Assembly: GCF_001669775.1 (NCBI RefSeq)
Contig: NZ_LXWK01000011.1
Coordinates: 930,001 to 994,000, forward strand
DNA from: Rheinheimera sp. SA_1
Lineage (GTDB): Bacteria; Pseudomonadota; Gammaproteobacteria; Enterobacterales; Alteromonadaceae
Reading direction: 5' to 3'
DNA: 64,000 bases
How positions within the stretch are numbered: position 1 is the stretch's first letter; every line of letters starts with the position of its first letter. Below, in pieces: positions 1 through 64,000 of the stretch. A program made the position numbers and the translations under genes. The notes beneath the pieces are model-generated. The model had not been told where the DNA came from, did no database searches, and saw nothing but the letters and a program-made list of their open reading frames with translations.

Positions 1-567
1 GTGATGCAGGCGAAAACGGCCGGTTGCCTGGTCAGTTTTGATGTCAATTTACGGCATAACTTATGGCAGGAGGGCGTTGCCCATCGCGAGCGGGTCAATG
101 CGTTGGTGTGGCAGGCGGATATTGTGAAGTTTTCGCGGGATGAGTTGCAATATCTTTGTGATGGCTTCGAGTCAGCAGCGGCTTATCTTGAGCACTGCCT
201 ACAAGCCGGTTGCCAGTTATTGCTGGTTACCGACGGCGGTGGCAGGATTGACTATTATCGGGCCGGATCGGCGCCGGTAACGGTCACACCACCCAAAGTA
301 CAGGTGGTTGATACCACAGCCGGCGGTGATGCGTTTATCGGTGGTTTACTGTTTAGCCTCAGCTGTTTACCAGCTGCTTCATTGCCGCAAGGCGCCTTAT
401 TGCACGCTTGTATTGAATTTGCCACCGCCTGCGGCGCCGTCACTGTCACCCGACCAGGCGCTTTCCCCGCCCTGCCGGACGCAACTGAAATCCTCGCCGA
501 TTTGGCCAGTCGCCAGGTTGACGTACAAGCCTTAATACCCTTTTTGCCGGTCGCCCCGGCCTGTTGA
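1..567 (+). CDS. PfkB-family sugar kinase (fructokinase-like), 3' part
   Basis: C-terminal 188 residues of a ribokinase/PfkB-family carbohydrate kinase; the family is about 300 residues, so roughly the first third lies before the window and the GTG at base 1 is not taken as the start. SFDVNLRHNLW near the left edge is the substrate/ATP-lid segment usual in fructokinases. DTTAGGDAF (around residue 103) is the second PfkB signature, with the catalytic Asp kept; the usual order here is GAGD, while this copy has AGGD, still allowed by the family pattern. It would phosphorylate fructose or a similar hexose in the cytoplasm. It lies directly upstream of an AGE-type isomerase and two alpha-mannosidases, so phosphorylating fructose made from mannose fits. 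The family is clear; the exact sugar is inference. Confidence 0.85.
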   Translation: MMQAKTAGCLVSFDVNLRHNLWQEGVAHRERVNALVWQADIVKFSRDELQYLCDGFESAAAYLEHCLQAGCQLLLVTDGGGRIDYYRAGSAPVTVTPPKVQVVDTTAGGDAFIGGLLFSLSCLPAASLPQGALLHACIEFATACGAVTVTRPGAFPALPDATEILADLASRQVDVQALIPFLPVAPAC

Positions 568-581
568 ATTTCCGGAGATTG

Positions 582-1832
582 ATGATGCCAAGCACCTCAC
601 AGCCTAATAATTATTACGACCAGAATTTTATTCTGCAGCATTGTCAGGACATTCTGGGTTTTTATGATCCACGGGTAGTCGACCCATCCGGCGGTTATTT
701 CCACAATTACTTTGATAACGGCGAGTTGTTTAATCCGGGATTTAAACAGCTAGTGAGCAGCACCCGCATCGTCATTAACTACGCCACAGCGGCGATGTTA
801 TTTGCCGCTGATACAGATAAATCAGAGAAATACAAAGCAATCGCCCAGCACGGCCTGAACTATGTCGAGCAAGTGCACTGGCGCGAAGATATCCAGGGTT
901 ACGCCTGGACTTTACAAGACCACCAGCCGCTCGACACCACGCAACAAGCTTATGGTTATGCCTTTGTGCTGCTCTGTTACGCTGCTGTGCATAAAGCCGG
1001 TTTAATTAAAGACAGCCATAAACTCAACCAAACTTATCAGTTGCTGGAACAACGTTTCTGGCAAGCCGATTTTGGACTGTATGCCGATGAAATCAGCCCG
1101 CAAGGTGTGCTCAGTGATTATCGCGGCCAGAACGCCAATATGCATTTATGTGAAGCGATGCTGGCCGCTTATGAAGCCTGCGGCGAGCGGCTTTTCCTTG
1201 AGCGCGCCATGACCTTGGCGCAGAACATCACAGTGCGGCAAGCGGCGTTAACCGACGGCCTGGTGTGGGAACATTACACCCCCAGTTTCCAGCCGGACTG
1301 GAACTACAACAAAGCTGATCCGAAAAACCTGTACCGTCCCTGGGGTTTCCAACCTGGCCATCAGACCGAATGGACCAAGTTATTGCTGATTTTACACCGC
1401 CATCAACCGCGGGACTGGCTCGTCACCAAGGCGTGTGAACTGTTTGACCGCGCTTACGAGCAAGCCTGGGACGCCGAACATGGCGGCTTGATTTACGGTT
1501 TTGCGCCGGACGGTCGCTGGTGTGACGATGACAAATATTTCTGGGTGCAGGCCGAAAGTATGGCGGCGGCGGCGTTGTTGTACCAAACCACCGGCGCCGA
1601 AGTGTATTTAGTGGCGTATCAGAATTTATGGCAATACAGCTGGGATCATTTAATTGATCACCAATACGGCGCCTGGTTCCGCTTGCTAAACCGCGACAAC
1701 AGCAAAGTCAGCAGTGAGAAAAGCGCCGCCGGTGCCAAGTGCGACTACCACACCCTGTGTGCTTGCATTGAAGTGCTGCGTGGTATGGGATTTGCCAGCT
1801 TGCCGCTTGTTAGTTTTAACAGCGCAGACTAA
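582..1832 (+). CDS. AGE-family sugar epimerase/isomerase (mannose isomerase-like)
   Basis: N-acylglucosamine 2-epimerase (AGE) superfamily protein of about 416 residues, the usual length of these (alpha/alpha)6-barrel enzymes. Family features seen are YAFVLLCYAA near residue 130, the run ANMHLCEAMLAAYEA, WGFQPGHQTEW, and the final CDYHTLCACIEVLRG segment; the family's catalytic histidines sit in such segments. Members interconvert mannose and fructose, or epimerise glucose/mannose units. ATG 582 or 585 is preferred because GGAG at 574-577 is well placed; an upstream TTG overlaps the kinase stop. Position between the kinase and GH92 mannosidases suggests conversion of released mannose to fructose. 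Family assignment is firm; substrate is inference, and cellobiose or mannobiose epimerase activity is the alternative. Confidence 0.85.
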   Translation: MMPSTSQPNNYYDQNFILQHCQDILGFYDPRVVDPSGGYFHNYFDNGELFNPGFKQLVSSTRIVINYATAAMLFAADTDKSEKYKAIAQHGLNYVEQVHWREDIQGYAWTLQDHQPLDTTQQAYGYAFVLLCYAAVHKAGLIKDSHKLNQTYQLLEQRFWQADFGLYADEISPQGVLSDYRGQNANMHLCEAMLAAYEACGERLFLERAMTLAQNITVRQAALTDGLVWEHYTPSFQPDWNYNKADPKNLYRPWGFQPGHQTEWTKLLLILHRHQPRDWLVTKACELFDRAYEQAWDAEHGGLIYGFAPDGRWCDDDKYFWVQAESMAAAALLYQTTGAEVYLVAYQNLWQYSWDHLIDHQYGAWFRLLNRDNSKVSSEKSAAGAKCDYHTLCACIEVLRGMGFASLPLVSFNSAD

Positions 1833-1849
1833 GCCGGAGGCCGGGGTTG

Positions 1850-4243
1850 ATGCATAACTGCCATAATGATTCGGCAAAGGTTGTTTCGGCGAAGGCGATT
1901 GCAGTGTTGGCAAGCTTGCTGCTGATGGTTGGCGTCACTAGCTGCAGTCAGCCCGCACAGCAGGCGCCGCAACAAGCCACGGCTAACAACTCAGCTGATG
2001 AAGTGCTGACTGCTACCGATCCGCTGTTGTTTGTTGATCCGCTGATTGGCACTGACGGCAAGGGTAAAACCTACCCTGGCGCGACCGTGCCTTATGGCAT
2101 GGTACAACTAAGCCCCGACAATGGCCGCACCGGCTGGGACTGGATCGCCGGTTATTTTTACCCCGATACCATCATCGCCGGCTTTAGTCATACCCATTTA
2201 TCCGGCACCGGCGCCGGAGATTTATACGATATTTCCTTTATGCCACTGCGCTTGCCGCTCAAACGTGAAAAAACCGACGGCGGCCCGGCAGCAGGCACGC
2301 TGGTATCCAGCTTTTCGCATCAGCAGGAACAAGCCCAAGCCGGGTATTATCAGGTGTATTTGCCGGATTATCGGGTCAATGTTGAGCTGACTGCTGGCCT
2401 GCGGACCGGTTATCAGCGGTATCGGTTTGATGAAATACAAGCGGCAAATAGCGCCCCGCTCATCCGCCTCGATTTAGGCTATAGCCGCAACTGGGACAAA
2501 ACCACTGCCAGCGCCATTCGCATTATCGATGCTTACAGTATTGAAGGTTATCGTTATTCCAGCGGCTGGGCGCCCAAGCAAAAAGTGTATTTTTACACTA
2601 AGTTTTCAAAGCCAATCAGCAGCTTACAGTGGCAGCTGGCTTGCGACACTGAACAGTTGCAAGCTGATGGCAGCCTCAGTACTGTCGAATTGTCTGCCGC
2701 GGCCAAACAACAACAAGGCGTAGCAGTGGCGTTATTGCTGCAATTTGCCACTGCACATCGTGACATCACCGTCCGTACCGCGCTCAGCTCGGTCAGTAGC
2801 GACAACGCCCGGCAAAATCTGTTGGCTGAAGGCGAAGCGCTGAGCTTTGACGAAGTGAAACAACAAGCACAACAAGCCTGGCGCACCGAATTATCGCAAG
2901 TACAAGTGACCGCCAGTCGCGATAACTTAATCCAGTTTTATACCGCTTTATATCACAGCGCTTTAGCGCCCAGAGTTTTTGCCGACAGCGACGGCCGGTT
3001 TTTAGGCCCGGATGGCCAGGTGCATCAGCGCACTGACCATACCCATCATGATTTTTTCAGTTTATGGGATACTTTCCGCGCTTTGCATCCGTGGAAAACG
3101 TTGTTTAATCCAGAGCGTAATCAACAGCAGTTGTTGTCGTTACTGGATCACGCCGAGATCTCTGGCCTGCTGCCAGTGTGGAATTTTCAGGGCAACGAGA
3201 CCGATATGATGCTCGGTTACCACGCAGTGCCGGTGTTAGTGGACAACTACTTAAAGGGCCACTTAACCAGCAAACAGCCACAGGAACTTGGCGATAAAAT
3301 TCTGCAGTTAGCGGTTAAAAGTGCCAAACAGCAGGCATTTGGCTTACAAAGTTATCAGCAGCTTGGCTACGTGCCTTATGCCGAACGCAAATGGAATGTC
3401 GCGCTGACGCTGGAATATGCCTATGACGATTGGGCTATTGCCCGCTTGGCCGAACACTTAGGTAAGACTGACATTGCCGCCGAATTTCGCGCCCGCTCGC
3501 AAAACTATCACCAACATTTTGATACCACCACTGGCTTTATGCGCGCTAAAGACGGCGCAGGTAAATTCCGGATGCCGTTTGACCCGAACGCCTATCATCC
3601 GGAAGATTATTGTGAAGCCAATGCCTGGCAATACAGCTTTTTTGTGCCGCATGATGTGCCGGGCTTAATTGCTTTGTACGGCGGTCCGGCCGCGTTCACT
3701 GCCAAACTGGATCAGATGTTTAGTACTGCGCAGCTGATTTCCTCACAAACCAGCGCCTCACAAACCAGCTCCGCGCAACCGCTGCCAGAATGGATTTCCG
3801 GTTATATTGGCCAGTACGTGCATGGCAATGAACCCAGCCATCATGTGCCCTATTTGTACCAATACGCTGGTAAGCCTGCTAAAACGCAGGCGCTGGTGCG
3901 GCGGATTATGCACGAGCTGTATAGCACCAAGCCGGACGGCCTCGCTGGTAATGAAGATGCCGGGCAAATGTCGGCCTGGTATTTATTCAGCGCTTTGGGC
4001 TTTTATCCGGTGGATCCGGTATCCGGCGAGTACGTGTTGGGCAGCCCGGAAGTGCATCAGGCCATACTGCAACTGGGTAACGGTAAGCAGTTGACAGTTA
4101 AAGCTTTAAATCAGTCGCCGCAGCATCTGTATGTCAAAGCGGTGACTTTCAACGGCACGCCGGTGACTGGTTTTACTATCTCTCACCAGCAACTGATGCA
4201 AGGTGGCGAACTGATTTTTACCATGAGTGAGCAAGCACCATGA
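1850..4243 (+). CDS. GH92 alpha-mannosidase, lipoprotein
   Basis: Glycoside hydrolase family 92 enzyme of about 797 residues. The N-terminus has a basic stretch, a hydrophobic segment and the lipobox VTSC (Cys near residue 32), so it should be lipid-anchored. The mature part starts with the N-terminal beta-sandwich (VDPLIGTDGKG, YPGATVPYGMVQLSPD) followed by the (alpha/alpha)6 catalytic domain. GH92 hallmarks are NEPSHHVPYLY and GNEDAGQMSAWY, which carry catalytic acid and base residues in this Ca2+-dependent exo-alpha-mannosidase family. ATG 1850 follows GGAGG at 1836-1840; the TTG just before it is less likely. It is translationally coupled to the next GH92 gene through a 4-base ATGA overlap. 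It would trim alpha-linked mannose from glycans in the periplasm or at the cell surface. Confidence 0.92.
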   Translation: MHNCHNDSAKVVSAKAIAVLASLLLMVGVTSCSQPAQQAPQQATANNSADEVLTATDPLLFVDPLIGTDGKGKTYPGATVPYGMVQLSPDNGRTGWDWIAGYFYPDTIIAGFSHTHLSGTGAGDLYDISFMPLRLPLKREKTDGGPAAGTLVSSFSHQQEQAQAGYYQVYLPDYRVNVELTAGLRTGYQRYRFDEIQAANSAPLIRLDLGYSRNWDKTTASAIRIIDAYSIEGYRYSSGWAPKQKVYFYTKFSKPISSLQWQLACDTEQLQADGSLSTVELSAAAKQQQGVAVALLLQFATAHRDITVRTALSSVSSDNARQNLLAEGEALSFDEVKQQAQQAWRTELSQVQVTASRDNLIQFYTALYHSALAPRVFADSDGRFLGPDGQVHQRTDHTHHDFFSLWDTFRALHPWKTLFNPERNQQQLLSLLDHAEISGLLPVWNFQGNETDMMLGYHAVPVLVDNYLKGHLTSKQPQELGDKILQLAVKSAKQQAFGLQSYQQLGYVPYAERKWNVALTLEYAYDDWAIARLAEHLGKTDIAAEFRARSQNYHQHFDTTTGFMRAKDGAGKFRMPFDPNAYHPEDYCEANAWQYSFFVPHDVPGLIALYGGPAAFTAKLDQMFSTAQLISSQTSASQTSSAQPLPEWISGYIGQYVHGNEPSHHVPYLYQYAGKPAKTQALVRRIMHELYSTKPDGLAGNEDAGQMSAWYLFSALGFYPVDPVSGEYVLGSPEVHQAILQLGNGKQLTVKALNQSPQHLYVKAVTFNGTPVTGFTISHQQLMQGGELIFTMSEQAP

Positions 4244-6603
4244 AGTTGAACAAGCGATTTGCGTATTTTGCGATGCCACAAGGTCTGCTATTTGGATTGC
4301 TGCTCAGTCTGCCAGCGGCTCCGCTGCAGGCTAAAGAAATGCCAGCCAGCTCCAGCCCCAGCCCCAGCCAATACGTAAACCCTTTTATCGGTACCGCCAA
4401 CTTTGGCGCCACCCACCCCGGCGCGCAGTATCCGCAAGCACTGGTATCAGTGGCGCCTTTTAATGTCGCTTTTGATGGCAAAAGCGCCGACGGCAATAAA
4501 CTAAACCAATTTGAAAAAGACGCCGCCTGGAATTCGCGCGGTTATATCTTCGAGAATAAATTCCTGACCGGCTTTAGCCATGTCAATTTAAGTGGCGTGG
4601 GCTGTCCGGATTTGGGTGTACTACTGCTGATGCCAACTAGCGGCGCGCTGGAACTGGACGCCGAAAAATATGGTTCCACTTATCAGGATGAACAAGCCAG
4701 CCCTGGTTATTACCGAACTGAAATCAGCAAATACAACACAACAGCCGAAGTCACCAGCACCTTACGCAGCGGTCGCAGCCGCTTTACCTTTCCGGCCGGT
4801 CAGGCCAATATTCTGCTGAATTTAGGGCTTGGCCTGACCAACGAAAGTGGCGGCAGTCTGCAAATTAATTCCGCCACTGAAGTGCAAGGCAGCCGCAGCA
4901 TTGGCACTTTTTGTTATCACAGCGAACAAGCGCGGCCGGTGTATTTTGTAGCCCGTTTTAACAAACCAGCGCAGCGTTTTGGCGGTTTTAAAAAAATGCC
5001 GTTATACAAAAATGTCGAAGCCGAGTGGATGCCACATAACAACAACTACAAAGCCTACCCTTTTCACCGCCAGGTGCTGAGCGGTGATGATATCGGCGCT
5101 TATTTCAGCTTTGACAACAAGGTTGGCGAGGTGATTGAAGTCGAGCTGGGGGTATCCTGGGTCAGTATCGACAACGCGCGGCAAAATCTGGATGCAGAGC
5201 AATATCAGACGGCTTCGACTTCAGCGCCGACAGTGTCAGCAAAACGCTTAAGCTTTGACGAATTACGCCAGCGTTCAGTGCAAGCATGGGACAACCTGCT
5301 TAGCCGCATCGATATCGATGCCAGCCAAACCGACAAAACCTTGTTTTACACCGCCTTGTATCACAGCCTGATCCACCCGAGCATTATCAGCGACGTCAAT
5401 GGCGATTACCCATTGATGGGCGAGTTCGCTGCAGATAAACCTTTGTTTGGCAATAATAAAAATCAGCCACGCTATTCGGTGTTTTCATTATGGGACAGCA
5501 ATCGCAATGTGCATCCGCTACTTAGCCTGGTCTATCCGGAGTTGCAAAGCGCGATGGTGCAGACGATGGTAGCGATGAGTCAGGAACATGGCTGGCTGCC
5601 AAAATGGGAGCTGGTTGGTATCGAAACCAAAGTGATGGTCGGCGACCCGGCGGCGGTGGTGATTGCCGATACTTATTTACGTGGCATCCGCGATTTTGAT
5701 GTAAAAACCGCTTATCAGGCGATGAAAAAAGCCGCATTGACGGCGACGAATAACCCGCTGCGACCAGAAAATGCTGATTATCTTAAGCTCAGCTACGTGC
5801 CGGTCGACGACGAAGGTCCTTATGATGGCAGTGTATCCACCAGCCTGGAATATTATCTGGCCGATGCCGCCATTGGCCGTTTGGCAGCCGCGCTTGGACA
5901 CACCGATGACGCCGCGTTGTTTCAGCAAAAATCGCTGAATTATCAGAAGTTATTCGACGCTTCGACCGGTATGCTAAGGCCAAAAAAACGTAACGGCGAA
6001 TGGCATAGCCCGTTTAATCCGGACAGCGGCCGCAACTTTGAACCCACCGCTGGGTATATCGAAGGTACCGCCTGGAATTACCGGTTTTATGTGCCACACG
6101 ATGTGCCGGGCTTGATCAAGCTATTGGGCGAAGACGAGTTTGTCCGGCAACTGGATCTGACCTTTGACAGCGGCAAATTTGATATGGCGAATGAGCCGGA
6201 TATTACTTATCCGTTTTTGTACAACTATTTATTGCAAAGCGGCAGCAGCGCTTTATCGCAAAGCCAAAGCTCAGCCCGGGTCAAACAGCTTATAAAACAG
6301 CATTACCACAACACCCCAGCCGGTTTACCCGGCAACGATGACACCGGCACCCTATCCAGCTGGCTGGTATTTAGCATGCTCGGACTCTACCCCACCGATC
6401 CCGGCAACCCAACCTACACCCTATTCGCCCCAACGGTAAAAAGCGCACGCATCAGCCTAAACCCAGCTTATTACCCTGGAAAAACACTGGAAATTCAACA
6501 GAATGCTGCAAGCAACTCTAGCTACAGCTGGCAAGATAAAGCGCTGAAAACCCCATTTATCAGCCATCAACAGCTGGTGCAAGGTGGTGTGTTACGTTTG
6601 TAA
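4240..6603 (+). CDS. GH92 alpha-mannosidase, secreted
   Basis: Second GH92 enzyme, 787 residues, divergent from its neighbour. A type I signal peptide (residues 1 to about 31, ending LQA) replaces the lipobox, so this one should be soluble in the periplasm. It shows YVNPFIGTANFGATHPGAQYP at the start of the beta-sandwich domain, FSVFSLWDSNRNVHPL in the catalytic barrel, ANEPDITYPFLYNYLL and GNDDTGTLSSWLVFSMLGLYP, equivalent to the catalytic segments of the upstream copy. ATG 4240 overlaps the previous stop by 4 bases. Two diverged GH92 paralogues side by side are usual in mannan or N-glycan utilisation loci, where they take different linkages (alpha-1,2, -1,3, -1,6 or mannose-phosphate); which one each prefers cannot be read here. 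It is the last gene of the operon, followed at once by a long palindrome. Confidence 0.92.
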   Translation: MKLNKRFAYFAMPQGLLFGLLLSLPAAPLQAKEMPASSSPSPSQYVNPFIGTANFGATHPGAQYPQALVSVAPFNVAFDGKSADGNKLNQFEKDAAWNSRGYIFENKFLTGFSHVNLSGVGCPDLGVLLLMPTSGALELDAEKYGSTYQDEQASPGYYRTEISKYNTTAEVTSTLRSGRSRFTFPAGQANILLNLGLGLTNESGGSLQINSATEVQGSRSIGTFCYHSEQARPVYFVARFNKPAQRFGGFKKMPLYKNVEAEWMPHNNNYKAYPFHRQVLSGDDIGAYFSFDNKVGEVIEVELGVSWVSIDNARQNLDAEQYQTASTSAPTVSAKRLSFDELRQRSVQAWDNLLSRIDIDASQTDKTLFYTALYHSLIHPSIISDVNGDYPLMGEFAADKPLFGNNKNQPRYSVFSLWDSNRNVHPLLSLVYPELQSAMVQTMVAMSQEHGWLPKWELVGIETKVMVGDPAAVVIADTYLRGIRDFDVKTAYQAMKKAALTATNNPLRPENADYLKLSYVPVDDEGPYDGSVSTSLEYYLADAAIGRLAAALGHTDDAALFQQKSLNYQKLFDASTGMLRPKKRNGEWHSPFNPDSGRNFEPTAGYIEGTAWNYRFYVPHDVPGLIKLLGEDEFVRQLDLTFDSGKFDMANEPDITYPFLYNYLLQSGSSALSQSQSSARVKQLIKQHYHNTPAGLPGNDDTGTLSSWLVFSMLGLYPTDPGNPTYTLFAPTVKSARISLNPAYYPGKTLEIQQNAASNSSYSWQDKALKTPFISHQQLVQGGVLRL

Positions 6604-6607
6604 TTTC

Positions 6608-6661
6608 TGGGGTCAGAGTCAATTGTTAACAGATTTTTGTTAACAATTGACTCTGACCCCA
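6608..6661. repeat. Long perfect palindrome (REP/MITE-like, possible bidirectional terminator)
   Basis: A 23-bp perfect inverted repeat (left arm 6608-6630, right arm 6639-6661) around an 8-base T-rich loop (6631-6638). It fills the gap between the convergent GH92 and lysR genes, starting 5 bases after one stop and ending 5 bases before the other. The arm GGGGTCAGAGTCAATTG resembles short palindromes I recall as scattered near REP-associated tyrosine transposases in gammaproteobacteria. The very stable stem between convergent genes could also stop transcription both ways, though no clear T-tract follows it. The structure is directly visible; the mobile origin is inference. Confidence 0.75.
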
Positions 6662-6665
6662 AATG

Positions 6666-7571
6666 TTAATTGATTCTAGCCAACTGCTGCGCCACCCGAA
6701 TTCTCAGTTCATCACGCAGCAGCAACACCGTTGGGCTGACCTGAGCGCGGCTGGCGCAGACCAGATTGAGTTGCTGTGGGTGTGGTTTGAATTCTGGTAG
6801 TAGCGAAATGACCCGGCCGACGCGTAAATCTTCCGACATATCCAACGCTGATTTGAGTGCAATGCCTTTGCCACTGACTGCCCAGCGCCGGACGATTTCG
6901 GCGTCGTTGCTGACGCGGTTGCCGCTGACGCTGACCGTAAAAGGATCGTCTTGATAGCCAAAATGCCAGTTAGCAAAGGTGCGTTGGTCGATGAGATACA
7001 ACAAGCAGTTATGTTGTTGTAAATCAATTGGATGCAGCGGCTTACCATGTATCGCCAGATAGCTTGGCGCAGCACACAACACCCGTGGCACATCGGCAAT
7101 ATGAAAGGACACCAGATTTGAATCCGGCAAGGCGCCATAACGCAGCGCGACGTCAACTTGCTCGGCAGTGAGGCCGGCAATTTTATCGGAAAGCTCCAGC
7201 CGGATGCGCAAATCCGGATGTTGATCCTGCAGCTCATCCAGCCAGGGCAATAATAGATTTCGCCCCAGATCGCTTGGTGCAGTCAGTCGTAATTCACCGC
7301 CAATCCGGCCACTTTGTTCGGTCAATTCCTGCTTGCCCTGCTCCAGCGCGGTCAATGCATTCTGGCAATGCTGCAGGAATTTTTCGCCAGCGCTACTGAG
7401 TTTCAGCGAACGGGTGCTGCGAATTATTAGCGCGGTACCCACATAAAGCTCCAGCCGTTTCAGCGCTGCGGAAGCGGCGGCGGGCGTTAAATCAAATTGC
7501 CGGGCAGCGGCACTGATACTGCCGGTGACCACAATTTGTTGAAACAGTTTTAAATCCTGAAGTTGCAGCAT
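6666..7571 (-). CDS. LysR-family transcriptional regulator
   Basis: About 301 residues, typical LysR length. The N-terminal winged helix-turn-helix reads SISAAARQFDLTPAAASAAL around residues 17-36. It is followed by the linker helix and the periplasmic-binding-protein-like effector domain (for example LRLTAPSDLGRNLLLPWLDE and VDVALRYGALPDSNLV), as in the CrgA/DmlR-like subgroup. The start is ATG 7571; a TTG two codons upstream is possible. It is transcribed away from the MDR dehydrogenase with a 134-bp shared control region, the classic LysR arrangement, so it probably regulates that gene and itself. The inducer is unknown. Confidence 0.93.
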   Translation of the reverse strand: MLQLQDLKLFQQIVVTGSISAAARQFDLTPAAASAALKRLELYVGTALIIRSTRSLKLSSAGEKFLQHCQNALTALEQGKQELTEQSGRIGGELRLTAPSDLGRNLLLPWLDELQDQHPDLRIRLELSDKIAGLTAEQVDVALRYGALPDSNLVSFHIADVPRVLCAAPSYLAIHGKPLHPIDLQQHNCLLYLIDQRTFANWHFGYQDDPFTVSVSGNRVSNDAEIVRRWAVSGKGIALKSALDMSEDLRVGRVISLLPEFKPHPQQLNLVCASRAQVSPTVLLLRDELRIRVAQQLARIN

Positions 7572-7705
7572 TTTCAAATTTTATTTGATAAAGAATGTGT
7601 TTTTAGATGGTTTTTCTAATGATGTCAAACCGGCACAATGCGCGTCATTCAAGCCAGTTACTTTTTGAACAATCAATTTAAATCGAATAAACCCGGAGTT
7701 TTTAA

Positions 7706-8800
7706 ATGACACAACAAACCCAAACGACTTTACCAACAACGTTACCGACTTCTTTACCAAAAACCATGCGCGCCATCGGTTATACCGCATCGTTACCGAT
7801 CGACAATCCGCAAGCACTGCAGGATTTAACACTGCCATTACCAAGCTTAAAACCGCATGATTTATTGGTGAAGATTAGCGCCATCGCCGCCAATCCGGTT
7901 GATTATAAAATCCGTCAGAACCGCCCGGGCAGCACAGAAAAACCAGAGATCCTCGGCTGGGATGCAGTGGGTACTGTGGTCGCCACTGGCGAAGCTGTGA
8001 CTTTATTCCAAACAGGTGACCAGGTGTTTTACGCCGGAGCGCTCGACAGACCCGGTGCTAACAGTGAATTTCATGCGGTTGACGAGCGTCTGGTCGGCCA
8101 CAAACCAAAAACCCTCAGCGATGCCGAAGCTGCAGCTTTACCGCTAACCGCCATTACCGCTTGGGAATTGTTATTTGACCGGCTACAGCTGAATCAGCCA
8201 GCAACAACGCCACCAACCTACACCCCAAAAGTACTGCTGATTAGCGGCGCCGCCGGTGGTGTGGGTTCGGTGATGGTGCAACTGGCCAAACTGCGCACCG
8301 ATGCCATTGTGATTGGCACTGCTTCCAGGCCGGAAAGTCAGGATTGGGTGAAGGCGTTAGGTGCTGATTATGTGATTAATCACCAGTTGCCGCTGGCGGA
8401 AGAACTGGCGCGTATCGGCATCAACGAAGTCAGCCATATCGCCAGCCTGGTCGATACCGCCGCCTATTATGATCAGTTTATTGCCGCCTTAGCGCCACAA
8501 GGCAAGCTAGCGCTGATTGATGACCCAAAAACCGCGCTGGATATCCGGCCGCTGAAGCTAAAAAGCCTGAGCCTGCACTGGGAACTGATGTTTACCCGTT
8601 CATTATTCCAGACGCCGGATCAACAACAGCAACATCAGCTACTAAACCAAGTCGCAGCGCTGGTCGATAGCGGTCAGTTGAAAACCACGGTTGGCCAACA
8701 GCTGGGGGCTATCAACGCGACCAATCTACGCCAGGCGCATGCGTTACTGGAACAAGGCCAAGTGATTGGCAAGTTGGTGTTAAGTGGTTTTGCTGACTAA
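7706..8800 (+). CDS. Zinc-type MDR alcohol dehydrogenase/quinone oxidoreductase family protein
   Basis: 364-residue medium-chain dehydrogenase/reductase. The N-terminal GroES-like domain includes ISAIAANPVDYKIRQN and GWDAVGTVVATG. The Rossmann domain has the nucleotide-binding turn LLISGAAGGVGSVMVQLAK near residue 180, then DYVINH. The catalytic-zinc Cys and His of true alcohol dehydrogenases are not in their usual positions, so a zinc-free NAD(P)H quinone reductase or enoyl reductase is more likely; the closest match I recall is the TIGR02817-type zinc-binding alcohol dehydrogenase family. ATG 7706 follows GGAG at 7695-7698. The residues before PKTMRAIGY are a low-complexity Thr/Gln/Pro tail. 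It is divergent from the LysR gene and ends in a strong hairpin. Confidence 0.88.
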   Translation: MTQQTQTTLPTTLPTSLPKTMRAIGYTASLPIDNPQALQDLTLPLPSLKPHDLLVKISAIAANPVDYKIRQNRPGSTEKPEILGWDAVGTVVATGEAVTLFQTGDQVFYAGALDRPGANSEFHAVDERLVGHKPKTLSDAEAAALPLTAITAWELLFDRLQLNQPATTPPTYTPKVLLISGAAGGVGSVMVQLAKLRTDAIVIGTASRPESQDWVKALGADYVINHQLPLAEELARIGINEVSHIASLVDTAAYYDQFIAALAPQGKLALIDDPKTALDIRPLKLKSLSLHWELMFTRSLFQTPDQQQQHQLLNQVAALVDSGQLKTTVGQQLGAINATNLRQAHALLEQGQVIGKLVLSGFAD

Positions 8801-8812
8801 GAACCACAGTCA

Positions 8813-8842
8813 AAGCGGCTGAAATCCAAATTTCAGCCGCTT
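8813..8842. terminator. Bidirectional terminator-like hairpin between convergent genes
   Basis: A perfect 13-bp inverted repeat AAGCGGCTGAAAT with a 4-base loop, 12 bases after the dehydrogenase stop and reaching into the stop codon of the convergent MFS gene. A-rich and T-rich stem ends serve both directions, but no long U-tract follows, so terminator strength is uncertain. Confidence 0.7.
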
Positions 8843-10439
8843 AGCGAGCCGCCGAGCGGTCAATCACCGACTGATGTACCGCTTCCAGCGTTTTGCCCCG
8901 GGTTTCAATACCATGGCGATACAACACCCAACAAGCTACCACCAGACTCAAGCCCAGCAATAACGCCGAATAGGCCATATGATCAAAAGCGCCATAAACC
9001 CCGAGAATAGCACCCAGAATGCCACCAAATTTGGAGCCAGCAGCCACTAAGCCTGAACCTGAGCCTCGTAGCTGCACTGGATAAATTTCGGCAGCATAGG
9101 GGATCAACATCGCTATCACGCCACTGGCACTCACCAGCAATAAAGTAATAGCCACCGACAACCAGAACGGCTGATAAAACTGCATCAGATCAAACAGCAC
9201 AAAGGACATCAACGACAAGGCAGTCAGTAGTAAAAACAGCATCAAAGTACGGATACTGCTCCAGCGGTGATACAGCCAAATCACCAGTAACACTGCAGGC
9301 ACCGCCATCATCGCCGATTTGGCAATAATGGCACTGGCCTGCGCCGCAAGGCCAAGCGCGCCAAGGTTAATTGGCAACCACAACAAAAAGCCAAAGTTGA
9401 CTAAACCCCAGGCCACACCGGCCAGCATCAGGCCCAAACTGATCCCGGCGTACGGCATTTGAAACAATTGCTTAAAGCTGGATTCCGGTACTTCCGGCGC
9501 CTGTTCAACCACCACCTGCTCATGACCCTGGCCATCATTACCAAATCTGGCGAGCACAGTTCTAGCCTGTTGCGTCAGGCCCTGCCCGGCTAAAAATCGC
9601 GGTGATTCAGGTAAATATCGGTTCAGCACAATCAACAATAAACCTGTTGGTAAGCCTAATAACCACAACACCCGCCAGCTGAACATCGGCTCCAGAATAG
9701 CGGCAGAGCCAGCAGCAACCAGATAACCGGCGGCAGTACCAATACCACCCAGTGCCACCAGTAACCAGCCGCGATGCGCCGCCGGGATGGTTTCAGCCAT
9801 CAAGGTAAAAGTAATCGGCAATAAGCCACCGGCTGACATGCCCATTAAAAAACACATAATCAGGTTCCATTCGAACGTCGGCATGGCGCCGCAAATGGAA
9901 GTTCCGATAAACATCAAAGCAGATAATAAAATAGCGGCGCGACGACCAAATTTATCGGCAGCTATGCCCCACAACACCGATCCCACCGTAGTGCCGGTTA
10001 AGGCTACCAAAGCCAGGGTACCGGCGGTTTTGCTGTCAATTTCATACTCGAGTTTGATGCCTGGCATTACAAAACCCAAAGTGGCCGGTTTCATCACATC
10101 GACAATCACCGCCGCCAGCAACACCACCACCAGCGTCCAGTGCTCGCGATTCAGCGGCAACTGATCGGCAACATGGAACTGTAACTGACAACTTTGTTGC
10201 TGTTTCAGCTGGCTCATTCTTGGCATAAGGCCATACATCGCCAGCAATAAACCAAATGGGATCAACCCCATACCGACCAGCATATTGGTGTCCATCGGCA
10301 TTCCAACCATCTGATAATTCATATAAGAGGCGTGAATAAACATTGGAATATGCGCCAGCACCCCGGCGGTAATGGCCATACAACCCAGCCAGAATGCCAG
10401 CGGGTGATAAAAATGCAGGCCTGCGGATGCCTTGCTCAT
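8841..10439 (-). CDS. MFS transporter (metabolite:H+ symporter type)
   Basis: 532-residue integral membrane protein. The loop 2-3 signature GIAADKFGRRAAILLS (MFS motif A) lies around residue 160, and YLPESPRFLAGQG after transmembrane helix 6 resembles the sugar/aromatic-acid symporter branch. Two extra hydrophobic segments (about residues 12-35 and 52-72) and a polar linker precede the canonical 12-helix core, giving 14 predicted helices, which is unusual for this branch. The substrate cannot be read; neighbours give no strong hint. The start ATG 10439 is the first in frame. It faces the dehydrogenase gene across a hairpin and shares a 145-bp divergent control region with the GGDEF gene. Confidence 0.9.
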   Translation of the reverse strand: MSKASAGLHFYHPLAFWLGCMAITAGVLAHIPMFIHASYMNYQMVGMPMDTNMLVGMGLIPFGLLLAMYGLMPRMSQLKQQQSCQLQFHVADQLPLNREHWTLVVVLLAAVIVDVMKPATLGFVMPGIKLEYEIDSKTAGTLALVALTGTTVGSVLWGIAADKFGRRAAILLSALMFIGTSICGAMPTFEWNLIMCFLMGMSAGGLLPITFTLMAETIPAAHRGWLLVALGGIGTAAGYLVAAGSAAILEPMFSWRVLWLLGLPTGLLLIVLNRYLPESPRFLAGQGLTQQARTVLARFGNDGQGHEQVVVEQAPEVPESSFKQLFQMPYAGISLGLMLAGVAWGLVNFGFLLWLPINLGALGLAAQASAIIAKSAMMAVPAVLLVIWLYHRWSSIRTLMLFLLLTALSLMSFVLFDLMQFYQPFWLSVAITLLLVSASGVIAMLIPYAAEIYPVQLRGSGSGLVAAGSKFGGILGAILGVYGAFDHMAYSALLLGLSLVVACWVLYRHGIETRGKTLEAVHQSVIDRSAAR

Positions 10440-10584
10440 GCTAAGTTCCGAAAAAGAAAAAAATCAGCATAAAGCAGTTGTCTGCGACTAACAATCTGAT
10501 TTAATTAGACCTCAGCTTGTTTCCGGAATATTGTAAATTGCAGGTTAGTGCACTGAAAAATATGCAGCACAGGAATTAAAACGG

Positions 10585-12525
10585 ATGGGATTTTTGAAAT
10601 TGACCTGGAATACTTTCTGTGGACAGCGAGCGCCAGTCATTTATGTTACAGGCAGCAAACGGCGTTTATCACTGACTTTAGTTCTGATTTTCTTCGGCCT
10701 AAGTTTTGGCGCAACAGCCAACACACAGCCTCAACTTACTCAGGAACTCAGCGCTGCCGAGACTTTATTCGCCAGCGACGCCAAAGCCGGTGAAGCAGCT
10801 TTTCGCACCTTACTTACGCAACAAACCGAGCCGGAAGCACAGCTGAAAGTGCAGCAAGTCTGGTGCTGGGCGCTGGCACCAGCCCAACCGGACGCTGCGG
10901 TCACTTTAGTGCAGCATGTCAACAGTCAGCACCCCACAATGGCGAAGCTGTGGCAACTGCGGTTTCAGTTGTGTCAGGGGTATGCCGAAGAGCAACGCGG
11001 CGATAATCAGCGGGCGTTTGAGCTTTATCAGGACATTCTGCAGCAGGAACTTTCAATACAAGATCCGGAACTGCATATTCGCGCCCTCAGCCTGCGCGCC
11101 GAGCAATATGCCCGTACTGGCGAATATCCAAAGGCATTGGCCGATTTCCAGCAGGCGTTGGCAGTTGCAGCGCAGCAAAATGACCCGAACGCGGAAAGTT
11201 ACATCAGCAATGCGCTGGCCAATCTTTATGCCGATCCGGCAGTGGCCGATTATCAGGACGCTATTCCGTTATATCAACGCACGCTGGCGTATCATCGCAG
11301 TAAACAGAATTTGCAGGACGAAGCCACCGCCCTGTTTAACCTCGGCAGCACTTATGAAAGCATGGGGGACTTGCCGCAAGCGTTGGAGTATTTGCAACAG
11401 GCCCTCAAAGTGGAACTGCAACGCAAACAACCGGATGACATCGCCTATAACCAGCGCTCGATTGCAATCGTACTGACCAAATCCGGCCGCGCCGCTGAGG
11501 CGGTGGCCTTGCTGGATCAGGCGATTGCCCACTACCGAAACAGCAACAATCTGGAATATCTGGCGTATTGCCAGCTCAGCCGCGCGGTCAGTTACAAGGC
11601 GCTGCAACAATGGCAACTGGCAGCGGACGATTTAGCCGCGGCCGAACAGTATTTTAAAGCCAACCGCAATCCGCGGTTTGAAGCCAGGTTATACAAAGAA
11701 TTCGCCGATTTACAGGCAAAACGTGGTGAATGGCAAAGTGCCTTTTTGCTGCAACTACAGCAATTACAACGTGACGCCCAGCTGCAACAACAGTTATTAG
11801 ACCAGCGCACCAGCGCGTTAAAAACCCAGTTGCAAACCGAACAAATCCGCAGTGATAAAGAGCTACTGCAGCAAAAAAACCTGCTGCAACAACAACAATT
11901 GCAAGATGCCGAGCAGTTAAAGTTATGGCAGATGATCGCGCTTGGCTGCGCCACGATGCTGATCCTGACCTTGTTGTTATTGATACAGCGCCAGCGCAAA
12001 TTATCGCGCCAGCTGGCCGATTTAGCCTTGCTCGACGAGCTGACCCGCTTACCCAACCGCCGCCATACCGTGGCGATGGCCGAGCAGTTATGGCAACAAT
12101 CCAACGCCAGCACAAAAAATGGCGCGCCATTTTCAGTATTGGCGCTGGATATCGACTTTTTCAAAAGCATCAACGACACCTTCGGCCATCAAGCCGGCGA
12201 CTTGGTACTGAAAAAAGTGGCGCACTGCCTGCGATTTTCCCTACGACCGCAAGATAAAATCGGCCGGGTTGGCGGCGAAGAATTTCTGATTTTACTCCCC
12301 GCGACATTGCCATCGCAGGCGCTGGAAATTGCCCAGCGCTTATGTCTGGAACTCGAAGCCTTAAACTGGCCGGAACTGGCGCCTGATCGCAAAGTCACCA
12401 TCAGTATCGGCATCGCCGGCAAAGCCCAACAAGCCGATTTACTACAACTCTGGCACCAGGCCGACACTGCTTTGTATCAGGCCAAACATCAGGGCCGGAA
12501 TCAGGCGGTGTTGTTTTCGGTTTGA
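10585..12525 (+). CDS. Periplasmic TPR sensor diguanylate cyclase (GGDEF)
   Basis: 646-residue membrane-anchored diguanylate cyclase. An N-terminal hydrophobic export signal (about residues 28-50) precedes a periplasmic array of TPR repeats (about 100-380, for example LFNLGSTYESMGDLPQALEY). A Gln-rich coiled coil follows, then one transmembrane helix (about 447-467) and a cytoplasmic GGDEF domain. The active site is GGEEF at about residues 563-567, so it should be able to make c-di-GMP from two GTP. RPQD five residues upstream fits the RxxD inhibitory site, suggesting product feedback. DELTRLPNRRH marks the domain start. It is a single gene with its own promoter region; the signal sensed by the TPR part is unknown. 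Confidence 0.93.
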   Translation: MGFLKLTWNTFCGQRAPVIYVTGSKRRLSLTLVLIFFGLSFGATANTQPQLTQELSAAETLFASDAKAGEAAFRTLLTQQTEPEAQLKVQQVWCWALAPAQPDAAVTLVQHVNSQHPTMAKLWQLRFQLCQGYAEEQRGDNQRAFELYQDILQQELSIQDPELHIRALSLRAEQYARTGEYPKALADFQQALAVAAQQNDPNAESYISNALANLYADPAVADYQDAIPLYQRTLAYHRSKQNLQDEATALFNLGSTYESMGDLPQALEYLQQALKVELQRKQPDDIAYNQRSIAIVLTKSGRAAEAVALLDQAIAHYRNSNNLEYLAYCQLSRAVSYKALQQWQLAADDLAAAEQYFKANRNPRFEARLYKEFADLQAKRGEWQSAFLLQLQQLQRDAQLQQQLLDQRTSALKTQLQTEQIRSDKELLQQKNLLQQQQLQDAEQLKLWQMIALGCATMLILTLLLLIQRQRKLSRQLADLALLDELTRLPNRRHTVAMAEQLWQQSNASTKNGAPFSVLALDIDFFKSINDTFGHQAGDLVLKKVAHCLRFSLRPQDKIGRVGGEEFLILLPATLPSQALEIAQRLCLELEALNWPELAPDRKVTISIGIAGKAQQADLLQLWHQADTALYQAKHQGRNQAVLFSV

Positions 12526-12624
12526 AGAAAATGAATGAGGTTGGTGCAACGCCACACCTCGCCAATGCCAAACTGAGCAACCTAAATCAATGCAGCCTCC
12601 TTAAACTCTGGACTTGGAGGGATG

Positions 12625-13485
12625 ATGAGCAAACGCAGCACACAACAGGATTATGCCCGGCGCTTGATGAAGGTGGTGAAGCTGATCTGGCAAGATCCAA
12701 CACGACATTATTCGCTGGAGCAACTGGCCAGCGTCGCCAATTTTTCGGCCTTTCATTTTCACCGGATTTATCGCGACATGATGGGAGAAACAGTTGCAGC
12801 GACACAACAACGGCTGCGACTGCATTTTGCCTCGCGTGATTTAGCGCTGGATGAAGTACCGCAAATTCGCGTGGCACAACGCGCTGGCTTCCAAAGCAGT
12901 GCCGCTTTTGTTCGCGCTTTTACGGTGGCCTATGGCGTCACACCGGGCGTATACCGTCGTCAGCGTTTGCTGGCCCTCCAATTAAAAAACCTACAGGAGA
13001 AAGCTATGTATCACGTTGAAATTCGTACTTTAACTGCCCCGATCCATTTGGCCGCACGACGCCATCTTGGATCTTACTTAAACATTGGTGAAGCATTCAG
13101 CTTGCTGGAATTGGAGATTGGCAAGTTAACCGTTCCGCCGTTACCGCGCTGGTTTGGTTTATTTTACGATGAGCCAGACCACGTCAGGCAAGGCATTATC
13201 GGCCCGGAATCACGTTCGGATGCCTGTGTCGAAATTACTGCTGACTCAGATTTGCCTGATCAGCTGCAAAAAGTGCACATTCCACCAGGCCGTTTTGCGG
13301 TGATAGAACACCGTGGCGCCTACAGTGAACTTGACCATGCATATCAATGGCTTATTGGGCATTGGTTGCAGCAAAGCGACGAACAGCCAGCAGCTTTGCC
13401 AGGTATTGAGCTGTACCTGAATGACTCCAGCAATACCGCCCCAAAAGATCTGCGCACGGAAATTTGGCTGGCGCTGGACAATTAA
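12625..13485 (+). CDS. AraC-family regulator with GyrI-like effector domain
   Basis: About 286 residues. The N-terminal AraC DNA-binding domain has two helix-turn-helix motifs: LEQLASVANFSAFHFHRIYR and a second with VAQRAGFQSSAAFVRAF ending in the usual GVTPGVYRR. The C-terminal half (from about residue 128, YHVEIRTLTAPIHLAARRH) is a GyrI/Rob-type ligand-binding domain, with the late motif ELYLNDSSNTAPKDLRTEIW. Proteins of this layout (Rob/SoxS-like, BmrR-like effector) usually sense drugs or small hydrophobic compounds. GGAGG at 12616-12620 lies too close to ATG 12622, so ATG 12625 is preferred. The ligand and targets are unknown; the RND pump 1.3 kb away could be one but has its own TetR gene. 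Confidence 0.92.
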   Translation: MSKRSTQQDYARRLMKVVKLIWQDPTRHYSLEQLASVANFSAFHFHRIYRDMMGETVAATQQRLRLHFASRDLALDEVPQIRVAQRAGFQSSAAFVRAFTVAYGVTPGVYRRQRLLALQLKNLQEKAMYHVEIRTLTAPIHLAARRHLGSYLNIGEAFSLLELEIGKLTVPPLPRWFGLFYDEPDHVRQGIIGPESRSDACVEITADSDLPDQLQKVHIPPGRFAVIEHRGAYSELDHAYQWLIGHWLQQSDEQPAALPGIELYLNDSSNTAPKDLRTEIWLALDN

Positions 13486-13554
13486 GTTTTCACCGCAAAA
13501 TATCGTCCCTTGTTGCCGGTAACCCAAAACAGGCAGCTAGGTCAGAAACCATCC

Positions 13555-13581
13555 TAGCCGCCATATACGAATAGGCGGCTA
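13555..13581. terminator. Hairpin between convergent araC-type and lipoprotein genes
   Basis: Inverted repeat TAGCCGCC...GGCGGCTA (13555-13562 / 13574-13581) with an 11-base loop, in the gap between two convergent genes and including the lipoprotein stop codon. GC-rich, but with no convincing T-tract on either side, so a weak or Rho-assisted terminator at best. Confidence 0.4.
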
Positions 13582-14427
13582 ATTACTGGTTAGCGACGGC
13601 CAGTTTCGATCCTGCCAGTGGTACAGTTGCAAACTAAACATCACTGCCAGTAGCCATTGTTGCTGCGCTGGCGCCACATTTTTGCCCAACCATAGCCGGG
13701 ACTGGTCCAGACTTAATTGCAGCGCCGACTGCACACCAGCGTTTTGCCCAAGTAAATAACCATCTTCAACCCGCTGAAATAACGGATTGTATTGCGATAA
13801 ATTCGGGCCTGCTTGCACCGGATCCAATTGAAAAACTTGAGCACCCTGATGCAAACGGAAGCTGGGCTTTGCACCAGATTTGCGCTCGACAATCAGTTCA
13901 GAGACCTGCCCTTGCTGGGTCAGTTTACAACCAAGATAACTGGCGGCTTGCTCTGAGGTTTGCCAGTTGTAACTATTCACACCATTGTCCAACGTCTCTT
14001 CGCCAGTCCCAAACACCAGCAGCTGACATTCACTGTGTACTGGCGCTAAACCTGCTGCAGCCACATTAAAACTGAAACTTTGCTCGCCACGACTACTGAA
14101 TTCGCTGACCAAATCACCACGAGTGTTAACGGCGTCGTGAAACAACAGCTGAAATAACAGTCCACCGGTTGCCGTGGTTTTCCAGCCCGTTCCCCTGGAT
14201 ACTTTCTCCAGATACTTACCGGATAAATCCATGTTTTCAATGTGAAAGGCCCCGATGTTCTGGTGAAAGGCTTCATCGCTTAGGGTCACTACAGGTCGTT
14301 TTATCGGATATTGTTGTGCTTGCTGCGCAAAGGTGACGGGAATGGGCATATCTTCTTCGGGGGTCGACTGGCAGGCAGTTAAGCCTGCAACGCATAACAA
14401 AGCACAGCTGACAAACTTAAGTTTCAT
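13579..14427 (-). CDS. Putative lipoprotein of unknown function
   Basis: About 282 residues. The start at ATG 14427 is chosen because GGAG lies 7 bases upstream and the product then begins with a lipoprotein signal peptide, lipobox LTAC (lipid-modified Cys19). An in-frame ATG far upstream would bury the signal peptide and is rejected. The mature region shows no domain I recognise. It has a paired-Cys-containing middle (SECQLLVF and YLGCKL) and a C-terminal amphipathic stretch ending QQWLLAVMFSLQLYHW. It is monocistronic and convergent with the AraC-family gene; an 8-bp hairpin overlaps the stop codon. It is probably inner- or outer-membrane anchored, with function unknown. Confidence 0.8.
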   Translation of the reverse strand: MKLKFVSCALLCVAGLTACQSTPEEDMPIPVTFAQQAQQYPIKRPVVTLSDEAFHQNIGAFHIENMDLSGKYLEKVSRGTGWKTTATGGLLFQLLFHDAVNTRGDLVSEFSSRGEQSFSFNVAAAGLAPVHSECQLLVFGTGEETLDNGVNSYNWQTSEQAASYLGCKLTQQGQVSELIVERKSGAKPSFRLHQGAQVFQLDPVQAGPNLSQYNPLFQRVEDGYLLGQNAGVQSALQLSLDQSRLWLGKNVAPAQQQWLLAVMFSLQLYHWQDRNWPSLTSN

Positions 14428-14770
14428 GTTGGTACTCCGGCCGTTGGGCAAGATGCCCAAGCATAGGGTGATGGTAACACTCAATAAACAATAAAATCCC
14501 TTTATCGCAACTGAACCGTCCAGAAGTTCACTGCGAAAAAAATAACCGTAAATTGTGTCGTTTATGCAGTTAGCCCGGCAGTCCAGCGCCAGACAGCATG
14601 CCTGTAAGCTGCTGTCGACTTCTTTCATACTCACGTGGCAAATGCCGCCGTTTTATTCATTCCACCACGACCAAACCACAAATCCTCGGGTTGGCGTCCC
14701 TAAGAAAGCGCTTGCTCAATTTAGCATCAAAACGTAGAATGATCGTTCATTCTAAAGTTGGAGTCCGGTT
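14428..14770. other. Divergent control region, lipoprotein / RND operon
   Basis: 343 bases without a gene. The left end holds the ribosome-binding site of the lipoprotein gene (complement strand). The right end holds the RND operon promoter and operator described separately. I see no RNA gene or repeat in the middle; short open frames here lack ribosome-binding sites. Confidence 0.6.
14712..14753 (+). promoter_or_regulatory. RND operon promoter with TetR-type operator over the -10
   Basis: A sigma70-like promoter, -35 TTGCTC (14712-14717) and -10 TAGAAT (14735-14740) with a 17-base spacer. The -10 overlaps an 18-base palindrome, AGAATGATCGTTCATTCT (14736-14753; 7-base arms), which looks like AcrR/TetR-family operators. 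The last gene of this operon encodes a TetR protein, so autorepression of the whole pump operon is the natural reading. The sequence elements are visible; binding is inference. Confidence 0.7.
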
Positions 14771-16015
14771 ATGTCATCATTAAATTCCCTTTTGCCGAAG
14801 CGCAGCGCTCTGCTGAAACCAGTGGCGGCAGCGCTGCTTGGCGCTTTTTTGTTGCAGGCCTGTACCGAAGCAGCTGCACCGAATGCCGCAGCAGCACCGG
14901 CGCCGGTTGAAGTGGGTGTGGTGACATTAGCGCCACAACAAATCACCTTAAATACCGAATTACCGGGCCGCACTGTCGCCTGGCAACTGGCGGAAATCCG
15001 ACCACAAGTGGGCGGTATTATTCTGAAACGCTTATTCACTGAAGGCAGCGACGTCAAAGCCGGTGACACCTTATACCAAATTGACCCAGCCACTTTTGCC
15101 GCCACCAAACAAAGCGCTGCCGCTTCGTTGGCGCGCGCCAATGCCAATTTGCAGCAAGCAACTGCCAAAGCCAGTCGCTACCAGAAAATGATTGAGCAGC
15201 GACTAATCAGCCAGCAGGATTTTGACGAAGTGGCCGCCCTGCATGAACAAGCCAAGGCTGATGTGCTCGCCGCCAAAGCGCAGCTACAAAGTGCGCAGAT
15301 TCAGCTCGATTACAGCAAAGTCACAGCGCCGATTAACGGCCGCATTGGTAAATCAGCGGTGACCGCAGGTGCATTGGTAAGCGCCAATCAAGCCCAAGCT
15401 TTGGCAGTCGTACAACAGCTGGACCCGATTTATGTCGAAGTGACGCAATCAAGCGCTGAGCTGTTAAAACTAAAACAAGCGCTGGCCAGTGGTGCGCTGA
15501 GTAGCGCCGGCACTGCTGTCAGCCTGAAGCTCGAAGATGGCAGCACTTATCAACACAAAGGCACCTTGCAGTTTAGCGAAGTCAGCGTCGATGCCAGCAC
15601 CGGCTCGGTGGTGCTGCGCGCCGAATTTGCCAACCCGGATCTGTTGTTATTGCCGGGCATGTACGTGCGGGCGACGCTGGAAACCGGCATCAACACCGCC
15701 GCCATTCTGGCGCCACAACGCGGTATTAGCCGTAACGCCAAAGGTGAAGCAACTGCACTGGTGGTGAATGCTGCTGGTACTGTGGAGCCTAGATTGGTGA
15801 AAGCGAGCCGGACAGTTTCCGTAAACGGCGGCGCAGCTGATCAATGGCTGGTTGAAGAAGGTTTAGCCGCTGGCGATCAACTCATCGTTGAAGGACTGCA
15901 AAAAGTCCGGCCAGGCGCGCCAGCCAAAGCAGTGCCATTTAACGCGACTGTTAATGCGACAGCAGCCACGGATCCCAAGCCTGCTGGGCAAAACAAAGCC
16001 ACAGGAGCGAACTAA
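14771..16015 (+). CDS. RND efflux periplasmic adaptor (AcrA/MexA-like lipoprotein)
   Basis: 414-residue membrane fusion protein. The signal peptide ends in the lipobox LLQAC (Cys31), so it is anchored to the inner membrane. Family landmarks are [19 protein letters not shown] at the start of the mature domain, the lipoyl half motif [16 protein letters not shown], an alpha-hairpin coiled coil (about residues 105-175), and the second lipoyl half with [11 protein letters not shown]. The adaptor links the inner-membrane RND pump to an outer-membrane channel; no channel gene is present nearby, so it may use a TolC-like protein encoded elsewhere. Its TAA stop shares one base with the ATG of the pump gene. 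Drugs exported are unknown. Confidence 0.94.
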
Positions 16016-19000
16016 TGAGTCGATTTTTTATTGACCGGCCGATTTTCGCCTGGGTCATCGCCATTGTGATCATGCTGGCCGGGGTGCTCGCCATCAACGG
16101 CCTGCCGATTGCGCAATATCCGTCGATCGCGCCACCTGCTATTAGCATCACCGCCAGCTATCCTGGCGCATCAGCCCGTACCCTGGAAGACAGTGTCACC
16201 CAGGTGATCGAGCAAAAAATGAAAGGCCTCGACGGCTTGCTGTATATGTCGGCGACCAGCGAATCGAGCGGCACCGCCACTATTACGCTGACCTTTAGCG
16301 CCGATACCAATCCGGATATCGCGCAAGTTCAGGTGCAGAATAAACTGGCGTTAGCGACACCGTTATTGCCACAAGAAGTGCAGCGTCAGGGCGTGCAAGT
16401 AGCTAAATCAGCGCGTAACTTCCTGCTGGTGATGGGGTTTGTGTCAGAAGATGGCTCGATGAGCAATATCGACATCGGCGATTATGTCAGCGCTAATGTG
16501 CAAGACGTGCTGGCACGGGTCGACGGTGTCGGTGAAATTCAAATGTTCGGCAGCCAATACGCCATGCGCATTTGGTTAGACCCGGCCAAACTCGCCAACT
16601 ATAAATTGATGCCATCGGACATCAGCGCGGCCATTGTGGCGCAAAATGCCCAGGTGTCGGCCGGTCAGTTGGGTGGTTTACCAGCAATTAGCGGCCAGCA
16701 AATGAATGCGTCTATTACCGCACAAAGTCGGCTGCAAACCACCGAACAGTTTGGCAATATTCTGCTGCGGATCAATACCGACGGCTCGGCCGTGCGGTTA
16801 TCCGATGTCGCCCGAATTGAACTTGGCGGCGAAAGTTACCAGATTTCAGCCCGTTACAACGGCAAACCAGCCACCGGCTTAGGCGTCAAATTAGCCGCTG
16901 GCGCTAATGCGTTAGCCACTGCCGATGGCGTCAAAGCCGCCATTGAAACCATGCGCCCGTATTTTCCGGCCGGTTTACAGGCGGTGGTGCCTTATGACAC
17001 CACGCCTTTTGTGAAGATCTCGATTGAAAAAGTGGTGAAAACGCTGCTCGAAGCGATCGTACTGGTCTTTCTGGTGATGTATCTGTTTTTACAGAATTTC
17101 CGCGCCACCTTAATTCCCACCATTGCCGTACCAGTGGTGCTGCTGGGTACTTTTGCCGTGCTCTCCATCTTTGGTTATTCGATTAATACCCTGACCATGT
17201 TTGCGATGGTGCTGGCGATTGGTTTGTTGGTCGATGACGCCATAGTCGTGGTTGAAAACGTCGAACGAGTGATGACTGAAGAAGGTTTATCCGCCAAGGA
17301 AGCGACCCGTAAATCGATGGACGAAATTACCGGTGCGCTGGTCGGCATCGCCTTGGTGTTGTCAGCGGTATTTGTGCCAATGGCGTTTTTCGGCGGCTCC
17401 ACTGGCGTCATTTACCGCCAGTTCTCGATTACCTTAGTGTCGGCGATGGCGTTGTCGGTGTTGGTGGCATTGATCCTGACCCCTGCCCTTTGCGCGACTT
17501 TATTAAAACCGTCTGGCCATAGCGGTGGCGGCTGGTTGGGCAAATTTTTCGGCGGTTTTAACCGTGGTTTTGATGCCGGTAATAATGCCACCCAGTCGAT
17601 TGCCAGCCGGATGATCCGCCAACCAAAACGTTATTTATTGGCTTATGCGCTGATTGTGGGTGGCATGGTGCTGCTGATGATGCGCTTACCTTCGGCCTTT
17701 TTACCGGATGAAGATCAGGGCATTTTGTTTAACCAAATCATTCTGCCAACAGGCGCCACGCAACAGCGCACCTTGGAAGTGATTAAACAGGTGGAACAAC
17801 ATTTCCTGGTCGACCAAAAAGAAGCCGTAAAATCAGTATTTTCGGTAGCTGGTTTTAGTTTCGCCGGTCAAGGCCAGAATGCCGCTATTGGTTTTGTGAA
17901 CCTGAAACACTGGGATGAACGGCAACGCGATGATTTGTCGGTGAAAGCTGTGGCCGGTAAAGCGATGGGCCGCTTTAGTCAGATTAAAGATGCGATGGTG
18001 TTTGCCTTTGCCCCGCCCGCTGTGGTGGAACTGGGCACCGCCAATGGCTTTAACCTGCACCTGCAAGACCGCGCCAATATTGGCCACGACGGGTTATTAG
18101 CGGCGCGCAACCAGTTACTGGGCATGGCATCGCAAGACAAACGCCTGATGGCAGTGCGGCCGAATGGTCAGGAAGATACACCCGAGCTGAAACTGGATAT
18201 TGATCTCGCCAAAGCCGGTGCGCTGGGTGTCAGTCAGGCTGATATCAATCAGACCATTCAAACCGGCTGGGGCGCTACTTATGTCAATGATTTTATTGAT
18301 AAAGGCCGGGTGAAAAAAGTCTTTGTGCAAGGCGAAGCGCCAAGCCGGATGGTGCCGGAAGATATCCAGCAATGGTATGTGCGCAATAAAACCGGTGAAA
18401 TGGTGCCATTTTCGGCCTTCGCCAGCGCACATTGGAGCTTTGGCTCGCCGCGACTGGAACGTTATAACGGCCTGAGTTCAATGGAAATTCAGGGCATGGC
18501 CGCGCCAGGTTTTAGTACCGGTGACGCGATGCTGGCGATGGAAGAACTGGTGGCGAAACTTCCAAACGGCGTCGGATCTGAGTGGACTGGTATGTCGTAT
18601 CAGGAGCGGATGACCGGTGATCAAGCGCCAATGCTGTACGCCATTAGTTTGTTGGTGGTGTTCTTGTGTCTGGCGGCCTTATATGAAAGCTGGTCGGTGC
18701 CTGCAGCCGTAATGGCGGTGGTGCCACTGGGGATCTTTGGTGCGTTAGTAGCGGCCACCAGCGCCAGTTTATCCAACGACATTTATTTCCAGGTGGGCTT
18801 ATTGACCACCATGGGCCTGGCGGCGAAAAACGCCATCTTAATCGTCGAGTTCGCCAAAGGCCGTTTTGAACAAGGCATGGCACTGAAAGATGCAGCAGTC
18901 GAAGCCATTCGCTTGCGGTTACGGCCGATTTTGATGACGTCATTGGCCTTTATCTTTGGCGTATTGCCGCTGGCGATTGCTTCCAGCGCAGGCTCTGGCG

Positions 19001-19125
19001 CGCAAAATGCGCTGGGCATCAGTGTGATTGGCGGGATGCTGGCGTCCGCTGTGCTGGCCGTGTTGTTTGTGCCGCTGTTTTATGTGCTGATTGGTAAGTT
19101 TGCCAAGCCCGCACCGATTAATTAA
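16015..19125 (+). CDS. RND multidrug efflux permease (AcrB/MexB-like, HAE1)
   Basis: 1036-residue inner-membrane proton/drug antiporter, the normal length for HAE1 pumps. It starts [18 protein letters not shown], typical of AcrB homologues. The proton-relay aspartate pair is in [18 protein letters not shown] of transmembrane helix 4, and the partner lysine in [15 protein letters not shown] of helix 10. [14 protein letters not shown]-type porter-loop sequences are present in slightly changed form. It works as a trimer with the adaptor encoded just upstream, taking up amphipathic drugs from the periplasm or membrane. It overlaps the adaptor stop by one base and is followed 19 bases later by its TetR regulator. 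Confidence 0.95.
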
Positions 19126-19144
19126 GCAAGTTGCGGAGCTGATG

Positions 19145-19756
19145 ATGACGACAAAAGTTAAAAAACATCAGGACCCTGCCCTGGCGCAAGCCAGGCGGGA
19201 GCAAGTGTTAACCGCCGCCGCCGATTGTTTTCGCCGTCGCGGTTATCATGGCGCCGGGATGGCCGAAATTTCCAAAACCGCCGGCATGAGCCCGGGTCAT
19301 ATTTACAATTATTTCGACGGCAAAGAAGCCATTATTGCCGGCATTATCGAGCAGAATATGGCGGATCTGTTTTCGTTGCTGGCCGGTTTTGCCGAGTGTG
19401 ATGGCGATTTGGTACAAGCGATGGTGGATGGCGCCGATTATGGTGTGGAGAAAAACCTGGATCCGGCGTACGCCGCCCTGCAGCTGGAAATGCTGTCCGA
19501 AGCCGCGCGCAACGATAAAGTCGCCACCTTATTACGCCACGCCGACGACAGCATGCGGGCACAACTAAAACTGTTACTGGCAGGACCCCAAGGTAGCTTG
19601 CGCACCCTGCCCGACTTTGAGGTCGACGCCCGCATCGAACTGCTGGCCTCAGTCTACAACGGCCTGCTGGTCCGCGCGGTGCTGCACCCCCAGCTCGATC
19701 GCCAGCAACTATTGCAGGCGTTAAGACCCTGGCTGCGACAGTTGTTGGCGGCATAG
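19145..19756 (+). CDS. TetR/AcrR-family repressor of the RND operon
   Basis: About 203 residues. The N-terminal TetR helix-turn-helix lies around residues 15-60, with RRGYHGAGMAEISKTAGMSP and HIYNYFDGKEAIIAGII, the standard recognition-helix signature. The variable C-terminal helical domain would bind inducers. GCGGAG at 19133-19138 favours ATG 19145; starts inside the pump gene are rejected. As the third gene of the adaptor-pump operon, with a palindromic operator over the operon promoter, it is most likely an autoregulating repressor released by pump substrates. Confidence 0.9.
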   Translation: MTTKVKKHQDPALAQARREQVLTAAADCFRRRGYHGAGMAEISKTAGMSPGHIYNYFDGKEAIIAGIIEQNMADLFSLLAGFAECDGDLVQAMVDGADYGVEKNLDPAYAALQLEMLSEAARNDKVATLLRHADDSMRAQLKLLLAGPQGSLRTLPDFEVDARIELLASVYNGLLVRAVLHPQLDRQQLLQALRPWLRQLLAA

Positions 19757-19774
19757 CACAAAAGTAGTTAAAAA

Positions 19775-19893
19775 GTAGGGCGTCACTCACCGCGGCAGCG
19801 GTAGTGCGCCGAACTTATCGTTAGCAATACATCCAAATGAAATGCACCAACCGGCTCGTAGGGCGTCACTCACCGCGGCAGCGGTAGTGCGCC
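19775..19893. repeat. Two direct copies of a 36-bp REP-like palindrome
   Basis: Identical 36-base copies at 19775-19810 and 19858-19893 (start to start 83 bases). Each is itself an interrupted palindrome: arms GGCG-CACT-ACCGC and GCGGT-AGTG-CGCC with single-base bulges. That is the shape of REP sequences moved by REP-associated tyrosine transposases. They lie downstream of the tetR gene and could also act as transcription attenuators or mRNA stabilisers. No transposase gene is visible in the window. Confidence 0.8.
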
Positions 19894-19940
19894 AAGCCCA
19901 AAACATCCAAAAACCCCATAACTTGACACACCCACCCAAA

Positions 19941-20013
19941 CTCAGTACAAAGCGCTGTCCCCGGCACTTTGTATTGAGTCTCCTGTATGTCTGAATCTGT
20001 CCCCACTTTGACA
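19941..20013. repeat. Composite palindromic element over the 5' end of the oxygenase gene
   Basis: A 12-bp stem with one G-T wobble (19941-19952 / 19967-19978, arms CTCAGTACAAAG and CTTTGTATTGAG) around a 14-base loop. It is followed by CTGAATCTGTCCCCACTTTG up to about 20013. Both TGCCGGGGACAG- and TGGGGACAGATTC-like words are ones I recall from REP/RAYT-associated repeats in gammaproteobacteria. The element covers the leftmost candidate start codon (19987) of the oxygenase, implying that its first codons may come from a mobile repeat. Confidence 0.55.
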
Positions 20014-20055
20014 TCACCCAATTGGCCCACCAAAACCAACTGGGTCGACCTCATC

Positions 20056-20607
20056 ATGCCGGACTTTTACCAACAAGGCTTAGCGATCCTGCCGCAAGCC
20101 ATCCCGGCAGATTTGTGCCAGGCGCTCTTGACCGAAGTGCAACAACACACAGATTTAACCGCCGCCGGTGTTGGCCGCGCGGGGCAACTGCAACAAAACA
20201 GCGAAATCCGCCGCGACCACACCGCCTGGCTCGACGGTTCGACCCAAGCACAACAAGACTACCTCGCATTGATGCTGCAACTACAACAACAAATGAACCG
20301 CCAATGTTTCCTCGGCCTCACCCACCACGAGTGCCATTTCGCCCGCTACCGCCAAGGCGACTTCTACCAAACTCACCTCGACGCCTTTCGCGGCCGCTCC
20401 AACCGCGTACTCACCACAGTTTTATATTTAAACGACGTACCAAGCGGCGGCGAACTGGTGATTTATGACGAAAACGAAGTTGAGCTGACGCGGGTACTGC
20501 CGCAAGCTGGCTTGTTAGTGACGTTCGAAAGCGAACGTTTTCCGCATCAGGTACTACCGGCGGAATTTGAGAGGTTTAGTATTGCGGGTTGGTTTCGCAA
20601 GGATTAA
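20056..20607 (+). CDS. 2OG-Fe(II) oxygenase (prolyl 4-hydroxylase-like)
   Basis: About 183 residues from ATG 20056 (a further ATG at 19987 would add 23 residues, of which the first ten or so are encoded by a repeat element). The C-terminal half is the double-stranded beta-helix of iron/2-oxoglutarate oxygenases. It shows the iron ligands in YQTHLDAF (HxD), the distal His in FPHQVLP, and a basic/Ser segment ERFSIAGWFRKD in the position that binds 2-oxoglutarate, though the usual Arg sits at ERFS rather than RxS. VLYLND and GGELVIYDE are typical of P4Hc-type proteins. It would hydroxylate a protein or small molecule; the substrate is unknown. It is a single gene. Confidence 0.85.
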   Translation: MPDFYQQGLAILPQAIPADLCQALLTEVQQHTDLTAAGVGRAGQLQQNSEIRRDHTAWLDGSTQAQQDYLALMLQLQQQMNRQCFLGLTHHECHFARYRQGDFYQTHLDAFRGRSNRVLTTVLYLNDVPSGGELVIYDENEVELTRVLPQAGLLVTFESERFPHQVLPAEFERFSIAGWFRKD

Positions 20608-20712
20608 ATCTTACGGGGTCGCAATAAGCGGGCGCCAGGAAATCCGCCTTTTACTGAAACATGATTGTTACTGCTGACTGCTCTGTTTAATAATATGTGC
20701 TGATCCGTGCAC

Positions 20713-20757
20713 TGCGACAATTTGTCGCACGCAGTCGCGCTGCACTGGCGCTAAAAT
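20713..20757 (+). promoter_or_regulatory. 17-bp palindromic site and -10 box upstream of the TonB-like gene
   Basis: TGCGACAATTTGTCGCA (20713-20729) is a perfect palindrome around a central T. A -10-like TAAAAT lies at 20752-20757, with no good -35. The site start is 39 bases before the -10, so its centre falls near -42, a usual activator position. A close variant lies at almost the same distance before the receptor gene. The regulator is unknown. Confidence 0.5.
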
Positions 20758-20823
20758 ACTGCCAGACTCAGCTTGTTAGCCCTGTCACTCTTAACCACAG
20801 TCGAAAGATGAAGCGCAACATCA

Positions 20824-21681
20824 TTGAAGATCCGGATCTATGTCAGCAGGCACCAGCCAATCCGCGGCGATTGCAGAGAGAACAACACCTTTGTTTGCTG
20901 TCATGCCGGCTGGCGCAGTTTATACGACAAGCCACTGACCGCAGTGCTACTCTCGCTGCTGTTACACTTTGCGCTGTTCTTCAGCGTTACATACTTTCTG
21001 CCAACACCTGTGCCGAGCGCTGCCGCAATGTCGGTGCAATTTATCAGCGTATCCGTCATTCCTACACCGCCGCCGCCTCAGAGCACGGCACTCACTCAGG
21101 CCGTGACAGCAGCTCTGCCCAATACAGCGGTTGCCACATCAGCAAGGCCAACACCAGACAGCAGCCCCCCAGCGCCGATGCCCAAGCTGGCCAAGCCTGC
21201 AGTCGCCAAAACGCTGCCCCTAACTCAGTCACCAACTCAGTCACCAACTCAGCGCTCCACAACGCCCGTAGTCACGCCACAGACGTTCACTGAGCATCCG
21301 CAATTCAGAGCCAATAGCGCTCAAGCCAAGGCGGAACCTATCAAGGAACAAACAACCGCTGAGGTAAGTCCTCATTCAAAACCCACCGAACCGCTGGTGC
21401 TGGCAGTTGAGCTTGCGGTGAATTGTCCGCATCGACCGGCCCCTGTTTATTCAGCCTCAGCCCGGCGCTTGCGGGAATCAGGGACGGTGCTGGTGAAAGT
21501 GTGGCTGAGCGCCAAAGGCGAGGTGGAAGACGCACAGATTGTCGAATCGAGCGGATATGTGCGCTTAGACAAGGCCGCCCTTGCGACCGTAAACCGTTGG
21601 CGCTGCAATGCCCCCTCCCGCAACGGCCAGCCGGCACCAGCAGTGGCACTGCAACCTTTTCATTTTGATTTAAACCGATAG
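20824..21681 (+). CDS. TonB-family energy transducer
   Basis: Up to 285 residues. A single transmembrane anchor (about residues 38-60, with LLSLLLHFALFFSV) is followed by a Pro/Ala/Thr-rich periplasm-spanning stretch (about 75-190, including two TQSPTQSP-type repeats). The C-terminal TonB domain has CPHRPAPVYSASARRLRESG, then GTVLVKVWLSAKGEVEDAQI, then LDKAALATVNRWRC. It passes inner-membrane proton-motive energy (with ExbBD, not seen here) to the receptor encoded downstream. The start is uncertain: the only start codon before the anchor in this frame is TTG 20824, without a good ribosome-binding site. An ATG at 20840 is in another frame and runs into a stop, so a frameshift at the N-terminus is possible. 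Confidence 0.82.
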   Translation: MKIRIYVSRHQPIRGDCRENNTFVCCHAGWRSLYDKPLTAVLLSLLLHFALFFSVTYFLPTPVPSAAAMSVQFISVSVIPTPPPPQSTALTQAVTAALPNTAVATSARPTPDSSPPAPMPKLAKPAVAKTLPLTQSPTQSPTQRSTTPVVTPQTFTEHPQFRANSAQAKAEPIKEQTTAEVSPHSKPTEPLVLAVELAVNCPHRPAPVYSASARRLRESGTVLVKVWLSAKGEVEDAQIVESSGYVRLDKAALATVNRWRCNAPSRNGQPAPAVALQPFHFDLNR

Positions 21682-21704
21682 CCGATCGCAAATTCGGCCA
21701 CCGC

Positions 21705-21750
21705 TGCGACAAAATGCCGCAGCATCAGCGCCGCCGGCTCTGTTTATAAT
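21705..21750 (+). promoter_or_regulatory. Palindromic site and -10 box upstream of the TonB-dependent receptor
   Basis: TGCGACAAAATGCCGCA (21705-21721) is a near-palindromic version of the site before the tonB-like gene. A consensus -10 TATAAT lies at 21745-21750, 40 bases from the site start, against 39 bases for the other gene. No good -35 is present, in line with an activator-dependent promoter. The factor is unknown. Confidence 0.5.
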
Positions 21751-21796
21751 TGCGCTCTCACTTTTTAAGCCGAATTAGAAAAACTCAGAGGCTCCA

Positions 21797-23992
21797 ATGC
21801 AATCATCACATCATTCAGGCAGAACCTTGCTTCTGTCATTATCGCCGCTGGCGCTGGCCTTCGCTTCCGCCTTTTCAGCCCATGCCGCGCCAGCCGAAGA
21901 GCAAGCAAAACTGCTCCCTGCGATCGAAGTCAAAGGCAGCATCGACGAGGTGGCTTTTGGCAACACCATCAATAAAGATCATAAAAAACAGCAGTTTGCC
22001 AGCGACGATACCGCCAAATTGCTGGAAAACATGCCTGGCCTGAGTTTCTATACCGGTGGCGGCGTGTCCAGTCTGCCGGCCATCAACGGTTTGGCCGATG
22101 ATCGACTGAAAATTTCGGTTGATGGGATGACCATCACGTCCGCCTGCCCGAATCACATGAACCCGGCCCTTTCTTATATTGCGCCGGTGGCGCTGAGCCA
22201 TATCAATGTGTATGCCGGGGTGGTGCCGGTGAGCCAGGGCGGCGACAGTATCGGCGGTGCGATTCATGTGGTGTCGGCCGCACCGGAGTTTGCAAAACCA
22301 GGTCAAGGTTATAAAACCTCTGGCAATCTGAGTGCTTATTATCGTGGCAATGGTGATGTAAAAGGCGCCAGCGCCCGGGCGAGCCTGGCTGCTGACGATT
22401 TCAGTCTGACTTACACCGGCAACACCGTGGATGCCGGCAACTATGAAGACGGGGATGGTGAGGTTGTGGGTGCCAGCCGCTATAAAGTGCGGAATAACGC
22501 CGTCAAACTGGCGATGAAACAGGGTGATGACCTGTTTTCGCTGGATATTGGCTGGCAGGATATTCCACTGCAGGGGTTTCCGAACCAGGCAATGGATATG
22601 ACCTACAACAAGAGTCTGTCGTTGAATGCCGCTTATTCGGGCGAGTTTAGCTGGGGTCTGCTGGAGACCCGCGCCTACCGGCAGAGCGTCCGGCATAAGA
22701 TGGACATTCTGCCGGAAAAAGGCGGCCAGATGCCGATGGATACCGACGCCGCCGATCTCGGATATTCGCTGCTGGCAACATCATCTCTCACCGAAAATCA
22801 GACGTTGCGGTTGGGTCATGAATTTCATCAATATAGCTTAGATGACTGGTGGCCAGCCTTAGCAAATAGCTTTATGGGGCCGCACGACTTCTGGAATATT
22901 CGCGATGGCAAGCGCCAGCGTTTTGCCCTGTTTGCCGAGCTGGACAACCAGCTCAACCAGAAGTTATCGACGCAACTGGGTGCCCGCCTTGAGCAGGTGC
23001 GGATGAATACCGGTGACGTGTCTGGTTACCATAGCGCAGCAGATGGCAGTTATGGCGGCATGATGGGATCAACGCCTTACGACGACAGCACCTACAAAAC
23101 CGACGCCGATGCCTTTAACGCGCAGGATCATCACACCGATGATCTGAACCTGGATCTGACCGCTGCACTACGCTATGTCAGAAACGAGACACAAACCTAT
23201 GACCTCGGTCTGTCGCGTAAAACCCGCTCACCGAATCTGCATGAGCGCTACATCTGGTCCAACGAAGCCATGATGGCGGGCCTGATGAACAACTGGTTTG
23301 GTGATTTGAACTCCTACGTCGGTGATATCAATCTGGAACCGGAAGTGGCTTATAGCCTGCGAATGAGCGCAGACTGGCACGACGCCGCGGATAAAGACTG
23401 GCAGCTGAAAGTGACGCCCTTCTACACGCTGGTGCAGGATTACATCAATGTAGAGCCGAATACCAACCCCAACCCATACAATATGAGCATGCTGGTCGGC
23501 CGGCAGTCACTACGCTTTGCCAACGACGATGCCAAACTGTATGGCGTTGATGTTTCAGGCAGCAAAGCATTGGGGCAATGGGCCGGTGATTGGACAGTTC
23601 GCAGCACCATCGCCTACGTCAGAGGCAAGGCGGACAGTGGCGATAATCTCTATAACATCATGCCGCTAAATATGCGGCTTGCGCTGGAACATCATCAGGG
23701 TCCATGGCGCAGTTCACTGGAAACCGAGATGGTGGCCAGCAAAGATCGCCTCAGCACCCTGCGGGCCGAACAACAAACGGCCGGTTACGCCCTGGTTAAC
23801 TTGCGCACCAGTGTCGAGCTGACCGCAACCATCCGACTTGACGCAGGAGTCGACAACCTGTTTGACCGCGCATATCGCCTGCCGCTCGGCGGACTAGAAT
23901 ACGCCTCAGCCGATATGATGATGGGCATAGACCCATCAACCATGCGTGGCGCAGGCCGCTCGGTCAACGCTGGCATCTCGGTAGATTTCTAG
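21797..23992 (+). CDS. TonB-dependent receptor, OprC/NosA-type (probable copper uptake)
   Basis: 731-residue outer-membrane receptor with a cleavable signal peptide (residues 1 to about 30, ending AHA). The plug domain (about 40-165) includes KLLENMPGLSFYTGGG and DGMTITSACPNHMNPALSYI; the beta-barrel ends in the usual terminal aromatic (VDF). Within the plug, Cys117-xxx-Met121 (CPNHM), and in the barrel His300-x-Met302 (HKM), match the CxxxM-HxM copper-binding residues described for Pseudomonas aeruginosa OprC. Copper binding is therefore likely, though only inferred. SRKTRSPNLHERY and the final DNLFDRAYRLPLGG are receptor-family landmarks. ATG 21797 follows AGAGG. It is probably energised by the TonB-like protein upstream; its 3' end is partly repeated downstream. 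Confidence 0.88.
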   Translation: MQSSHHSGRTLLLSLSPLALAFASAFSAHAAPAEEQAKLLPAIEVKGSIDEVAFGNTINKDHKKQQFASDDTAKLLENMPGLSFYTGGGVSSLPAINGLADDRLKISVDGMTITSACPNHMNPALSYIAPVALSHINVYAGVVPVSQGGDSIGGAIHVVSAAPEFAKPGQGYKTSGNLSAYYRGNGDVKGASARASLAADDFSLTYTGNTVDAGNYEDGDGEVVGASRYKVRNNAVKLAMKQGDDLFSLDIGWQDIPLQGFPNQAMDMTYNKSLSLNAAYSGEFSWGLLETRAYRQSVRHKMDILPEKGGQMPMDTDAADLGYSLLATSSLTENQTLRLGHEFHQYSLDDWWPALANSFMGPHDFWNIRDGKRQRFALFAELDNQLNQKLSTQLGARLEQVRMNTGDVSGYHSAADGSYGGMMGSTPYDDSTYKTDADAFNAQDHHTDDLNLDLTAALRYVRNETQTYDLGLSRKTRSPNLHERYIWSNEAMMAGLMNNWFGDLNSYVGDINLEPEVAYSLRMSADWHDAADKDWQLKVTPFYTLVQDYINVEPNTNPNPYNMSMLVGRQSLRFANDDAKLYGVDVSGSKALGQWAGDWTVRSTIAYVRGKADSGDNLYNIMPLNMRLALEHHQGPWRSSLETEMVASKDRLSTLRAEQQTAGYALVNLRTSVELTATIRLDAGVDNLFDRAYRLPLGGLEYASADMMMGIDPSTMRGAGRSVNAGISVDF

Positions 23993-24118
23993 CCCTTTGA
24001 ACCGAAAAAACGTAGGTGGATAAGCGAAGCGCTTTCCACCATGCGTGGCGCAGGCCGCTCGGTCAACGCTGACATCAAGGTAGATGTCTACCCGTTTAAA
24101 CCGAAAAAAAACGTAGGG
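23939..24118. repeat. Tandem duplication of the receptor gene's 3' end
   Basis: About 78 bases covering the last codons and stop of the receptor gene (from 23939) recur from 24038 with period 99. The shared left part ACCATGCGTGGCGCAGGCCG continues to a common ACCGAAAAAA...CGTAGG end. The second copy differs at scattered positions: the stop codon is altered (TCTAG to TCTAC) and ACCGAAAAAA has two extra A. It has no start of its own and is a non-coding relic. A REP palindrome lies between the copies. Confidence 0.8.
24015..24040. repeat. REP-like palindrome
   Basis: A 26-base imperfect palindrome, outer arms GGTGGA and TCCACC around AAGCGAAGCGCTT, just after the receptor stop and between the two copies of its 3' end. 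A close relative (three differences) lies in the opposite orientation at 34454-34479. The GGTGGATAAGCGAAGCG core is of the kind common in gammaproteobacterial REP families. Confidence 0.7.
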
Positions 24119-24348
24119 GCTATAAGCGCAGCACAGAGGGTTTATGATAAACCAATCCTTCACTTACAGTAGTCTGCCCTGACACGAGTCTGAGCGCCGT
24201 AATGAGCGAATAATGAACGTCAATATTCAATGCAAGCGCACAGTGAAAGTAAGAGGATTAACGATTCAATAAAGTAAGATTTTTATTTGACTCATGAACG
24301 GAATTATGAATCATTGAACGGTACTTTACGCATACAGGCACCAAATAA
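24119..24348. other. Intergenic stretch, left edge of AT-rich island
   Basis: With the repeats before it, this makes about 350 bases without a gene between the receptor stop and the three-gene cassette. Base composition becomes AT-rich here. TCATGAACGGAATTATGAATCATTGAACGG contains a loose repeat of ATGAACGG/ATTGAACGG; otherwise I see no feature. Confidence 0.5.
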
Positions 24349-25359
24349 TCAATTAGACGCACTATGAATGTTTTGATACAAGACCTTAGCGTAATCAGCT
24401 ACAAGCTTCTGTCTTAATTGCCTTGGCATAACAAATTCGGGCAGCGAATCTAACTTATCCAACAGTGTTGCTTTCGAGAAAATAAACTTAGTCAGAGACG
24501 CACGATTGCCTTTCAAACTGCTAGCCGACTGGACATCGTCGGGTTCCCTCTCAGTTTCCACAATAGTTAAGTGAAGCAACTTGAAAATGACGTACTCCGC
24601 ACCGATCGTTTGATTTAATTTGCCAATAAACTGCGGACTGCTTAACACTTTGAGAATACGAATCTTGTGAGCAAACGCATTGAGTTCGAGTGATTGAACA
24701 AGGTTCAAGAAGAATGGAATAAAGAATCGGGAAATTGACTTCGAAAAAGCCGTGAAATAGAAAAAGTCTTCAATGATATTTCTGAGAATATTCTCTGCGA
24801 ATGCATCTTCTTCAAACGCCATATCCAAAAATATATCAACACGATGGTTATTGGTCGAGATATTCACATTACTGACGAATTGAATGTTAGAGCTAAAGTA
24901 CTGACTACGTACTTCATCGGCCAAAATTGAACAGCCAATCGCTCGCATTTCTTCAATCTCTGGACGAAGATGACTCGAATCAGAAAAAAAGTTTATTCCA
25001 AAGTAATGTAGCTTAAGATTGTCAACGTCTTTCTCTGCTTTATCGCCAGCGTGAGTATACAAATATTGGTCAATACCGCAGCTCTTGTCTGTCAACACAG
25101 CATTCGAATAGACTTGCTGTTGCAACAAGGTTAGTCGAACTTCTCCAACGGTCGCTAGCAGGGAATGGATATCATGTGCAGTGATGTAACAATACTCACC
25201 CAGAAAAAAGTACGTACAACCATCTGCACCCAAGCTGGCTCTATCTTTAACACATTGCTGAAAAGAAAAAATCCAATCCGTGTAGCGTATTTGGTCATGA
25301 CGAGAAAGAAGCCTCGCGCCCACCAAGCATACGACAGCAGAATAATTTGACGTACTCAT
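24349..25359 (-). CDS. Uncharacterised protein, third gene of AT-rich cassette
   Basis: 336 residues, no family recognised. ATG 25359 is chosen for the strong ribosome-binding site AAGGAGGAG just upstream, which lies inside the end of the preceding gene; an earlier in-frame start would overlap that gene by more and has no such site. It is predicted soluble and mixed alpha/beta, with a Phe-rich, moderately hydrophobic region (about 210-245, FFYFTAFSKSISRFF) that is probably a buried helix pair. There is no signal peptide, no nucleotide-binding loop and no obvious metal or nuclease motif. It is the last gene of the cassette, two bases after the stop of the middle gene, so clearly co-translated with it. 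It is poorer in GC than the housekeeping genes on either side, suggesting transfer. It may be a partner or effector of a defence-type module, but nothing in the sequence proves that. Confidence 0.75.
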   Translation of the reverse strand: MSTSNYSAVVCLVGARLLSRHDQIRYTDWIFSFQQCVKDRASLGADGCTYFFLGEYCYITAHDIHSLLATVGEVRLTLLQQQVYSNAVLTDKSCGIDQYLYTHAGDKAEKDVDNLKLHYFGINFFSDSSHLRPEIEEMRAIGCSILADEVRSQYFSSNIQFVSNVNISTNNHRVDIFLDMAFEEDAFAENILRNIIEDFFYFTAFSKSISRFFIPFFLNLVQSLELNAFAHKIRILKVLSSPQFIGKLNQTIGAEYVIFKLLHLTIVETEREPDDVQSASSLKGNRASLTKFIFSKATLLDKLDSLPEFVMPRQLRQKLVADYAKVLYQNIHSASN

Positions 25360-25361
25360 AA

Positions 25362-26399
25362 CTACTCCTCCTTTGTAAAGCGAACAAACAAGCAATACCT
25401 GTCAATGTAATGCCGCATTTTCGTTTCCTTTTGACGCTCAATAATTGAAAAATCTGATGGATGCCGCAATTGAAAATAATTCTTAAGCGTAACCCTATCG
25501 TTTTCACGCTTTACCGCTTTTTTTTGAAACACCAAGGTGTATTTTCCTGGCTTTTTGTTATCAATTTTTACTTTAAGCTTAGCCGGATTTATTTGACCTG
25601 AACGGCATCCCAGTGAATAGAGAAGGAAATCAACCAGTTGCTCTGTACTCTCAAATCGGGCCGCTGCCACATCAATCAAGTTAGCTCCTTCGAGAAACCC
25701 CTTAAACTCTAACCATTTATTTAGATATTGTTGCAGTTGCAGCCTATTTTGTAGCATGCAGCTCATCGCAAAACTGTATGACTGAGGCGCAACGTCCTGA
25801 TCTAACAGCGGCGTAACAGAGGCAAAATCTTCTGGGAAATTGGTGCGATCAAAATCGAACTTCTGAGACAAGATATCAATCTTTTCCTGCCCCTCCAGAC
25901 TTCCGAACAGTGCTCTAAACATACATATGTCGAGCAACAAAAAAGTTAATACTTGTTCTAATGTCTTCCAAGGAGTCGCCAAAGATTGGAGAAAAACACC
26001 AGTTTGACGGCGGACGGATATCTGCTCAGCATTTTCATCACATTTTATCAAAGAGACAATGGTAGGGGTATTCTCAGTAGGCCCTGCCTCTAAAAGAGTT
26101 TCTAGAAAATGGTCGATAACAATACGGAGTTTGTGAATGCTACTTTTCTCTAGTCTTACGTTATTAATATGACCAGTTAATGCCGAGCCTCTCCCCACGG
26201 ATTTGTGCAGCCGTATATCAATACCTGAGACGTCTAATTCACCCAATATCGATATTTCATGTCCATACTTGTTAACCTTCTCAATAACATCCGAGAGCAG
26301 TACACATAACTTGTTAAAGTGTCTGCCGTTATCAGGCCTATCTGAAATGTAAAGAGCTTGTCGAGTGAGCTTGTCTTCCGTGTACGCTGGGTTACGCAT
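25362..26399 (-). CDS. Uncharacterised protein, second gene of AT-rich cassette
   Basis: 345 residues, no family recognised. It starts at ATG 26399, one base after the stop of the membrane-protein gene, and ends two bases before the third gene. It is predicted soluble. The N-terminal third is charged with GELDVSGIDIRLHKS; the middle has a hydrophobic helical stretch (LEQVLTFLLLDICMFRALFG, about residues 145-165). The C-terminal part is strongly basic (KLKVKIDNKKPGKYTL, KKAVKREND) and ends in MRHYIDRYCLFVRF. The basic C-terminus could bind nucleic acid or acidic lipid, but no known motif (Walker, HxH, PD-ExK, HEPN RxxxxH) is visible. Tight coupling with both neighbours implies a common complex or pathway. 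Confidence 0.75.
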   Translation of the reverse strand: MRNPAYTEDKLTRQALYISDRPDNGRHFNKLCVLLSDVIEKVNKYGHEISILGELDVSGIDIRLHKSVGRGSALTGHINNVRLEKSSIHKLRIVIDHFLETLLEAGPTENTPTIVSLIKCDENAEQISVRRQTGVFLQSLATPWKTLEQVLTFLLLDICMFRALFGSLEGQEKIDILSQKFDFDRTNFPEDFASVTPLLDQDVAPQSYSFAMSCMLQNRLQLQQYLNKWLEFKGFLEGANLIDVAAARFESTEQLVDFLLYSLGCRSGQINPAKLKVKIDNKKPGKYTLVFQKKAVKRENDRVTLKNYFQLRHPSDFSIIERQKETKMRHYIDRYCLFVRFTKEE

Positions 26400-26400
26400 C

Positions 26401-27057
26401 CTATTTCTCCTTAATTGAATCGTAATTGTCTAGCATGTTGTATAACTCAGGAGTGAAATTGCATTTAAAGAAACTAGCGTGCTCGAATGCCGAAGCTTGA
26501 TCTTCTGATGTTGAGCATTGCGACAGATCGCACTCTCTAAAAATACAACTTTCCATAATGGGCATCGGGCCTGAAGAAGGCCATAGGGCACCCAGAAAAC
26601 GGCAGCTCTTAAACACTGCGCCAGACAGGTCAGTATTAGATAGATCACATAAGCTATCGAAATCGCACTCAACAAAAACCAAGCCTTGAAAAGATAAATG
26701 ACTCAGGTCGTGGTTGAAGTGGATGTTTGTCAGTACTTGTGCATCCCCCGCCGCAATCTTTATCTGTGACACGAGATCCGATTTGTTCAAATTTGATAAG
26801 TTTTTTTTGTTAAGGTAGGATTCTATCTTTTTTCTGGCGTTCTCATCGTTTCTTGCCGTCTCATTGCGGGAAAGCAACCAATAAAGTAACAGACCAAAAA
26901 TTAATATGTCGAATAGCGCGCCGTGGAGTTCAACCGTAATGTTTCCCCAAAAATCTTCGTCGTAATCAAAAAATATACTTGTCACAACGACAAGAACCAC
27001 TCCAAATATAATGGATACAATACTTAATGTTTTTATATATGATTTAGGAAATTCCAT
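26401..27057 (-). CDS. Two-TM membrane protein with pentapeptide-like repeats
   Basis: 218 residues. Two N-terminal transmembrane helices (about 8-32 and 46-65) with a short acidic loop are followed by a polar Asn/Lys-rich linker. From about residue 118 come degenerate pentapeptide-like repeats (LSFQGLVFVECDF, NTDLSGAVFKSCRF, ESCIFRECDLSQC), which normally fold as a right-handed quadrilateral beta-helix. It would be an inner-membrane anchor presenting a cytoplasmic beta-helix. It is the first gene of the three-gene cassette, and the only one with a recognisable architecture. Membrane-anchored pentapeptide proteins occur as putative effectors in several bacterial conflict systems, which is context, not proof. 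The start ATG 27057 is the first in frame. Confidence 0.78.
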   Translation of the reverse strand: MEFPKSYIKTLSIVSIIFGVVLVVVTSIFFDYDEDFWGNITVELHGALFDILIFGLLLYWLLSRNETARNDENARKKIESYLNKKNLSNLNKSDLVSQIKIAAGDAQVLTNIHFNHDLSHLSFQGLVFVECDFDSLCDLSNTDLSGAVFKSCRFLGALWPSSGPMPIMESCIFRECDLSQCSTSEDQASAFEHASFFKCNFTPELYNMLDNYDSIKEK

Positions 27058-27512
27058 TACCGTTAATCCATCAACACTTATAAATCACTTAACAAGTAAT
27101 TTGATCTCTGATATGCATTACCAAAATTACCGCGTTCGTGATTTCTGTACCCCAAGGTATTTCACCCGCTCGTTGCTATTATGCAAATATTAACATACAC
27201 CTAATGAAACTGGTGTAACATCACTTTTTTCAAAATTTTCTCAATTTAATACTCTTAACAACGCTATCATGATCAGTCAAGCTGATATCACTTAAAACGT
27301 TTAAAAAATTGGCTCTACTGTCATTTGCAGATGACAGTAAACAGTTTTAATTATCAACAGTTGATGCGTGCAATTGAATACTCCTTACATCATACGCCGT
27401 TTGCTTTTCATTTAAGATTCCGATTATCACTGGATTTCCCACAATTTCATAAACACCCACTAAGCTAGCACTGAAAAGTAAAGTCTGCTTCTGACACATA
27501 ACTACAATATAA

Positions 27513-27544
27513 ACATGCGCGTTAATACCTATTAACGTGCATGT
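27513..27544. repeat. Inverted repeat A (TGCACGTTAAT family)
   Basis: 14-base arms (27513-27526 and 27531-27544) with one mismatch around a 4-base loop; the right arm is ATTAACGTGCATGT. The same right-arm word ATTAACGTGCAT recurs 278 bases to the right in a second hairpin. It could be a regulator site, a terminator-like RNA hairpin or the end of a mobile element. Confidence 0.6.
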
Positions 27545-27792
27545 TTCTGCGTTCTTTCATGATTTTTACTCATACCAAGCTAACGCCGATGTACCTATAC
27601 TTCAACAAGTTTTCTGAAGTCACTACATTCATATGAGGCAAAACTTATAGAGACATAACGCTAGATGGTCTTTAATTTACTCAAGAGAAATACATGGAAA
27701 TTTATCCAGTGGTTCGAGTCAAGGAAAGGATTTATTATCAGAAATTTGCCGCACCACATTTGTCCATTTTTGGCACATAACACTATCTAACG

Positions 27793-27820
27793 ATGCACTT
27801 TAATATACATTAACGTGCAT
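27793..27820. repeat. Inverted repeat B (TGCACGTTAAT family)
   Basis: 12-base arms ATGCACTTTAAT and ATTAACGTGCAT with one mismatch and a 4-base loop. It is clearly related to inverted repeat A, sharing the exact 12-base right arm in the same orientation. The two copies bracket about 250 bases of non-coding DNA. Confidence 0.6.
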
Positions 27821-28087
27821 CATTCAATAGACCCGTAAATCTGCAAGAATTAGCTCTGCGAACCCGTCTTACAGCTTCTGCTTATGCAACCGCCAGCCTG
27901 TACTATCAGGTTATTAACGTAGCACACCACCTACACCTTTAACAGAAACTATGTACCTTAAATGCTAGCAATTTTTGGAAAAAATTAGGAACTCACAAGT
28001 TCAATCCTTGTATTTGTCCTTTGATATTGAGCGGCAAAACTCAGGACATGCCCCTCGGGTTTAACGGCAACTAAGCGGACCAACCTC

Positions 28088-28414
28088 TCACCTAAATCGC
28101 ACATACATAGCAACCCCAACTTCCAGCAACCTTATCAATTCAGGATCCATACAATCATAGTTGTCCGGAATATCGAGGCACACCAGTTTTTGACTGGCTA
28201 ACAATGGCCTGAATTTTTTCGCCACTTTGTTGCGATGGGCTTTCTCCATCACAAAAATGATATCGCCCCATTCAATCAGATCGCCGCTGACCGGAGTTTC
28301 AGCATCAGTATTGGTGCCGCAACCAATGGCGCTGAAGCCGGCATATTTAGAAAAAACTGCTTCGCCGGTTGGGCTACGCAGGCGATTTTCACTACAAACG
28401 AAAAGTAAATTCAT
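28088..28414 (-). CDS. Low-molecular-weight protein tyrosine phosphatase-like protein
   Basis: 108 residues, shorter than classical LMW-PTPs (about 150) but the normal size of a compact subfamily. The N-terminal P-loop FVCSENRLRSPTGE contains the CX5R(S/T) signature with Cys7 and Arg13; the phosphate-binding loop directly follows the first strand as in the family. The later DIPDNYDCMDPELI takes the place of the usual DPY general-acid loop, suggesting altered chemistry. It starts at ATG 28414; a TTG one codon earlier is unlikely. It is a single gene between the AT-rich island and the LodAB operon. The substrate is unknown, and activity as a phosphatase is inferred only. Confidence 0.85.
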   Translation of the reverse strand: MNLLFVCSENRLRSPTGEAVFSKYAGFSAIGCGTNTDAETPVSGDLIEWGDIIFVMEKAHRNKVAKKFRPLLASQKLVCLDIPDNYDCMDPELIRLLEVGVAMYVRFR

Positions 28415-28730
28415 CAACGGGCCTGTTTTTTATTGGTTTTGATTGCACTTGAAGCTGCCCATCGGGTTTTAGTTGTCTTTGAAGGTCTTGGCTGAGGGGC
28501 AAGTCTTGCATCGTTAGTTTACAGACAGATTTGGAAACTATGTTCTCAGGTTTTTTCCTCTTTTATTTTCGTTAAACTCATTGCGACTGAATCAATCACT
28601 ATTTTGAAGCAAGGTGGAAGACCCGACCTCAAATTGCCCTATCACGCCATATTCCTCTGAAAACAACCAGCAAAAACTTACCGCACTGGGGCGGCGGCAG
28701 TTTTGGATCCCGGCTTTGTTCAATAAGCGT
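28415..28730. other. Intergenic region between lodB-like gene and LMW-PTP gene
   Basis: 316 bases without a gene. An 11-bp inverted repeat CGGCGGCAGTT / AACTGCCGCCG (28692-28702 and 28738-28748, loop 35) spans the stop codon of the flavoprotein gene and could stabilise or end its message. Nothing else is seen. Confidence 0.5.
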
Positions 28731-29936
28731 TTACCCCAACTGCCGCCGTTGCCAAAACGGTGCATTCGACCAACGGGCTTCTGCACGATAAAAACTCTGG
28801 CGTAATGTCTGATACCCCGAAAAATGCTGATGTAAATCATGCTGGTACAGCTGTTTGGCCGCAGGGTTATTTGTTGATGCGCTATCGCGATCTGGCGGTG
28901 TTGGTACTTGTGCCAATTCGTTGATCACCAGCCTGGCGGCATGGCAAGCTGATGAAATCGCAAAGCCCAGTCCCATCGATGAAATGGGGTCAAACGCACA
29001 AGCGGCATCGCCGATTGCGATAAAATGTTCAATCTGACTGACGTCGCTGTATTGACTAGCCGCGTTACGAACCCAGGGGTGCGCCGACATGGCCTGAGCA
29101 TCTGCAACTGCATGTTTGAGATGAGTTGTCTGCTGCAGTAGTTGCTGCCAGTGTTGGTGCTGATTCAGTCGCAGTTTACTGATGATATCGGCATCGGAGA
29201 AAAAAGTAGCCACATAGTGCTGGTTGGGTAATAAGGCGCCATACCACCAGCCATGCTCACAACTTTCAATAATTTGCTGTTGTGGCCGTTCCGGCTGTGA
29301 AGTCCCTGTTAGCGAAGTCCCTGGCAGTGAAAAAAACCGCCCTGCGCCCATCAGTTGATCCAGTTTATGCAGTTCCCCGCCCAGTTGACGACTCCAACTG
29401 CTACTGCGCCCTGAGGCGTCGATCACATAGCGGGCGTTGATTTGAAAAGGTGATTGCTCCGGGTGCGTGCACTGCAATATCCAGTTGGCCGCCGCATCGG
29501 CAGCGCCCTTCGTTGCAGCGCTCTTAGTCACAGAGCTCTTTGTTAAAGAGAAGTGAGTCCGTGGATAAACGCTCCCCCCACGGGCCACAATTTGCTCAAG
29601 CAAGGTGAAATCAAAGGCTTCCCGATCCAGCTGCACACTGGTATTTTCGCTACTGAATATCGCATGCCGCACCCGCGGCAAATCCGAACCCCAGTAAGCG
29701 GTATCGCCATAACAGGGCATAAAGCAATGCGCCGGAAAATCGGCTTTGGTTAGCTTCAGATACGCCAACAGCGAAAATAAACTGTCTGACACATGTTCAC
29801 CCACCCGCGGCTGACTAAAATCGGATTGCTCCAGCACCACCACCTTAAGTGTTGAATAAGTTAATAAACTCAGGGCGGCGCAGGCCCCTGCCGGACCTGC
29901 GCCTACAATCACCACATCTGTATTCACAACCATCAT
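28731..29936 (-). CDS. lodB: LodB-like FAD-dependent maturation enzyme
   Basis: 401-residue flavoprotein of the tryptophan-halogenase/geranylgeranyl-reductase-like group. The N-terminal FAD dinucleotide fold is DVVIVGAGPAGACAALSLL; the mid-protein YVIDASGRSSSWSR and the C-terminal FIAIGDAACAFDPISSMGLG are the second and third FAD motifs. It lies 5 bases downstream of a LodA-type oxidase. In described LodA/LodB and GoxA/GoxB pairs the B protein is required to build the cysteine tryptophylquinone cofactor of the A protein, so that role is assigned by context. Two ATGs at 29936 and 29933 are both possible. It is last in a two-gene operon. Confidence 0.85.
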   Translation of the reverse strand: MMVVNTDVVIVGAGPAGACAALSLLTYSTLKVVVLEQSDFSQPRVGEHVSDSLFSLLAYLKLTKADFPAHCFMPCYGDTAYWGSDLPRVRHAIFSSENTSVQLDREAFDFTLLEQIVARGGSVYPRTHFSLTKSSVTKSAATKGAADAAANWILQCTHPEQSPFQINARYVIDASGRSSSWSRQLGGELHKLDQLMGAGRFFSLPGTSLTGTSQPERPQQQIIESCEHGWWYGALLPNQHYVATFFSDADIISKLRLNQHQHWQQLLQQTTHLKHAVADAQAMSAHPWVRNAASQYSDVSQIEHFIAIGDAACAFDPISSMGLGFAISSACHAARLVINELAQVPTPPDRDSASTNNPAAKQLYQHDLHQHFSGYQTLRQSFYRAEARWSNAPFWQRRQLG

Positions 29937-29941
29937 GCCGG

Positions 29942-31966
29942 TTACCGCCGGGCTCTGGTGCCGGATCGTGGTAAACCTAACCCACTCTTGGCGACAGCAA
30001 TAGGTTTGAAGGCGCGTTGCTCCAGGGCTTTGACCATCTGGGTCGCTCTGGCACTTTTGCCTTTCACCACTTGGGGGTTTTGCTCAATATAAAACACCGG
30101 GATGGTGGTTTCATTATCATCAGGATTGCCGCTGATAGTGCCCACACCCACTTCTTTATACGAGAAAATCTCATGATTACGTTCGGTTTCAACAAAGTAC
30201 GGGTAAGCCGCATCCTGATTATTTTGATCCCGGATAAACGCCAGTGCTGACCAATGCTCAACCATCTGCACAAAGGTATTCACGCCACGGGCGTAATTCA
30301 TCTGCTGGCCCGCCGGTAAATGGGAAGCGGCCTGCCCTGCGGCAGTGACATCGCCGGTTAACACATCCCATGGACTTTGTGGTGGCCACCAATAGGCATA
30401 ATAGGTGGGTGGTAACGGCGTACCGTCATTTTTATTCACTTCCGGCACGGTGAAATTGACGGTTTGCACGGTACATTGGAAAAAGTCTGCTTGCCATGGA
30501 CACGCCATCCGCTTGGTCAAATCACCAGGCTCACAACCGCCGCCTTCACACTCATCCCTTGAGGGCGTTAAACCAGTGCTGTTATAACCATTTGGGCCTC
30601 TTTGGTCGGAGATCCGATAAGGCGCGGCATAAATGTTCGGGTTTTGCATACTCCAGGTCACTTCAATCCCCGGACACATCGGCAGCCCGACACAATTGCC
30701 AACACTGCCCTGATCAAGTGCATGCACCGGATAGGGTTCGGCGTGGCAATCGGCATCAAAACAACCGGCCGCCCATTGGCTTAACAAAAACTGCTGGGTG
30801 GCATCCAATGCCAGAAATTTCATAATCAAATCGTTACTGACCGAATTACTGCCGGAATTGAGCGGCAACATCGGGAAATTATCTTTAAACAGCACTTGTT
30901 GCGGTTGATCAGGTGACGGATCGCCCTCTTTACTTAGCCCCCGAAAATACGAAAAATAATTTTCGCGGTTGCTTTTATTCGCCTCGCTGTTATCGGCATA
31001 ATCAAACTGGCGACTGTTAAATGCCGACATAGCCTGCACATTGGCAACCCATTGATAGCGGCTCAGCCGCTCGATGATGGGCTGAATATCCCGCTGATAA
31101 TTGGCGCGGTAAGCCGGGTTAAATTCCCCATTCAGGCAAAGCTGCGGTACTAAATTGTAAAAACGCACCCCCACATCAAACATGGTGTCTGACAAGGTCG
31201 AAATATTCACAATCTGCGGCGCAAAATCGGGCGAACCGACCACTACCCACGCCTGTAATTGCTCACTGCTGCCATCATTAAAAGTTACGGTGCAATACAC
31301 CGGACCATCGGAAATATCATCATGCCAGGTGTTGGAGCCACCATAACTGGTTAACGGCTCATCACCACCGGCGTGGCCATAACCGCCCAAAACCACTAAC
31401 CGACCGGCATCATCGGTCAGTAAATCGCCTAAGGTGGTCACCGCAGTGCCGTAGGTGACGGTGCTTGGCGGATAAGACACCGGATAACCCTGGGGTGCAT
31501 TGCCTTGGTCAAAACCAATACTCTGCCGCGCGCCGCTAATGGTGCGTGGGCCTGGATCAACTATCAGTTTTTGGCGATCTTGCGGCGAGGTTTGATTCGG
31601 ATTACGAAACGGCACCTGCCGGTTCGGATAACTGTTTTGTGGCCCATACAACAAGTTGCCTTTTAACTCGCTGTACTGATACCAGGCGGCTTTTTTATTG
31701 GCCAAATGCACCGTCCATTGGATCGATTGGACATTGGCACTATTGAGGGTTAGTTCTGCACCATCTTCGGCAAAGATCCGAAACGGCTGCCCCTGTCGCC
31801 GGACCCGGCCGACAGCATCTTTAAAAGTCTGCACCGTGCCCAGCGGGTTGCCATAACTATCGGCTTCAAACGGCAGTTGGCCGATGTGATCTGGCGCCAG
31901 ATAAAACTGTTCAGGACTATTACCAAGCCGGGCGACACCGACTGAAGGGTGGATACACAAAGCCAT
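29942..31966 (-). CDS. lodA: LodA/GoxA-family quinoprotein amino-acid oxidase
   Basis: 674 residues, matching the size of LodA-type cysteine tryptophylquinone enzymes. The N-terminal HPSVGVARLGNSPEQFYLAP is the family hallmark; further landmarks are GGYGHAGGDEPLTSYGGSN, WHDDISDGPV, and late LTKRMACPWQADFFQC and YYAYWWPPQSPWDVL. The conserved Cys and Trp in the last two segments are candidates for the cross-linked cofactor. Family members oxidatively deaminate L-lysine (epsilon), glycine or other amino acids, releasing H2O2 and ammonia, and can be antibacterial. There is no classical signal peptide, as in other LodA proteins, which are nonetheless often exported. The start ATG 31966 follows AAAGGAAG. 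Substrate not predicted. Confidence 0.88.
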   Translation of the reverse strand: MALCIHPSVGVARLGNSPEQFYLAPDHIGQLPFEADSYGNPLGTVQTFKDAVGRVRRQGQPFRIFAEDGAELTLNSANVQSIQWTVHLANKKAAWYQYSELKGNLLYGPQNSYPNRQVPFRNPNQTSPQDRQKLIVDPGPRTISGARQSIGFDQGNAPQGYPVSYPPSTVTYGTAVTTLGDLLTDDAGRLVVLGGYGHAGGDEPLTSYGGSNTWHDDISDGPVYCTVTFNDGSSEQLQAWVVVGSPDFAPQIVNISTLSDTMFDVGVRFYNLVPQLCLNGEFNPAYRANYQRDIQPIIERLSRYQWVANVQAMSAFNSRQFDYADNSEANKSNRENYFSYFRGLSKEGDPSPDQPQQVLFKDNFPMLPLNSGSNSVSNDLIMKFLALDATQQFLLSQWAAGCFDADCHAEPYPVHALDQGSVGNCVGLPMCPGIEVTWSMQNPNIYAAPYRISDQRGPNGYNSTGLTPSRDECEGGGCEPGDLTKRMACPWQADFFQCTVQTVNFTVPEVNKNDGTPLPPTYYAYWWPPQSPWDVLTGDVTAAGQAASHLPAGQQMNYARGVNTFVQMVEHWSALAFIRDQNNQDAAYPYFVETERNHEIFSYKEVGVGTISGNPDDNETTIPVFYIEQNPQVVKGKSARATQMVKALEQRAFKPIAVAKSGLGLPRSGTRARR

Positions 31967-32000
31967 AACATGCTTCCTTTGTTGGCTGTTGACGAACGTT

Positions 32001-32030
32001 GGTTAGCTTTGCACTTCCATAAAGCTAACC
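32001..32030. promoter_or_regulatory. 10-bp hairpin upstream of the LodA-like gene
   Basis: Perfect inverted repeat GGTTAGCTTT / AAAGCTAACC with a 10-base loop, 35 bases before the lodA-like start. It sits in the leader or promoter of that gene and could be an operator or an mRNA structure. No terminator T-tract follows in the direction of transcription. Confidence 0.45.
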
Positions 32031-32032
32031 TT

Positions 32033-32097
32033 GCTTACTTTCAGTGATTACTTTCATTGATTAACTAAAAGGATTACCTAAAGTGATTACCTTAAGC
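32033..32097. repeat. Five tandem 13-bp repeats upstream of the LodA-like gene
   Basis: Five head-to-tail copies at 32033, 32046, 32059, 32072 and 32085 with exact 13-base period; consensus GATTACCTAAAGT, most conserved at GATTA. They lie directly upstream of the hairpin before the oxidase gene. The run could be binding repeats for a regulator or a minisatellite produced by slippage. Confidence 0.7.
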
Positions 32098-32306
32098 GGA
32101 GACAAAATTCAGTGAAAAGGTAGAGCAAGGCGCGGGCATTTTCGACAGATACCACGCGATATCATCGTTTTATCAAACGTCATCAGATTTTTAGGGGGTG
32201 AGGCCAGCAATAAGGGCCTGAAGAAGGTGTTGAATTAGCTGATGTATACCCGTCATCCTTGAAGATTCGGGGTATAGTAGCCGTTGTTGTAGCTGCTGAA
32301 AAACAG

Positions 32307-33776
32307 CTACTTCGCCTCACCTGCCCGAAACGGCACCGCCGGTAACTGGGCGCTATTGTAAAGGTTAGCGTCGGTAAAATCGGCCCAGCCAAAGCGCACC
32401 GACACCGGTGTTGCGACCTTGTCACTCCACAGCAGCACGGCGTTGCCCTCCAGTTTGGCGTGGGCGTTGTGGTATTTGCCGTCGCTACCGGCAATGGCAA
32501 AACCACGTAACGCACCGTCTTTGCTGTAAAGCCCGGTCCCGACCTGCTCAAAACGCACACGCAGTTGTTTCCCTTCGATGTGCAGGCTGCTGAACACCGG
32601 GCCAGAGGCGATGATGGCCTCGCCAAATACTGTGCGCCGCGCCGCCAGCCATAACCGCTCGGCCACTGGCTTTTTACGCGCTGGGTGAATGTCATTGGCA
32701 TCGCCTAAGTCGGTGGTTACCACCATCGCAGTGGCGGGCAATTGCAGTGTCTGAAACTGTGCTTCCCGAAGTGAAGCCCAGGCGCTGGCTGCTGGCTGAG
32801 CTTTCGGCTGCAGATAACTGGCCAGCTGCACATATAAAAATGGCAGCGGCTGTTGCCACTCGTCGCGCCAGCTTTGAATTAACGTACTGAACAGCGCATG
32901 GTAATGCGCCGCTTGTTCCACATTACTTTCGCCCTGATACCACAGCACCCCTTTCATCCCATAAGGTACCAGCGGTTTGATCATGGCGTTAAACAACACG
33001 CCGGGCAGCCAATGTGGCTGCTGGTTGGGGGTTTTGTTGATGATTTGCTGTGCCAGCGCCTGAGCCAACGCCTGACTTTGGGCAATCACCTCCATTGCCG
33101 CTTGCTGGTATGCTGGCAACGCCAACAAGGCTGCGGCAGGTGTCCAGGCCTGCGCCACAGTTCCGCCCCAGGTGGCATCAATAATGCCCACCGCAACCCC
33201 TTTTTCCAGGTGATTCTGTTTGGCAAAATACCAGCCGATTGCCGAAAAATCTGGCACGGTTTCGGCAGATGCGGCCAGCCATTGTGTTGCCCACGGGGTT
33301 GCCAACGGGGTTACAGGTAGTTGACGTTGTGGCGTTGCGGCTACCAGATTGGGCACGGTAAAAAACCGGATTTTCGGATAGGCCGCATCTTTGACGGCTT
33401 GTTGCCAGTTTTCAGTTTGGGCGCTCAGCGGCCATTCCATATTCGACTGCCCCGATGCCAACCACACATCACCCAGCCAGACATCTTTCAGCGTTATATG
33501 TTGCCGGGCAGTTGCCACTTCCATTTGCAAAGGCCCAGCCGCCGGCAGCGCAGGTAAGGTGATTTGCCAGTCGCCATTGCCATCAGCAATCACCGCGCCG
33601 GACGCGGAAGTCATCGCTGCACCTTGCTCATCCAACAAGCGAAGCTTCACCACCGAGCCCGGCGCTGCCTGCCCCCAGATCGGCAGCGGCTGCTCACGCT
33701 GTAACACCATCTGATCACTAAATAACGGCGCCAGCTCGAGTTTCTCTGGCGCAGCGGCTGCGGACGTGATCATCAT
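32307..33776 (-). CDS. Sialate O-acetylesterase-family carbohydrate esterase
   Basis: 489-residue SGNH-hydrolase of the sialate O-acetylesterase family. Block I is LASGQSNMEWPL with the catalytic Ser; block III WYQGESN; block V DANDIHPARK gives the catalytic Asp/His. An N-terminal beta-sandwich (residues 15-105) precedes the hydrolase domain. It would remove acetyl groups from sialic acids or hemicellulose-type sugars. The product as encoded starts MMITSAAAAPEK, which looks like only the tail of a signal peptide. The in-frame codons before it (about 8, then a stop) have no start codon, and a basic Met-Arg start lies just upstream in another frame, so export may be lost through a frameshift. 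Confidence 0.88.
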   Translation of the reverse strand: MMITSAAAAPEKLELAPLFSDQMVLQREQPLPIWGQAAPGSVVKLRLLDEQGAAMTSASGAVIADGNGDWQITLPALPAAGPLQMEVATARQHITLKDVWLGDVWLASGQSNMEWPLSAQTENWQQAVKDAAYPKIRFFTVPNLVAATPQRQLPVTPLATPWATQWLAASAETVPDFSAIGWYFAKQNHLEKGVAVGIIDATWGGTVAQAWTPAAALLALPAYQQAAMEVIAQSQALAQALAQQIINKTPNQQPHWLPGVLFNAMIKPLVPYGMKGVLWYQGESNVEQAAHYHALFSTLIQSWRDEWQQPLPFLYVQLASYLQPKAQPAASAWASLREAQFQTLQLPATAMVVTTDLGDANDIHPARKKPVAERLWLAARRTVFGEAIIASGPVFSSLHIEGKQLRVRFEQVGTGLYSKDGALRGFAIAGSDGKYHNAHAKLEGNAVLLWSDKVATPVSVRFGWADFTDANLYNSAQLPAVPFRAGEAK

Positions 33777-33969
33777 GCCTATTCCTAATAAGTTGTGCTG
33801 CTAGTGTTTGGATATAGTCGCATTTTGCTTGTCAGCTAAAAACAATAAACAGAACTGTCGCAATAAAATTTCATTATCTCTGTCGATTTAGCAGGAACTA
33901 AACCGACTAAGCTCAGTGTCAGAGAAAAAGACATCGTCAGGACAACACCAAAATCAACAGGAGGGCCAC

Positions 33970-34374
33970 ATGGCCAAAATGCTTTTTGTGAATTTACCCT
34001 GCAGCAACTTAGGCGCTGCAATTGGCTTTTATCAGGCGCTGGGTTTTAGCCAGAATCTGCAGTTTAGTGACGATACGGCCGCTTGTATGGTCTGGAGTGA
34101 GCATATTTTTGTGATGTTACTCACGCCGGCGAAGTGGCAGAGTTTTACCCAAAGGCCGCTACCGGCCGAGGGTAGCAGTGAGGTGATGCTGGCGCTCAAT
34201 TGTGATGATAAACAAACAGTGGATGAGCTTTGTACTGCTGCTGGCGTCGCGGGTGGTGTCAGTGATGTGATGCCGAAGCAGGATTTAGGCTTTATGTATA
34301 GCCGCAGCGTGCTGGATTTGGATGGGCATATCTGGGAGTTTTTCTGGATGGACCCAGCCGCTATGGCGGGTTGA
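33970..34374 (+). CDS. VOC-superfamily (glyoxalase/bleomycin-resistance-like) protein
   Basis: 134 residues from ATG 33970, which has AGGAGGG at 33959-33965; a possible start 54 bases upstream lacks such a site. It is a single vicinal-oxygen-chelate unit made of two beta-alpha-beta-beta-beta modules. MLFVNLPCSNLGAAIGFYQA forms the first strand and helix, with SRSVLDLDGHIWEFFWMDP as the C-terminal strand. The terminal Glu (WEFF) sits in the usual metal-ligand position, but the first-strand ligand is Asn rather than His, so metal binding is doubtful. Proteins of this type (PhnB/lactoylglutathione-lyase-like) often have unknown function. It is a lone plus-strand gene. Confidence 0.85.
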   Translation: MAKMLFVNLPCSNLGAAIGFYQALGFSQNLQFSDDTAACMVWSEHIFVMLLTPAKWQSFTQRPLPAEGSSEVMLALNCDDKQTVDELCTAAGVAGGVSDVMPKQDLGFMYSRSVLDLDGHIWEFFWMDPAAMAG

Positions 34375-34676
34375 TTGTTTGATCCAGCCTACACAGGCCA
34401 TGGAATTTTCTCTTGGGAAAAGAGCACATTGGCCCTGGTCTGGTGTGGTATGTGGTGGATGGCGTTTCGCTTATCCACCCTTTTGGCGCGAAGTTGAGAT
34501 TTGGTTTGGCATGCGTATCGCCCCGCTGCCGGGCAAGGCAGTGATCACGCGCGCTGCCATCGGTTATAACTTCTTTTTTCCAGCGCTTGTGCGTGATTGC
34601 GGGTCTGTCCCAGTTGTAACTTGATTTATAGACTGGCCAACTATCCTGAGCCAGCGGATCAGGTAGATACAGTCAT
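34375..34676. other. Intergenic region between VOC gene and end of NRPS operon
   Basis: 302 bases without a gene. It contains a REP-like palindrome at 34454-34479. The rest, including the short GCTGCCGGGCAAGGCAG inverted repeat near 34530, shows nothing certain; no clear Rho-independent terminator for the NRPS operon was found. Confidence 0.5.
34454..34479. repeat. REP-like palindrome, second copy of family
   Basis: 26-base imperfect palindrome GGTGGATGGCG...TTATCCACC, the reverse complement of the element at 24015-24040 apart from three bases. It lies between convergent genes. Confidence 0.65.
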
Positions 34677-36056
34677 TCAAATAAAAATTGATTGCGCCGG
34701 AACTTCAAAAATTGAAGTGTATTGTGCCCCTTTTGCAGAATTCACAACACCACTCCCTGTATCCATTTTCATTAACCTAACGCCAGCACCACCATAATCG
34801 CCACCAAAGTTAAAAAAACCAAATATATAGTTATGCAAAGCCAGTTTTCCATCAGGCTCCGGCGCATAAAAATGATCAGACGGGCAGTATTGCTGCACAA
34901 TCCAGTCTTTAGACTTTCTGGCAGCCGATAAAATATTCCGCCAGGAAGTGTCGGTCATAAATCGCCCGACATAAACATGATCACCACCAAAATAGCCATC
35001 CCTTTTTATGACAAAATTATCTTTGTTCTGTTCAACTTCGCGATATAACCAACTCAGATCTTGATTTATCACTGAATTTAATTCATCAGATAGATGATAC
35101 GTTGCTGGAATAAACTTATTAATGAAAGCTGACTCGCTTTTATCAAACTTGCCACAATTGTTGAGCCAATGCAGATTAGCAAAATTAGATTTATACCCTG
35201 CTATAAGGAAGGCTGGCATGTCAGGAAAAACGACTTTTTTTTGTTGATGCAACAAAACCATCATTTCAATTTTCGGATCGTGGTAGTCAAACTGAAATAC
35301 AGGAAAACTCAACACATCCATTTTTTTATTATGAAAAAAAACTCCTGTATCGCTGACTGATACATCATCCAGGGATTGAGTCCAAAAAACACTGATATCA
35401 AGGTCAAGCTCAACTAGTGCCATTTTAAAAAAAGGCAATGAAGTGCGCAGGTCTTCTACAGCATCTGTACTATCCAGAACGAACAATAGGTTGACTGATG
35501 GAACAGCATTGCATTTATCATTATTTGTCATTTGATAAACCAATTTTAAGAATTTTTCTAAAATTGGAGTGCATACTAAATTGCCACCACCACCGACTAT
35601 ATCTCTATAAGTTTCCACACAACGCAAAAGATGCCAACCGCCTATATTGGTGCCAGCGTTATATTCAATTAACTTGAAATTCCCTTTGGTCATAATTGCA
35701 TCATACCGACCAACAGATAGATGAACATCCATAGAGTTACGATTTGTAGAAATTAAATTTGAAATATCAATGCCGTAAGCTGCTACTGAAAAATCAAAAT
35801 AGTCCTCTGAAATTATAAAAAGAGACTTGTGAAGCAAAGAAGTAACAACCTGACATATACCTCGCATATCCCTGACTATTTTGTCATTAATAACTACAGG
35901 CCAAGGCGATATAAAATTCCTTAATGATTCGTAGGCTGGAGGTAACTCACAACTCCGAATCTTTTGCTGCTGAGCAACAATAAGGTCAGGCGATAATATC
36001 ATTCTATTGATAAAATCAGTGTTGAACTTTGATAATTCTGCTGATTGATTAAGCAT
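34677..36056 (-). CDS. Circularly permuted ATP-grasp-like protein, last gene of NRPS operon
   Basis: 459 residues from ATG 36056, which follows CCGGAGT; an upstream in-frame ATG lies in the gap and is rejected. The sequence resembles circularly permuted ATP-grasp or glutathionylspermidine-synthase-like proteins. LIEYNAGTNIGGWHLLR, NFVIKRDGYFGGDHVYVGR (Lys for ATP, Gly-rich loop) and late GAGVRLMKMDTGSGVVNSA fit the metal/ATP-binding segments. Such enzymes join carboxylates to amines via acyl-phosphates. Here it could tailor the peptide product, for example by adding an amine or amino acid. Similarity is weak and by eye, so the function is inference. It lies 58 bases after the permease gene in the same orientation. 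Confidence 0.6.
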   Translation of the reverse strand: MLNQSAELSKFNTDFINRMILSPDLIVAQQQKIRSCELPPAYESLRNFISPWPVVINDKIVRDMRGICQVVTSLLHKSLFIISEDYFDFSVAAYGIDISNLISTNRNSMDVHLSVGRYDAIMTKGNFKLIEYNAGTNIGGWHLLRCVETYRDIVGGGGNLVCTPILEKFLKLVYQMTNNDKCNAVPSVNLLFVLDSTDAVEDLRTSLPFFKMALVELDLDISVFWTQSLDDVSVSDTGVFFHNKKMDVLSFPVFQFDYHDPKIEMMVLLHQQKKVVFPDMPAFLIAGYKSNFANLHWLNNCGKFDKSESAFINKFIPATYHLSDELNSVINQDLSWLYREVEQNKDNFVIKRDGYFGGDHVYVGRFMTDTSWRNILSAARKSKDWIVQQYCPSDHFYAPEPDGKLALHNYIFGFFNFGGDYGGAGVRLMKMDTGSGVVNSAKGAQYTSIFEVPAQSIFI

Positions 36057-36114
36057 AATTGTAGACTCCGGTAACGCGTTATGATGGCCCTGTTTGAAAC
36101 AGGGCCAGTACAAA

Positions 36115-38613
36115 TTAGTTTTCTCTCAGAGCTTCACTTGGTGACAATTCAATCGCACGTCTGGTCGGGATTAAAGCTGCTATGACTGCTATAACCAATA
36201 CAACCAGCGGTACTGTGATAAATACCAACATGTTCGATGCATTAGTGATACTGATGTGCTTTGCAATTAACTGGTTGAAATACACAGAGCAAAGGATGCC
36301 TATAGGTAATGACAAAAGTACATTGACTGTGCTTGTTTTGACAAAAAATACAATAATGTTGCTGTCTGTCGCACCTAATGCTCTTCTGACACCAATTTCA
36401 TGCTGCTTTTGCTGTATCACATTAGAAATAACTCCGTAGATACTAATAGAAGCAAGTAGCAGTGATAATAATCCGCATGCCAAGAATAACTTGCCGACAG
36501 CATCATTCATCATGCCATTTTTGTTAATACGATCATCGAAAGACTGAATGTCGTAAATACCAACCTGCGGGTCAAGAGCTTTCCGCACCTCGTCTAAAAC
36601 CTTCATAGCCGGTGAAATAGCCCCGTCGTAGTACACGGCTATTTGCATGGTATGACTCGACCAAATCGTTCTCTGTGATAGAGGAATGTAGGCAGAACCA
36701 CGATCCTGTGTTTTAAAACCAAATGGGTTGTTGTTATATACATCCTCGGTCACAGCCACCACAGTCATCCACGGCATGTGCTCTTCAGTCATCCAGTTCA
36801 TGGCAGACCAACGTCCTAACCGAAGACGTTTTCCAACTGAATTTTGATTTGGCCACAAGCGGTCAGCCAGCGTTTTCGTAATGATTACAACCCGTTCACT
36901 GTCTGGTGTATCTGATTGACTGAAGTATCGCCCTTCTAATAAGTTAACGCCCATAGCTTCCAGCGAGCCTGTTTGTGCATAAACACGCACCGCCTGAATT
37001 CGATCTTCCGGATTCGCATACACGGCACCTTCAATCTCATAGGGTTGTACAAAAGAGCCATCCAGCGGGTAATCGCTGGGCAGTCGGGATACTGCGGCAA
37101 CTGACCGAATATTTGCTGCGGCTTCAAGATTGCGAACAAAATTACCATAGTATTGCGACATTTCTTCCAATGTCTGATATTTGGCTCGCGGCAACTGAAT
37201 CGTCGCTGTAAGTGCGTTTTTTGTGACAACACCATAGTCTACTTTGCTGTTGATATAATTAGACGACACCATGACCAAAGACGAGATCAGCACTAGTACA
37301 GAAAGTATGACCTGCGAACATACCAGAAGAGTAGAAATAAACGCGACTTTCGTTCCTTGAGCACCTCTGGTTCCGTCTTTCAAGTCTTCGATAAAGTTAC
37401 CTTTTGCGGCTTTTATGATAGGTACTACACAAATCAAAAGAACTGTAACTGTCAGACTTAATGGAATATAAAAATAACTCTCTGCAGAGATCCTAAGATC
37501 TAACCAAAACGGAGCAGCATTATTATACATATAGTTCAAAAGAAACTGTTCGGTAAATTCCAAAGCACCAATCGCCAGAGCTATTCCTATCAAACAAGCT
37601 ATTGCGCAGAGAATGAAACATTCAAGAATTACCAATATGACAAGTCGGTAAAAAGGAGAGCCCAATGCAACCCGAATTGAGAACTCTTTTGTTCTCTCAT
37701 TCATTCTGGTTAAAACAAGGTTACCAACATTAATAATGCAAAGCGCCATAATTAGTACATTTATAATTTTCAATGATATCAGCAATCCATCTTTATCAGT
37801 CTCCACCCAAAGACTATTGGGGAAAGATGTTGCATAATAATAAAGGCCTGCAGTATTCGTTTGTGGAAACATTTCACGATATCTTGCAGAGATTAAAGAA
37901 AGCTCTTTATTTAGATCTTCTAAAGAGTGATTCTCTTTTAACATTGCATAACCGCCAACTTGCATACCACTCCTGCGCTGTGCAGGTTTTAGCCAAGCAT
38001 CCCGTAATGGCAACCAGATCTGGGTATCCCTCGGCATGGCATACCCAGCTGGCATCACACCGACAATACGGGTCTGACGCCCGTCTACCAGCAGCTTAGT
38101 GTCAAGCACCGAGGGGTCACCGTCAAAATCACGTTGCCAGACTTCATAGCTCAGCAACATAATTCGCTCAGCGCCATCAGAATTGTCTTCCGGAACAAAC
38201 AGCCGTCCTAGTACAGGTTGAGTTGCGGTGAGATTGAATAAATTCCATTCCGCAAACGCCGCACGATATTTCTGCGTCGCTTCCCTGAACGTTACATTTT
38301 GTTCCGTTAGTGCGTAAGCACCGGTATCTGTGACAGTCTGGACTTCCTGCCTGAGTTCAAAAAAATCGCGGGCATCGACACTATACAAACCTGCTTTACC
38401 GTGGTTCGCCGCTCCGTTGATTGCGACAATTCGCTCACCATTTTTTAATGGCAAATCGGCATGAACCATACTGTTAAGAATGGAAAAAGTAAAAATGCTT
38501 AATGCTAACCCTATCGACATCACAAAAATGATTAACAGTGACAAACGGATTCTTTTTTTGATCGATTGGATCACATACTTTATGTCAATGGCTAAATTCA
38601 TCATCCACCTCAT
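36115..38613 (-). CDS. MacB/FtsX-type ABC transporter permease (double-domain)
   Basis: 832-residue permease with two MacB-PCD/FtsX units. A first transmembrane helix near residue 25 is followed by a large periplasmic domain (about 50-280). Three helices follow, then a second helix and periplasmic domain (about 430-690), and final helices containing IQQKQHEIGVRRALGATDSN, the FtsX hallmark, and ending IPTRRAIELSPSEALREN. Eight helices in a single chain suggest that it works as one unit with a separate ATPase, as in the ADOP-like permeases. The start overlaps the ATPase stop as ATGA (38613-38610); ATGs at 38604 and 38601 are alternatives. It likely exports the peptide made by the upstream NRPS genes. 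Confidence 0.9.
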   Translation of the reverse strand: MRWMMNLAIDIKYVIQSIKKRIRLSLLIIFVMSIGLALSIFTFSILNSMVHADLPLKNGERIVAINGAANHGKAGLYSVDARDFFELRQEVQTVTDTGAYALTEQNVTFREATQKYRAAFAEWNLFNLTATQPVLGRLFVPEDNSDGAERIMLLSYEVWQRDFDGDPSVLDTKLLVDGRQTRIVGVMPAGYAMPRDTQIWLPLRDAWLKPAQRRSGMQVGGYAMLKENHSLEDLNKELSLISARYREMFPQTNTAGLYYYATSFPNSLWVETDKDGLLISLKIINVLIMALCIINVGNLVLTRMNERTKEFSIRVALGSPFYRLVILVILECFILCAIACLIGIALAIGALEFTEQFLLNYMYNNAAPFWLDLRISAESYFYIPLSLTVTVLLICVVPIIKAAKGNFIEDLKDGTRGAQGTKVAFISTLLVCSQVILSVLVLISSLVMVSSNYINSKVDYGVVTKNALTATIQLPRAKYQTLEEMSQYYGNFVRNLEAAANIRSVAAVSRLPSDYPLDGSFVQPYEIEGAVYANPEDRIQAVRVYAQTGSLEAMGVNLLEGRYFSQSDTPDSERVVIITKTLADRLWPNQNSVGKRLRLGRWSAMNWMTEEHMPWMTVVAVTEDVYNNNPFGFKTQDRGSAYIPLSQRTIWSSHTMQIAVYYDGAISPAMKVLDEVRKALDPQVGIYDIQSFDDRINKNGMMNDAVGKLFLACGLLSLLLASISIYGVISNVIQQKQHEIGVRRALGATDSNIIVFFVKTSTVNVLLSLPIGILCSVYFNQLIAKHISITNASNMLVFITVPLVVLVIAVIAALIPTRRAIELSPSEALREN

Positions 38614-39320
38614 GCTACTGCCGATTTAAGCGATGCAACATCTTCACAAACTTTGCCATCATGCAAACGGATTTGTCGTGTGGCACCTTGCACGGATCTA
38701 GGGTCATGGGTAACAACGCAGATTGTAGTTCCTTGCTTATTCAATTTATCGAGCAGTTCGACTATCGCCAGTGCATTCTGAGAATCCAGGTTACCGGTAG
38801 GTTCATCGGCCAATATGATCTTTGGCGATCCGGCAATCGCTCTGGCAATCGCAATCCGCTGTTGTTGTCCGCCTGATAATTGTGAAGGCAAATGCTTGGC
38901 CCGGTGCTCCATATTAACTTTCAATAAAGCACTTTTGACCATATCGGCACGCTGACTTTTCGTAAGATGATTACGATAGGTCAGTGGCAGTTCAATATTT
39001 TCTTCAACAGTTAAATCGCTAATCAAATTAAACGACTGAAATACAAAACCAATCATTTCATTACGGATGTTTGCCTGGTGGTTACGTGATAAATCTGAGA
39101 CATCACGTCCATTCAACAAGTATTGCCCATCCGTTGGTTTATCCAGCAAACCCAATATAGAAAGTAATGTTGATTTCCCACAACCTGACAATCCAACAAT
39201 AGATACATACTCGCCCGCATCTATTTTAATATTTATATTGTCTAAGGCCAGAGTTTCAACTTCTTCTGTCTGGTATATCTTAGTAATATTGGATAACGTG
39301 ATTACATTGGTATTATTCAT
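38610..39320 (-). CDS. ABC transporter ATPase (MacB/LolD-like)
   Basis: 236-residue ATPase subunit. Walker A is GLSGCGKSTLL, the Q-loop VFQSFNL, the signature PSQLSGGQQQRIAIARAI, and Walker B ILADEPTGNLDS with a following VTHD switch histidine. These are the standard features of LolD/MacB-type mechanotransmission ABC ATPases. ATG 39320 has GGGGAA upstream. It follows the HlyD adaptor by 12 bases and overlaps the permease start by 4 bases. Together the three form a MacAB-type exporter, driving transport across the envelope with an outer-membrane channel encoded elsewhere. Confidence 0.95.
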   Translation of the reverse strand: MNNTNVITLSNITKIYQTEEVETLALDNINIKIDAGEYVSIVGLSGCGKSTLLSILGLLDKPTDGQYLLNGRDVSDLSRNHQANIRNEMIGFVFQSFNLISDLTVEENIELPLTYRNHLTKSQRADMVKSALLKVNMEHRAKHLPSQLSGGQQQRIAIARAIAGSPKIILADEPTGNLDSQNALAIVELLDKLNKQGTTICVVTHDPRSVQGATRQIRLHDGKVCEDVASLKSAVA

Positions 39321-39332
39321 TTTATTCCCCGT

Positions 39333-40595
39333 TTAATTAAGGCGAACCATTTCATGTGAGCCCCAAGCCGACGTATCGGATACAACAATCCGATCACCAG
39401 GCTTGAGCCCTTCTTTTATTTGAATGATGTCAGCGGAAGCTTCACCGAACGACACAGCTGTCAGCGCCACTTCGCTGCCTCCCCCAGTCAATTTATAAAG
39501 CCTGGTTTTTGAGTTGCTTTGCACGTATACCGGCCGTCTGACATACAAAGTATTTTGGATATCTGTAATGTTGATCAGACCATCCACACTCAGATTCATC
39601 CTTGACTCTGCCGGTAACGGCCCTGTCAGATCAATATCGACCTGCACTGTGCCATTAGTTACCCCCGGATGGATCCGAATCACATGACCACTGATTTTCG
39701 AACTTCGGGTGTCAATTTCAACACTTTGATTTATTTTGACCTGTTGGATCTGGATCTCCGGGACCTGCAACTCAGCGATTAATTCATCTTTTCGTGCCAA
39801 CGTCGTAATATTGCTACCCAACACTAATTCCTGGCCAGGTTCAATCAGCACCGTCTGTACCACACTGTCAAATTCAGCCCGGATGTTCAGCTCATCAACC
39901 CTTTGTTGCAGTGATTGCAAAGACTTTTCCAAAATATCAAGTCGAGCCAGGATAGCTTCTTTTTGTGAAACAACGTTTTTCTCCTGAATCGCAATGCGTT
40001 TTTCCTGTAAAGTCTTGCGGAGCTCAAAGCGTCTGGATTCAGATTCAGCCCGGATAAAGTCCAAGCGGGAAATAGCCCCGGTTCCATTATTATTTAACAT
40101 CTCCAATGCTTCATAAGTTTTTCTGGCAGCGATATAATCGACGTCAGCTTCAAGCAACAAAGCTTTTTGTTCCTCCAGCTGATTATCCTGTTCAATCAGT
40201 TCAACTTTTGCCTCAATCTGCGCAATACCTAACTGCAACCGTGCTTCTTCTAACTCTTGTACCAGCTGCGGATTACTTAATACCGCAATTAAATCTCCTT
40301 TTTTTACTTCATCGCCTGCTTTACTCAGCAACTGCTCAACCCTGCCAGCAGATTTTGCCGAGATCCAACGAATATTTCTGGCGGCAAGCTCCCCGGAAGC
40401 TCTGATTTGGATATTCAACTGCCCTTGCTTTACTTCATCCAGCAGCACGGTGTCCCGTTTAACTACATACGCCGAGCTTCCGAGACTGAGCCAATACAAG
40501 GCGGCAACACCGGAAGCCGCCGCAACAACAATAAAGCTGTACTTTTTTATCCGAGTTAGAAAATTACTTTTTTCTTTCTGTTTGATTCTATCCAT
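39333..40595 (-). CDS. HlyD/MacA-family periplasmic adaptor
   Basis: 420-residue membrane fusion protein. One N-terminal transmembrane helix (about residues 18-38) follows a basic start. A lipoyl half SKAGDEVKKGDLIAVLSNPQ comes next, then a long coiled coil (about 115-235, Glu/Leu/Arg-rich) and the second lipoyl half RAEFDSVVQTVLIEPGQELV. Beta-barrel and membrane-proximal domains complete it, ending KEGLKPGDRIVVSDTS. It links the MacB-like permease to a TolC-type channel for export of the NRPS product. ATG 40595 is the only good start; the gap of 30 bases after the cysteine desulfurase gene suggests the same operon. Confidence 0.92.
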   Translation of the reverse strand: MDRIKQKEKSNFLTRIKKYSFIVVAAASGVAALYWLSLGSSAYVVKRDTVLLDEVKQGQLNIQIRASGELAARNIRWISAKSAGRVEQLLSKAGDEVKKGDLIAVLSNPQLVQELEEARLQLGIAQIEAKVELIEQDNQLEEQKALLLEADVDYIAARKTYEALEMLNNNGTGAISRLDFIRAESESRRFELRKTLQEKRIAIQEKNVVSQKEAILARLDILEKSLQSLQQRVDELNIRAEFDSVVQTVLIEPGQELVLGSNITTLARKDELIAELQVPEIQIQQVKINQSVEIDTRSSKISGHVIRIHPGVTNGTVQVDIDLTGPLPAESRMNLSVDGLINITDIQNTLYVRRPVYVQSNSKTRLYKLTGGGSEVALTAVSFGEASADIIQIKEGLKPGDRIVVSDTSAWGSHEMVRLN

Positions 40596-40625
40596 AAATT
40601 ACTCTGTCAGAAGCATGAAAAAAAT

Positions 40626-41849
40626 TTACAACAAGGCACTTACCAGTTCATCTAAAGAATCGAAGAAATAATCGATATCCTGAAATCTGGTATAAATGTA
40701 TCCCGAGATTCTTATAACCTGCCCTGAAGTTAAAGAACTTACGTAAGGCTGCGCACATAAATGACCATTTCTACACATGATTCCAAAGGAGTCACTTAAA
40801 TATCGAGCCAAATCATCGAGATTATTCATCCCTTCAATTGACATACTCAATACTGCCCCCCGGTCAGCATCAGGTCTTGGGTCAACGACCCGTAAGTAAC
40901 TGCGCTGCATAGCTTTAGCCAGCATATAGCTGCCTAACTCACGATCATGCTGTTCAATCCAGTTAAAACCAATTTTATGCAAATAATCTATGGCAGCGCC
41001 AAATCCAAGTACACCGGAAATATTTGGCGTACCTGCTTCAAAACGATGTGGGATCTTCCTTAAATTGAAGGAACTAAACTCAACCCAGTCCACCATGCCA
41101 CCACCAAGTTTGAGAGGTTTCAGTTGGTTCAAGAGTTCAGCTTTTCCGTAAAGCACTCCGACGCCAGTGGGACCCAACATTTTATGGGCTGAAAAAGCGA
41201 GGAAATCGATGTTTAGCGCTCTGACGTCAATCCTTCGATGTGGTATGGACTGAGCAGCATCAACCACCACCAAGGCTCCAACTTCTTTTGCCATTGCAAT
41301 CATAACTTCGAGATCGAGGTAAATGCCGGTCACATTAGAGCAATGGGTCAGGCAAACGACTTTAGGGTTCTTTGCCAGCAGCGTTGCATAATGCTCTAAA
41401 TCCGGATTCTGACATGCTTTTAACTGCAAATATTCAACCTTTGCACAATCAAACCAAGGCAAAAGATGTGAGTGATGAGAGAATGGCAAACAAACAACCA
41501 GGTCATCTTTTGATAGATTCAACCCATGACTAACAATATTCAACGCTTCAGTTGCATTGCTTACAAAGACAATCTCGTTACCGCTACCACCAATCAGGTT
41601 AGCAATTTTACTACGTACCTGCTCAAATTTATTTGAAACATCCTCCAACGAAAAATATTTTCCGCGATGGATGTTTGCTGAGATACCAAGATAGTAGTCA
41701 CAGACCGCTTCGACCATTTGTGTCGGCTTTAAAGTCGTTGATGCACTGTCTAGATAAACACACTGTTTACCATCAACTTCTTTATATAAACCAGGAAAGT
41801 CCGCAAGCAGCGCTTCCTGACAGTTAATTTCTGTTTTTATCTCCAGCAT
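40626..41849 (-). CDS. SufS/CsdA-like cysteine desulfurase (class V aminotransferase fold)
   Basis: 407-residue PLP enzyme. The N-terminal YLDSASTTLKP, cofactor Asp in VVVDAAQSIPH (Asp197), PLP-Lys in FSAHKMLGPTGVG (Lys223) and the catalytic-Cys loop CRNGHLCAQP (Cys365) line up with SufS, where the Cys that carries the persulfide is about residue 364. So it should remove sulfur from L-cysteine, or selenium from selenocysteine. It is inside an NRPS operon with a PaaK-like adenylating enzyme, not with suf/isc genes, so it is unlikely to serve iron-sulfur clusters and may supply sulfur for tailoring. No sulfur carrier (ThiS/MoaD/SufE-like) is visible. It starts 10 bases before the end of the ligase gene region. 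Confidence 0.88.
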   Translation of the reverse strand: MLEIKTEINCQEALLADFPGLYKEVDGKQCVYLDSASTTLKPTQMVEAVCDYYLGISANIHRGKYFSLEDVSNKFEQVRSKIANLIGGSGNEIVFVSNATEALNIVSHGLNLSKDDLVVCLPFSHHSHLLPWFDCAKVEYLQLKACQNPDLEHYATLLAKNPKVVCLTHCSNVTGIYLDLEVMIAMAKEVGALVVVDAAQSIPHRRIDVRALNIDFLAFSAHKMLGPTGVGVLYGKAELLNQLKPLKLGGGMVDWVEFSSFNLRKIPHRFEAGTPNISGVLGFGAAIDYLHKIGFNWIEQHDRELGSYMLAKAMQRSYLRVVDPRPDADRGAVLSMSIEGMNNLDDLARYLSDSFGIMCRNGHLCAQPYVSSLTSGQVIRISGYIYTRFQDIDYFFDSLDELVSALL

Positions 41850-41858
41850 GTTGATTCC

Positions 41859-43142
41859 TTAATATTTATCTGTCATTGCGCGGACGCACTGGAATTTACC
41901 TGAACGTTCCGTTGCGATATAACCGACTAATTGATGTTCAATCTCATGCTGCTTTCCAAGCAACTGTTGCAACGGAGCTAGGATATCTAACAGTTTCACA
42001 GCCTGATAATGTTGATTGACGATCAATAGCAGGCAAGATTTATCTGCTGATAATTGTGTGAATTGATACAAGTCGAGCCAGTCTGGCGCGCCAATTGCCT
42101 GATGGATTTGATAAGGGTGAATATGAGGATATTCTGTAGTACTCAGTTGTTCGCTGACACGACCAGCCCAGTCCACCGCAGGGTGAGGCAGACCACATGG
42201 GCAATCCTGCGGTTTTAATACAAAAGTATCACCTGTCCGGTAGCGAATATGGGGGACGGCACCGTTATCAAGACTACTAATCAGCAGCTCCCCGACTTCA
42301 CCGGGAGTGGTTATCCGGTCGCCACTCAGCAGCTCTGTTAAATAACAATCGCTGTTCAGATGCAGTTGTCCATGTGGGCAATCGAGAGCCAGCCACCCCA
42401 TCTCAGACGATGACACTAGCGCCGAAAATACGGTTCCGGTATACCCAAAACTGGCAAATGCATCAAGAATTTGTTTACGGTTTAATGGGGTTATAGCTGT
42501 GTAAGTCGCCACTAAAGGCGCCTGAGGCACGCGGATCCCTCGTTTTATTGCATGTCTCATCAACAGTGCAAAATGCGTGGGATCGACATAGTACAAATTA
42601 GGTTGATACAAACAAATCTCTTCCAGAGCACGGTCGAGCATAAACTCCGGCGTCGTCAATAGATCATGATAAACCGGCAATACCAGCGTGCCGTCACTGA
42701 GCATCCTGTCCTGCATAGAACTGTTTGGGTTTGCACACTCCACATCAGAGCAATTTGGCGCCGCAAAACGGCAAATCTTGCGGGGGGTCGCGGCAAATGC
42801 TGCTTCGACTGCCGGATGAATACCGGTACAGGTCAAAGCTCTATCCATCAGTAACATCCCTAGTTCATAGGTGATTAACCGTTCACCGGATGTACCGGAA
42901 CTTTGGCTTTTCACCAGCCCCTCATCGCTGAGTTTATAGCCTGCAGCCAGCACGCCAGCCGGAAAATTACGCCGATAATCTTTTTTCTCTGTCGGCGGAA
43001 TCCGCTGAATATCTTCCGGTTCAATGATGTCATCCGGCGTTAAACCAGCTGCCGCCAGGTGCTTGCTATAAAAAGGTACCCGCTCGAAGGCATATTCCAG
43101 TTCCTGTATAAACCGATCAAACTGCAATAAATTAATCAGCAT
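41859..43142 (-). CDS. PaaK-like adenylate-forming enzyme
   Basis: 427-residue enzyme of the phenylacetate-CoA ligase/coenzyme-F390 synthetase branch of the ANL superfamily. It starts with an N-terminal FERVPFYSKHL segment. The Ser/Thr-Gly-rich phosphate loop is QSSGTSGERL. The nucleotide-binding core is VSSSEMGWLALDCPHG, and HIRYRTGDTFVLKP is the A7-like motif. CPCGLPHP is the cysteine-bearing hairpin usual in this subfamily. No carrier domain is attached, so it works as a free-standing ligase. ATG 43142 overlaps the NRPS stop by 7 bases, proof of translational coupling. Its acyl substrate is unknown; it may load a starter acyl group or activate the peptide carboxylate, and the neighbouring desulfurase suggests a thio-acid step. 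Confidence 0.85.
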   Translation of the reverse strand: MLINLLQFDRFIQELEYAFERVPFYSKHLAAAGLTPDDIIEPEDIQRIPPTEKKDYRRNFPAGVLAAGYKLSDEGLVKSQSSGTSGERLITYELGMLLMDRALTCTGIHPAVEAAFAATPRKICRFAAPNCSDVECANPNSSMQDRMLSDGTLVLPVYHDLLTTPEFMLDRALEEICLYQPNLYYVDPTHFALLMRHAIKRGIRVPQAPLVATYTAITPLNRKQILDAFASFGYTGTVFSALVSSSEMGWLALDCPHGQLHLNSDCYLTELLSGDRITTPGEVGELLISSLDNGAVPHIRYRTGDTFVLKPQDCPCGLPHPAVDWAGRVSEQLSTTEYPHIHPYQIHQAIGAPDWLDLYQFTQLSADKSCLLLIVNQHYQAVKLLDILAPLQQLLGKQHEIEHQLVGYIATERSGKFQCVRAMTDKY

Positions 43143-46100
43143 TTAACGCCTCCAACCAGCAGTTGTTGTTTTATATTTGCGGCCAATTCATCAACAAAAG
43201 GCGCATAAACCATATTCTGATGCTCTCCGGGTACTGACACAACAGTGATCGGGCCGCTGCAGGTTTGATCCCAGCATAAGTAAGGCTCTGTGTGCTGCGA
43301 GTCAATTGCCTTGAAAAGCGTCAGGGGCACTGCACTGCTACCGGCCTGATAGGAATCCATCACCTGTGGAAAACCGACCAAGGCTTCAAAATGCTTTAAC
43401 ATCATCCGTTCGTCTGCATCAGCGGGTTTTAAGCCCTGGCTGCAGGCCTGTTGCACTAATAGCGGCAACGCTTCTTCAACCGGCATGTGCCGAACTTGTT
43501 CCCAGTCAGTTACAAGTTTACTGCCGTACAACCCTTGAATTTTAAAATAAGGATTGTACTGCCATAGACTGGCTTGTTGCCCTGACCGTCGCATTGGTTG
43601 GTCCAACAACGCGAGAAAACCGACATCATTACCTTGCTGCGCCAGTTGCCGGGCGATTTCATAAGCCACCGTACCTCCGGATGACCACCCCAGCAACATG
43701 TAAGGTCCGCTCGGCTGTATTCTCTTTATCAACGCACAGTAAAAAGCCGCCAGTCCTGTAACAGACTCTGTACGGATATCTGTGTATAAATCCGGTAGTT
43801 GCAAACCGTAACAACTGACCGAATCAGCCAAGGCACGGGCTAAAGGCTGATAGACCAACGAGGTACCTGAAACCGGCGGTGCACAAAACAGGTTATTTAC
43901 CTGCACCGACTTATTCAATCGCAACATGATTTGAGAAAAATCTGTTGGCGCTATCTCGGTACCGAGACGGAACATCGCTTGTTGCTCGGTCCAGCTTTGC
44001 CGGCTGATCGCAAGAATTTGCTGTAAAGCGTTCTGGCAAGCCACCATTAACTGGTTAACCTGTGCAGGCTCTAACCGATTGATACAATGATTGAAATTGA
44101 AAGTCAATTTACGTTGCCAGACCATACTGGTCAGATTCATTGCATGTTTTGGCACATAACTGGCTGCAACTGCATCACCACTATGTTCAGTTGCCAGCTT
44201 TAATGCGGTATCACCGGAGAAACTCGCATCAAAACTGCCTAAGTAGTTAAATTGCAGCATCGACTCAGTATTCAAACCGTTTGGCAGTGACGGTTCAGCA
44301 ATATATCGCGCCAGACCATACCCAATCCCTTTTGAAGGAACTGCCCGATATTGCTGTTTTACGGCCTGAATGACTCTCGCTGGTTCCGTCTCAGTGGATG
44401 AGAGTAACAACGGATATTTGCTGGTAAACCAGCCTACAGATTCACTGATATCCGGTGCGCCGTCCAATACCTCACGACCATGTCCCTCCATTAGCAGGCT
44501 CAGTGCTGTTTTACCCTGCCATTGCTGCCAGGCGAGCATTAACGCACTGAGTAAAATCTCGTTGATATCACAGTCCCAGATCCGTGGCACTACATTCAAT
44601 AAATAGTTGGTATCAGTTGCACTGAGACTAAACCGGCAACTTTGCCAGTCTGGCAACGCGGAGTGACCAGCCTTTGTTACAGGCAAGGCAGGTAACTGCT
44701 CGTTTATCTGTTCCGACAGTTCCTGCCAGTATGCGAACTCACTGCGAAATGCTTCACTCCCCGTGTATGCTTGCAGAAAACGCGCCCAATCCTGATAGCT
44801 TGCCGTCTTCGCCGGTAAGCTGACTTCAGCTGAAGGAGGTTGTTGTAACCAAAACTCGAGATCTGCTGCAATAATCCGCCATGACACACCATCAACGACC
44901 AGGTGGTGGGCGATCAGTAATAAACGGCCTTCCTGCTCAGGCCCATAATCAAAGAATATCACCCGTAACAAACATCCAACTGCCAAGTCAAAAGAGGCAT
45001 GCGCCTCGTTTGCATACTGCACAATAGTTTGAGCGTGCTGCTCTGCTGCCAGCGTGTCCATCTTGACAACCTTAAAATAGTCAGCCTCCTTCCCCGCGGC
45101 ACGCACATACCTACCTTGCCATCTGCCAGTCTCTGCTTTGTTGAACGCCAGACGGAAGACATCGTGGCGACTAATTAGTTTGTTGACAAACTGCTGTATC
45201 GCTGTCGCCGCCCAACCTGCTGGCAGCTGCACAAACAGTGATTGGTTAAAATGCTGGCCGTTGTCAGACAGATCAGCAAAAAACTGCCGTTGCACCGGCA
45301 ACAACACTTGCTCGCCCCGGACTTGCCGCTGCAAAGATATCTGACCAGCCGGATCACGGATTTGTTCTGCCAGCGCAGCAATAGTTCTGGCACTGAGCAA
45401 CTGTCGAATGCTGACTTGTAGCTGTTTGCGCCTGGCATGCGCCACTACCTGCATTGATAAGATAGAATCTCCGCCCAATAGGAAGAAATCATCATGGATA
45501 CCGACACTGTCCAGTTGCAGGATTTTTTGCCAAATCTCACATAGCACTGCCTCGGTATCATTCCTTGGCAACGTCTTGTTATCCTGCGGTTGGCTTAGTG
45601 GCACCAATAACGCAGCCCGGTCGATTTTACCGGAAGATAACATTGGTAAGGCAGTCAGGACGCTGAGTTGTTCTGGCACCATATACTCGGGCAACACGGA
45701 CAGCAAGTGTTGCCGTAACAACGTCTGTTCCAATGCAGCCTCACTTTGCACATATCCGAACAACGATTTACTGCCACTTTTGTTTTCCTGAACCAACACT
45801 ACCGCTTGTGTGATTGTCGGATCTGCCGCCAGCAGTGTCCGCTCAATTTCTTCCAGTTCAATGCGATAACCCCGGATCTTCACCTGATGATCAACCCGGC
45901 CACAAAACACCAGATTGCCCATTTCAGATAATTTAACTAAATCACCGGTTTTATACAGCTTTTGCCCACTGTCCGTGGCAAAAGGTGATGGAATAAAACT
46001 GGCTGCCGTCTGCTCTAAACGATTGAGATAGCCTAAAGCAACATTTGCGCCGCCAATATACAGCTCCCCTATCGTCCCTTGTGGCACCGGTTGTTGTTGT

Positions 46101-49100
46101 TCATCCAAAATATAGCACTGACAATCTGGCAATGGTCGCCCCATATGCACCCCATGCTGCAATGTGATCAGACCATAACAGGCATTCACGGTCGTTTCTG
46201 TCGGTCCATAGGCATTCAGCGCTTTACAGCCAGTTTGCTTGCTATACTCAATCAGTCGCTGCCAGACTCGAGGCGGGATATCTTCACCACTGGAAATTAG
46301 ATGCACGGTCCTGACGCCATGCTCCAGCAGTAACCCAGCAACTTGCTCCACCATTGCCGGTACGCTGTTAAATACATTGATTCGATGCTTACATAACAAT
46401 GTCACCAAAGCTGCAGCATCTTTATTTTGTGCATGACCAGTCAATACCACAGGCCGACCTGACAACAACGAGACCAGAGCTTTGATTGAAGCATCAAAAG
46501 CATAAGATGCATTCCAGAGCCAGATGTCCTGGGCCGACAGTCCCAGTTCAGCCAGTTGGCAGGCAAAACCTCGGCGAAAACTCAGGACATTACCATGGGA
46601 AATCAAAACCCCCTTAGGTTGGCCAGTTGTGCCTGACGTATAAATAATATACGCCAGATCCGTAGGCTCAATAGCGACAGTCTCAAAGGTCAATGGTGGT
46701 GGTGTTAAGTCCGGTTTCCCGGCCAAATACAGCCGGTGCTCAACCAACCACGGCTGTGCTTTTATAACATCGGCTTCGGTAATCACCAGACGAACAGAGG
46801 CATCCTGCAGAATAAAACGAAGTCGTGCCGCCGGCCAGTCAGGTTCGAGCGGTACATAACAAGCGCCGGTCTGCAAAGTTGCCAGCATTGCCACCACCAT
46901 ATCGATACCACGATTCAGGCAAAGCGCAACCTTGTCTCCCCTGCCAATCCCTTGCTCTTGCAAATGCAAAGCAGTTTGCATCACTAATACCGCCAGCTCT
47001 GCATAACTCAACTGCCTCTCGCCGACACAAAGAGCCAGAGCATCAGGAATCTGTCCTACAGTTTGCTGAAATAATGCCGCCAGATGAGCGGGTTCGGTAG
47101 TAGAGACTTCTGCTGTTAAACAAGCGGCAAGCAATTGGTCTGCCGACGGCTCCGATGGCTCCAACAGCTGTGCTATCGGCAGATCCGGCTGCTCGGCAAG
47201 CTTCGTCGCCAGGCTGTTGACACAACCATTCAAGACACTCAGCACTGTTTGCTGGTCCATGGAAGGATGCAGTTTCAGACTAAGATGAAACATTTGTCCG
47301 GTTTCGCCAGTTACATCAGTCACCCCTAATGAAAGTGGGTAGTTGGTTCGCTCCACAGTCCGGATCAACTCAATATCCGTCATAGCAGCAATATCGGCTG
47401 CCTGACTGATATTGCTGTGACGATAGTTCAACACAGAAGTAAACAAAGGCCTGCCCGGATCCACATTGCTGGCCGCAATTGCGACCGATAACGGACACTG
47501 CTCATGTTCCAGTAAGGCAACTAAATTATGTTGCACCTGCTGCATTGTCGCTTGGACTGAGCTGCCGGTCAGTCTGATCCGAACTGGTAAACTATTCAAA
47601 AACATACCAACACTATGTTCCCTACCAACCAGACCTTGTTGCCGACCCGATAATACGGTGGCAAACACGACATCGGTACGCCCGGTCAAATGCTGCAGCA
47701 TCAGCGCAAATGCAGTGTGGAAAAAACTGGCAGGACTGACATTCAGCTCTGCAACCAAACGTCGGATTTCGCCAGCAAGCGGTTCTGGCAACTGAAATAC
47801 CGTTTCCACAACCGCCGTATTTCCCTGAACATCATCGATTGAAAATGGCACCACAGGTTCTTTGAAGCCAGCTAACATGTCGGCAAAAAATTCTGCCGAA
47901 TTGATTTTTCGGCTGCGACTGAGCAAATCAGCAACAAAATTCCGGTATGGTAAAGGCTTGGGGACTCGATCAATCTGGCCACTGCGGTGTAATGCAATCT
48001 CCTTCATCAAAATGTCCAGACCGACGTGGTCAATAATCATATGATGAAACGTCAAAATCGCATGGTACTTGCCAGAACTGCGATCATGGCCGATATCCAA
48101 GTTCAACAACGGCGCCTGGTCGAGCCTCGTTAACCGGGTGGCAGACCGAAGCTGCAATAGTGCACTGATATCGTCGGTCGATTGTAACTCAAAGTTGAAC
48201 ACTGGTATTTCAGCCTGACGCAGAATCACCGCAACAGGCTCTTCTAATTCAGAGATCACACAACAGCGAAGTAAATCATGTCGGCTGATCACAAAATTGA
48301 TCGCCGCTATCAGTTCATTCACCGCTTGTGCACTGTGTAACAACAACTGACTACTTTGCCGGTAAGGATCGTGCTCGGCATCCAGCAAATGATGAAACAA
48401 AATGCCGGTTTGCAAGGATAACAGCGGATAAATGTCCTGAATATTGGCGGCGCCTCCCGGAACCTGCTGAGTCAGCCAGTCCAATTCCGACTGCTCGAGC
48501 TGCACAAAAGCTAACATCGCTGGCTTAAGTTGCTGGCAGCCAGGCGGAATCAGCGCAGTAGCCGTTAGGGGCTCACTATCCGCTGAGGTGCTGACAGGTA
48601 TTAATGCCAGGGCCATCTCTGCTAAGGTGCCAGCTCGATAGACATCTTTTAAGCTGATGCGATACCCGCTTTTTTCAAGACGAGATAACAAGCTGACAGC
48701 AAGCAAGGAATGGCCGCCTAATGCAAAAAACCTATCATCCGGCCCTACTTTTTGTATATGTAATAATTGCTGCCACAAATCAGCCAACAACGTCTCTTGT
48801 GGAGTCGATAATGGTCGAGATTCGATCGCACTGAGAGAACGAACTACTGCCGGTAATCTCTTACGGTCGATTTTACCATTGGCACTCAACGGCCACTGCT
48901 GCAAGACCACGAACTGCTCCGGCAGCATATAATCAGCAAGTTGAGGTCGCAGAAACATTTTTAACAGCTCAGAGATGTCGGTATTCGCGACATCGTGCTG
49001 CAACCGAACATATGCAATCAGTTGCTGATAGCCACTGGCTGAAGTATCAATCAACACCAGACAGGAATGAATAGCAGGGTGTCGATTGATTTTTAGCTCA

Positions 49101-52045
49101 ATTTCCGCCGGTTCAAGTCGAAAGCCGCGAAATTTCAACTGTTGATCAACCCGGCCGACAAACTCCAAATCACCATCCTGATTGTAACGAACCAAATCGC
49201 CGGTTTTGTAGAGATACCGGCCTATCGTCGACAGCAGTTCTGCAAACGGGTGTTCAACAAAATGCAGGGCAGTGGCTGTCGGATTATTACGATAGCCCCG
49301 GGCGAGCCCCGCTCCGCCAATATAAAGCTCACCAACAGCGCCATCCGGTAACAGAGCCAGATCGTCACTCAACACTAATAATGCCGTATTAGCCATCGCT
49401 CGGCCAATCGGTACTTTCTGCCGATCTGGCCGACGGTGCAAACTGTAGTCAAAAATAGCGCAGCCCACCGTTGCTTCAGACGGACCATAATGATTGTATA
49501 TCTGGCTGTGAGGAAAACGCTCAGCCAGTGCGTCGGCGGCAGTCACGGACAGCACTTCCCCACCAATAACAAACACAATCTGGTGTGAAAAAGGTCGCTC
49601 TGGTAACAACTGTAGTAATGCCTGCAGATGGCTGGGAGTCAACCTCAGCAAAAACCGTTGTTCACTACCCGCCAATAATTGGCCGGCCAGTACTTCTAAC
49701 GGATGCTCCGTCGCCAGCAGATCCAACCTACCGCCAGTAATAAGTGGTAACAATAAGGCTGGCACTGAAATATCAAAATATGGCGAGGTCAGCAACCATG
49801 CACCCTCGCAGTGCGGACTGTAATAATACTGCATCGCGAAAGTACAATAATCAGCCAAACTTCGATGGGTGATGTTCACCCCTTTTGGCAGTCCCGTTGA
49901 ACCTGACGTATAAATCAGATACGCCAATTGGTCTAAATCATCGGCCGACGACAGTGATGTATCGCGCTGAGCCACAGGCAAAGGTGTAGAGCTGTAGCGC
50001 TGTATTGTCGGCCACATCGCACTTATATTCACAACAGGAGCTTTGTCTGTCAGTCGATCGAACACACATGGCTTCGCGGTTAAAACCAATGTAGGTGTGG
50101 CATCCAGCAGGATATCGGACAACCGTTGTTCTCCCTGCTCTGGGTCCAACAACAGATAAGCAGCTCCAGTTTTCATCACTGCAAGCATCCCAACAACCAA
50201 CTCAATGCTGCGCGCAATGCCAACCACCGCCAGTTGTCCGGTTCCGAGCTGATAATTCTCCCGCAAGTATTGAGCAAGCTGATTGCTGTGCTCATCAAGC
50301 TGACGATAAGTCACCTGTTGTTCTGCCAGACTTAATGCTATTCGATCAGGTTGGTCCTGCGCCCGTGCGGCAAACCATTGATGCACCGGCTGCCTGAGTT
50401 GAAAATCTACCGAAGTGCTGTTCCGGTGCACCACAAGATCCTGGTATTCCGTTTCCGGCAACATTGGCAATGTGGCCAGCGGCCTTTCACCCAGCGCTGT
50501 GATACCATTTTCTGCCATTATTACCAACTGCTGTAGCAGATTTTTCAGATGCGCTTGCATATTAGCAATCTGTATATGACTGAACAGACTGACATCATAC
50601 AACCACTGGCAGCTCCCTCCGTGCTCGTGGAGATTCAAATCGATTGAAATGTCAAACTTGACTGGAGGTATACCTGAGTCTGCCAGGCTAAACACCAGAC
50701 CACTGTCAGATAGACTACTGACGGCGGTCTCATGCGTGAGATGGAACTGATTGCCGGTCGTTAGCATAATCTGAAACAACGGCGTATAAGCTGTACTGCG
50801 TTCAACCTGCAGTTGTTCAACCAGCATATCAAATGGAAGATGCTGATGGTTTTGGGCTTCAAGATGGCACTGCCTGACTTCAGCAAGATACTGGCTGAAA
50901 GAACGGGACTTGGTATTGAGCCTAAGCACCAGAGTGCTAGTAAAAAAACCAATCAAATCAGATAATTCAACCTGTTGGCGATTGGCTACCGGGATCCCAA
51001 CAACGATGTCGTTATGATTACTGTGACGTGCCAGCACTAACGCCAATACTGCATGCAGAAACATGAAGGGCGTTAACTGGAAGTGGGCCGCGATATTAAG
51101 CAATACACGGGCTGAGGCTGCGTCCAATTGATCGGTTAAGAGTGCGCCCACTGTCTGTTTCTGCAACGGTCTGTCTGTCAACAGTGGTAAGTTGTGAGTT
51201 AACGGTAAGTCAGCCAGTTGCTGCTGCCAGTAAGCCTGTTCCCGGACAAGTAATGGACCTGAGAAATGCTCGCGTTGCCAACAGGCGTAATCCTTATACT
51301 GTAAGATGACCGGCGCAAGATTGGCTGGTAGCCCGTGCTGGTAAGCCTGATATAACTGACAAAATTCATGACGCAGTATCTCAAGTGACCAACCGTCAGC
51401 CGCGATATGATGCAAAACAAATAAAATAACAGCATTTGATTCGGTTGCACCGGCCAATTCGAAATAACAGGCTCTAATCAGCACGTCCGCAGAGAGATCA
51501 AAAGCTACGGCGCTCTCTGCGGCCATTAATTGCTGTAAAACCGTGGATTCTGTGTCTGAAGTACCGACAGGCACGACTACCTTATGTATACAAACACCGG
51601 TCTCAGGCCGCACTTGCTGATATGGCACACCATCAATTTCAACATAACAGGTTCGCAAGATCTGATGTCGGCGGACAATTTCAGTCAACACACGATCGGC
51701 CACGGACAAATCGAAGGCGCCACTGATCCGAAACGCCAGTGGCATATTATATTCCGCACTGCTGCCATTCATCTGGTCAATAAACCAAAGCCTCTGCTGG
51801 GCATACGATAGAGGCCAGAACTCAGTCTGAGCTGCAACCGGTACTATTTTCGGTAGCCGGCTCGCTGGTAGTATTTGCTGATTTTCGTTGTGTTGCAGGT
51901 ATGCAATCAGTTGCTGTTTATGCTTGCCAATCTGCGCGGAGAGTTCGGCAGTCAACGCACCTTTTTTTGCTTTTGCTTTCAGCCTGCCCTGCTCCAACAC
52001 GAGATCTACACCTTGTTCGACCAGCATCGAGATAAGCTTTTCCAT
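43136..52045 (-). CDS. NRPS, TubC-C-A-T-C-A-T-E-TE (last two modules)
   Basis: 2969 residues. Domains in order: N-terminal TubC-like docking segment (1-55); C with HHIAADGWS (near base 51410); A with YTSGSTGLPKG (49905); T with LGGHSLLAV (48715). Then a C with HHMIIDH, not HHxxxDG (48040); A with YTSGTTGQPKG (46630); T with LGGDSILSM (45475). It ends with E having HHLVVDGVSWRII and GWFTSKYPL (44900) and TE with GWSSGG and late GEHQNMV (43690). Hand-read codes: first A DIPRVGHVGK, near the Asp code DLTKVGHIGK; second A DAKNISAVNK, unassigned. The E just before TE means the last residue is probably D before release by hydrolysis or cyclisation. ATG 52045 starts 9 bases after the previous gene. 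Confidence 0.93.
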   Translation of the reverse strand: MEKLISMLVEQGVDLVLEQGRLKAKAKKGALTAELSAQIGKHKQQLIAYLQHNENQQILPASRLPKIVPVAAQTEFWPLSYAQQRLWFIDQMNGSSAEYNMPLAFRISGAFDLSVADRVLTEIVRRHQILRTCYVEIDGVPYQQVRPETGVCIHKVVVPVGTSDTESTVLQQLMAAESAVAFDLSADVLIRACYFELAGATESNAVILFVLHHIAADGWSLEILRHEFCQLYQAYQHGLPANLAPVILQYKDYACWQREHFSGPLLVREQAYWQQQLADLPLTHNLPLLTDRPLQKQTVGALLTDQLDAASARVLLNIAAHFQLTPFMFLHAVLALVLARHSNHNDIVVGIPVANRQQVELSDLIGFFTSTLVLRLNTKSRSFSQYLAEVRQCHLEAQNHQHLPFDMLVEQLQVERSTAYTPLFQIMLTTGNQFHLTHETAVSSLSDSGLVFSLADSGIPPVKFDISIDLNLHEHGGSCQWLYDVSLFSHIQIANMQAHLKNLLQQLVIMAENGITALGERPLATLPMLPETEYQDLVVHRNSTSVDFQLRQPVHQWFAARAQDQPDRIALSLAEQQVTYRQLDEHSNQLAQYLRENYQLGTGQLAVVGIARSIELVVGMLAVMKTGAAYLLLDPEQGEQRLSDILLDATPTLVLTAKPCVFDRLTDKAPVVNISAMWPTIQRYSSTPLPVAQRDTSLSSADDLDQLAYLIYTSGSTGLPKGVNITHRSLADYCTFAMQYYYSPHCEGAWLLTSPYFDISVPALLLPLITGGRLDLLATEHPLEVLAGQLLAGSEQRFLLRLTPSHLQALLQLLPERPFSHQIVFVIGGEVLSVTAADALAERFPHSQIYNHYGPSEATVGCAIFDYSLHRRPDRQKVPIGRAMANTALLVLSDDLALLPDGAVGELYIGGAGLARGYRNNPTATALHFVEHPFAELLSTIGRYLYKTGDLVRYNQDGDLEFVGRVDQQLKFRGFRLEPAEIELKINRHPAIHSCLVLIDTSASGYQQLIAYVRLQHDVANTDISELLKMFLRPQLADYMLPEQFVVLQQWPLSANGKIDRKRLPAVVRSLSAIESRPLSTPQETLLADLWQQLLHIQKVGPDDRFFALGGHSLLAVSLLSRLEKSGYRISLKDVYRAGTLAEMALALIPVSTSADSEPLTATALIPPGCQQLKPAMLAFVQLEQSELDWLTQQVPGGAANIQDIYPLLSLQTGILFHHLLDAEHDPYRQSSQLLLHSAQAVNELIAAINFVISRHDLLRCCVISELEEPVAVILRQAEIPVFNFELQSTDDISALLQLRSATRLTRLDQAPLLNLDIGHDRSSGKYHAILTFHHMIIDHVGLDILMKEIALHRSGQIDRVPKPLPYRNFVADLLSRSRKINSAEFFADMLAGFKEPVVPFSIDDVQGNTAVVETVFQLPEPLAGEIRRLVAELNVSPASFFHTAFALMLQHLTGRTDVVFATVLSGRQQGLVGREHSVGMFLNSLPVRIRLTGSSVQATMQQVQHNLVALLEHEQCPLSVAIAASNVDPGRPLFTSVLNYRHSNISQAADIAAMTDIELIRTVERTNYPLSLGVTDVTGETGQMFHLSLKLHPSMDQQTVLSVLNGCVNSLATKLAEQPDLPIAQLLEPSEPSADQLLAACLTAEVSTTEPAHLAALFQQTVGQIPDALALCVGERQLSYAELAVLVMQTALHLQEQGIGRGDKVALCLNRGIDMVVAMLATLQTGACYVPLEPDWPAARLRFILQDASVRLVITEADVIKAQPWLVEHRLYLAGKPDLTPPPLTFETVAIEPTDLAYIIYTSGTTGQPKGVLISHGNVLSFRRGFACQLAELGLSAQDIWLWNASYAFDASIKALVSLLSGRPVVLTGHAQNKDAAALVTLLCKHRINVFNSVPAMVEQVAGLLLEHGVRTVHLISSGEDIPPRVWQRLIEYSKQTGCKALNAYGPTETTVNACYGLITLQHGVHMGRPLPDCQCYILDEQQQPVPQGTIGELYIGGANVALGYLNRLEQTAASFIPSPFATDSGQKLYKTGDLVKLSEMGNLVFCGRVDHQVKIRGYRIELEEIERTLLAADPTITQAVVLVQENKSGSKSLFGYVQSEAALEQTLLRQHLLSVLPEYMVPEQLSVLTALPMLSSGKIDRAALLVPLSQPQDNKTLPRNDTEAVLCEIWQKILQLDSVGIHDDFFLLGGDSILSMQVVAHARRKQLQVSIRQLLSARTIAALAEQIRDPAGQISLQRQVRGEQVLLPVQRQFFADLSDNGQHFNQSLFVQLPAGWAATAIQQFVNKLISRHDVFRLAFNKAETGRWQGRYVRAAGKEADYFKVVKMDTLAAEQHAQTIVQYANEAHASFDLAVGCLLRVIFFDYGPEQEGRLLLIAHHLVVDGVSWRIIAADLEFWLQQPPSAEVSLPAKTASYQDWARFLQAYTGSEAFRSEFAYWQELSEQINEQLPALPVTKAGHSALPDWQSCRFSLSATDTNYLLNVVPRIWDCDINEILLSALMLAWQQWQGKTALSLLMEGHGREVLDGAPDISESVGWFTSKYPLLLSSTETEPARVIQAVKQQYRAVPSKGIGYGLARYIAEPSLPNGLNTESMLQFNYLGSFDASFSGDTALKLATEHSGDAVAASYVPKHAMNLTSMVWQRKLTFNFNHCINRLEPAQVNQLMVACQNALQQILAISRQSWTEQQAMFRLGTEIAPTDFSQIMLRLNKSVQVNNLFCAPPVSGTSLVYQPLARALADSVSCYGLQLPDLYTDIRTESVTGLAAFYCALIKRIQPSGPYMLLGWSSGGTVAYEIARQLAQQGNDVGFLALLDQPMRRSGQQASLWQYNPYFKIQGLYGSKLVTDWEQVRHMPVEEALPLLVQQACSQGLKPADADERMMLKHFEALVGFPQVMDSYQAGSSAVPLTLFKAIDSQHTEPYLCWDQTCSGPITVVSVPGEHQNMVYAPFVDELAANIKQQLLVGGVKC

Positions 52046-52054
52046 TATTGTGAC

Positions 52055-55000
52055 CTAAAATTCCACTTCGTCCAGTTCGTCAGAGTTAGCATGGGCCAAC
52101 TCGTGTTTTAATGTCTTCGCTTGTAAAATAGTTTCACATTTTGCCGCCAGCGCCCGAAACGAGCCCATATTAAACAGATCCTGAATGCTCAGGTTAATCG
52201 CCAGTTTGACTTCCACCTGCAGCAGAAACTTCACAGCCAGAAGGGAATAACCGCCTAAACTGAAAAAGTCGGCGGTCACCGAGATGTTGGCAGCATTAAG
52301 CTGTAGTAACTCCGCAGCAATTCCGAGTAAGCTCTCCTCGACGGCTGTTTCCGCAGCAACATACTGTGGTTGCAAAGCTACGTCAGGTAATGGCAGTGCG
52401 GTACGATCTAATTTTCCGTTGACAGTCAGTGACCATTCCGTTACGTGGACAATCAGCGACGGAATCATATAATCAGGCAATCTCTGACTTAACGCAAGTC
52501 GTAATTCGTCTGCCATGCCCTTGTGCCAGCTGTCAGCTTTTACATAGGCAACCAATTGTTGACTGCCTGAAAGCATCCTACCTAGGACTACAGCAGACTC
52601 AATCCCAGGCAATTGAGTCAGTTGATGCTCAACCTCACCCGGTTCAATCCGAAACCCCCGGATCTTCAGCTGGAAATCTGTGCGTCCATGATATTCGATG
52701 TTACCATCAGCACGGCGGGATACTAAATCACCGGTTCGATACAGCAGCCGACTACTGTCAGCACGACTCTTCTGATAATAAGGATTTGCAATAAAACGCT
52801 CGGCGGTTAATTCTGGCCGGTTTAGATAACCTCTGGCCAGGCCTACTCCACCTATACATAGTTCACCGACGGTACCATCCGGCACTAAGCACAACTGGGG
52901 ATCTAGAATCAGCAACTGGATGTTGGCAATTGGCCTTCCGATCGGGACTCCCGCAGTGACGTCACCAGCACAGTCCCAGTAACTGACATCAATGGCGGCT
53001 TCGGTCGGTCCATACAAATTATGTAAGGCAACGCTCGGCAATTGGCGACGAAATGCCTCAACATGATTGGATATCAGAGCTTCACCACTGCAAAACACCT
53101 GACGTAGACTGTCGCATTGTTGCAGGCCACCATGTTCCAGCATCAGACCTAGCATTGAAGGCACAAAATGTAACTTAGTCACCTTTTCTTGCCGGATCAA
53201 TTCAGCTAAATAAGCTGGATCTTTATGCCCATCGGGTTTTGCAACAATCAACGTCGCTCCCTTTGACAAAGTCCAGACAAACTCCCACACAGACACGTCA
53301 AAACTGAATGGCGTTTTTTGTAAGACCCGGTCTGCTGACGTGGCACCGTATTGGTGATCCATCCATAAAATTCGATTAAGCAGAGCTCCGTGCTCGATCA
53401 TGACGCCTTTGGGCTTGCCGGTAGAACCTGAAGTATAAATCACATAAGCCAACTGATTTGGTTGTACCGCTACCCCCGGGTTATGCTTTGGCATATGGCT
53501 CAGCACAGCTTCGCAGCCATTCAATAACAAAGGCACACCAGTGTAGCCTTGCAGTCGTGCCATTAAGTCTGTTTGAGTCAGCACCACTGGGATGGCAGCA
53601 TCCAGCAGAATGTTATGTAATCGCTCCACAGGGTATTCCGGATCTAGCGGCACATAAGCGGCCCCAGCCTTTAGCACTGCCAGAATCGCCACAACCATAC
53701 CAAGAGATCGATGTGCATAGATACCAATCAAGGTATCTGCAGCCAGCGGCGTAGTCGCAGCAATCAGATGCGCCAACTGGTTGGCCTGCTCATTTAACTG
53801 CTGATAAGTCAAACTGTCATCTTCAAATCGCACGGCAATATGGGATGGCTGAAGTAAGGCTTGTTGCTCAAATAACTGATGGATTAGCAAGTGCTCTGGA
53901 TACCTAACAGTAGTCTGGTTCCAGCCATATAACAGCTGCTCTATCTCACCAGTATTGAGCATATCAAGACTTTCAAGTGCCCGGTTGTCACCTCCGCTAT
54001 CAGCAACAGAAAGCGCCAATTGACAAAAATGCTGATTCAACTGTCTGATTTGTACTTCATCGAATATCGCCACATCGTACAACCAATGAATCTGCAAGCC
54101 TGATTCATTTAGCTGGAACTCAACAGTTAAATCATATTTTGCCTGATAGTGGCCTGACGGTATCAGCTTTAATTGTAAACCAGGTAAACTGAAATGACTG
54201 TGCTGCTCGCTGGCCAGCACGCCAAAATCACTGTTGTAAGTCATAAGAATCTGAAACAAGGGGCTGATCGAACTGCTGCGTGAAATCTGGCTCTGTTTAA
54301 CCAAATCTTCAAATGGAAGTTGGTACGTCAGTGCATCCCGGTGAACCTGCCGTAGGTGGTCGATAAAGTCGTGTAACGATGGTTGTTCTGTATTAAGCCG
54401 CAGCACCAAAGTGTTGACAAAAAAGCCAATTAAATCATTAAGCTCTGGCTGAACTCTGTTGGCAACTGACGTTCCGATTACAATATCATGGCTGTAACTA
54501 TGGCGAGAAAGTAATAATGCCAGAATACCATGAAGTAGCATAAAGGGTGTCAGTTGATACTTAGCAGCCAGTTTCAATAATTGCTGACTGCTGGCTGCCC
54601 CGAGTTTATCGCTGACTAGAGCGCCCTGATAAGCTTTAAACTGAGTTCGTGGCCTGGCCAGCGACAATCCATGCGTTTCCGGTAGTCCGGTTAGCTGTTG
54701 TTGCCAATAGTCACGCGAGGCCACAGAAATCTCTTGTTGTCGCTGCCAGATCGCATAATCGGCATACTGCAACTCAAGAGGCGGCAACGGGTTTACACTA
54801 TGCAACTGTTCGGCCTGATACAAAGCCAGAAACTCTTTCAACAACACGGCAACTGACCAACCATCTGACGCGATGTGATGCATCGTGATCAGGACCACAG
54901 CTTCAGTTAACGACTGCTGCAATACCAGAACCCGCAGCATTAAATCACGACTCAGATCAAAAGGTCTGCTGGCAGCTTCAATCAGCGACTGCTGTACAAG

Positions 55001-55498
55001 CATAGTTTGCTGGTTAGCGTCGATTCCAGAGAAATCATTTACTTCCACTCTGAAATCACATTGTTCTACTGCTAACACACGCTGACATGCTTCACCGTTG
55101 ACAGAGTCGTAGACTGTACGCAAAACAGCATGCCGTTCAATAATAGAGTAGAACACCTGATTCAAGCGCGGAATATCGAGTTTTCCGCTCACCGAAAAAG
55201 CCAATGGCATATGATATTCGGCACTACCTCCTTGTAGTTTATCAAGGATCCACAAACGTTGTTGCGCATCCGATAAAGGCACGACAGCTGGAAGCACCCG
55301 ATTTTTTCGGATTGGTTGTTGCTCACTGTTACGACTGCGCAACCAGTTTAAAATCTCTGATTTATGCTGACGAATCGCTGCCAGTAAATCTGCAGTTAAC
55401 TGTTGTTGTCCGCCGGTCACCGTCAGCTCCGTTTCACCAGCAACCGCCAGATGAACATTTTTCTCTGCTAGCTCGCGAATTAACAGATGTATGCTCAT
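52055..55498 (-). CDS. NRPS, TubC-C-A-T (serine-activating)
   Basis: 1147 residues, one module. It has an N-terminal TubC-like docking segment, C with HHIASDGWS (near base 54885), A with YTSGSTGKPKG (53430) and T with FSLGGYSLLAVK (52255). The A-domain code reads DVWHFSLIDK, one change from the Ser code DVWHLSLIDK and nearly that of EntF, so L-Ser is predicted with fair confidence. C is a canonical condensation domain. The C-terminal acidic tail ending DELDEVEF is a likely docking partner for the next protein's N-terminus. ATG 55498 overlaps the stop of the previous NRPS gene by 4 bases (ATGA); an in-frame ATG upstream is rejected. Confidence 0.93.
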   Translation of the reverse strand: MSIHLLIRELAEKNVHLAVAGETELTVTGGQQQLTADLLAAIRQHKSEILNWLRSRNSEQQPIRKNRVLPAVVPLSDAQQRLWILDKLQGGSAEYHMPLAFSVSGKLDIPRLNQVFYSIIERHAVLRTVYDSVNGEACQRVLAVEQCDFRVEVNDFSGIDANQQTMLVQQSLIEAASRPFDLSRDLMLRVLVLQQSLTEAVVLITMHHIASDGWSVAVLLKEFLALYQAEQLHSVNPLPPLELQYADYAIWQRQQEISVASRDYWQQQLTGLPETHGLSLARPRTQFKAYQGALVSDKLGAASSQQLLKLAAKYQLTPFMLLHGILALLLSRHSYSHDIVIGTSVANRVQPELNDLIGFFVNTLVLRLNTEQPSLHDFIDHLRQVHRDALTYQLPFEDLVKQSQISRSSSISPLFQILMTYNSDFGVLASEQHSHFSLPGLQLKLIPSGHYQAKYDLTVEFQLNESGLQIHWLYDVAIFDEVQIRQLNQHFCQLALSVADSGGDNRALESLDMLNTGEIEQLLYGWNQTTVRYPEHLLIHQLFEQQALLQPSHIAVRFEDDSLTYQQLNEQANQLAHLIAATTPLAADTLIGIYAHRSLGMVVAILAVLKAGAAYVPLDPEYPVERLHNILLDAAIPVVLTQTDLMARLQGYTGVPLLLNGCEAVLSHMPKHNPGVAVQPNQLAYVIYTSGSTGKPKGVMIEHGALLNRILWMDHQYGATSADRVLQKTPFSFDVSVWEFVWTLSKGATLIVAKPDGHKDPAYLAELIRQEKVTKLHFVPSMLGLMLEHGGLQQCDSLRQVFCSGEALISNHVEAFRRQLPSVALHNLYGPTEAAIDVSYWDCAGDVTAGVPIGRPIANIQLLILDPQLCLVPDGTVGELCIGGVGLARGYLNRPELTAERFIANPYYQKSRADSSRLLYRTGDLVSRRADGNIEYHGRTDFQLKIRGFRIEPGEVEHQLTQLPGIESAVVLGRMLSGSQQLVAYVKADSWHKGMADELRLALSQRLPDYMIPSLIVHVTEWSLTVNGKLDRTALPLPDVALQPQYVAAETAVEESLLGIAAELLQLNAANISVTADFFSLGGYSLLAVKFLLQVEVKLAINLSIQDLFNMGSFRALAAKCETILQAKTLKHELAHANSDELDEVEF

Positions 55499-58400
55499 AA
55501 CGTGACCACCATAGTCTCTGTACTTTGTTTTGGCTGACACTGTTGTAGTCGGGAGAAATAGCGAGCACTTTCGATTAACATTGCCTGCTGTTGGATTGTC
55601 TGATGTGTCAGTAAATCTTGCATTTTTAGTTCCACATCAAACTGCCGGCGCAGACTAACCATTAGTTTAATCAGCAACAAGGAATGCCCGCCAGACTCAA
55701 AAAAACCAGCAGCGGCACTGAGTTGGGCTGAAGGAACTGCTAACAAATCAGCCCAGAGTCCGGCCAATTCAATTTCAGTATCCGTTTTTGCTGCCACCAA
55801 CGACACGGCCAACATCGACGAGGTTGCTGGCGGTAAAGATTTTTTACAAATTTTACCGTTGGCAGTCAGTGGCCAGCTATCAATCAGGACAAAGGCCGAC
55901 GGCACCATGTAGGACGGTAACTGTCTGGCCAATTCCACTTTGACCGCTGACAGTACCTCAGCAGCCTGACTACTGCCCTCAGATGTCAATTTCACGTAAG
56001 CAACCAGGTGATCACTACCAGCCTGTCGACTGGCAATAACCAAAGAGGAGTCAACGTGCAGTTGCTGGTTCAGCACCACTTCAATTTCCCCCAATTCGAT
56101 GCGGAATCCACGAATTTTAACCTGGTGATCGGCACGGCCGATAAATTCGATCAGTCCATCCGGCATATAACGACCGAGGTCGCCTGTGCGATACAGCCGG
56201 ATGCCCAGTTGCTGATGCCAGATAAACTGTCGGCTGGTCAAAGCTTCATCAGCACAATAACCACGAGCCACCCCTCTGCCACCAATGTAAAGTTCACCGG
56301 TTACGCCGGCAGGTAACAACTGCTGTCGCTGATCGAGAATGTAGAATGACTGACCATACATTGCACGACCATAAGGAACACTTCGCCACTCCACAGGATC
56401 TGATGTAATAGGATAATGAATAGACCAAATTGCGGCTTCAGTCGCACCTCCCAGACTATGCACCTGACACCCTGGCAATAACCGCCAGAGCCGTGCGGGC
56501 AATGAAGGTGCTATCCAGTCCCCACTCAGTAACATATGGCGCACAGGCGCGAGGCAGGTGCGTCCGAGATATTCCAGTTGATCAGCCAGCAACCCTGCCG
56601 CAGCCGGCACAGTATCCCAGATAGTCACCTGATGCTGTTCCACTAATTCCAGCCAATGTCCCGGATCGGTCGCGCGTCTCGCGTCGGGTAGCACAACTGC
56701 ACCGCCGATAGCCAGCATGCCAAAAATATCAAACACGGACAAATCAAAACTAAGTGCCGAAACCGCAAGTACGCGATCCTGTGCATTCAACTGATAGTAA
56801 CGAATCATCTCCAGCAAAGTGTTCATTACACTGTGATGTTCAATTTCGACCCCTTTCGGTTCGCCTGTTGAGCCTGATGTAAAAATCACATAAGCCAGTG
56901 TGTCTGCTTGCTGGCGCAGGTAACGCGACTGTGTTGCTGTTGCTGGCAACTGAGTCGCAAGCAACGCCTGACTGGCAACTGTCTTGATATTCAGATTGTT
57001 ACCATTGGGTAATTGTAATTGATGATCAGGCTCGACTATCAGATTCAGCCGACACGCCGCTTTCTGACATATTTTTTCGCAGCGTTGTGACGGCCAGTTT
57101 GTTTCCATCGGCAGATAAACGCCGCCAGCCATTAAAATGGCCAAAACGGCAATAACCTGATGCCGCCCTTTGGGCATTCGCACACCAACCCGCTCACCTG
57201 GATTCAGACTCTGCTCGTGCAACAGCTCGCAGAGCAATGCAGCAGCCTCAAATAACTGCCGATAACTCATTTGACCATCTTGATCAATCAAAGCAGTCTG
57301 CTCAGGCGCAACATCCACCTGTTGTAAAAACAATTGATGTAACAGTAAATCTGTCCGATGACCATTGCTGGGTTGATTCCAGACCTTCAATTGCTGGTGA
57401 ACCTCCTGCTCAGATAACAGCTGCAACCTCTCCATTGGCAGCGTCAATACAGCCGGGGTGGATACCAGCTGCTGGACTAACCGGCAAAAGTGGTCACTCA
57501 TTTGGCGGATCCGTATCTCGCTAAACAAACTAACGTCATAAATCCAGCTGATGTTGATCCCATCAGCATCCAGTCGAAAATCTAAATTCAAATCAAATTT
57601 AGCCTGAACAGGACCCGAGCCAACCGCACTAAACTCTACTGCAAGCGCTGCCATTGGATCAGTATCCGGCAGGTTCGGCGTGTAATCGGTATCAGCAGTC
57701 AGCATAATTTGGAAGACTGGGGTATGCGCAGTTGTTCTAGGAACTTGTAACAAATCAGCTAATTGCTCAAAGGGTACGTCGCTGTTGGCCTGCGTCTCAT
57801 GATGAACCCGACGCACCTGAGCCAGTAAGTCACCGACCGTAGGTTGTGCCATGTTAAGTCGCAGCACCAACGTATTAATAAAAAAGCCAACCAGCCCATT
57901 GAGTTCAGGTTTAGGCCTGTTCGTCAGCGGAATACCAATTACCACATCCTGCTGATTGCTATGGCGACTGAGTAGCACTGCAAACAGCGCATGCATCATC
58001 ATAAATGGCGTTAATCCACTTTCGCGTGCAAGTGCCAGCAAGGCTGTTGAAGTGTTGCCAGCTAATTTTGTTTGAACCAAAGCCCCTTGATATTGCTTAA
58101 CCGGTGGCCGATTTTTGTCTAGTGGCAAGCTATGTACTGGCGGAATATCTGCCAGTTGTTGCAGCCAATAATCCAGTTGCAGCTGATAGTCAGATCGCGC
58201 CAACATTTGCCGCTGCCAGTGCGCATAATCGGCGTACTGTATAGGTAACTCAACCAAATTTAACGGGGTGGCCTGTAATTCTGCCTGATAAAGACTGACA
58301 AACTCGCGATGCAAAATTGCCATTGACCAGCCATCCGCAGCAATATGATGCATGGTCAGCAGCAAGTATCCCTGATGTTTGGTCGGATCTGTGCGTCCAG

Positions 58401-58986
58401 CCGCAGTACTGACAAAGACGACTTTCAGCATAGGATCAACTCGCAAATCAAATGCTGTCGCAGCGAGTTCAGCTGCCAGTTTCGCCAGCCAGACGTCAGT
58501 TTCAGAGACCTGTTCTTTTGGTAAATGAATCAGCTGTACTGGTACTTCGGTGGCTAGCTGGATGCATTGCTTTGGAACGCCGTCTTCTCCACTTCGATAT
58601 GTGGTGCGTAAAACCTCATGCCGCTGCACTATGGTCGTAAATACACGCTCAGCGATCTGCAGATCAAAATCACCGCTGACCCCCAATACAAACTGCATGT
58701 TGTACTCGGTGCTGCCTCCTTGCAACTGATCGATCATCCACAACCGTTCTTGACCATAAGATAACAATAAAGGCTCTGTTCGAGGCTGCCGGCTGATCAG
58801 CGGTTCGGTTTGCCGTTGCTCTGACTGATGCAAGAGCTGCACTAAATCGTCTTTCAGCAACTTAATATACCCGGCCAACTCCGGTGTTATTGCCCCCGGG
58901 GCAGCCTGAGTTTTCAGGCTCCCTTGGTCCAAATATACTTTCACATTATGCTGACCTAAAATTGTCAGCAGTTCCTGTAACTTCAT
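55495..58986 (-). CDS. NRPS, TubC-C-A-T (Cys-like code)
   Basis: 1163 residues, one module. It has an N-terminal TubC-type docking segment, C with HHIAADGWSM (near base 58350), A with FTSGSTGEPKG (56880) and T with FESGGHSLLLIK (55690). The A code is DLFDLSLIWK, close to the Cys code DLYNLSLIWK used by pyochelin/yersiniabactin-type modules, and SLGGATEAAIWSI is also typical of those. Yet its C domain has the HHxxxDG condensation motif rather than the DxxxxD of cyclisation domains, so no thiazoline is expected at this step. The A10 motif is NGKICKK, unusual where NGKIDRK is normal, with the catalytic Lys kept. It starts 5 bases before the stop of the previous gene. Confidence 0.93.
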   Translation of the reverse strand: MKLQELLTILGQHNVKVYLDQGSLKTQAAPGAITPELAGYIKLLKDDLVQLLHQSEQRQTEPLISRQPRTEPLLLSYGQERLWMIDQLQGGSTEYNMQFVLGVSGDFDLQIAERVFTTIVQRHEVLRTTYRSGEDGVPKQCIQLATEVPVQLIHLPKEQVSETDVWLAKLAAELAATAFDLRVDPMLKVVFVSTAAGRTDPTKHQGYLLLTMHHIAADGWSMAILHREFVSLYQAELQATPLNLVELPIQYADYAHWQRQMLARSDYQLQLDYWLQQLADIPPVHSLPLDKNRPPVKQYQGALVQTKLAGNTSTALLALARESGLTPFMMMHALFAVLLSRHSNQQDVVIGIPLTNRPKPELNGLVGFFINTLVLRLNMAQPTVGDLLAQVRRVHHETQANSDVPFEQLADLLQVPRTTAHTPVFQIMLTADTDYTPNLPDTDPMAALAVEFSAVGSGPVQAKFDLNLDFRLDADGINISWIYDVSLFSEIRIRQMSDHFCRLVQQLVSTPAVLTLPMERLQLLSEQEVHQQLKVWNQPSNGHRTDLLLHQLFLQQVDVAPEQTALIDQDGQMSYRQLFEAAALLCELLHEQSLNPGERVGVRMPKGRHQVIAVLAILMAGGVYLPMETNWPSQRCEKICQKAACRLNLIVEPDHQLQLPNGNNLNIKTVASQALLATQLPATATQSRYLRQQADTLAYVIFTSGSTGEPKGVEIEHHSVMNTLLEMIRYYQLNAQDRVLAVSALSFDLSVFDIFGMLAIGGAVVLPDARRATDPGHWLELVEQHQVTIWDTVPAAAGLLADQLEYLGRTCLAPVRHMLLSGDWIAPSLPARLWRLLPGCQVHSLGGATEAAIWSIHYPITSDPVEWRSVPYGRAMYGQSFYILDQRQQLLPAGVTGELYIGGRGVARGYCADEALTSRQFIWHQQLGIRLYRTGDLGRYMPDGLIEFIGRADHQVKIRGFRIELGEIEVVLNQQLHVDSSLVIASRQAGSDHLVAYVKLTSEGSSQAAEVLSAVKVELARQLPSYMVPSAFVLIDSWPLTANGKICKKSLPPATSSMLAVSLVAAKTDTEIELAGLWADLLAVPSAQLSAAAGFFESGGHSLLLIKLMVSLRRQFDVELKMQDLLTHQTIQQQAMLIESARYFSRLQQCQPKQSTETMVVTL

Positions 58987-58990
58987 TGTA

Positions 58991-61900
58991 TTACCACTCC
59001 AGTTCTTCTAACCGCTCGTCGGACGTTACCAGAGTGCGGTTACTGAGTACCCGCATTGCAGTCAGTTCATCAATATATGCAGCCAGCGCTTGAATCGTGG
59101 GTCGTTCAAAAATATCCCGTACTTTCAATTCGATACTCAGTTGCTGACTGATCTCGTTGTTCAAACGCGTCACCAGCAAAGAGTGTCCACCCAACGAGAA
59201 GAAGTTTGCTGTGATGCTAAGTTCGGGTTGGTTTAACACTTTTTGCCAAATCTGCTGTATAGCAATTTCTGTCGTGCTGACGGGCGCAACATAGTCGTCC
59301 TGTCGTATCGCGACCCATTTGGGTAGAGCCTTTTTATCAATCTTGCCATTGCCAGTCAGAGGAAACTTTTCCAGCAACATAAAAGCAGAAGGCACCATAA
59401 AGGCTGGCAACTGCAGTTCCAGTTGTTGCCGGATAGCAGGTATTAACTGCCGGGCCACTGCCCTGAGCTGTGGCGCATTAACAAAATTACGGTGTTCAGC
59501 AGACTGACAGGGCTGGATCATCGGCAGGGCAGTCAAATCCGAGCGCGTCAGAATCAAATCAAGTCGCGATTTGTTGGTTTGATCCCAGGTGAACTGCAGT
59601 TGATATCCATAGTCCTGTGCCAGTTTTTCCAGTTGTTGCAATTGATCACAGCGGGTTTGGCCAACTGCAGCTTTCAGTGCCTGTATCTGACAGTTTTGGT
59701 GACTGAGCAAACTGTCAAATGCACGAATATCGGCATGAATCCTTGGATTAGTCATCCCGGTAACACCAAAATATGGTAACTGCTGTTGCGCAAGTAACTG
59801 TTCAAAAGCAGCTAGATCCTGCCAGCGATACCATTGAACAACCCGCGATGCCTGAACCGGAGTCTTGCGCAGTATCACATCATAGCGATAGCGCATCATC
59901 TCATTCAGCGACAATCCTGGTTTCAGCAAGATATCAACTTGGCCGATCGATAAATCCTGCTGCAACAATGCCGAAAAATAAGCCGGACTGAACAACAACT
60001 CCTCTTCATGCTGAATAGCTGAAGCTGCCCGTTGATACAGTTGCTCGGTTGACACCTCATCATCTGCTTTACAAATCTCAATTGATGCACTGAATGCATC
60101 CAGCAAATCCAGATTACGGATATCACCTAACAGGATGTTACCGCCAGGAGCCAGGCATTGCAGCATGTTTAACAGCACTTGCCGGAAGTAGTTGTAACTT
60201 GGGAAATACTGAGCCACCGAGTTAAGTATGATGGTGTCGTAATTCCCGCCATGAAATGCCTGCAGTGCTGTCGCATCTGCCTGCTGCAATGTCACATGCT
60301 GCCAGCCTAGTTTACTGATACCGTGCTGTACTTGCTGTAACACCGTCGCGGATATATCAATAGCCGTGACATGCTCGCACTGTGCAGCATAGCGGAACAA
60401 CAACATGCCGGTGCCGACCCCAATTTCCAGGACTCTGGATGGTTTCAGCTGTTGAATCCGATCCACTGTTTGATCAACCCACTCTTTCATCTCCACCAGT
60501 GGGATTTGCATATCGCGATAACTACACTGCCAACCGGTAATATCGGTTTCAGGTTCTGCATCCGATTGACCCGCTTTTGCATAAGTACTGTCAAACACAT
60601 CCTGCCATGCAGCTACTCCATGGTCATCATGAACCCCGTCATAGTGATCCAATAAGTGCTGGGCAGGCCGCAGATAAGCGACTAAGGCGGTGTCTCCGGC
60701 AGACGATGTCTGCGCCAATACCAAAGCCTCTTCCACCTCTGAACTTTGCTGGATTACATGTTCGACTTCACCGGTTTCGATCCGATATCCCCTGACTTTG
60801 ACCTGTGCATCGATCCGACCAATATACTCCAACTCGCCGCTGGGCAACTGCCGGACCAAATCACCAGTTCTGTACCAGCATCGCGAGGCTTCACCAGCAA
60901 AACTATGTGTGACAAACCGACTTGCTGTCAGCTCAGGGCGTCCCAGATATCCTTGTGAAACGCCAGCTCCTGCCACCCATAACTCTCCTTCAACATTTAC
61001 CGGCTGACATTGCTGACGAGCATTACAAACCACTGCAGTCAAATCAGGCAATGGCCGCCCGATAATCGATTTACTGTTCGCTTCAGCGACTACTTGATGA
61101 TACGTAACGTGCACCGTCGTTTCAGTGATCCCATACATGTTTATCAAACGGGTATGTGCACTATGGCTAGCGTCAAACCAAGCCGACAATTTATTAAATG
61201 CCAGAGCCTCTCCACCAAAACAGACAAAACGCAGTTGATGTGGTTGAGAATGGTTGCACAAAGGTGCGATCAACGGATAAAAAGCTGAAGGCGTCTGGTT
61301 CAGCACTGTCACTGCTTCTTTGCATAATAAATCAGCAAATGCGGCGGCAGAACCGACCACATCCGCTGGTACTATCACCAGGCGACCGCCATACAACAGC
61401 GCTCCCCAGAGTTCCCAGACGGAAAAGTCAAAAGCGTATGAATGAAACAGAGTCCAACAATCCGTTTGGTTAAAACCAAACAGCTCATCCGAGCTACTGA
61501 ACAGGCGACTGACATTGCCATGTCCGACCATCACACCTTTTGGCGCTCCCGTTGAACCTGACGTGTAAATCACATAAGCAAGGCTCTGGTCATCGACACT
61601 GTCTGCCAATGGCAAGTTATCTGATGAAAACACCATCTGCTGCAGTTGTGGTTGATCCAAATCCAGACGACTGACCGCAGTTGGCAATGCCAGCACAATA
61701 TGCGATTGAGTCACGACATAACGTACGGATGAATCTTCAATCATGTATTGAAGCCGAGATTCAGGATAAGCCGGATCAAGTGGTAAGTAAGCTGCTCCAG
61801 TTTTCAGAATAGCCAGTATCGCAATCACCATCTCCAGCGAGCGTTCAACTGACAACCCCACCAGCATATGCGGCTTCACACCTTGTTGTAGCAGGTACCG

Positions 61901-64000
61901 CGCCAACTTGTTTGCACTTAGATTTAGTTGCTGGTACGTCAGGCTGGCATCACCAAACACTAAGGCCGTCTTGTCTGGTTGTAGGGCAGCCTGCCTTTCA
62001 AATTGTCGGAACACCAACTCTGAACCAGCAACCGGGGCAGCTGCCAGCAAAGTAGGTAGATCCTGTGCCGCTACTAAAGCAACAGATTCGATCCCAGCTG
62101 TATCATTGGCCGTTAGCTGCGCTAACAGCAACTGATAACTTTCAGCCAGCCTAATGATTGTCTGTTCGGTAAACAAGTCCGTATCAAACGCCCAGTACAG
62201 AGACAACGCCCCGTTTGTTTCCTCAATCATCAGGTGTAGGTCAAACTTGCTGTCCAGATGTTGTCGTTTGACCGGTTCAAGCTTCAAAGCTGGTAGTTCG
62301 ATACTACCCAGATCGTTATTTTGTAGCACAAACATAATCTGAAACAATGGATTATGGCTGTTTGTTCGTGCGGGATTCAGCTCCTCCACTAACAGATCAA
62401 ATGGCAAATCCTGATGCGTGAAAGCATCCAGAATCATTTTTTTATTTTGTTGCAGAAAATCGGTAAATGCCGGATCGCCATTCAAATCACTGCGTAACAC
62501 GACGCTGTTGACAAAAAAGCCAATCAACGACTCTAAATCCTGATGCTCACGCCCTGAGACCGCAGTACCAATCACCACATCAGTTTGATTACTGTACCGA
62601 CCAATCAAGATGGCAAATACCGATTGCAAATACATAAATAAGCTGACGTTGTGCTTGAGACATTGGGCTTGGATCTGCCCAGTCAGACCGACCTCTAACC
62701 TTTGCTGCCAGGCTTTTCCACAAAAACGTCGCTGCGCTGGTCTGACTTTATCAAGCGGCAGATTATGCAACTGTGGCATAAATTGCAGCTGTTTGCGCCA
62801 GAACTGCACACTGTCATTGACCTGAGCACCACTGAGCCAGTGGGTTTGCCATAATGCAAAATCGGCATACTGGACTGGCAAAGGTGCTAATGGTTGTATC
62901 TGGTCACCGGCAAAGTGCTGGTACAGAGCGCCGAACTCTCGTAGCAGGATCCCCATCGACCAGCCATCCGAAATGACATGGTGCATATTAAACAGCAATA
63001 CTGAACACTGTTCAGCGCACCGAATCAATTTAAATCGAATCAGTAACTCGTGCTGCAAATCAAACACATGACGCGATTCCTGATCCAGCAACGACATAAT
63101 CCGTTGCTGCTGGCTCGTTTCGTCGTCGTGCCTCAAATCAAACTGCTCTAACGGCAAGGCCACCTGTGCCCGGATCAATTGCCACGGCTGCCCACCCTCC
63201 TCATAAAAACCGGTTCGAAGCGCTTCGTGCCTTTCCAGCAAAGCGTCCAGCGCCAGATACAGGGCTTGTTCATCAAGCTGGCCACGTATGGTAAAGCCCC
63301 CTGGCATATTGTATTCACTACTACCTTGACTGTAACGGTCAAGAAACCACAAGCGTCGTTGTGCGTACGATAATGGCAGTTGTTCTGGCCGATCCATCAC
63401 TTTCAAATCGATTGCAATGCGCCGGTGTGCCTGCATAATAAACGATGCCAAGGCCTCAATGGTCGGCTGTTCAAAGATGAGCCGCAATGGCAACTCAACC
63501 TGCCATGTCTGGCGTACCGCACTGATCAAACGAATAGCAATCAGAGAATGGCCACCAAGCTCAAAAAAGTTATCCTGTATCCCCACTTGCCCGACCTGAA
63601 GTAACTTCTGCCACAGTTGACAGAGCTGCTGTTGCATCGGGTCCCTCGGTGCGACATAACAGCGCTGGCTGGCAGCAGTTACGTCGAGTGATAGCAGCGC
63701 TTTTTGATCAACTTTACCATTGGCAGTTAGTGGCAATTGTTTTAGCATCACAACCGCTGTTGGGATCATGTAATCAGGTAACTCCCCAGCTAAGGCTGTT
63801 TTTACCGCAGAGTTGATATTTTGAGAGTTAATGTCATGTTGGCTGGCTATTGCCACAATAAAGGCCGCTAACTGACGATGCTCAGCATGCCCCACCACAA
63901 GCACTATCGCTTCCTCCACCCAAGCTAACTGATTTAAACGCGCTTCGATTTCACCAAGCTCAATACGAAATCCTCGCAGCTTCACCTGATGATCAACCCT
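58991..64000 (-). CDS. NRPS, partial: A(end)-T-C-A-MT-T (N-methyl-threonine module)
   Basis: The 5' part lies beyond the window; the frame is open to base 64000, where it reads the A8 motif RGFRIELGEIE. Domains seen are the A-domain end, T with ELGGHSLIAIR (near base 63555) and C with HHVISDGWS (62975). Then A with YTSGSTGAPKG (61565), an inserted N-methyltransferase with SAM motif VLEIGVGTGMLLFRYA (about 60410), the A10 end, and T with SLGGHSLLVTRL (59190). The A code is DFWNCGMVHK, one change from the Thr code DFWNIGMVHK, so N-methyl-L-Thr is predicted. The methyltransferase is inserted between A8 and A10, as usual for N-methylating modules. No E or TE domain; the C-terminal acidic tail (ERLEELEW) probably docks to the next protein. 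Confidence 0.93.
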   Translation of the reverse strand, partial: RVDHQVKLRGFRIELGEIEARLNQLAWVEEAIVLVVGHAEHRQLAAFIVAIASQHDINSQNINSAVKTALAGELPDYMIPTAVVMLKQLPLTANGKVDQKALLSLDVTAASQRCYVAPRDPMQQQLCQLWQKLLQVGQVGIQDNFFELGGHSLIAIRLISAVRQTWQVELPLRLIFEQPTIEALASFIMQAHRRIAIDLKVMDRPEQLPLSYAQRRLWFLDRYSQGSSEYNMPGGFTIRGQLDEQALYLALDALLERHEALRTGFYEEGGQPWQLIRAQVALPLEQFDLRHDDETSQQQRIMSLLDQESRHVFDLQHELLIRFKLIRCAEQCSVLLFNMHHVISDGWSMGILLREFGALYQHFAGDQIQPLAPLPVQYADFALWQTHWLSGAQVNDSVQFWRKQLQFMPQLHNLPLDKVRPAQRRFCGKAWQQRLEVGLTGQIQAQCLKHNVSLFMYLQSVFAILIGRYSNQTDVVIGTAVSGREHQDLESLIGFFVNSVVLRSDLNGDPAFTDFLQQNKKMILDAFTHQDLPFDLLVEELNPARTNSHNPLFQIMFVLQNNDLGSIELPALKLEPVKRQHLDSKFDLHLMIEETNGALSLYWAFDTDLFTEQTIIRLAESYQLLLAQLTANDTAGIESVALVAAQDLPTLLAAAPVAGSELVFRQFERQAALQPDKTALVFGDASLTYQQLNLSANKLARYLLQQGVKPHMLVGLSVERSLEMVIAILAILKTGAAYLPLDPAYPESRLQYMIEDSSVRYVVTQSHIVLALPTAVSRLDLDQPQLQQMVFSSDNLPLADSVDDQSLAYVIYTSGSTGAPKGVMVGHGNVSRLFSSSDELFGFNQTDCWTLFHSYAFDFSVWELWGALLYGGRLVIVPADVVGSAAAFADLLCKEAVTVLNQTPSAFYPLIAPLCNHSQPHQLRFVCFGGEALAFNKLSAWFDASHSAHTRLINMYGITETTVHVTYHQVVAEANSKSIIGRPLPDLTAVVCNARQQCQPVNVEGELWVAGAGVSQGYLGRPELTASRFVTHSFAGEASRCWYRTGDLVRQLPSGELEYIGRIDAQVKVRGYRIETGEVEHVIQQSSEVEEALVLAQTSSAGDTALVAYLRPAQHLLDHYDGVHDDHGVAAWQDVFDSTYAKAGQSDAEPETDITGWQCSYRDMQIPLVEMKEWVDQTVDRIQQLKPSRVLEIGVGTGMLLFRYAAQCEHVTAIDISATVLQQVQHGISKLGWQHVTLQQADATALQAFHGGNYDTIILNSVAQYFPSYNYFRQVLLNMLQCLAPGGNILLGDIRNLDLLDAFSASIEICKADDEVSTEQLYQRAASAIQHEEELLFSPAYFSALLQQDLSIGQVDILLKPGLSLNEMMRYRYDVILRKTPVQASRVVQWYRWQDLAAFEQLLAQQQLPYFGVTGMTNPRIHADIRAFDSLLSHQNCQIQALKAAVGQTRCDQLQQLEKLAQDYGYQLQFTWDQTNKSRLDLILTRSDLTALPMIQPCQSAEHRNFVNAPQLRAVARQLIPAIRQQLELQLPAFMVPSAFMLLEKFPLTGNGKIDKKALPKWVAIRQDDYVAPVSTTEIAIQQIWQKVLNQPELSITANFFSLGGHSLLVTRLNNEISQQLSIELKVRDIFERPTIQALAAYIDELTAMRVLSNRTLVTSDERLEELEW

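Follow-up and report, generated by a model that had tools for sequence, protein, structure and literature searches.

The window analyzed here is a 64,000-nucleotide stretch of Rheinheimera sp. SA_1 DNA. Its part from 34677 to 64000 is filled by ten minus-strand open reading frames, and the gene run continues past the window end. The features are as follows.

34677..36113, minus strand: ATP-grasp-like protein b, 478 aa from a TTG start, although translation may really begin at an internal ATG
36115..38613, minus strand: ADOP/MacB-type ABC permease (Pfam/NCBIfam)
38610..39320, minus strand: ABC transporter ATPase of the MacB/LolD/DarD type (Pfam/NCBIfam)
39333..40595, minus strand: membrane-fusion (periplasmic adaptor) protein (Pfam/NCBIfam)
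40626..41849, minus strand: SufS-like cysteine desulfurase with Lys223, His126, Arg360, Cys365 and Arg380 intact and a subfamily Cys170
41859..43142, minus strand: PaaK-like acid:AMP ligase with a C-terminal Lys416, Zn-type Cys 255/314/316 and subfamily-specific Cys131 and Cys136
43136..52045, minus strand: NRPS6; docking, C-A(DIPRVGHVGK)-T-C-A(DAKNISAVNK)-T-E-TE
52055..55540, minus strand: NRPS5; docking, C-A(DVWHFSLIDK)-T
55495..58986, minus strand: NRPS4; docking, C-A(DLFDLSLIWK)-T
58991..64000, minus strand: NRPS3, 3' part; the complete gene, which runs on past the window end, encodes 3686 aa

The distances between these frames are, in order, 1, -4, 12, 30, 9, -7, 9, -46 and 4 bases. An earlier, sequence-only reading of this DNA described ten tightly packed minus-strand genes with several overlaps of 4-7 bases. 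The packing is borne out by the frames filling the interval, while the wording on overlaps was generous: there is one of 4 bases and one of 7, and the third, of 46 bases, depends on start choice. Six further genes follow the one cut at the window end, and the run extends for about 25 kb more, giving a total of 16 genes with 11 adenylation domains over about 55 kb, from window position 34677 to genome position 1019386. Beyond the window lie, among others, genes for a PvdQ-like acylase and for a PvdE-like exporter, and one more ATP-grasp-like gene. No cluster with the same gene set was found in a literature search, and the available portion of a bleomycin-like paper (PMC3777966) mentions neither desulfurase nor phenylacetate.

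The 16-gene run is probably a lipo-initiated NRPS line for an acylated undecapeptide of about eleven building blocks. All amino-acid assignments of adenylation codes are tentative; we take the NRPS5 code to be Ser-like, the NRPS4 code to be Cys-like, and the NRPS3 modules to be Thr-like, Cys-like and a methyltransferase-bearing Thr-like one. No A domain precedes the first C domain, which opens the line, a cyclic-peptide exporter scores above its cut-off, and an Ntn-hydrolase-type acylase with a hydrophobic N-terminus occurs together with a MacAB-like pump. The latter was correctly named in the sequence-only reading, since adaptor, ATPase and MacB/FtsX permease adjoin in a MacAB-type arrangement, with ATPase and permease on separate genes; the MacA and MacB equivalog cut-offs are not reached. 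These features resemble pyoverdine systems, in which export and periplasmic deacylation involve PvdE, PvdQ and PvdRT. By analogy, the acylated peptide would be exported to the periplasm, its acyl group may be removed there by the PvdQ-like acylase, and the deacylated peptide would be pumped out by the MacAB-like exporter. Unlike in pyoverdine clusters, the acylase scores 73 bits against a PvdQ equivalog cut-off of 950, and no other Pvd maturation genes were recognized in the run. Membership of a pyoverdine cluster is ruled out by this score, and pyoverdine is kept as an export analogy.

On its own, the ATP-grasp-like gene at 34677 matches nothing in Pfam or NCBIfam; it is a paralogue (24% identity) of a 473-aa protein in the same run beyond the window. 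As to a relationship with circularly permuted ATP-grasp ligases, weak CP_ATPgrasp_2 matches were obtained for four of nine family members (best 0.019) and a GSH-S_ATP match for one of the nine (0.0016), the family profile matches Ligase Cp1B (E 0.0019), and a single-sequence structure model of protein P0001 has a pLDDT of 31.8, too low to use. The family profile is weakly ATP-grasp. As to the proposal that an ATP-grasp enzyme provides a further tailoring step, the gene belongs with the acylase, exporter and first NRPS to a separable cluster part, which is present in three relatives without the ligase/desulfurase pair.

The PaaK-like ligase has no Pfam match at 0.001, and NCBIfam PaaK models match it weakly and far under their equivalog cut-offs, the best score for the phenylacetate-CoA ligase equivalog being 80.6 bits against a cut-off of 700. 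Its placement in the PaaK branch of adenylate-forming enzymes is confirmed by its PaaK relatives in the PDB and by its structure model (mean pLDDT 90.9), whose top Foldseek matches are PaaK-type ligases (best 4rvn_B, E 4.6e-26, TM 0.75). NatL2, AjiA1 and ClxA, PaaK-family acid:AMP ligases of secondary metabolism, share its fold, C-terminal lysine and Zn-type cysteines. Unlike these, the ligase studied here lies beside a SufS-like gene, carries Cys131 and Cys136 and belongs to its own subfamily, which scores 582 bits versus at most 147 for other PaaK-like proteins (369 class genomes). Both cysteines are present in all 44 ligases of the subfamily and in none of 42 other PaaK-like proteins; conservation of Cys131 is partly built in, as this residue is in a scan pattern that all 40 scan loci match (30 only that one), whereas Cys136 lies outside both scan patterns. 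Lys416 is found in 43 of the 44, Cys255 in all, and Cys314 and Cys316 in 43 each. In the model, Cys131 and Cys136 are on one helix, five residues apart, with poor disulfide geometry; residues 131-140 are less certain (mean pLDDT 66).

The desulfurase shares a family match, PLP lysine and catalytic Cys and Arg residues with the SufS/CsdA type II cysteine desulfurases. Lys223 and Cys365 are both present, as read earlier, and together with His126, Arg360 and Arg380 they are invariant in 43 of 43 desulfurases of the cassette. The enzyme differs from SufS/CsdA in its TIGR01979 score of 396.7 bits, under the curated SufS cut-off of 475.1, in its subfamily Cys170 and in that no SufE-like partner was recognized in the gene run. 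Its SufS-family relationship might mean that the pair meets a pathway requirement for iron-sulfur or for sulfide, the ligase being incidental. We regard this as highly improbable: the genome carries other class V desulfurase-like genes, which makes this desulfurase an extra one, Pfam reported no radical-SAM or Fe-S domain for the cluster genes (three of 16 have no Pfam match at all), and ligase and desulfurase distances correlate.

The two genes form a conserved cassette, passed on jointly in about 40 loci. Co-occurrence analysis, suggested along with the sequence-only reading, found them adjoining in 40 of 41 loci of a named-genome scan covering Pseudomonadota, Myxococcota and Actinomycetota; the scan loci include one with an intervening gene and one with both genes in pieces. 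PaaK and SufS distances correlate with r = 0.952 over 43 pairs, and the highest of 2000 permutations gave 0.283. At most 11 bases separate the genes in 29 of the 35 loci with a settable start, a count favored by choosing the start nearest the ligase stop. For the 42 other PaaK-like proteins, no SufS-like gene lies within about 1.5 kb. Chance neighborhood is ruled out by the pairing, these 42 unpaired controls and the distance correlation. In one locus each of Klebsiella, Vibrio and Serratia, a serine O-acetyltransferase gene (cysteine supply) adjoins the pair. Searches of open-access literature yielded no paper on a PaaK-like/SufS-like pair, and neither DUF6817 nor Cys-tRNA-synthetase self-resistance turned up anything useful there.

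Thiocarboxylic acid natural products are rare, and the accessible part of one study describes PtmA3/PtmU4 as a widespread two-gene cassette for carboxylate activation and sulfur transfer (PMC6006322). Like this cassette, of thioplatensimycin and also of PDTC and thioquinolobactin, the window pair combines one activation gene with one sulfur-transfer gene. According to the same part of that source, thioplatensimycin requires a type III CoA-transferase and sulfur-carrier proteins in addition to CoA activation, whereas the window pair consists of a PaaK-like ligase and a desulfurase. Type III CoA-transferase (PF02515) has no match in the whole genome (control matches in five of 14 genomes); sulfur-carrier, SufE-like and reductase genes were not recognized in the cluster, and the genome's only two ThiS matches are on contigs C3 and C12, not on C1. 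A known PtmA3/PtmU4-type cassette is therefore ruled out, and the thioquinolobactin/thioplatensimycin analogy drawn earlier fails in detail.

What stands of the earlier proposal that ligase and desulfurase jointly make a thiocarboxylate is backed by co-inheritance, intact catalytic residues and subfamily cysteines, despite these ill-fitting analogies. The thioamide it also considered is unsupported and was set aside on chemistry, as PaaK-type enzymes activate carboxylates. We infer that an acyl-adenylate and a desulfurase persulfide would combine to give a thiocarboxylate. The carboxylate that the ligase would adenylate would belong either to the peptide or to a building block, with the acidic residue of NRPS6 as a candidate; the desulfurase would draw sulfur from free cysteine as a Cys365 persulfide, which may be passed to ligase Cys131/Cys136 or used directly; and attack of the persulfide on the acyl-adenylate would yield the thiocarboxylate. 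A carrier-free thioacid cassette of new design, within an acylated-undecapeptide NRPS run, is our best explanation of the whole, and we give it an even chance. A more specific version is tentative: the ligase, built on an ANL scaffold, may act as a carrier-free thioacid synthase, in which a persulfide handed by the desulfurase to Cys131 attacks the ligase's own acyl-adenylate and Cys136 aids thiocarboxylate release, in the manner of the tRNA-thiolating MnmA and ThiI, here with an acid that is a small molecule or a peptide.

The same product could arise with the PLP enzyme used differently, if the ligase attached the carboxylate to free cysteine through its thiol and the SufS-like enzyme acted as a C-S lyase on the S-acyl-cysteine. 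The desulfurase weakly matches EgtE, a C-S lyase model (77.3 bits, cut-off 400), and the consulted section of a photoxenobactin study discusses cysteine beta-lyases as makers of sulfur-containing ends (PMC9396620). As described in that section, the pxb clusters make NRPS/PKS products that have thiocarboxylic ends and contain cysteine sulfur but differ from the window in that no ligase/desulfurase pair is described and the end is proposed to form via cleavage off-loading. We consider the lyase route rather unlikely, because Cys365, Arg360 and Arg380 are kept in 43 of 43 and a lyase should not need the persulfide cysteine.

Another possibility, somewhat less improbable, is that no thiocarboxylate is made: the ligase would load or couple an unusual acid as an ester, amide or carrier thioester, for which enzymes of the NatL2 or AjiA1 type are precedents, while the SufS-like enzyme would make another building block or act on a hydroxylated amino acid. 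Solved structures of PaaK relatives include those of NatL2, AjiA1 and ClxA, the A domain next to the pair is not the same in every locus, and 30 of 40 loci have an oxygenase of the TauD or CmlA type near the pair. However, no such oxygenase was seen in the searched stretch of the other ten or in the window cluster, pairing is near-strict, the desulfurase active site is complete, and the 42 other PaaK-like proteins lack the subfamily cysteines.

Returning to the thioacid cassette, adenylation codes were compared for a shared substrate. Asp-like codes (..GHVGK / ..GHIGK) occur in all 16 DUF6817-type loci (L044-L046 and 13 scan loci), and also in L051, L057, the window cluster and a joined Aliikangiella cluster; DAKNISAVNK occurs in five scan loci and the window. 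The other pair loci have neither within the fetched flank, and the A domain adjoining the pair varies between loci, so that no common substrate is established; Pfam scans of simpler pair loci did not reveal one. The lack of a TauD/CmlA-type oxygenase in the window cluster also weighs against the thioacid reading. Since two Cys-like modules already provide the peptide with thiols, sulfur derived from cysteine would not by itself prove a thiocarboxylate.

If the Cys131 relay is true, the cassette would be the signature of a thiocarboxylate peptide family that spans at least three phyla and may consist of soft-metal chelators. A carrier-free two-enzyme route would be a simple biocatalyst. The PNCSDVEC motif together with the ligase-desulfurase tandem serves as a search handle; it points to about 40 loci for which no description was found, some of them on conjugative plasmids. 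Four plasmid-collection records contain a ligase at 38-41% identity, and the pair adjoins in all four.

The PaaK-like ligase and SufS-like cysteine desulfurase genes are a cassette, arranged in the window as follows:
window 41859-43142, minus strand, PaaK-like ligase
window 40626-41849, minus strand, SufS-like cysteine desulfurase

The ligase matched 69 records of a plasmid collection, the best four at 38-41% identity over 96-97% of the ligase; among the best 20 matches only these four reach this range, and the fifth is at 26%. The desulfurase matched 117 records at E <= 1e-60, with the same four at the top. In all three annotated records of these four, the two genes adjoin within clusters of the NRPS or NRPS-PKS type. 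Across 84,980 named species genomes, a scan yielded 41 loci in phyla such as Pseudomonadota, Myxococcota (Corallococcus) and Actinomycetota (Kitasatospora), and both genes were side by side in 40 of them; the remaining locus, L088, has a ligase match of 88 residues without desulfurase. A TauD-type gene separates the two genes in L051, and in L087 the ligase is in three pieces and the desulfurase is a short piece. All of the 40 pair loci except L052 have NRPS-type matches within the fetched stretch (39 loci). These matches are weak (23-26%) in L058, L060, L061, L066 and L086; in L058, the one of these five checked with Pfam, the match is a stand-alone AMP-ligase gene. The pair genes are no more than 11 bases apart in 29 of 35 loci with a settable start, using the nearest start, which favours short distances, and 42-52 bases apart in four Corallococcus and Thalassolituus loci. 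PaaK and SufS distances are correlated (r = 0.952, 43 pairs; highest of 2000 label permutations 0.283), with host ancestry contributing to this value.

Lys223, His126, Arg360, Cys365 and Arg380 are invariant in all 43 SufS-like proteins. Cys170 is kept in 42 of 43; the corresponding residues of the best two PDB relatives are Gln and Val. In the window desulfurase (40626-41849) this cysteine sits directly before the SNV portion of the PLP-site motif. Ligase residues Cys131, Cys136 and Cys255 are invariant in 44 of 44 sequences, and Cys314, Cys316 and Lys416 have one exception each. We compared these with 43 other PaaK-like proteins, one of which was removed for its low profile score. None of the remaining 42, all from Gammaproteobacteria-level searches, has Cys131 or Cys136, all have Cys314 and the lysine, 36 have Cys255 and Cys316, and no SufS-like gene was found within about 1.5 kb of any of their genes. 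The ligase structure model is PaaK-like (mean pLDDT 90.9) and places residues 131-137 in a helix, with a mean pLDDT of only 66 for residues 131-140.

Since the scan patterns contained Cys131 (the pattern with this residue was matched by all 40 loci, as the sole pattern in 30 and with both patterns matching in 10), a profile search was added. It detected the ligase subfamily in three of 345 genomes of the host order (E <= 1e-60; window genome, G286 and G303; 582-622 bits), and only in the window genome among 369 genomes of the class (582 bits; next best 147) and 398 of the phylum; the pair is therefore rare. The six members detected independently of the motif pattern, namely those of the window, three plasmid-collection records, G286 and G303, all carry both Cys131 and Cys136.

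We propose that the pair is a putative thioacid cassette without a carrier. The PaaK-like ligase would adenylate a carboxylate, the SufS-like desulfurase would provide a persulfide, and the outcome would be a thiocarboxylate; the acidic residue of NRPS6, the last assembly-line gene, is a candidate substrate in the window cluster. Known thioacid formation involves PtmA3, PtmU4 and sulfur-carrier proteins (PMC6006322). PF02515 has no match across the whole window genome, and its two ThiS matches are on contigs other than that of the cluster. Searches of an open-access library found no paper on the pair by title and start of abstract; a description may exist in subscription papers or preprints.

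The window lies on contig C1 (930001-994000) of a 5.16-Mb genome. Ten minus-strand genes run from window 34677 to the window end, with intergenic distances of 1, -4, 12, 30, 9, -7, 9, -46 and 4 bases. Beyond the window the truncated gene is completed and six further genes follow at -4, 14, 10, 31, 1 and 128 bases; the outermost, ending at genome position 1019386, is the least certain cluster member because of the 128-base gap. In order of transcription the cluster comprises:
1, type II thioesterase
2, PvdQ/penicillin-amidase-type acylase
3, cyclic-peptide ABC exporter
4, NRPS1 (3 modules)
5, ATP-grasp-like protein a (473 aa)
6, NRPS2 (1 module)
7, NRPS3 (3 modules, methyltransferase in the last)
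8, NRPS4 (1 module)
9, NRPS5 (1 module)
10, NRPS6 (2 modules, then epimerisation domain and thioesterase)
11, PaaK-like ligase
12, SufS-like desulfurase
13, adaptor
14, ABC ATPase
15, permease
16, ATP-grasp-like protein b

A GSN motif is present in the acylase, whose N-terminus is hydrophobic; the exporter matches TIGR01194 (359.5 bits, cut-off 286.2). G+C is 0.41-0.50 for the cluster part inside the window and 0.50-0.55 over most of the remaining window, except for a low patch at 24-28 kb, and thus the cluster may have been acquired by its host. A gene-containing stretch outside the cluster, window 24349-28417, is also low in G+C (about 0.38-0.41) with higher flanks.

Codes of the eleven adenylation domains, extracted with a GrsA sequence as ruler, are in order DLFNNALTYK, DLFNNALTYK, IRWVFSLSDK, DILQYGMVWK, DFWNIGMVHK, DLYNWSLIWK, DFWNCGMVHQ (with methyltransferase), DLFDLSLIWK, DVWHFSLIDK, DIPRVGHVGK and DAKNISAVNK. 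These presumably correspond to Ala-Ala-X-Gly-Thr-Cys-MeThr-Cys-Ser-Asp(-like)-Z. The domain for X (IRWVFSLSDK) lacks Asp at position 235, which normally binds the alpha-amino group. All 12 condensation/epimerisation domains carry HHxxxD-type motifs and none of them resembles the heterocyclisation type, so the Cys residues probably remain thiols. The Aliikangiella cluster (G286; DNA identical to L049 where compared) shares with the window cluster the codes for Gly-x-Cys-Thr-Cys, the Asp-like modules and DAKNISAVNK.

ATP-grasp-like proteins a and b are 24% identical, and support for their ATP-grasp fold is consistent, though weak. Among 345 genomes of the order, six give strong matches to the family and two others weak matches; the class-level search added two matches, both weak. 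PvdQ-, PvdE- and NRPS1-like genes adjoin the ATP-grasp-like gene in five of the six genomes (window, G286, G303, G275 and G204), and in the sixth, G019, the 19-kb contig carries NRPS genes only. In G275 two copies are fused in a 955-aa frame (L030:55-2919); the two proteins of the window cluster are encoded separately. The pair is present in the window genome, G286 and G303, on the same contig as the ATP-grasp gene in the first two and on a different one in G303, and is absent from G019, G275 and G204. Five of the six genomes have an unusual code in the adenylation domain that most closely precedes the ATP-grasp gene: IRWVFSLSDK (window, G019), DPRHFVLRAK (G275) or a similar type (G286, G303). 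In G204, the exception, the ATP-grasp gene comes ahead of the acylase gene and neighbours a Thr-like module; an IRWVFSLSDK module follows further on. This tentatively suggests that the ATP-grasp enzyme may act on a residue carrying a second acid or amine group.

A TauD- or CmlA-type oxygenase is present within the fetched stretch of 30 of the 40 pair loci, and none was found in the window or its neighbouring stretches. Serine O-acetyltransferase adjoins the pair in L044, L045 and L069. On the Vibrio coralliilyticus plasmid pOCN014, a cysteinyl-tRNA synthetase gene (L045:24169-25539) lies next to the NRPS-PKS cluster that holds the pair, and could serve self-protection or compensate for cysteine use. 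Though few, these neighbours are consistent with high cysteine consumption. In L044 and L047 the NRPS or NRPS-PKS clusters with the pair are on Klebsiella pneumoniae plasmids typed as conjugative, and L047 has an IS5-type element between the second NRPS gene and a DUF6817 gene. The simplest setting of the pair is in the small actinomycete loci L085 (8852-19749), L083 and L081, which have a PLP (PALP) enzyme, ligase, SufS-like protein, stand-alone adenylation domain and TauD; L085 additionally has an EamA-type transporter and a thioesterase. In L058, L060, L061 and L086 the pair is followed by PvdQ- and PvdE-like genes, an AMP-ligase-like gene, and genes for a sulfotransferase and a CmlA-type hydroxylase.

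A LodA-type quinoprotein oxidase with an adjoining flavoprotein gene (window 28731-31966) is encoded about 2.7 kb beyond the end of the cluster. About 11 kb from the cluster, window 21797-23992 reads as a likely TonB-dependent receptor containing CPNHMNPALSYI, which we take to resemble copper-type outer-membrane receptors, and it is accompanied by a TonB-like gene (window 20824-21681).
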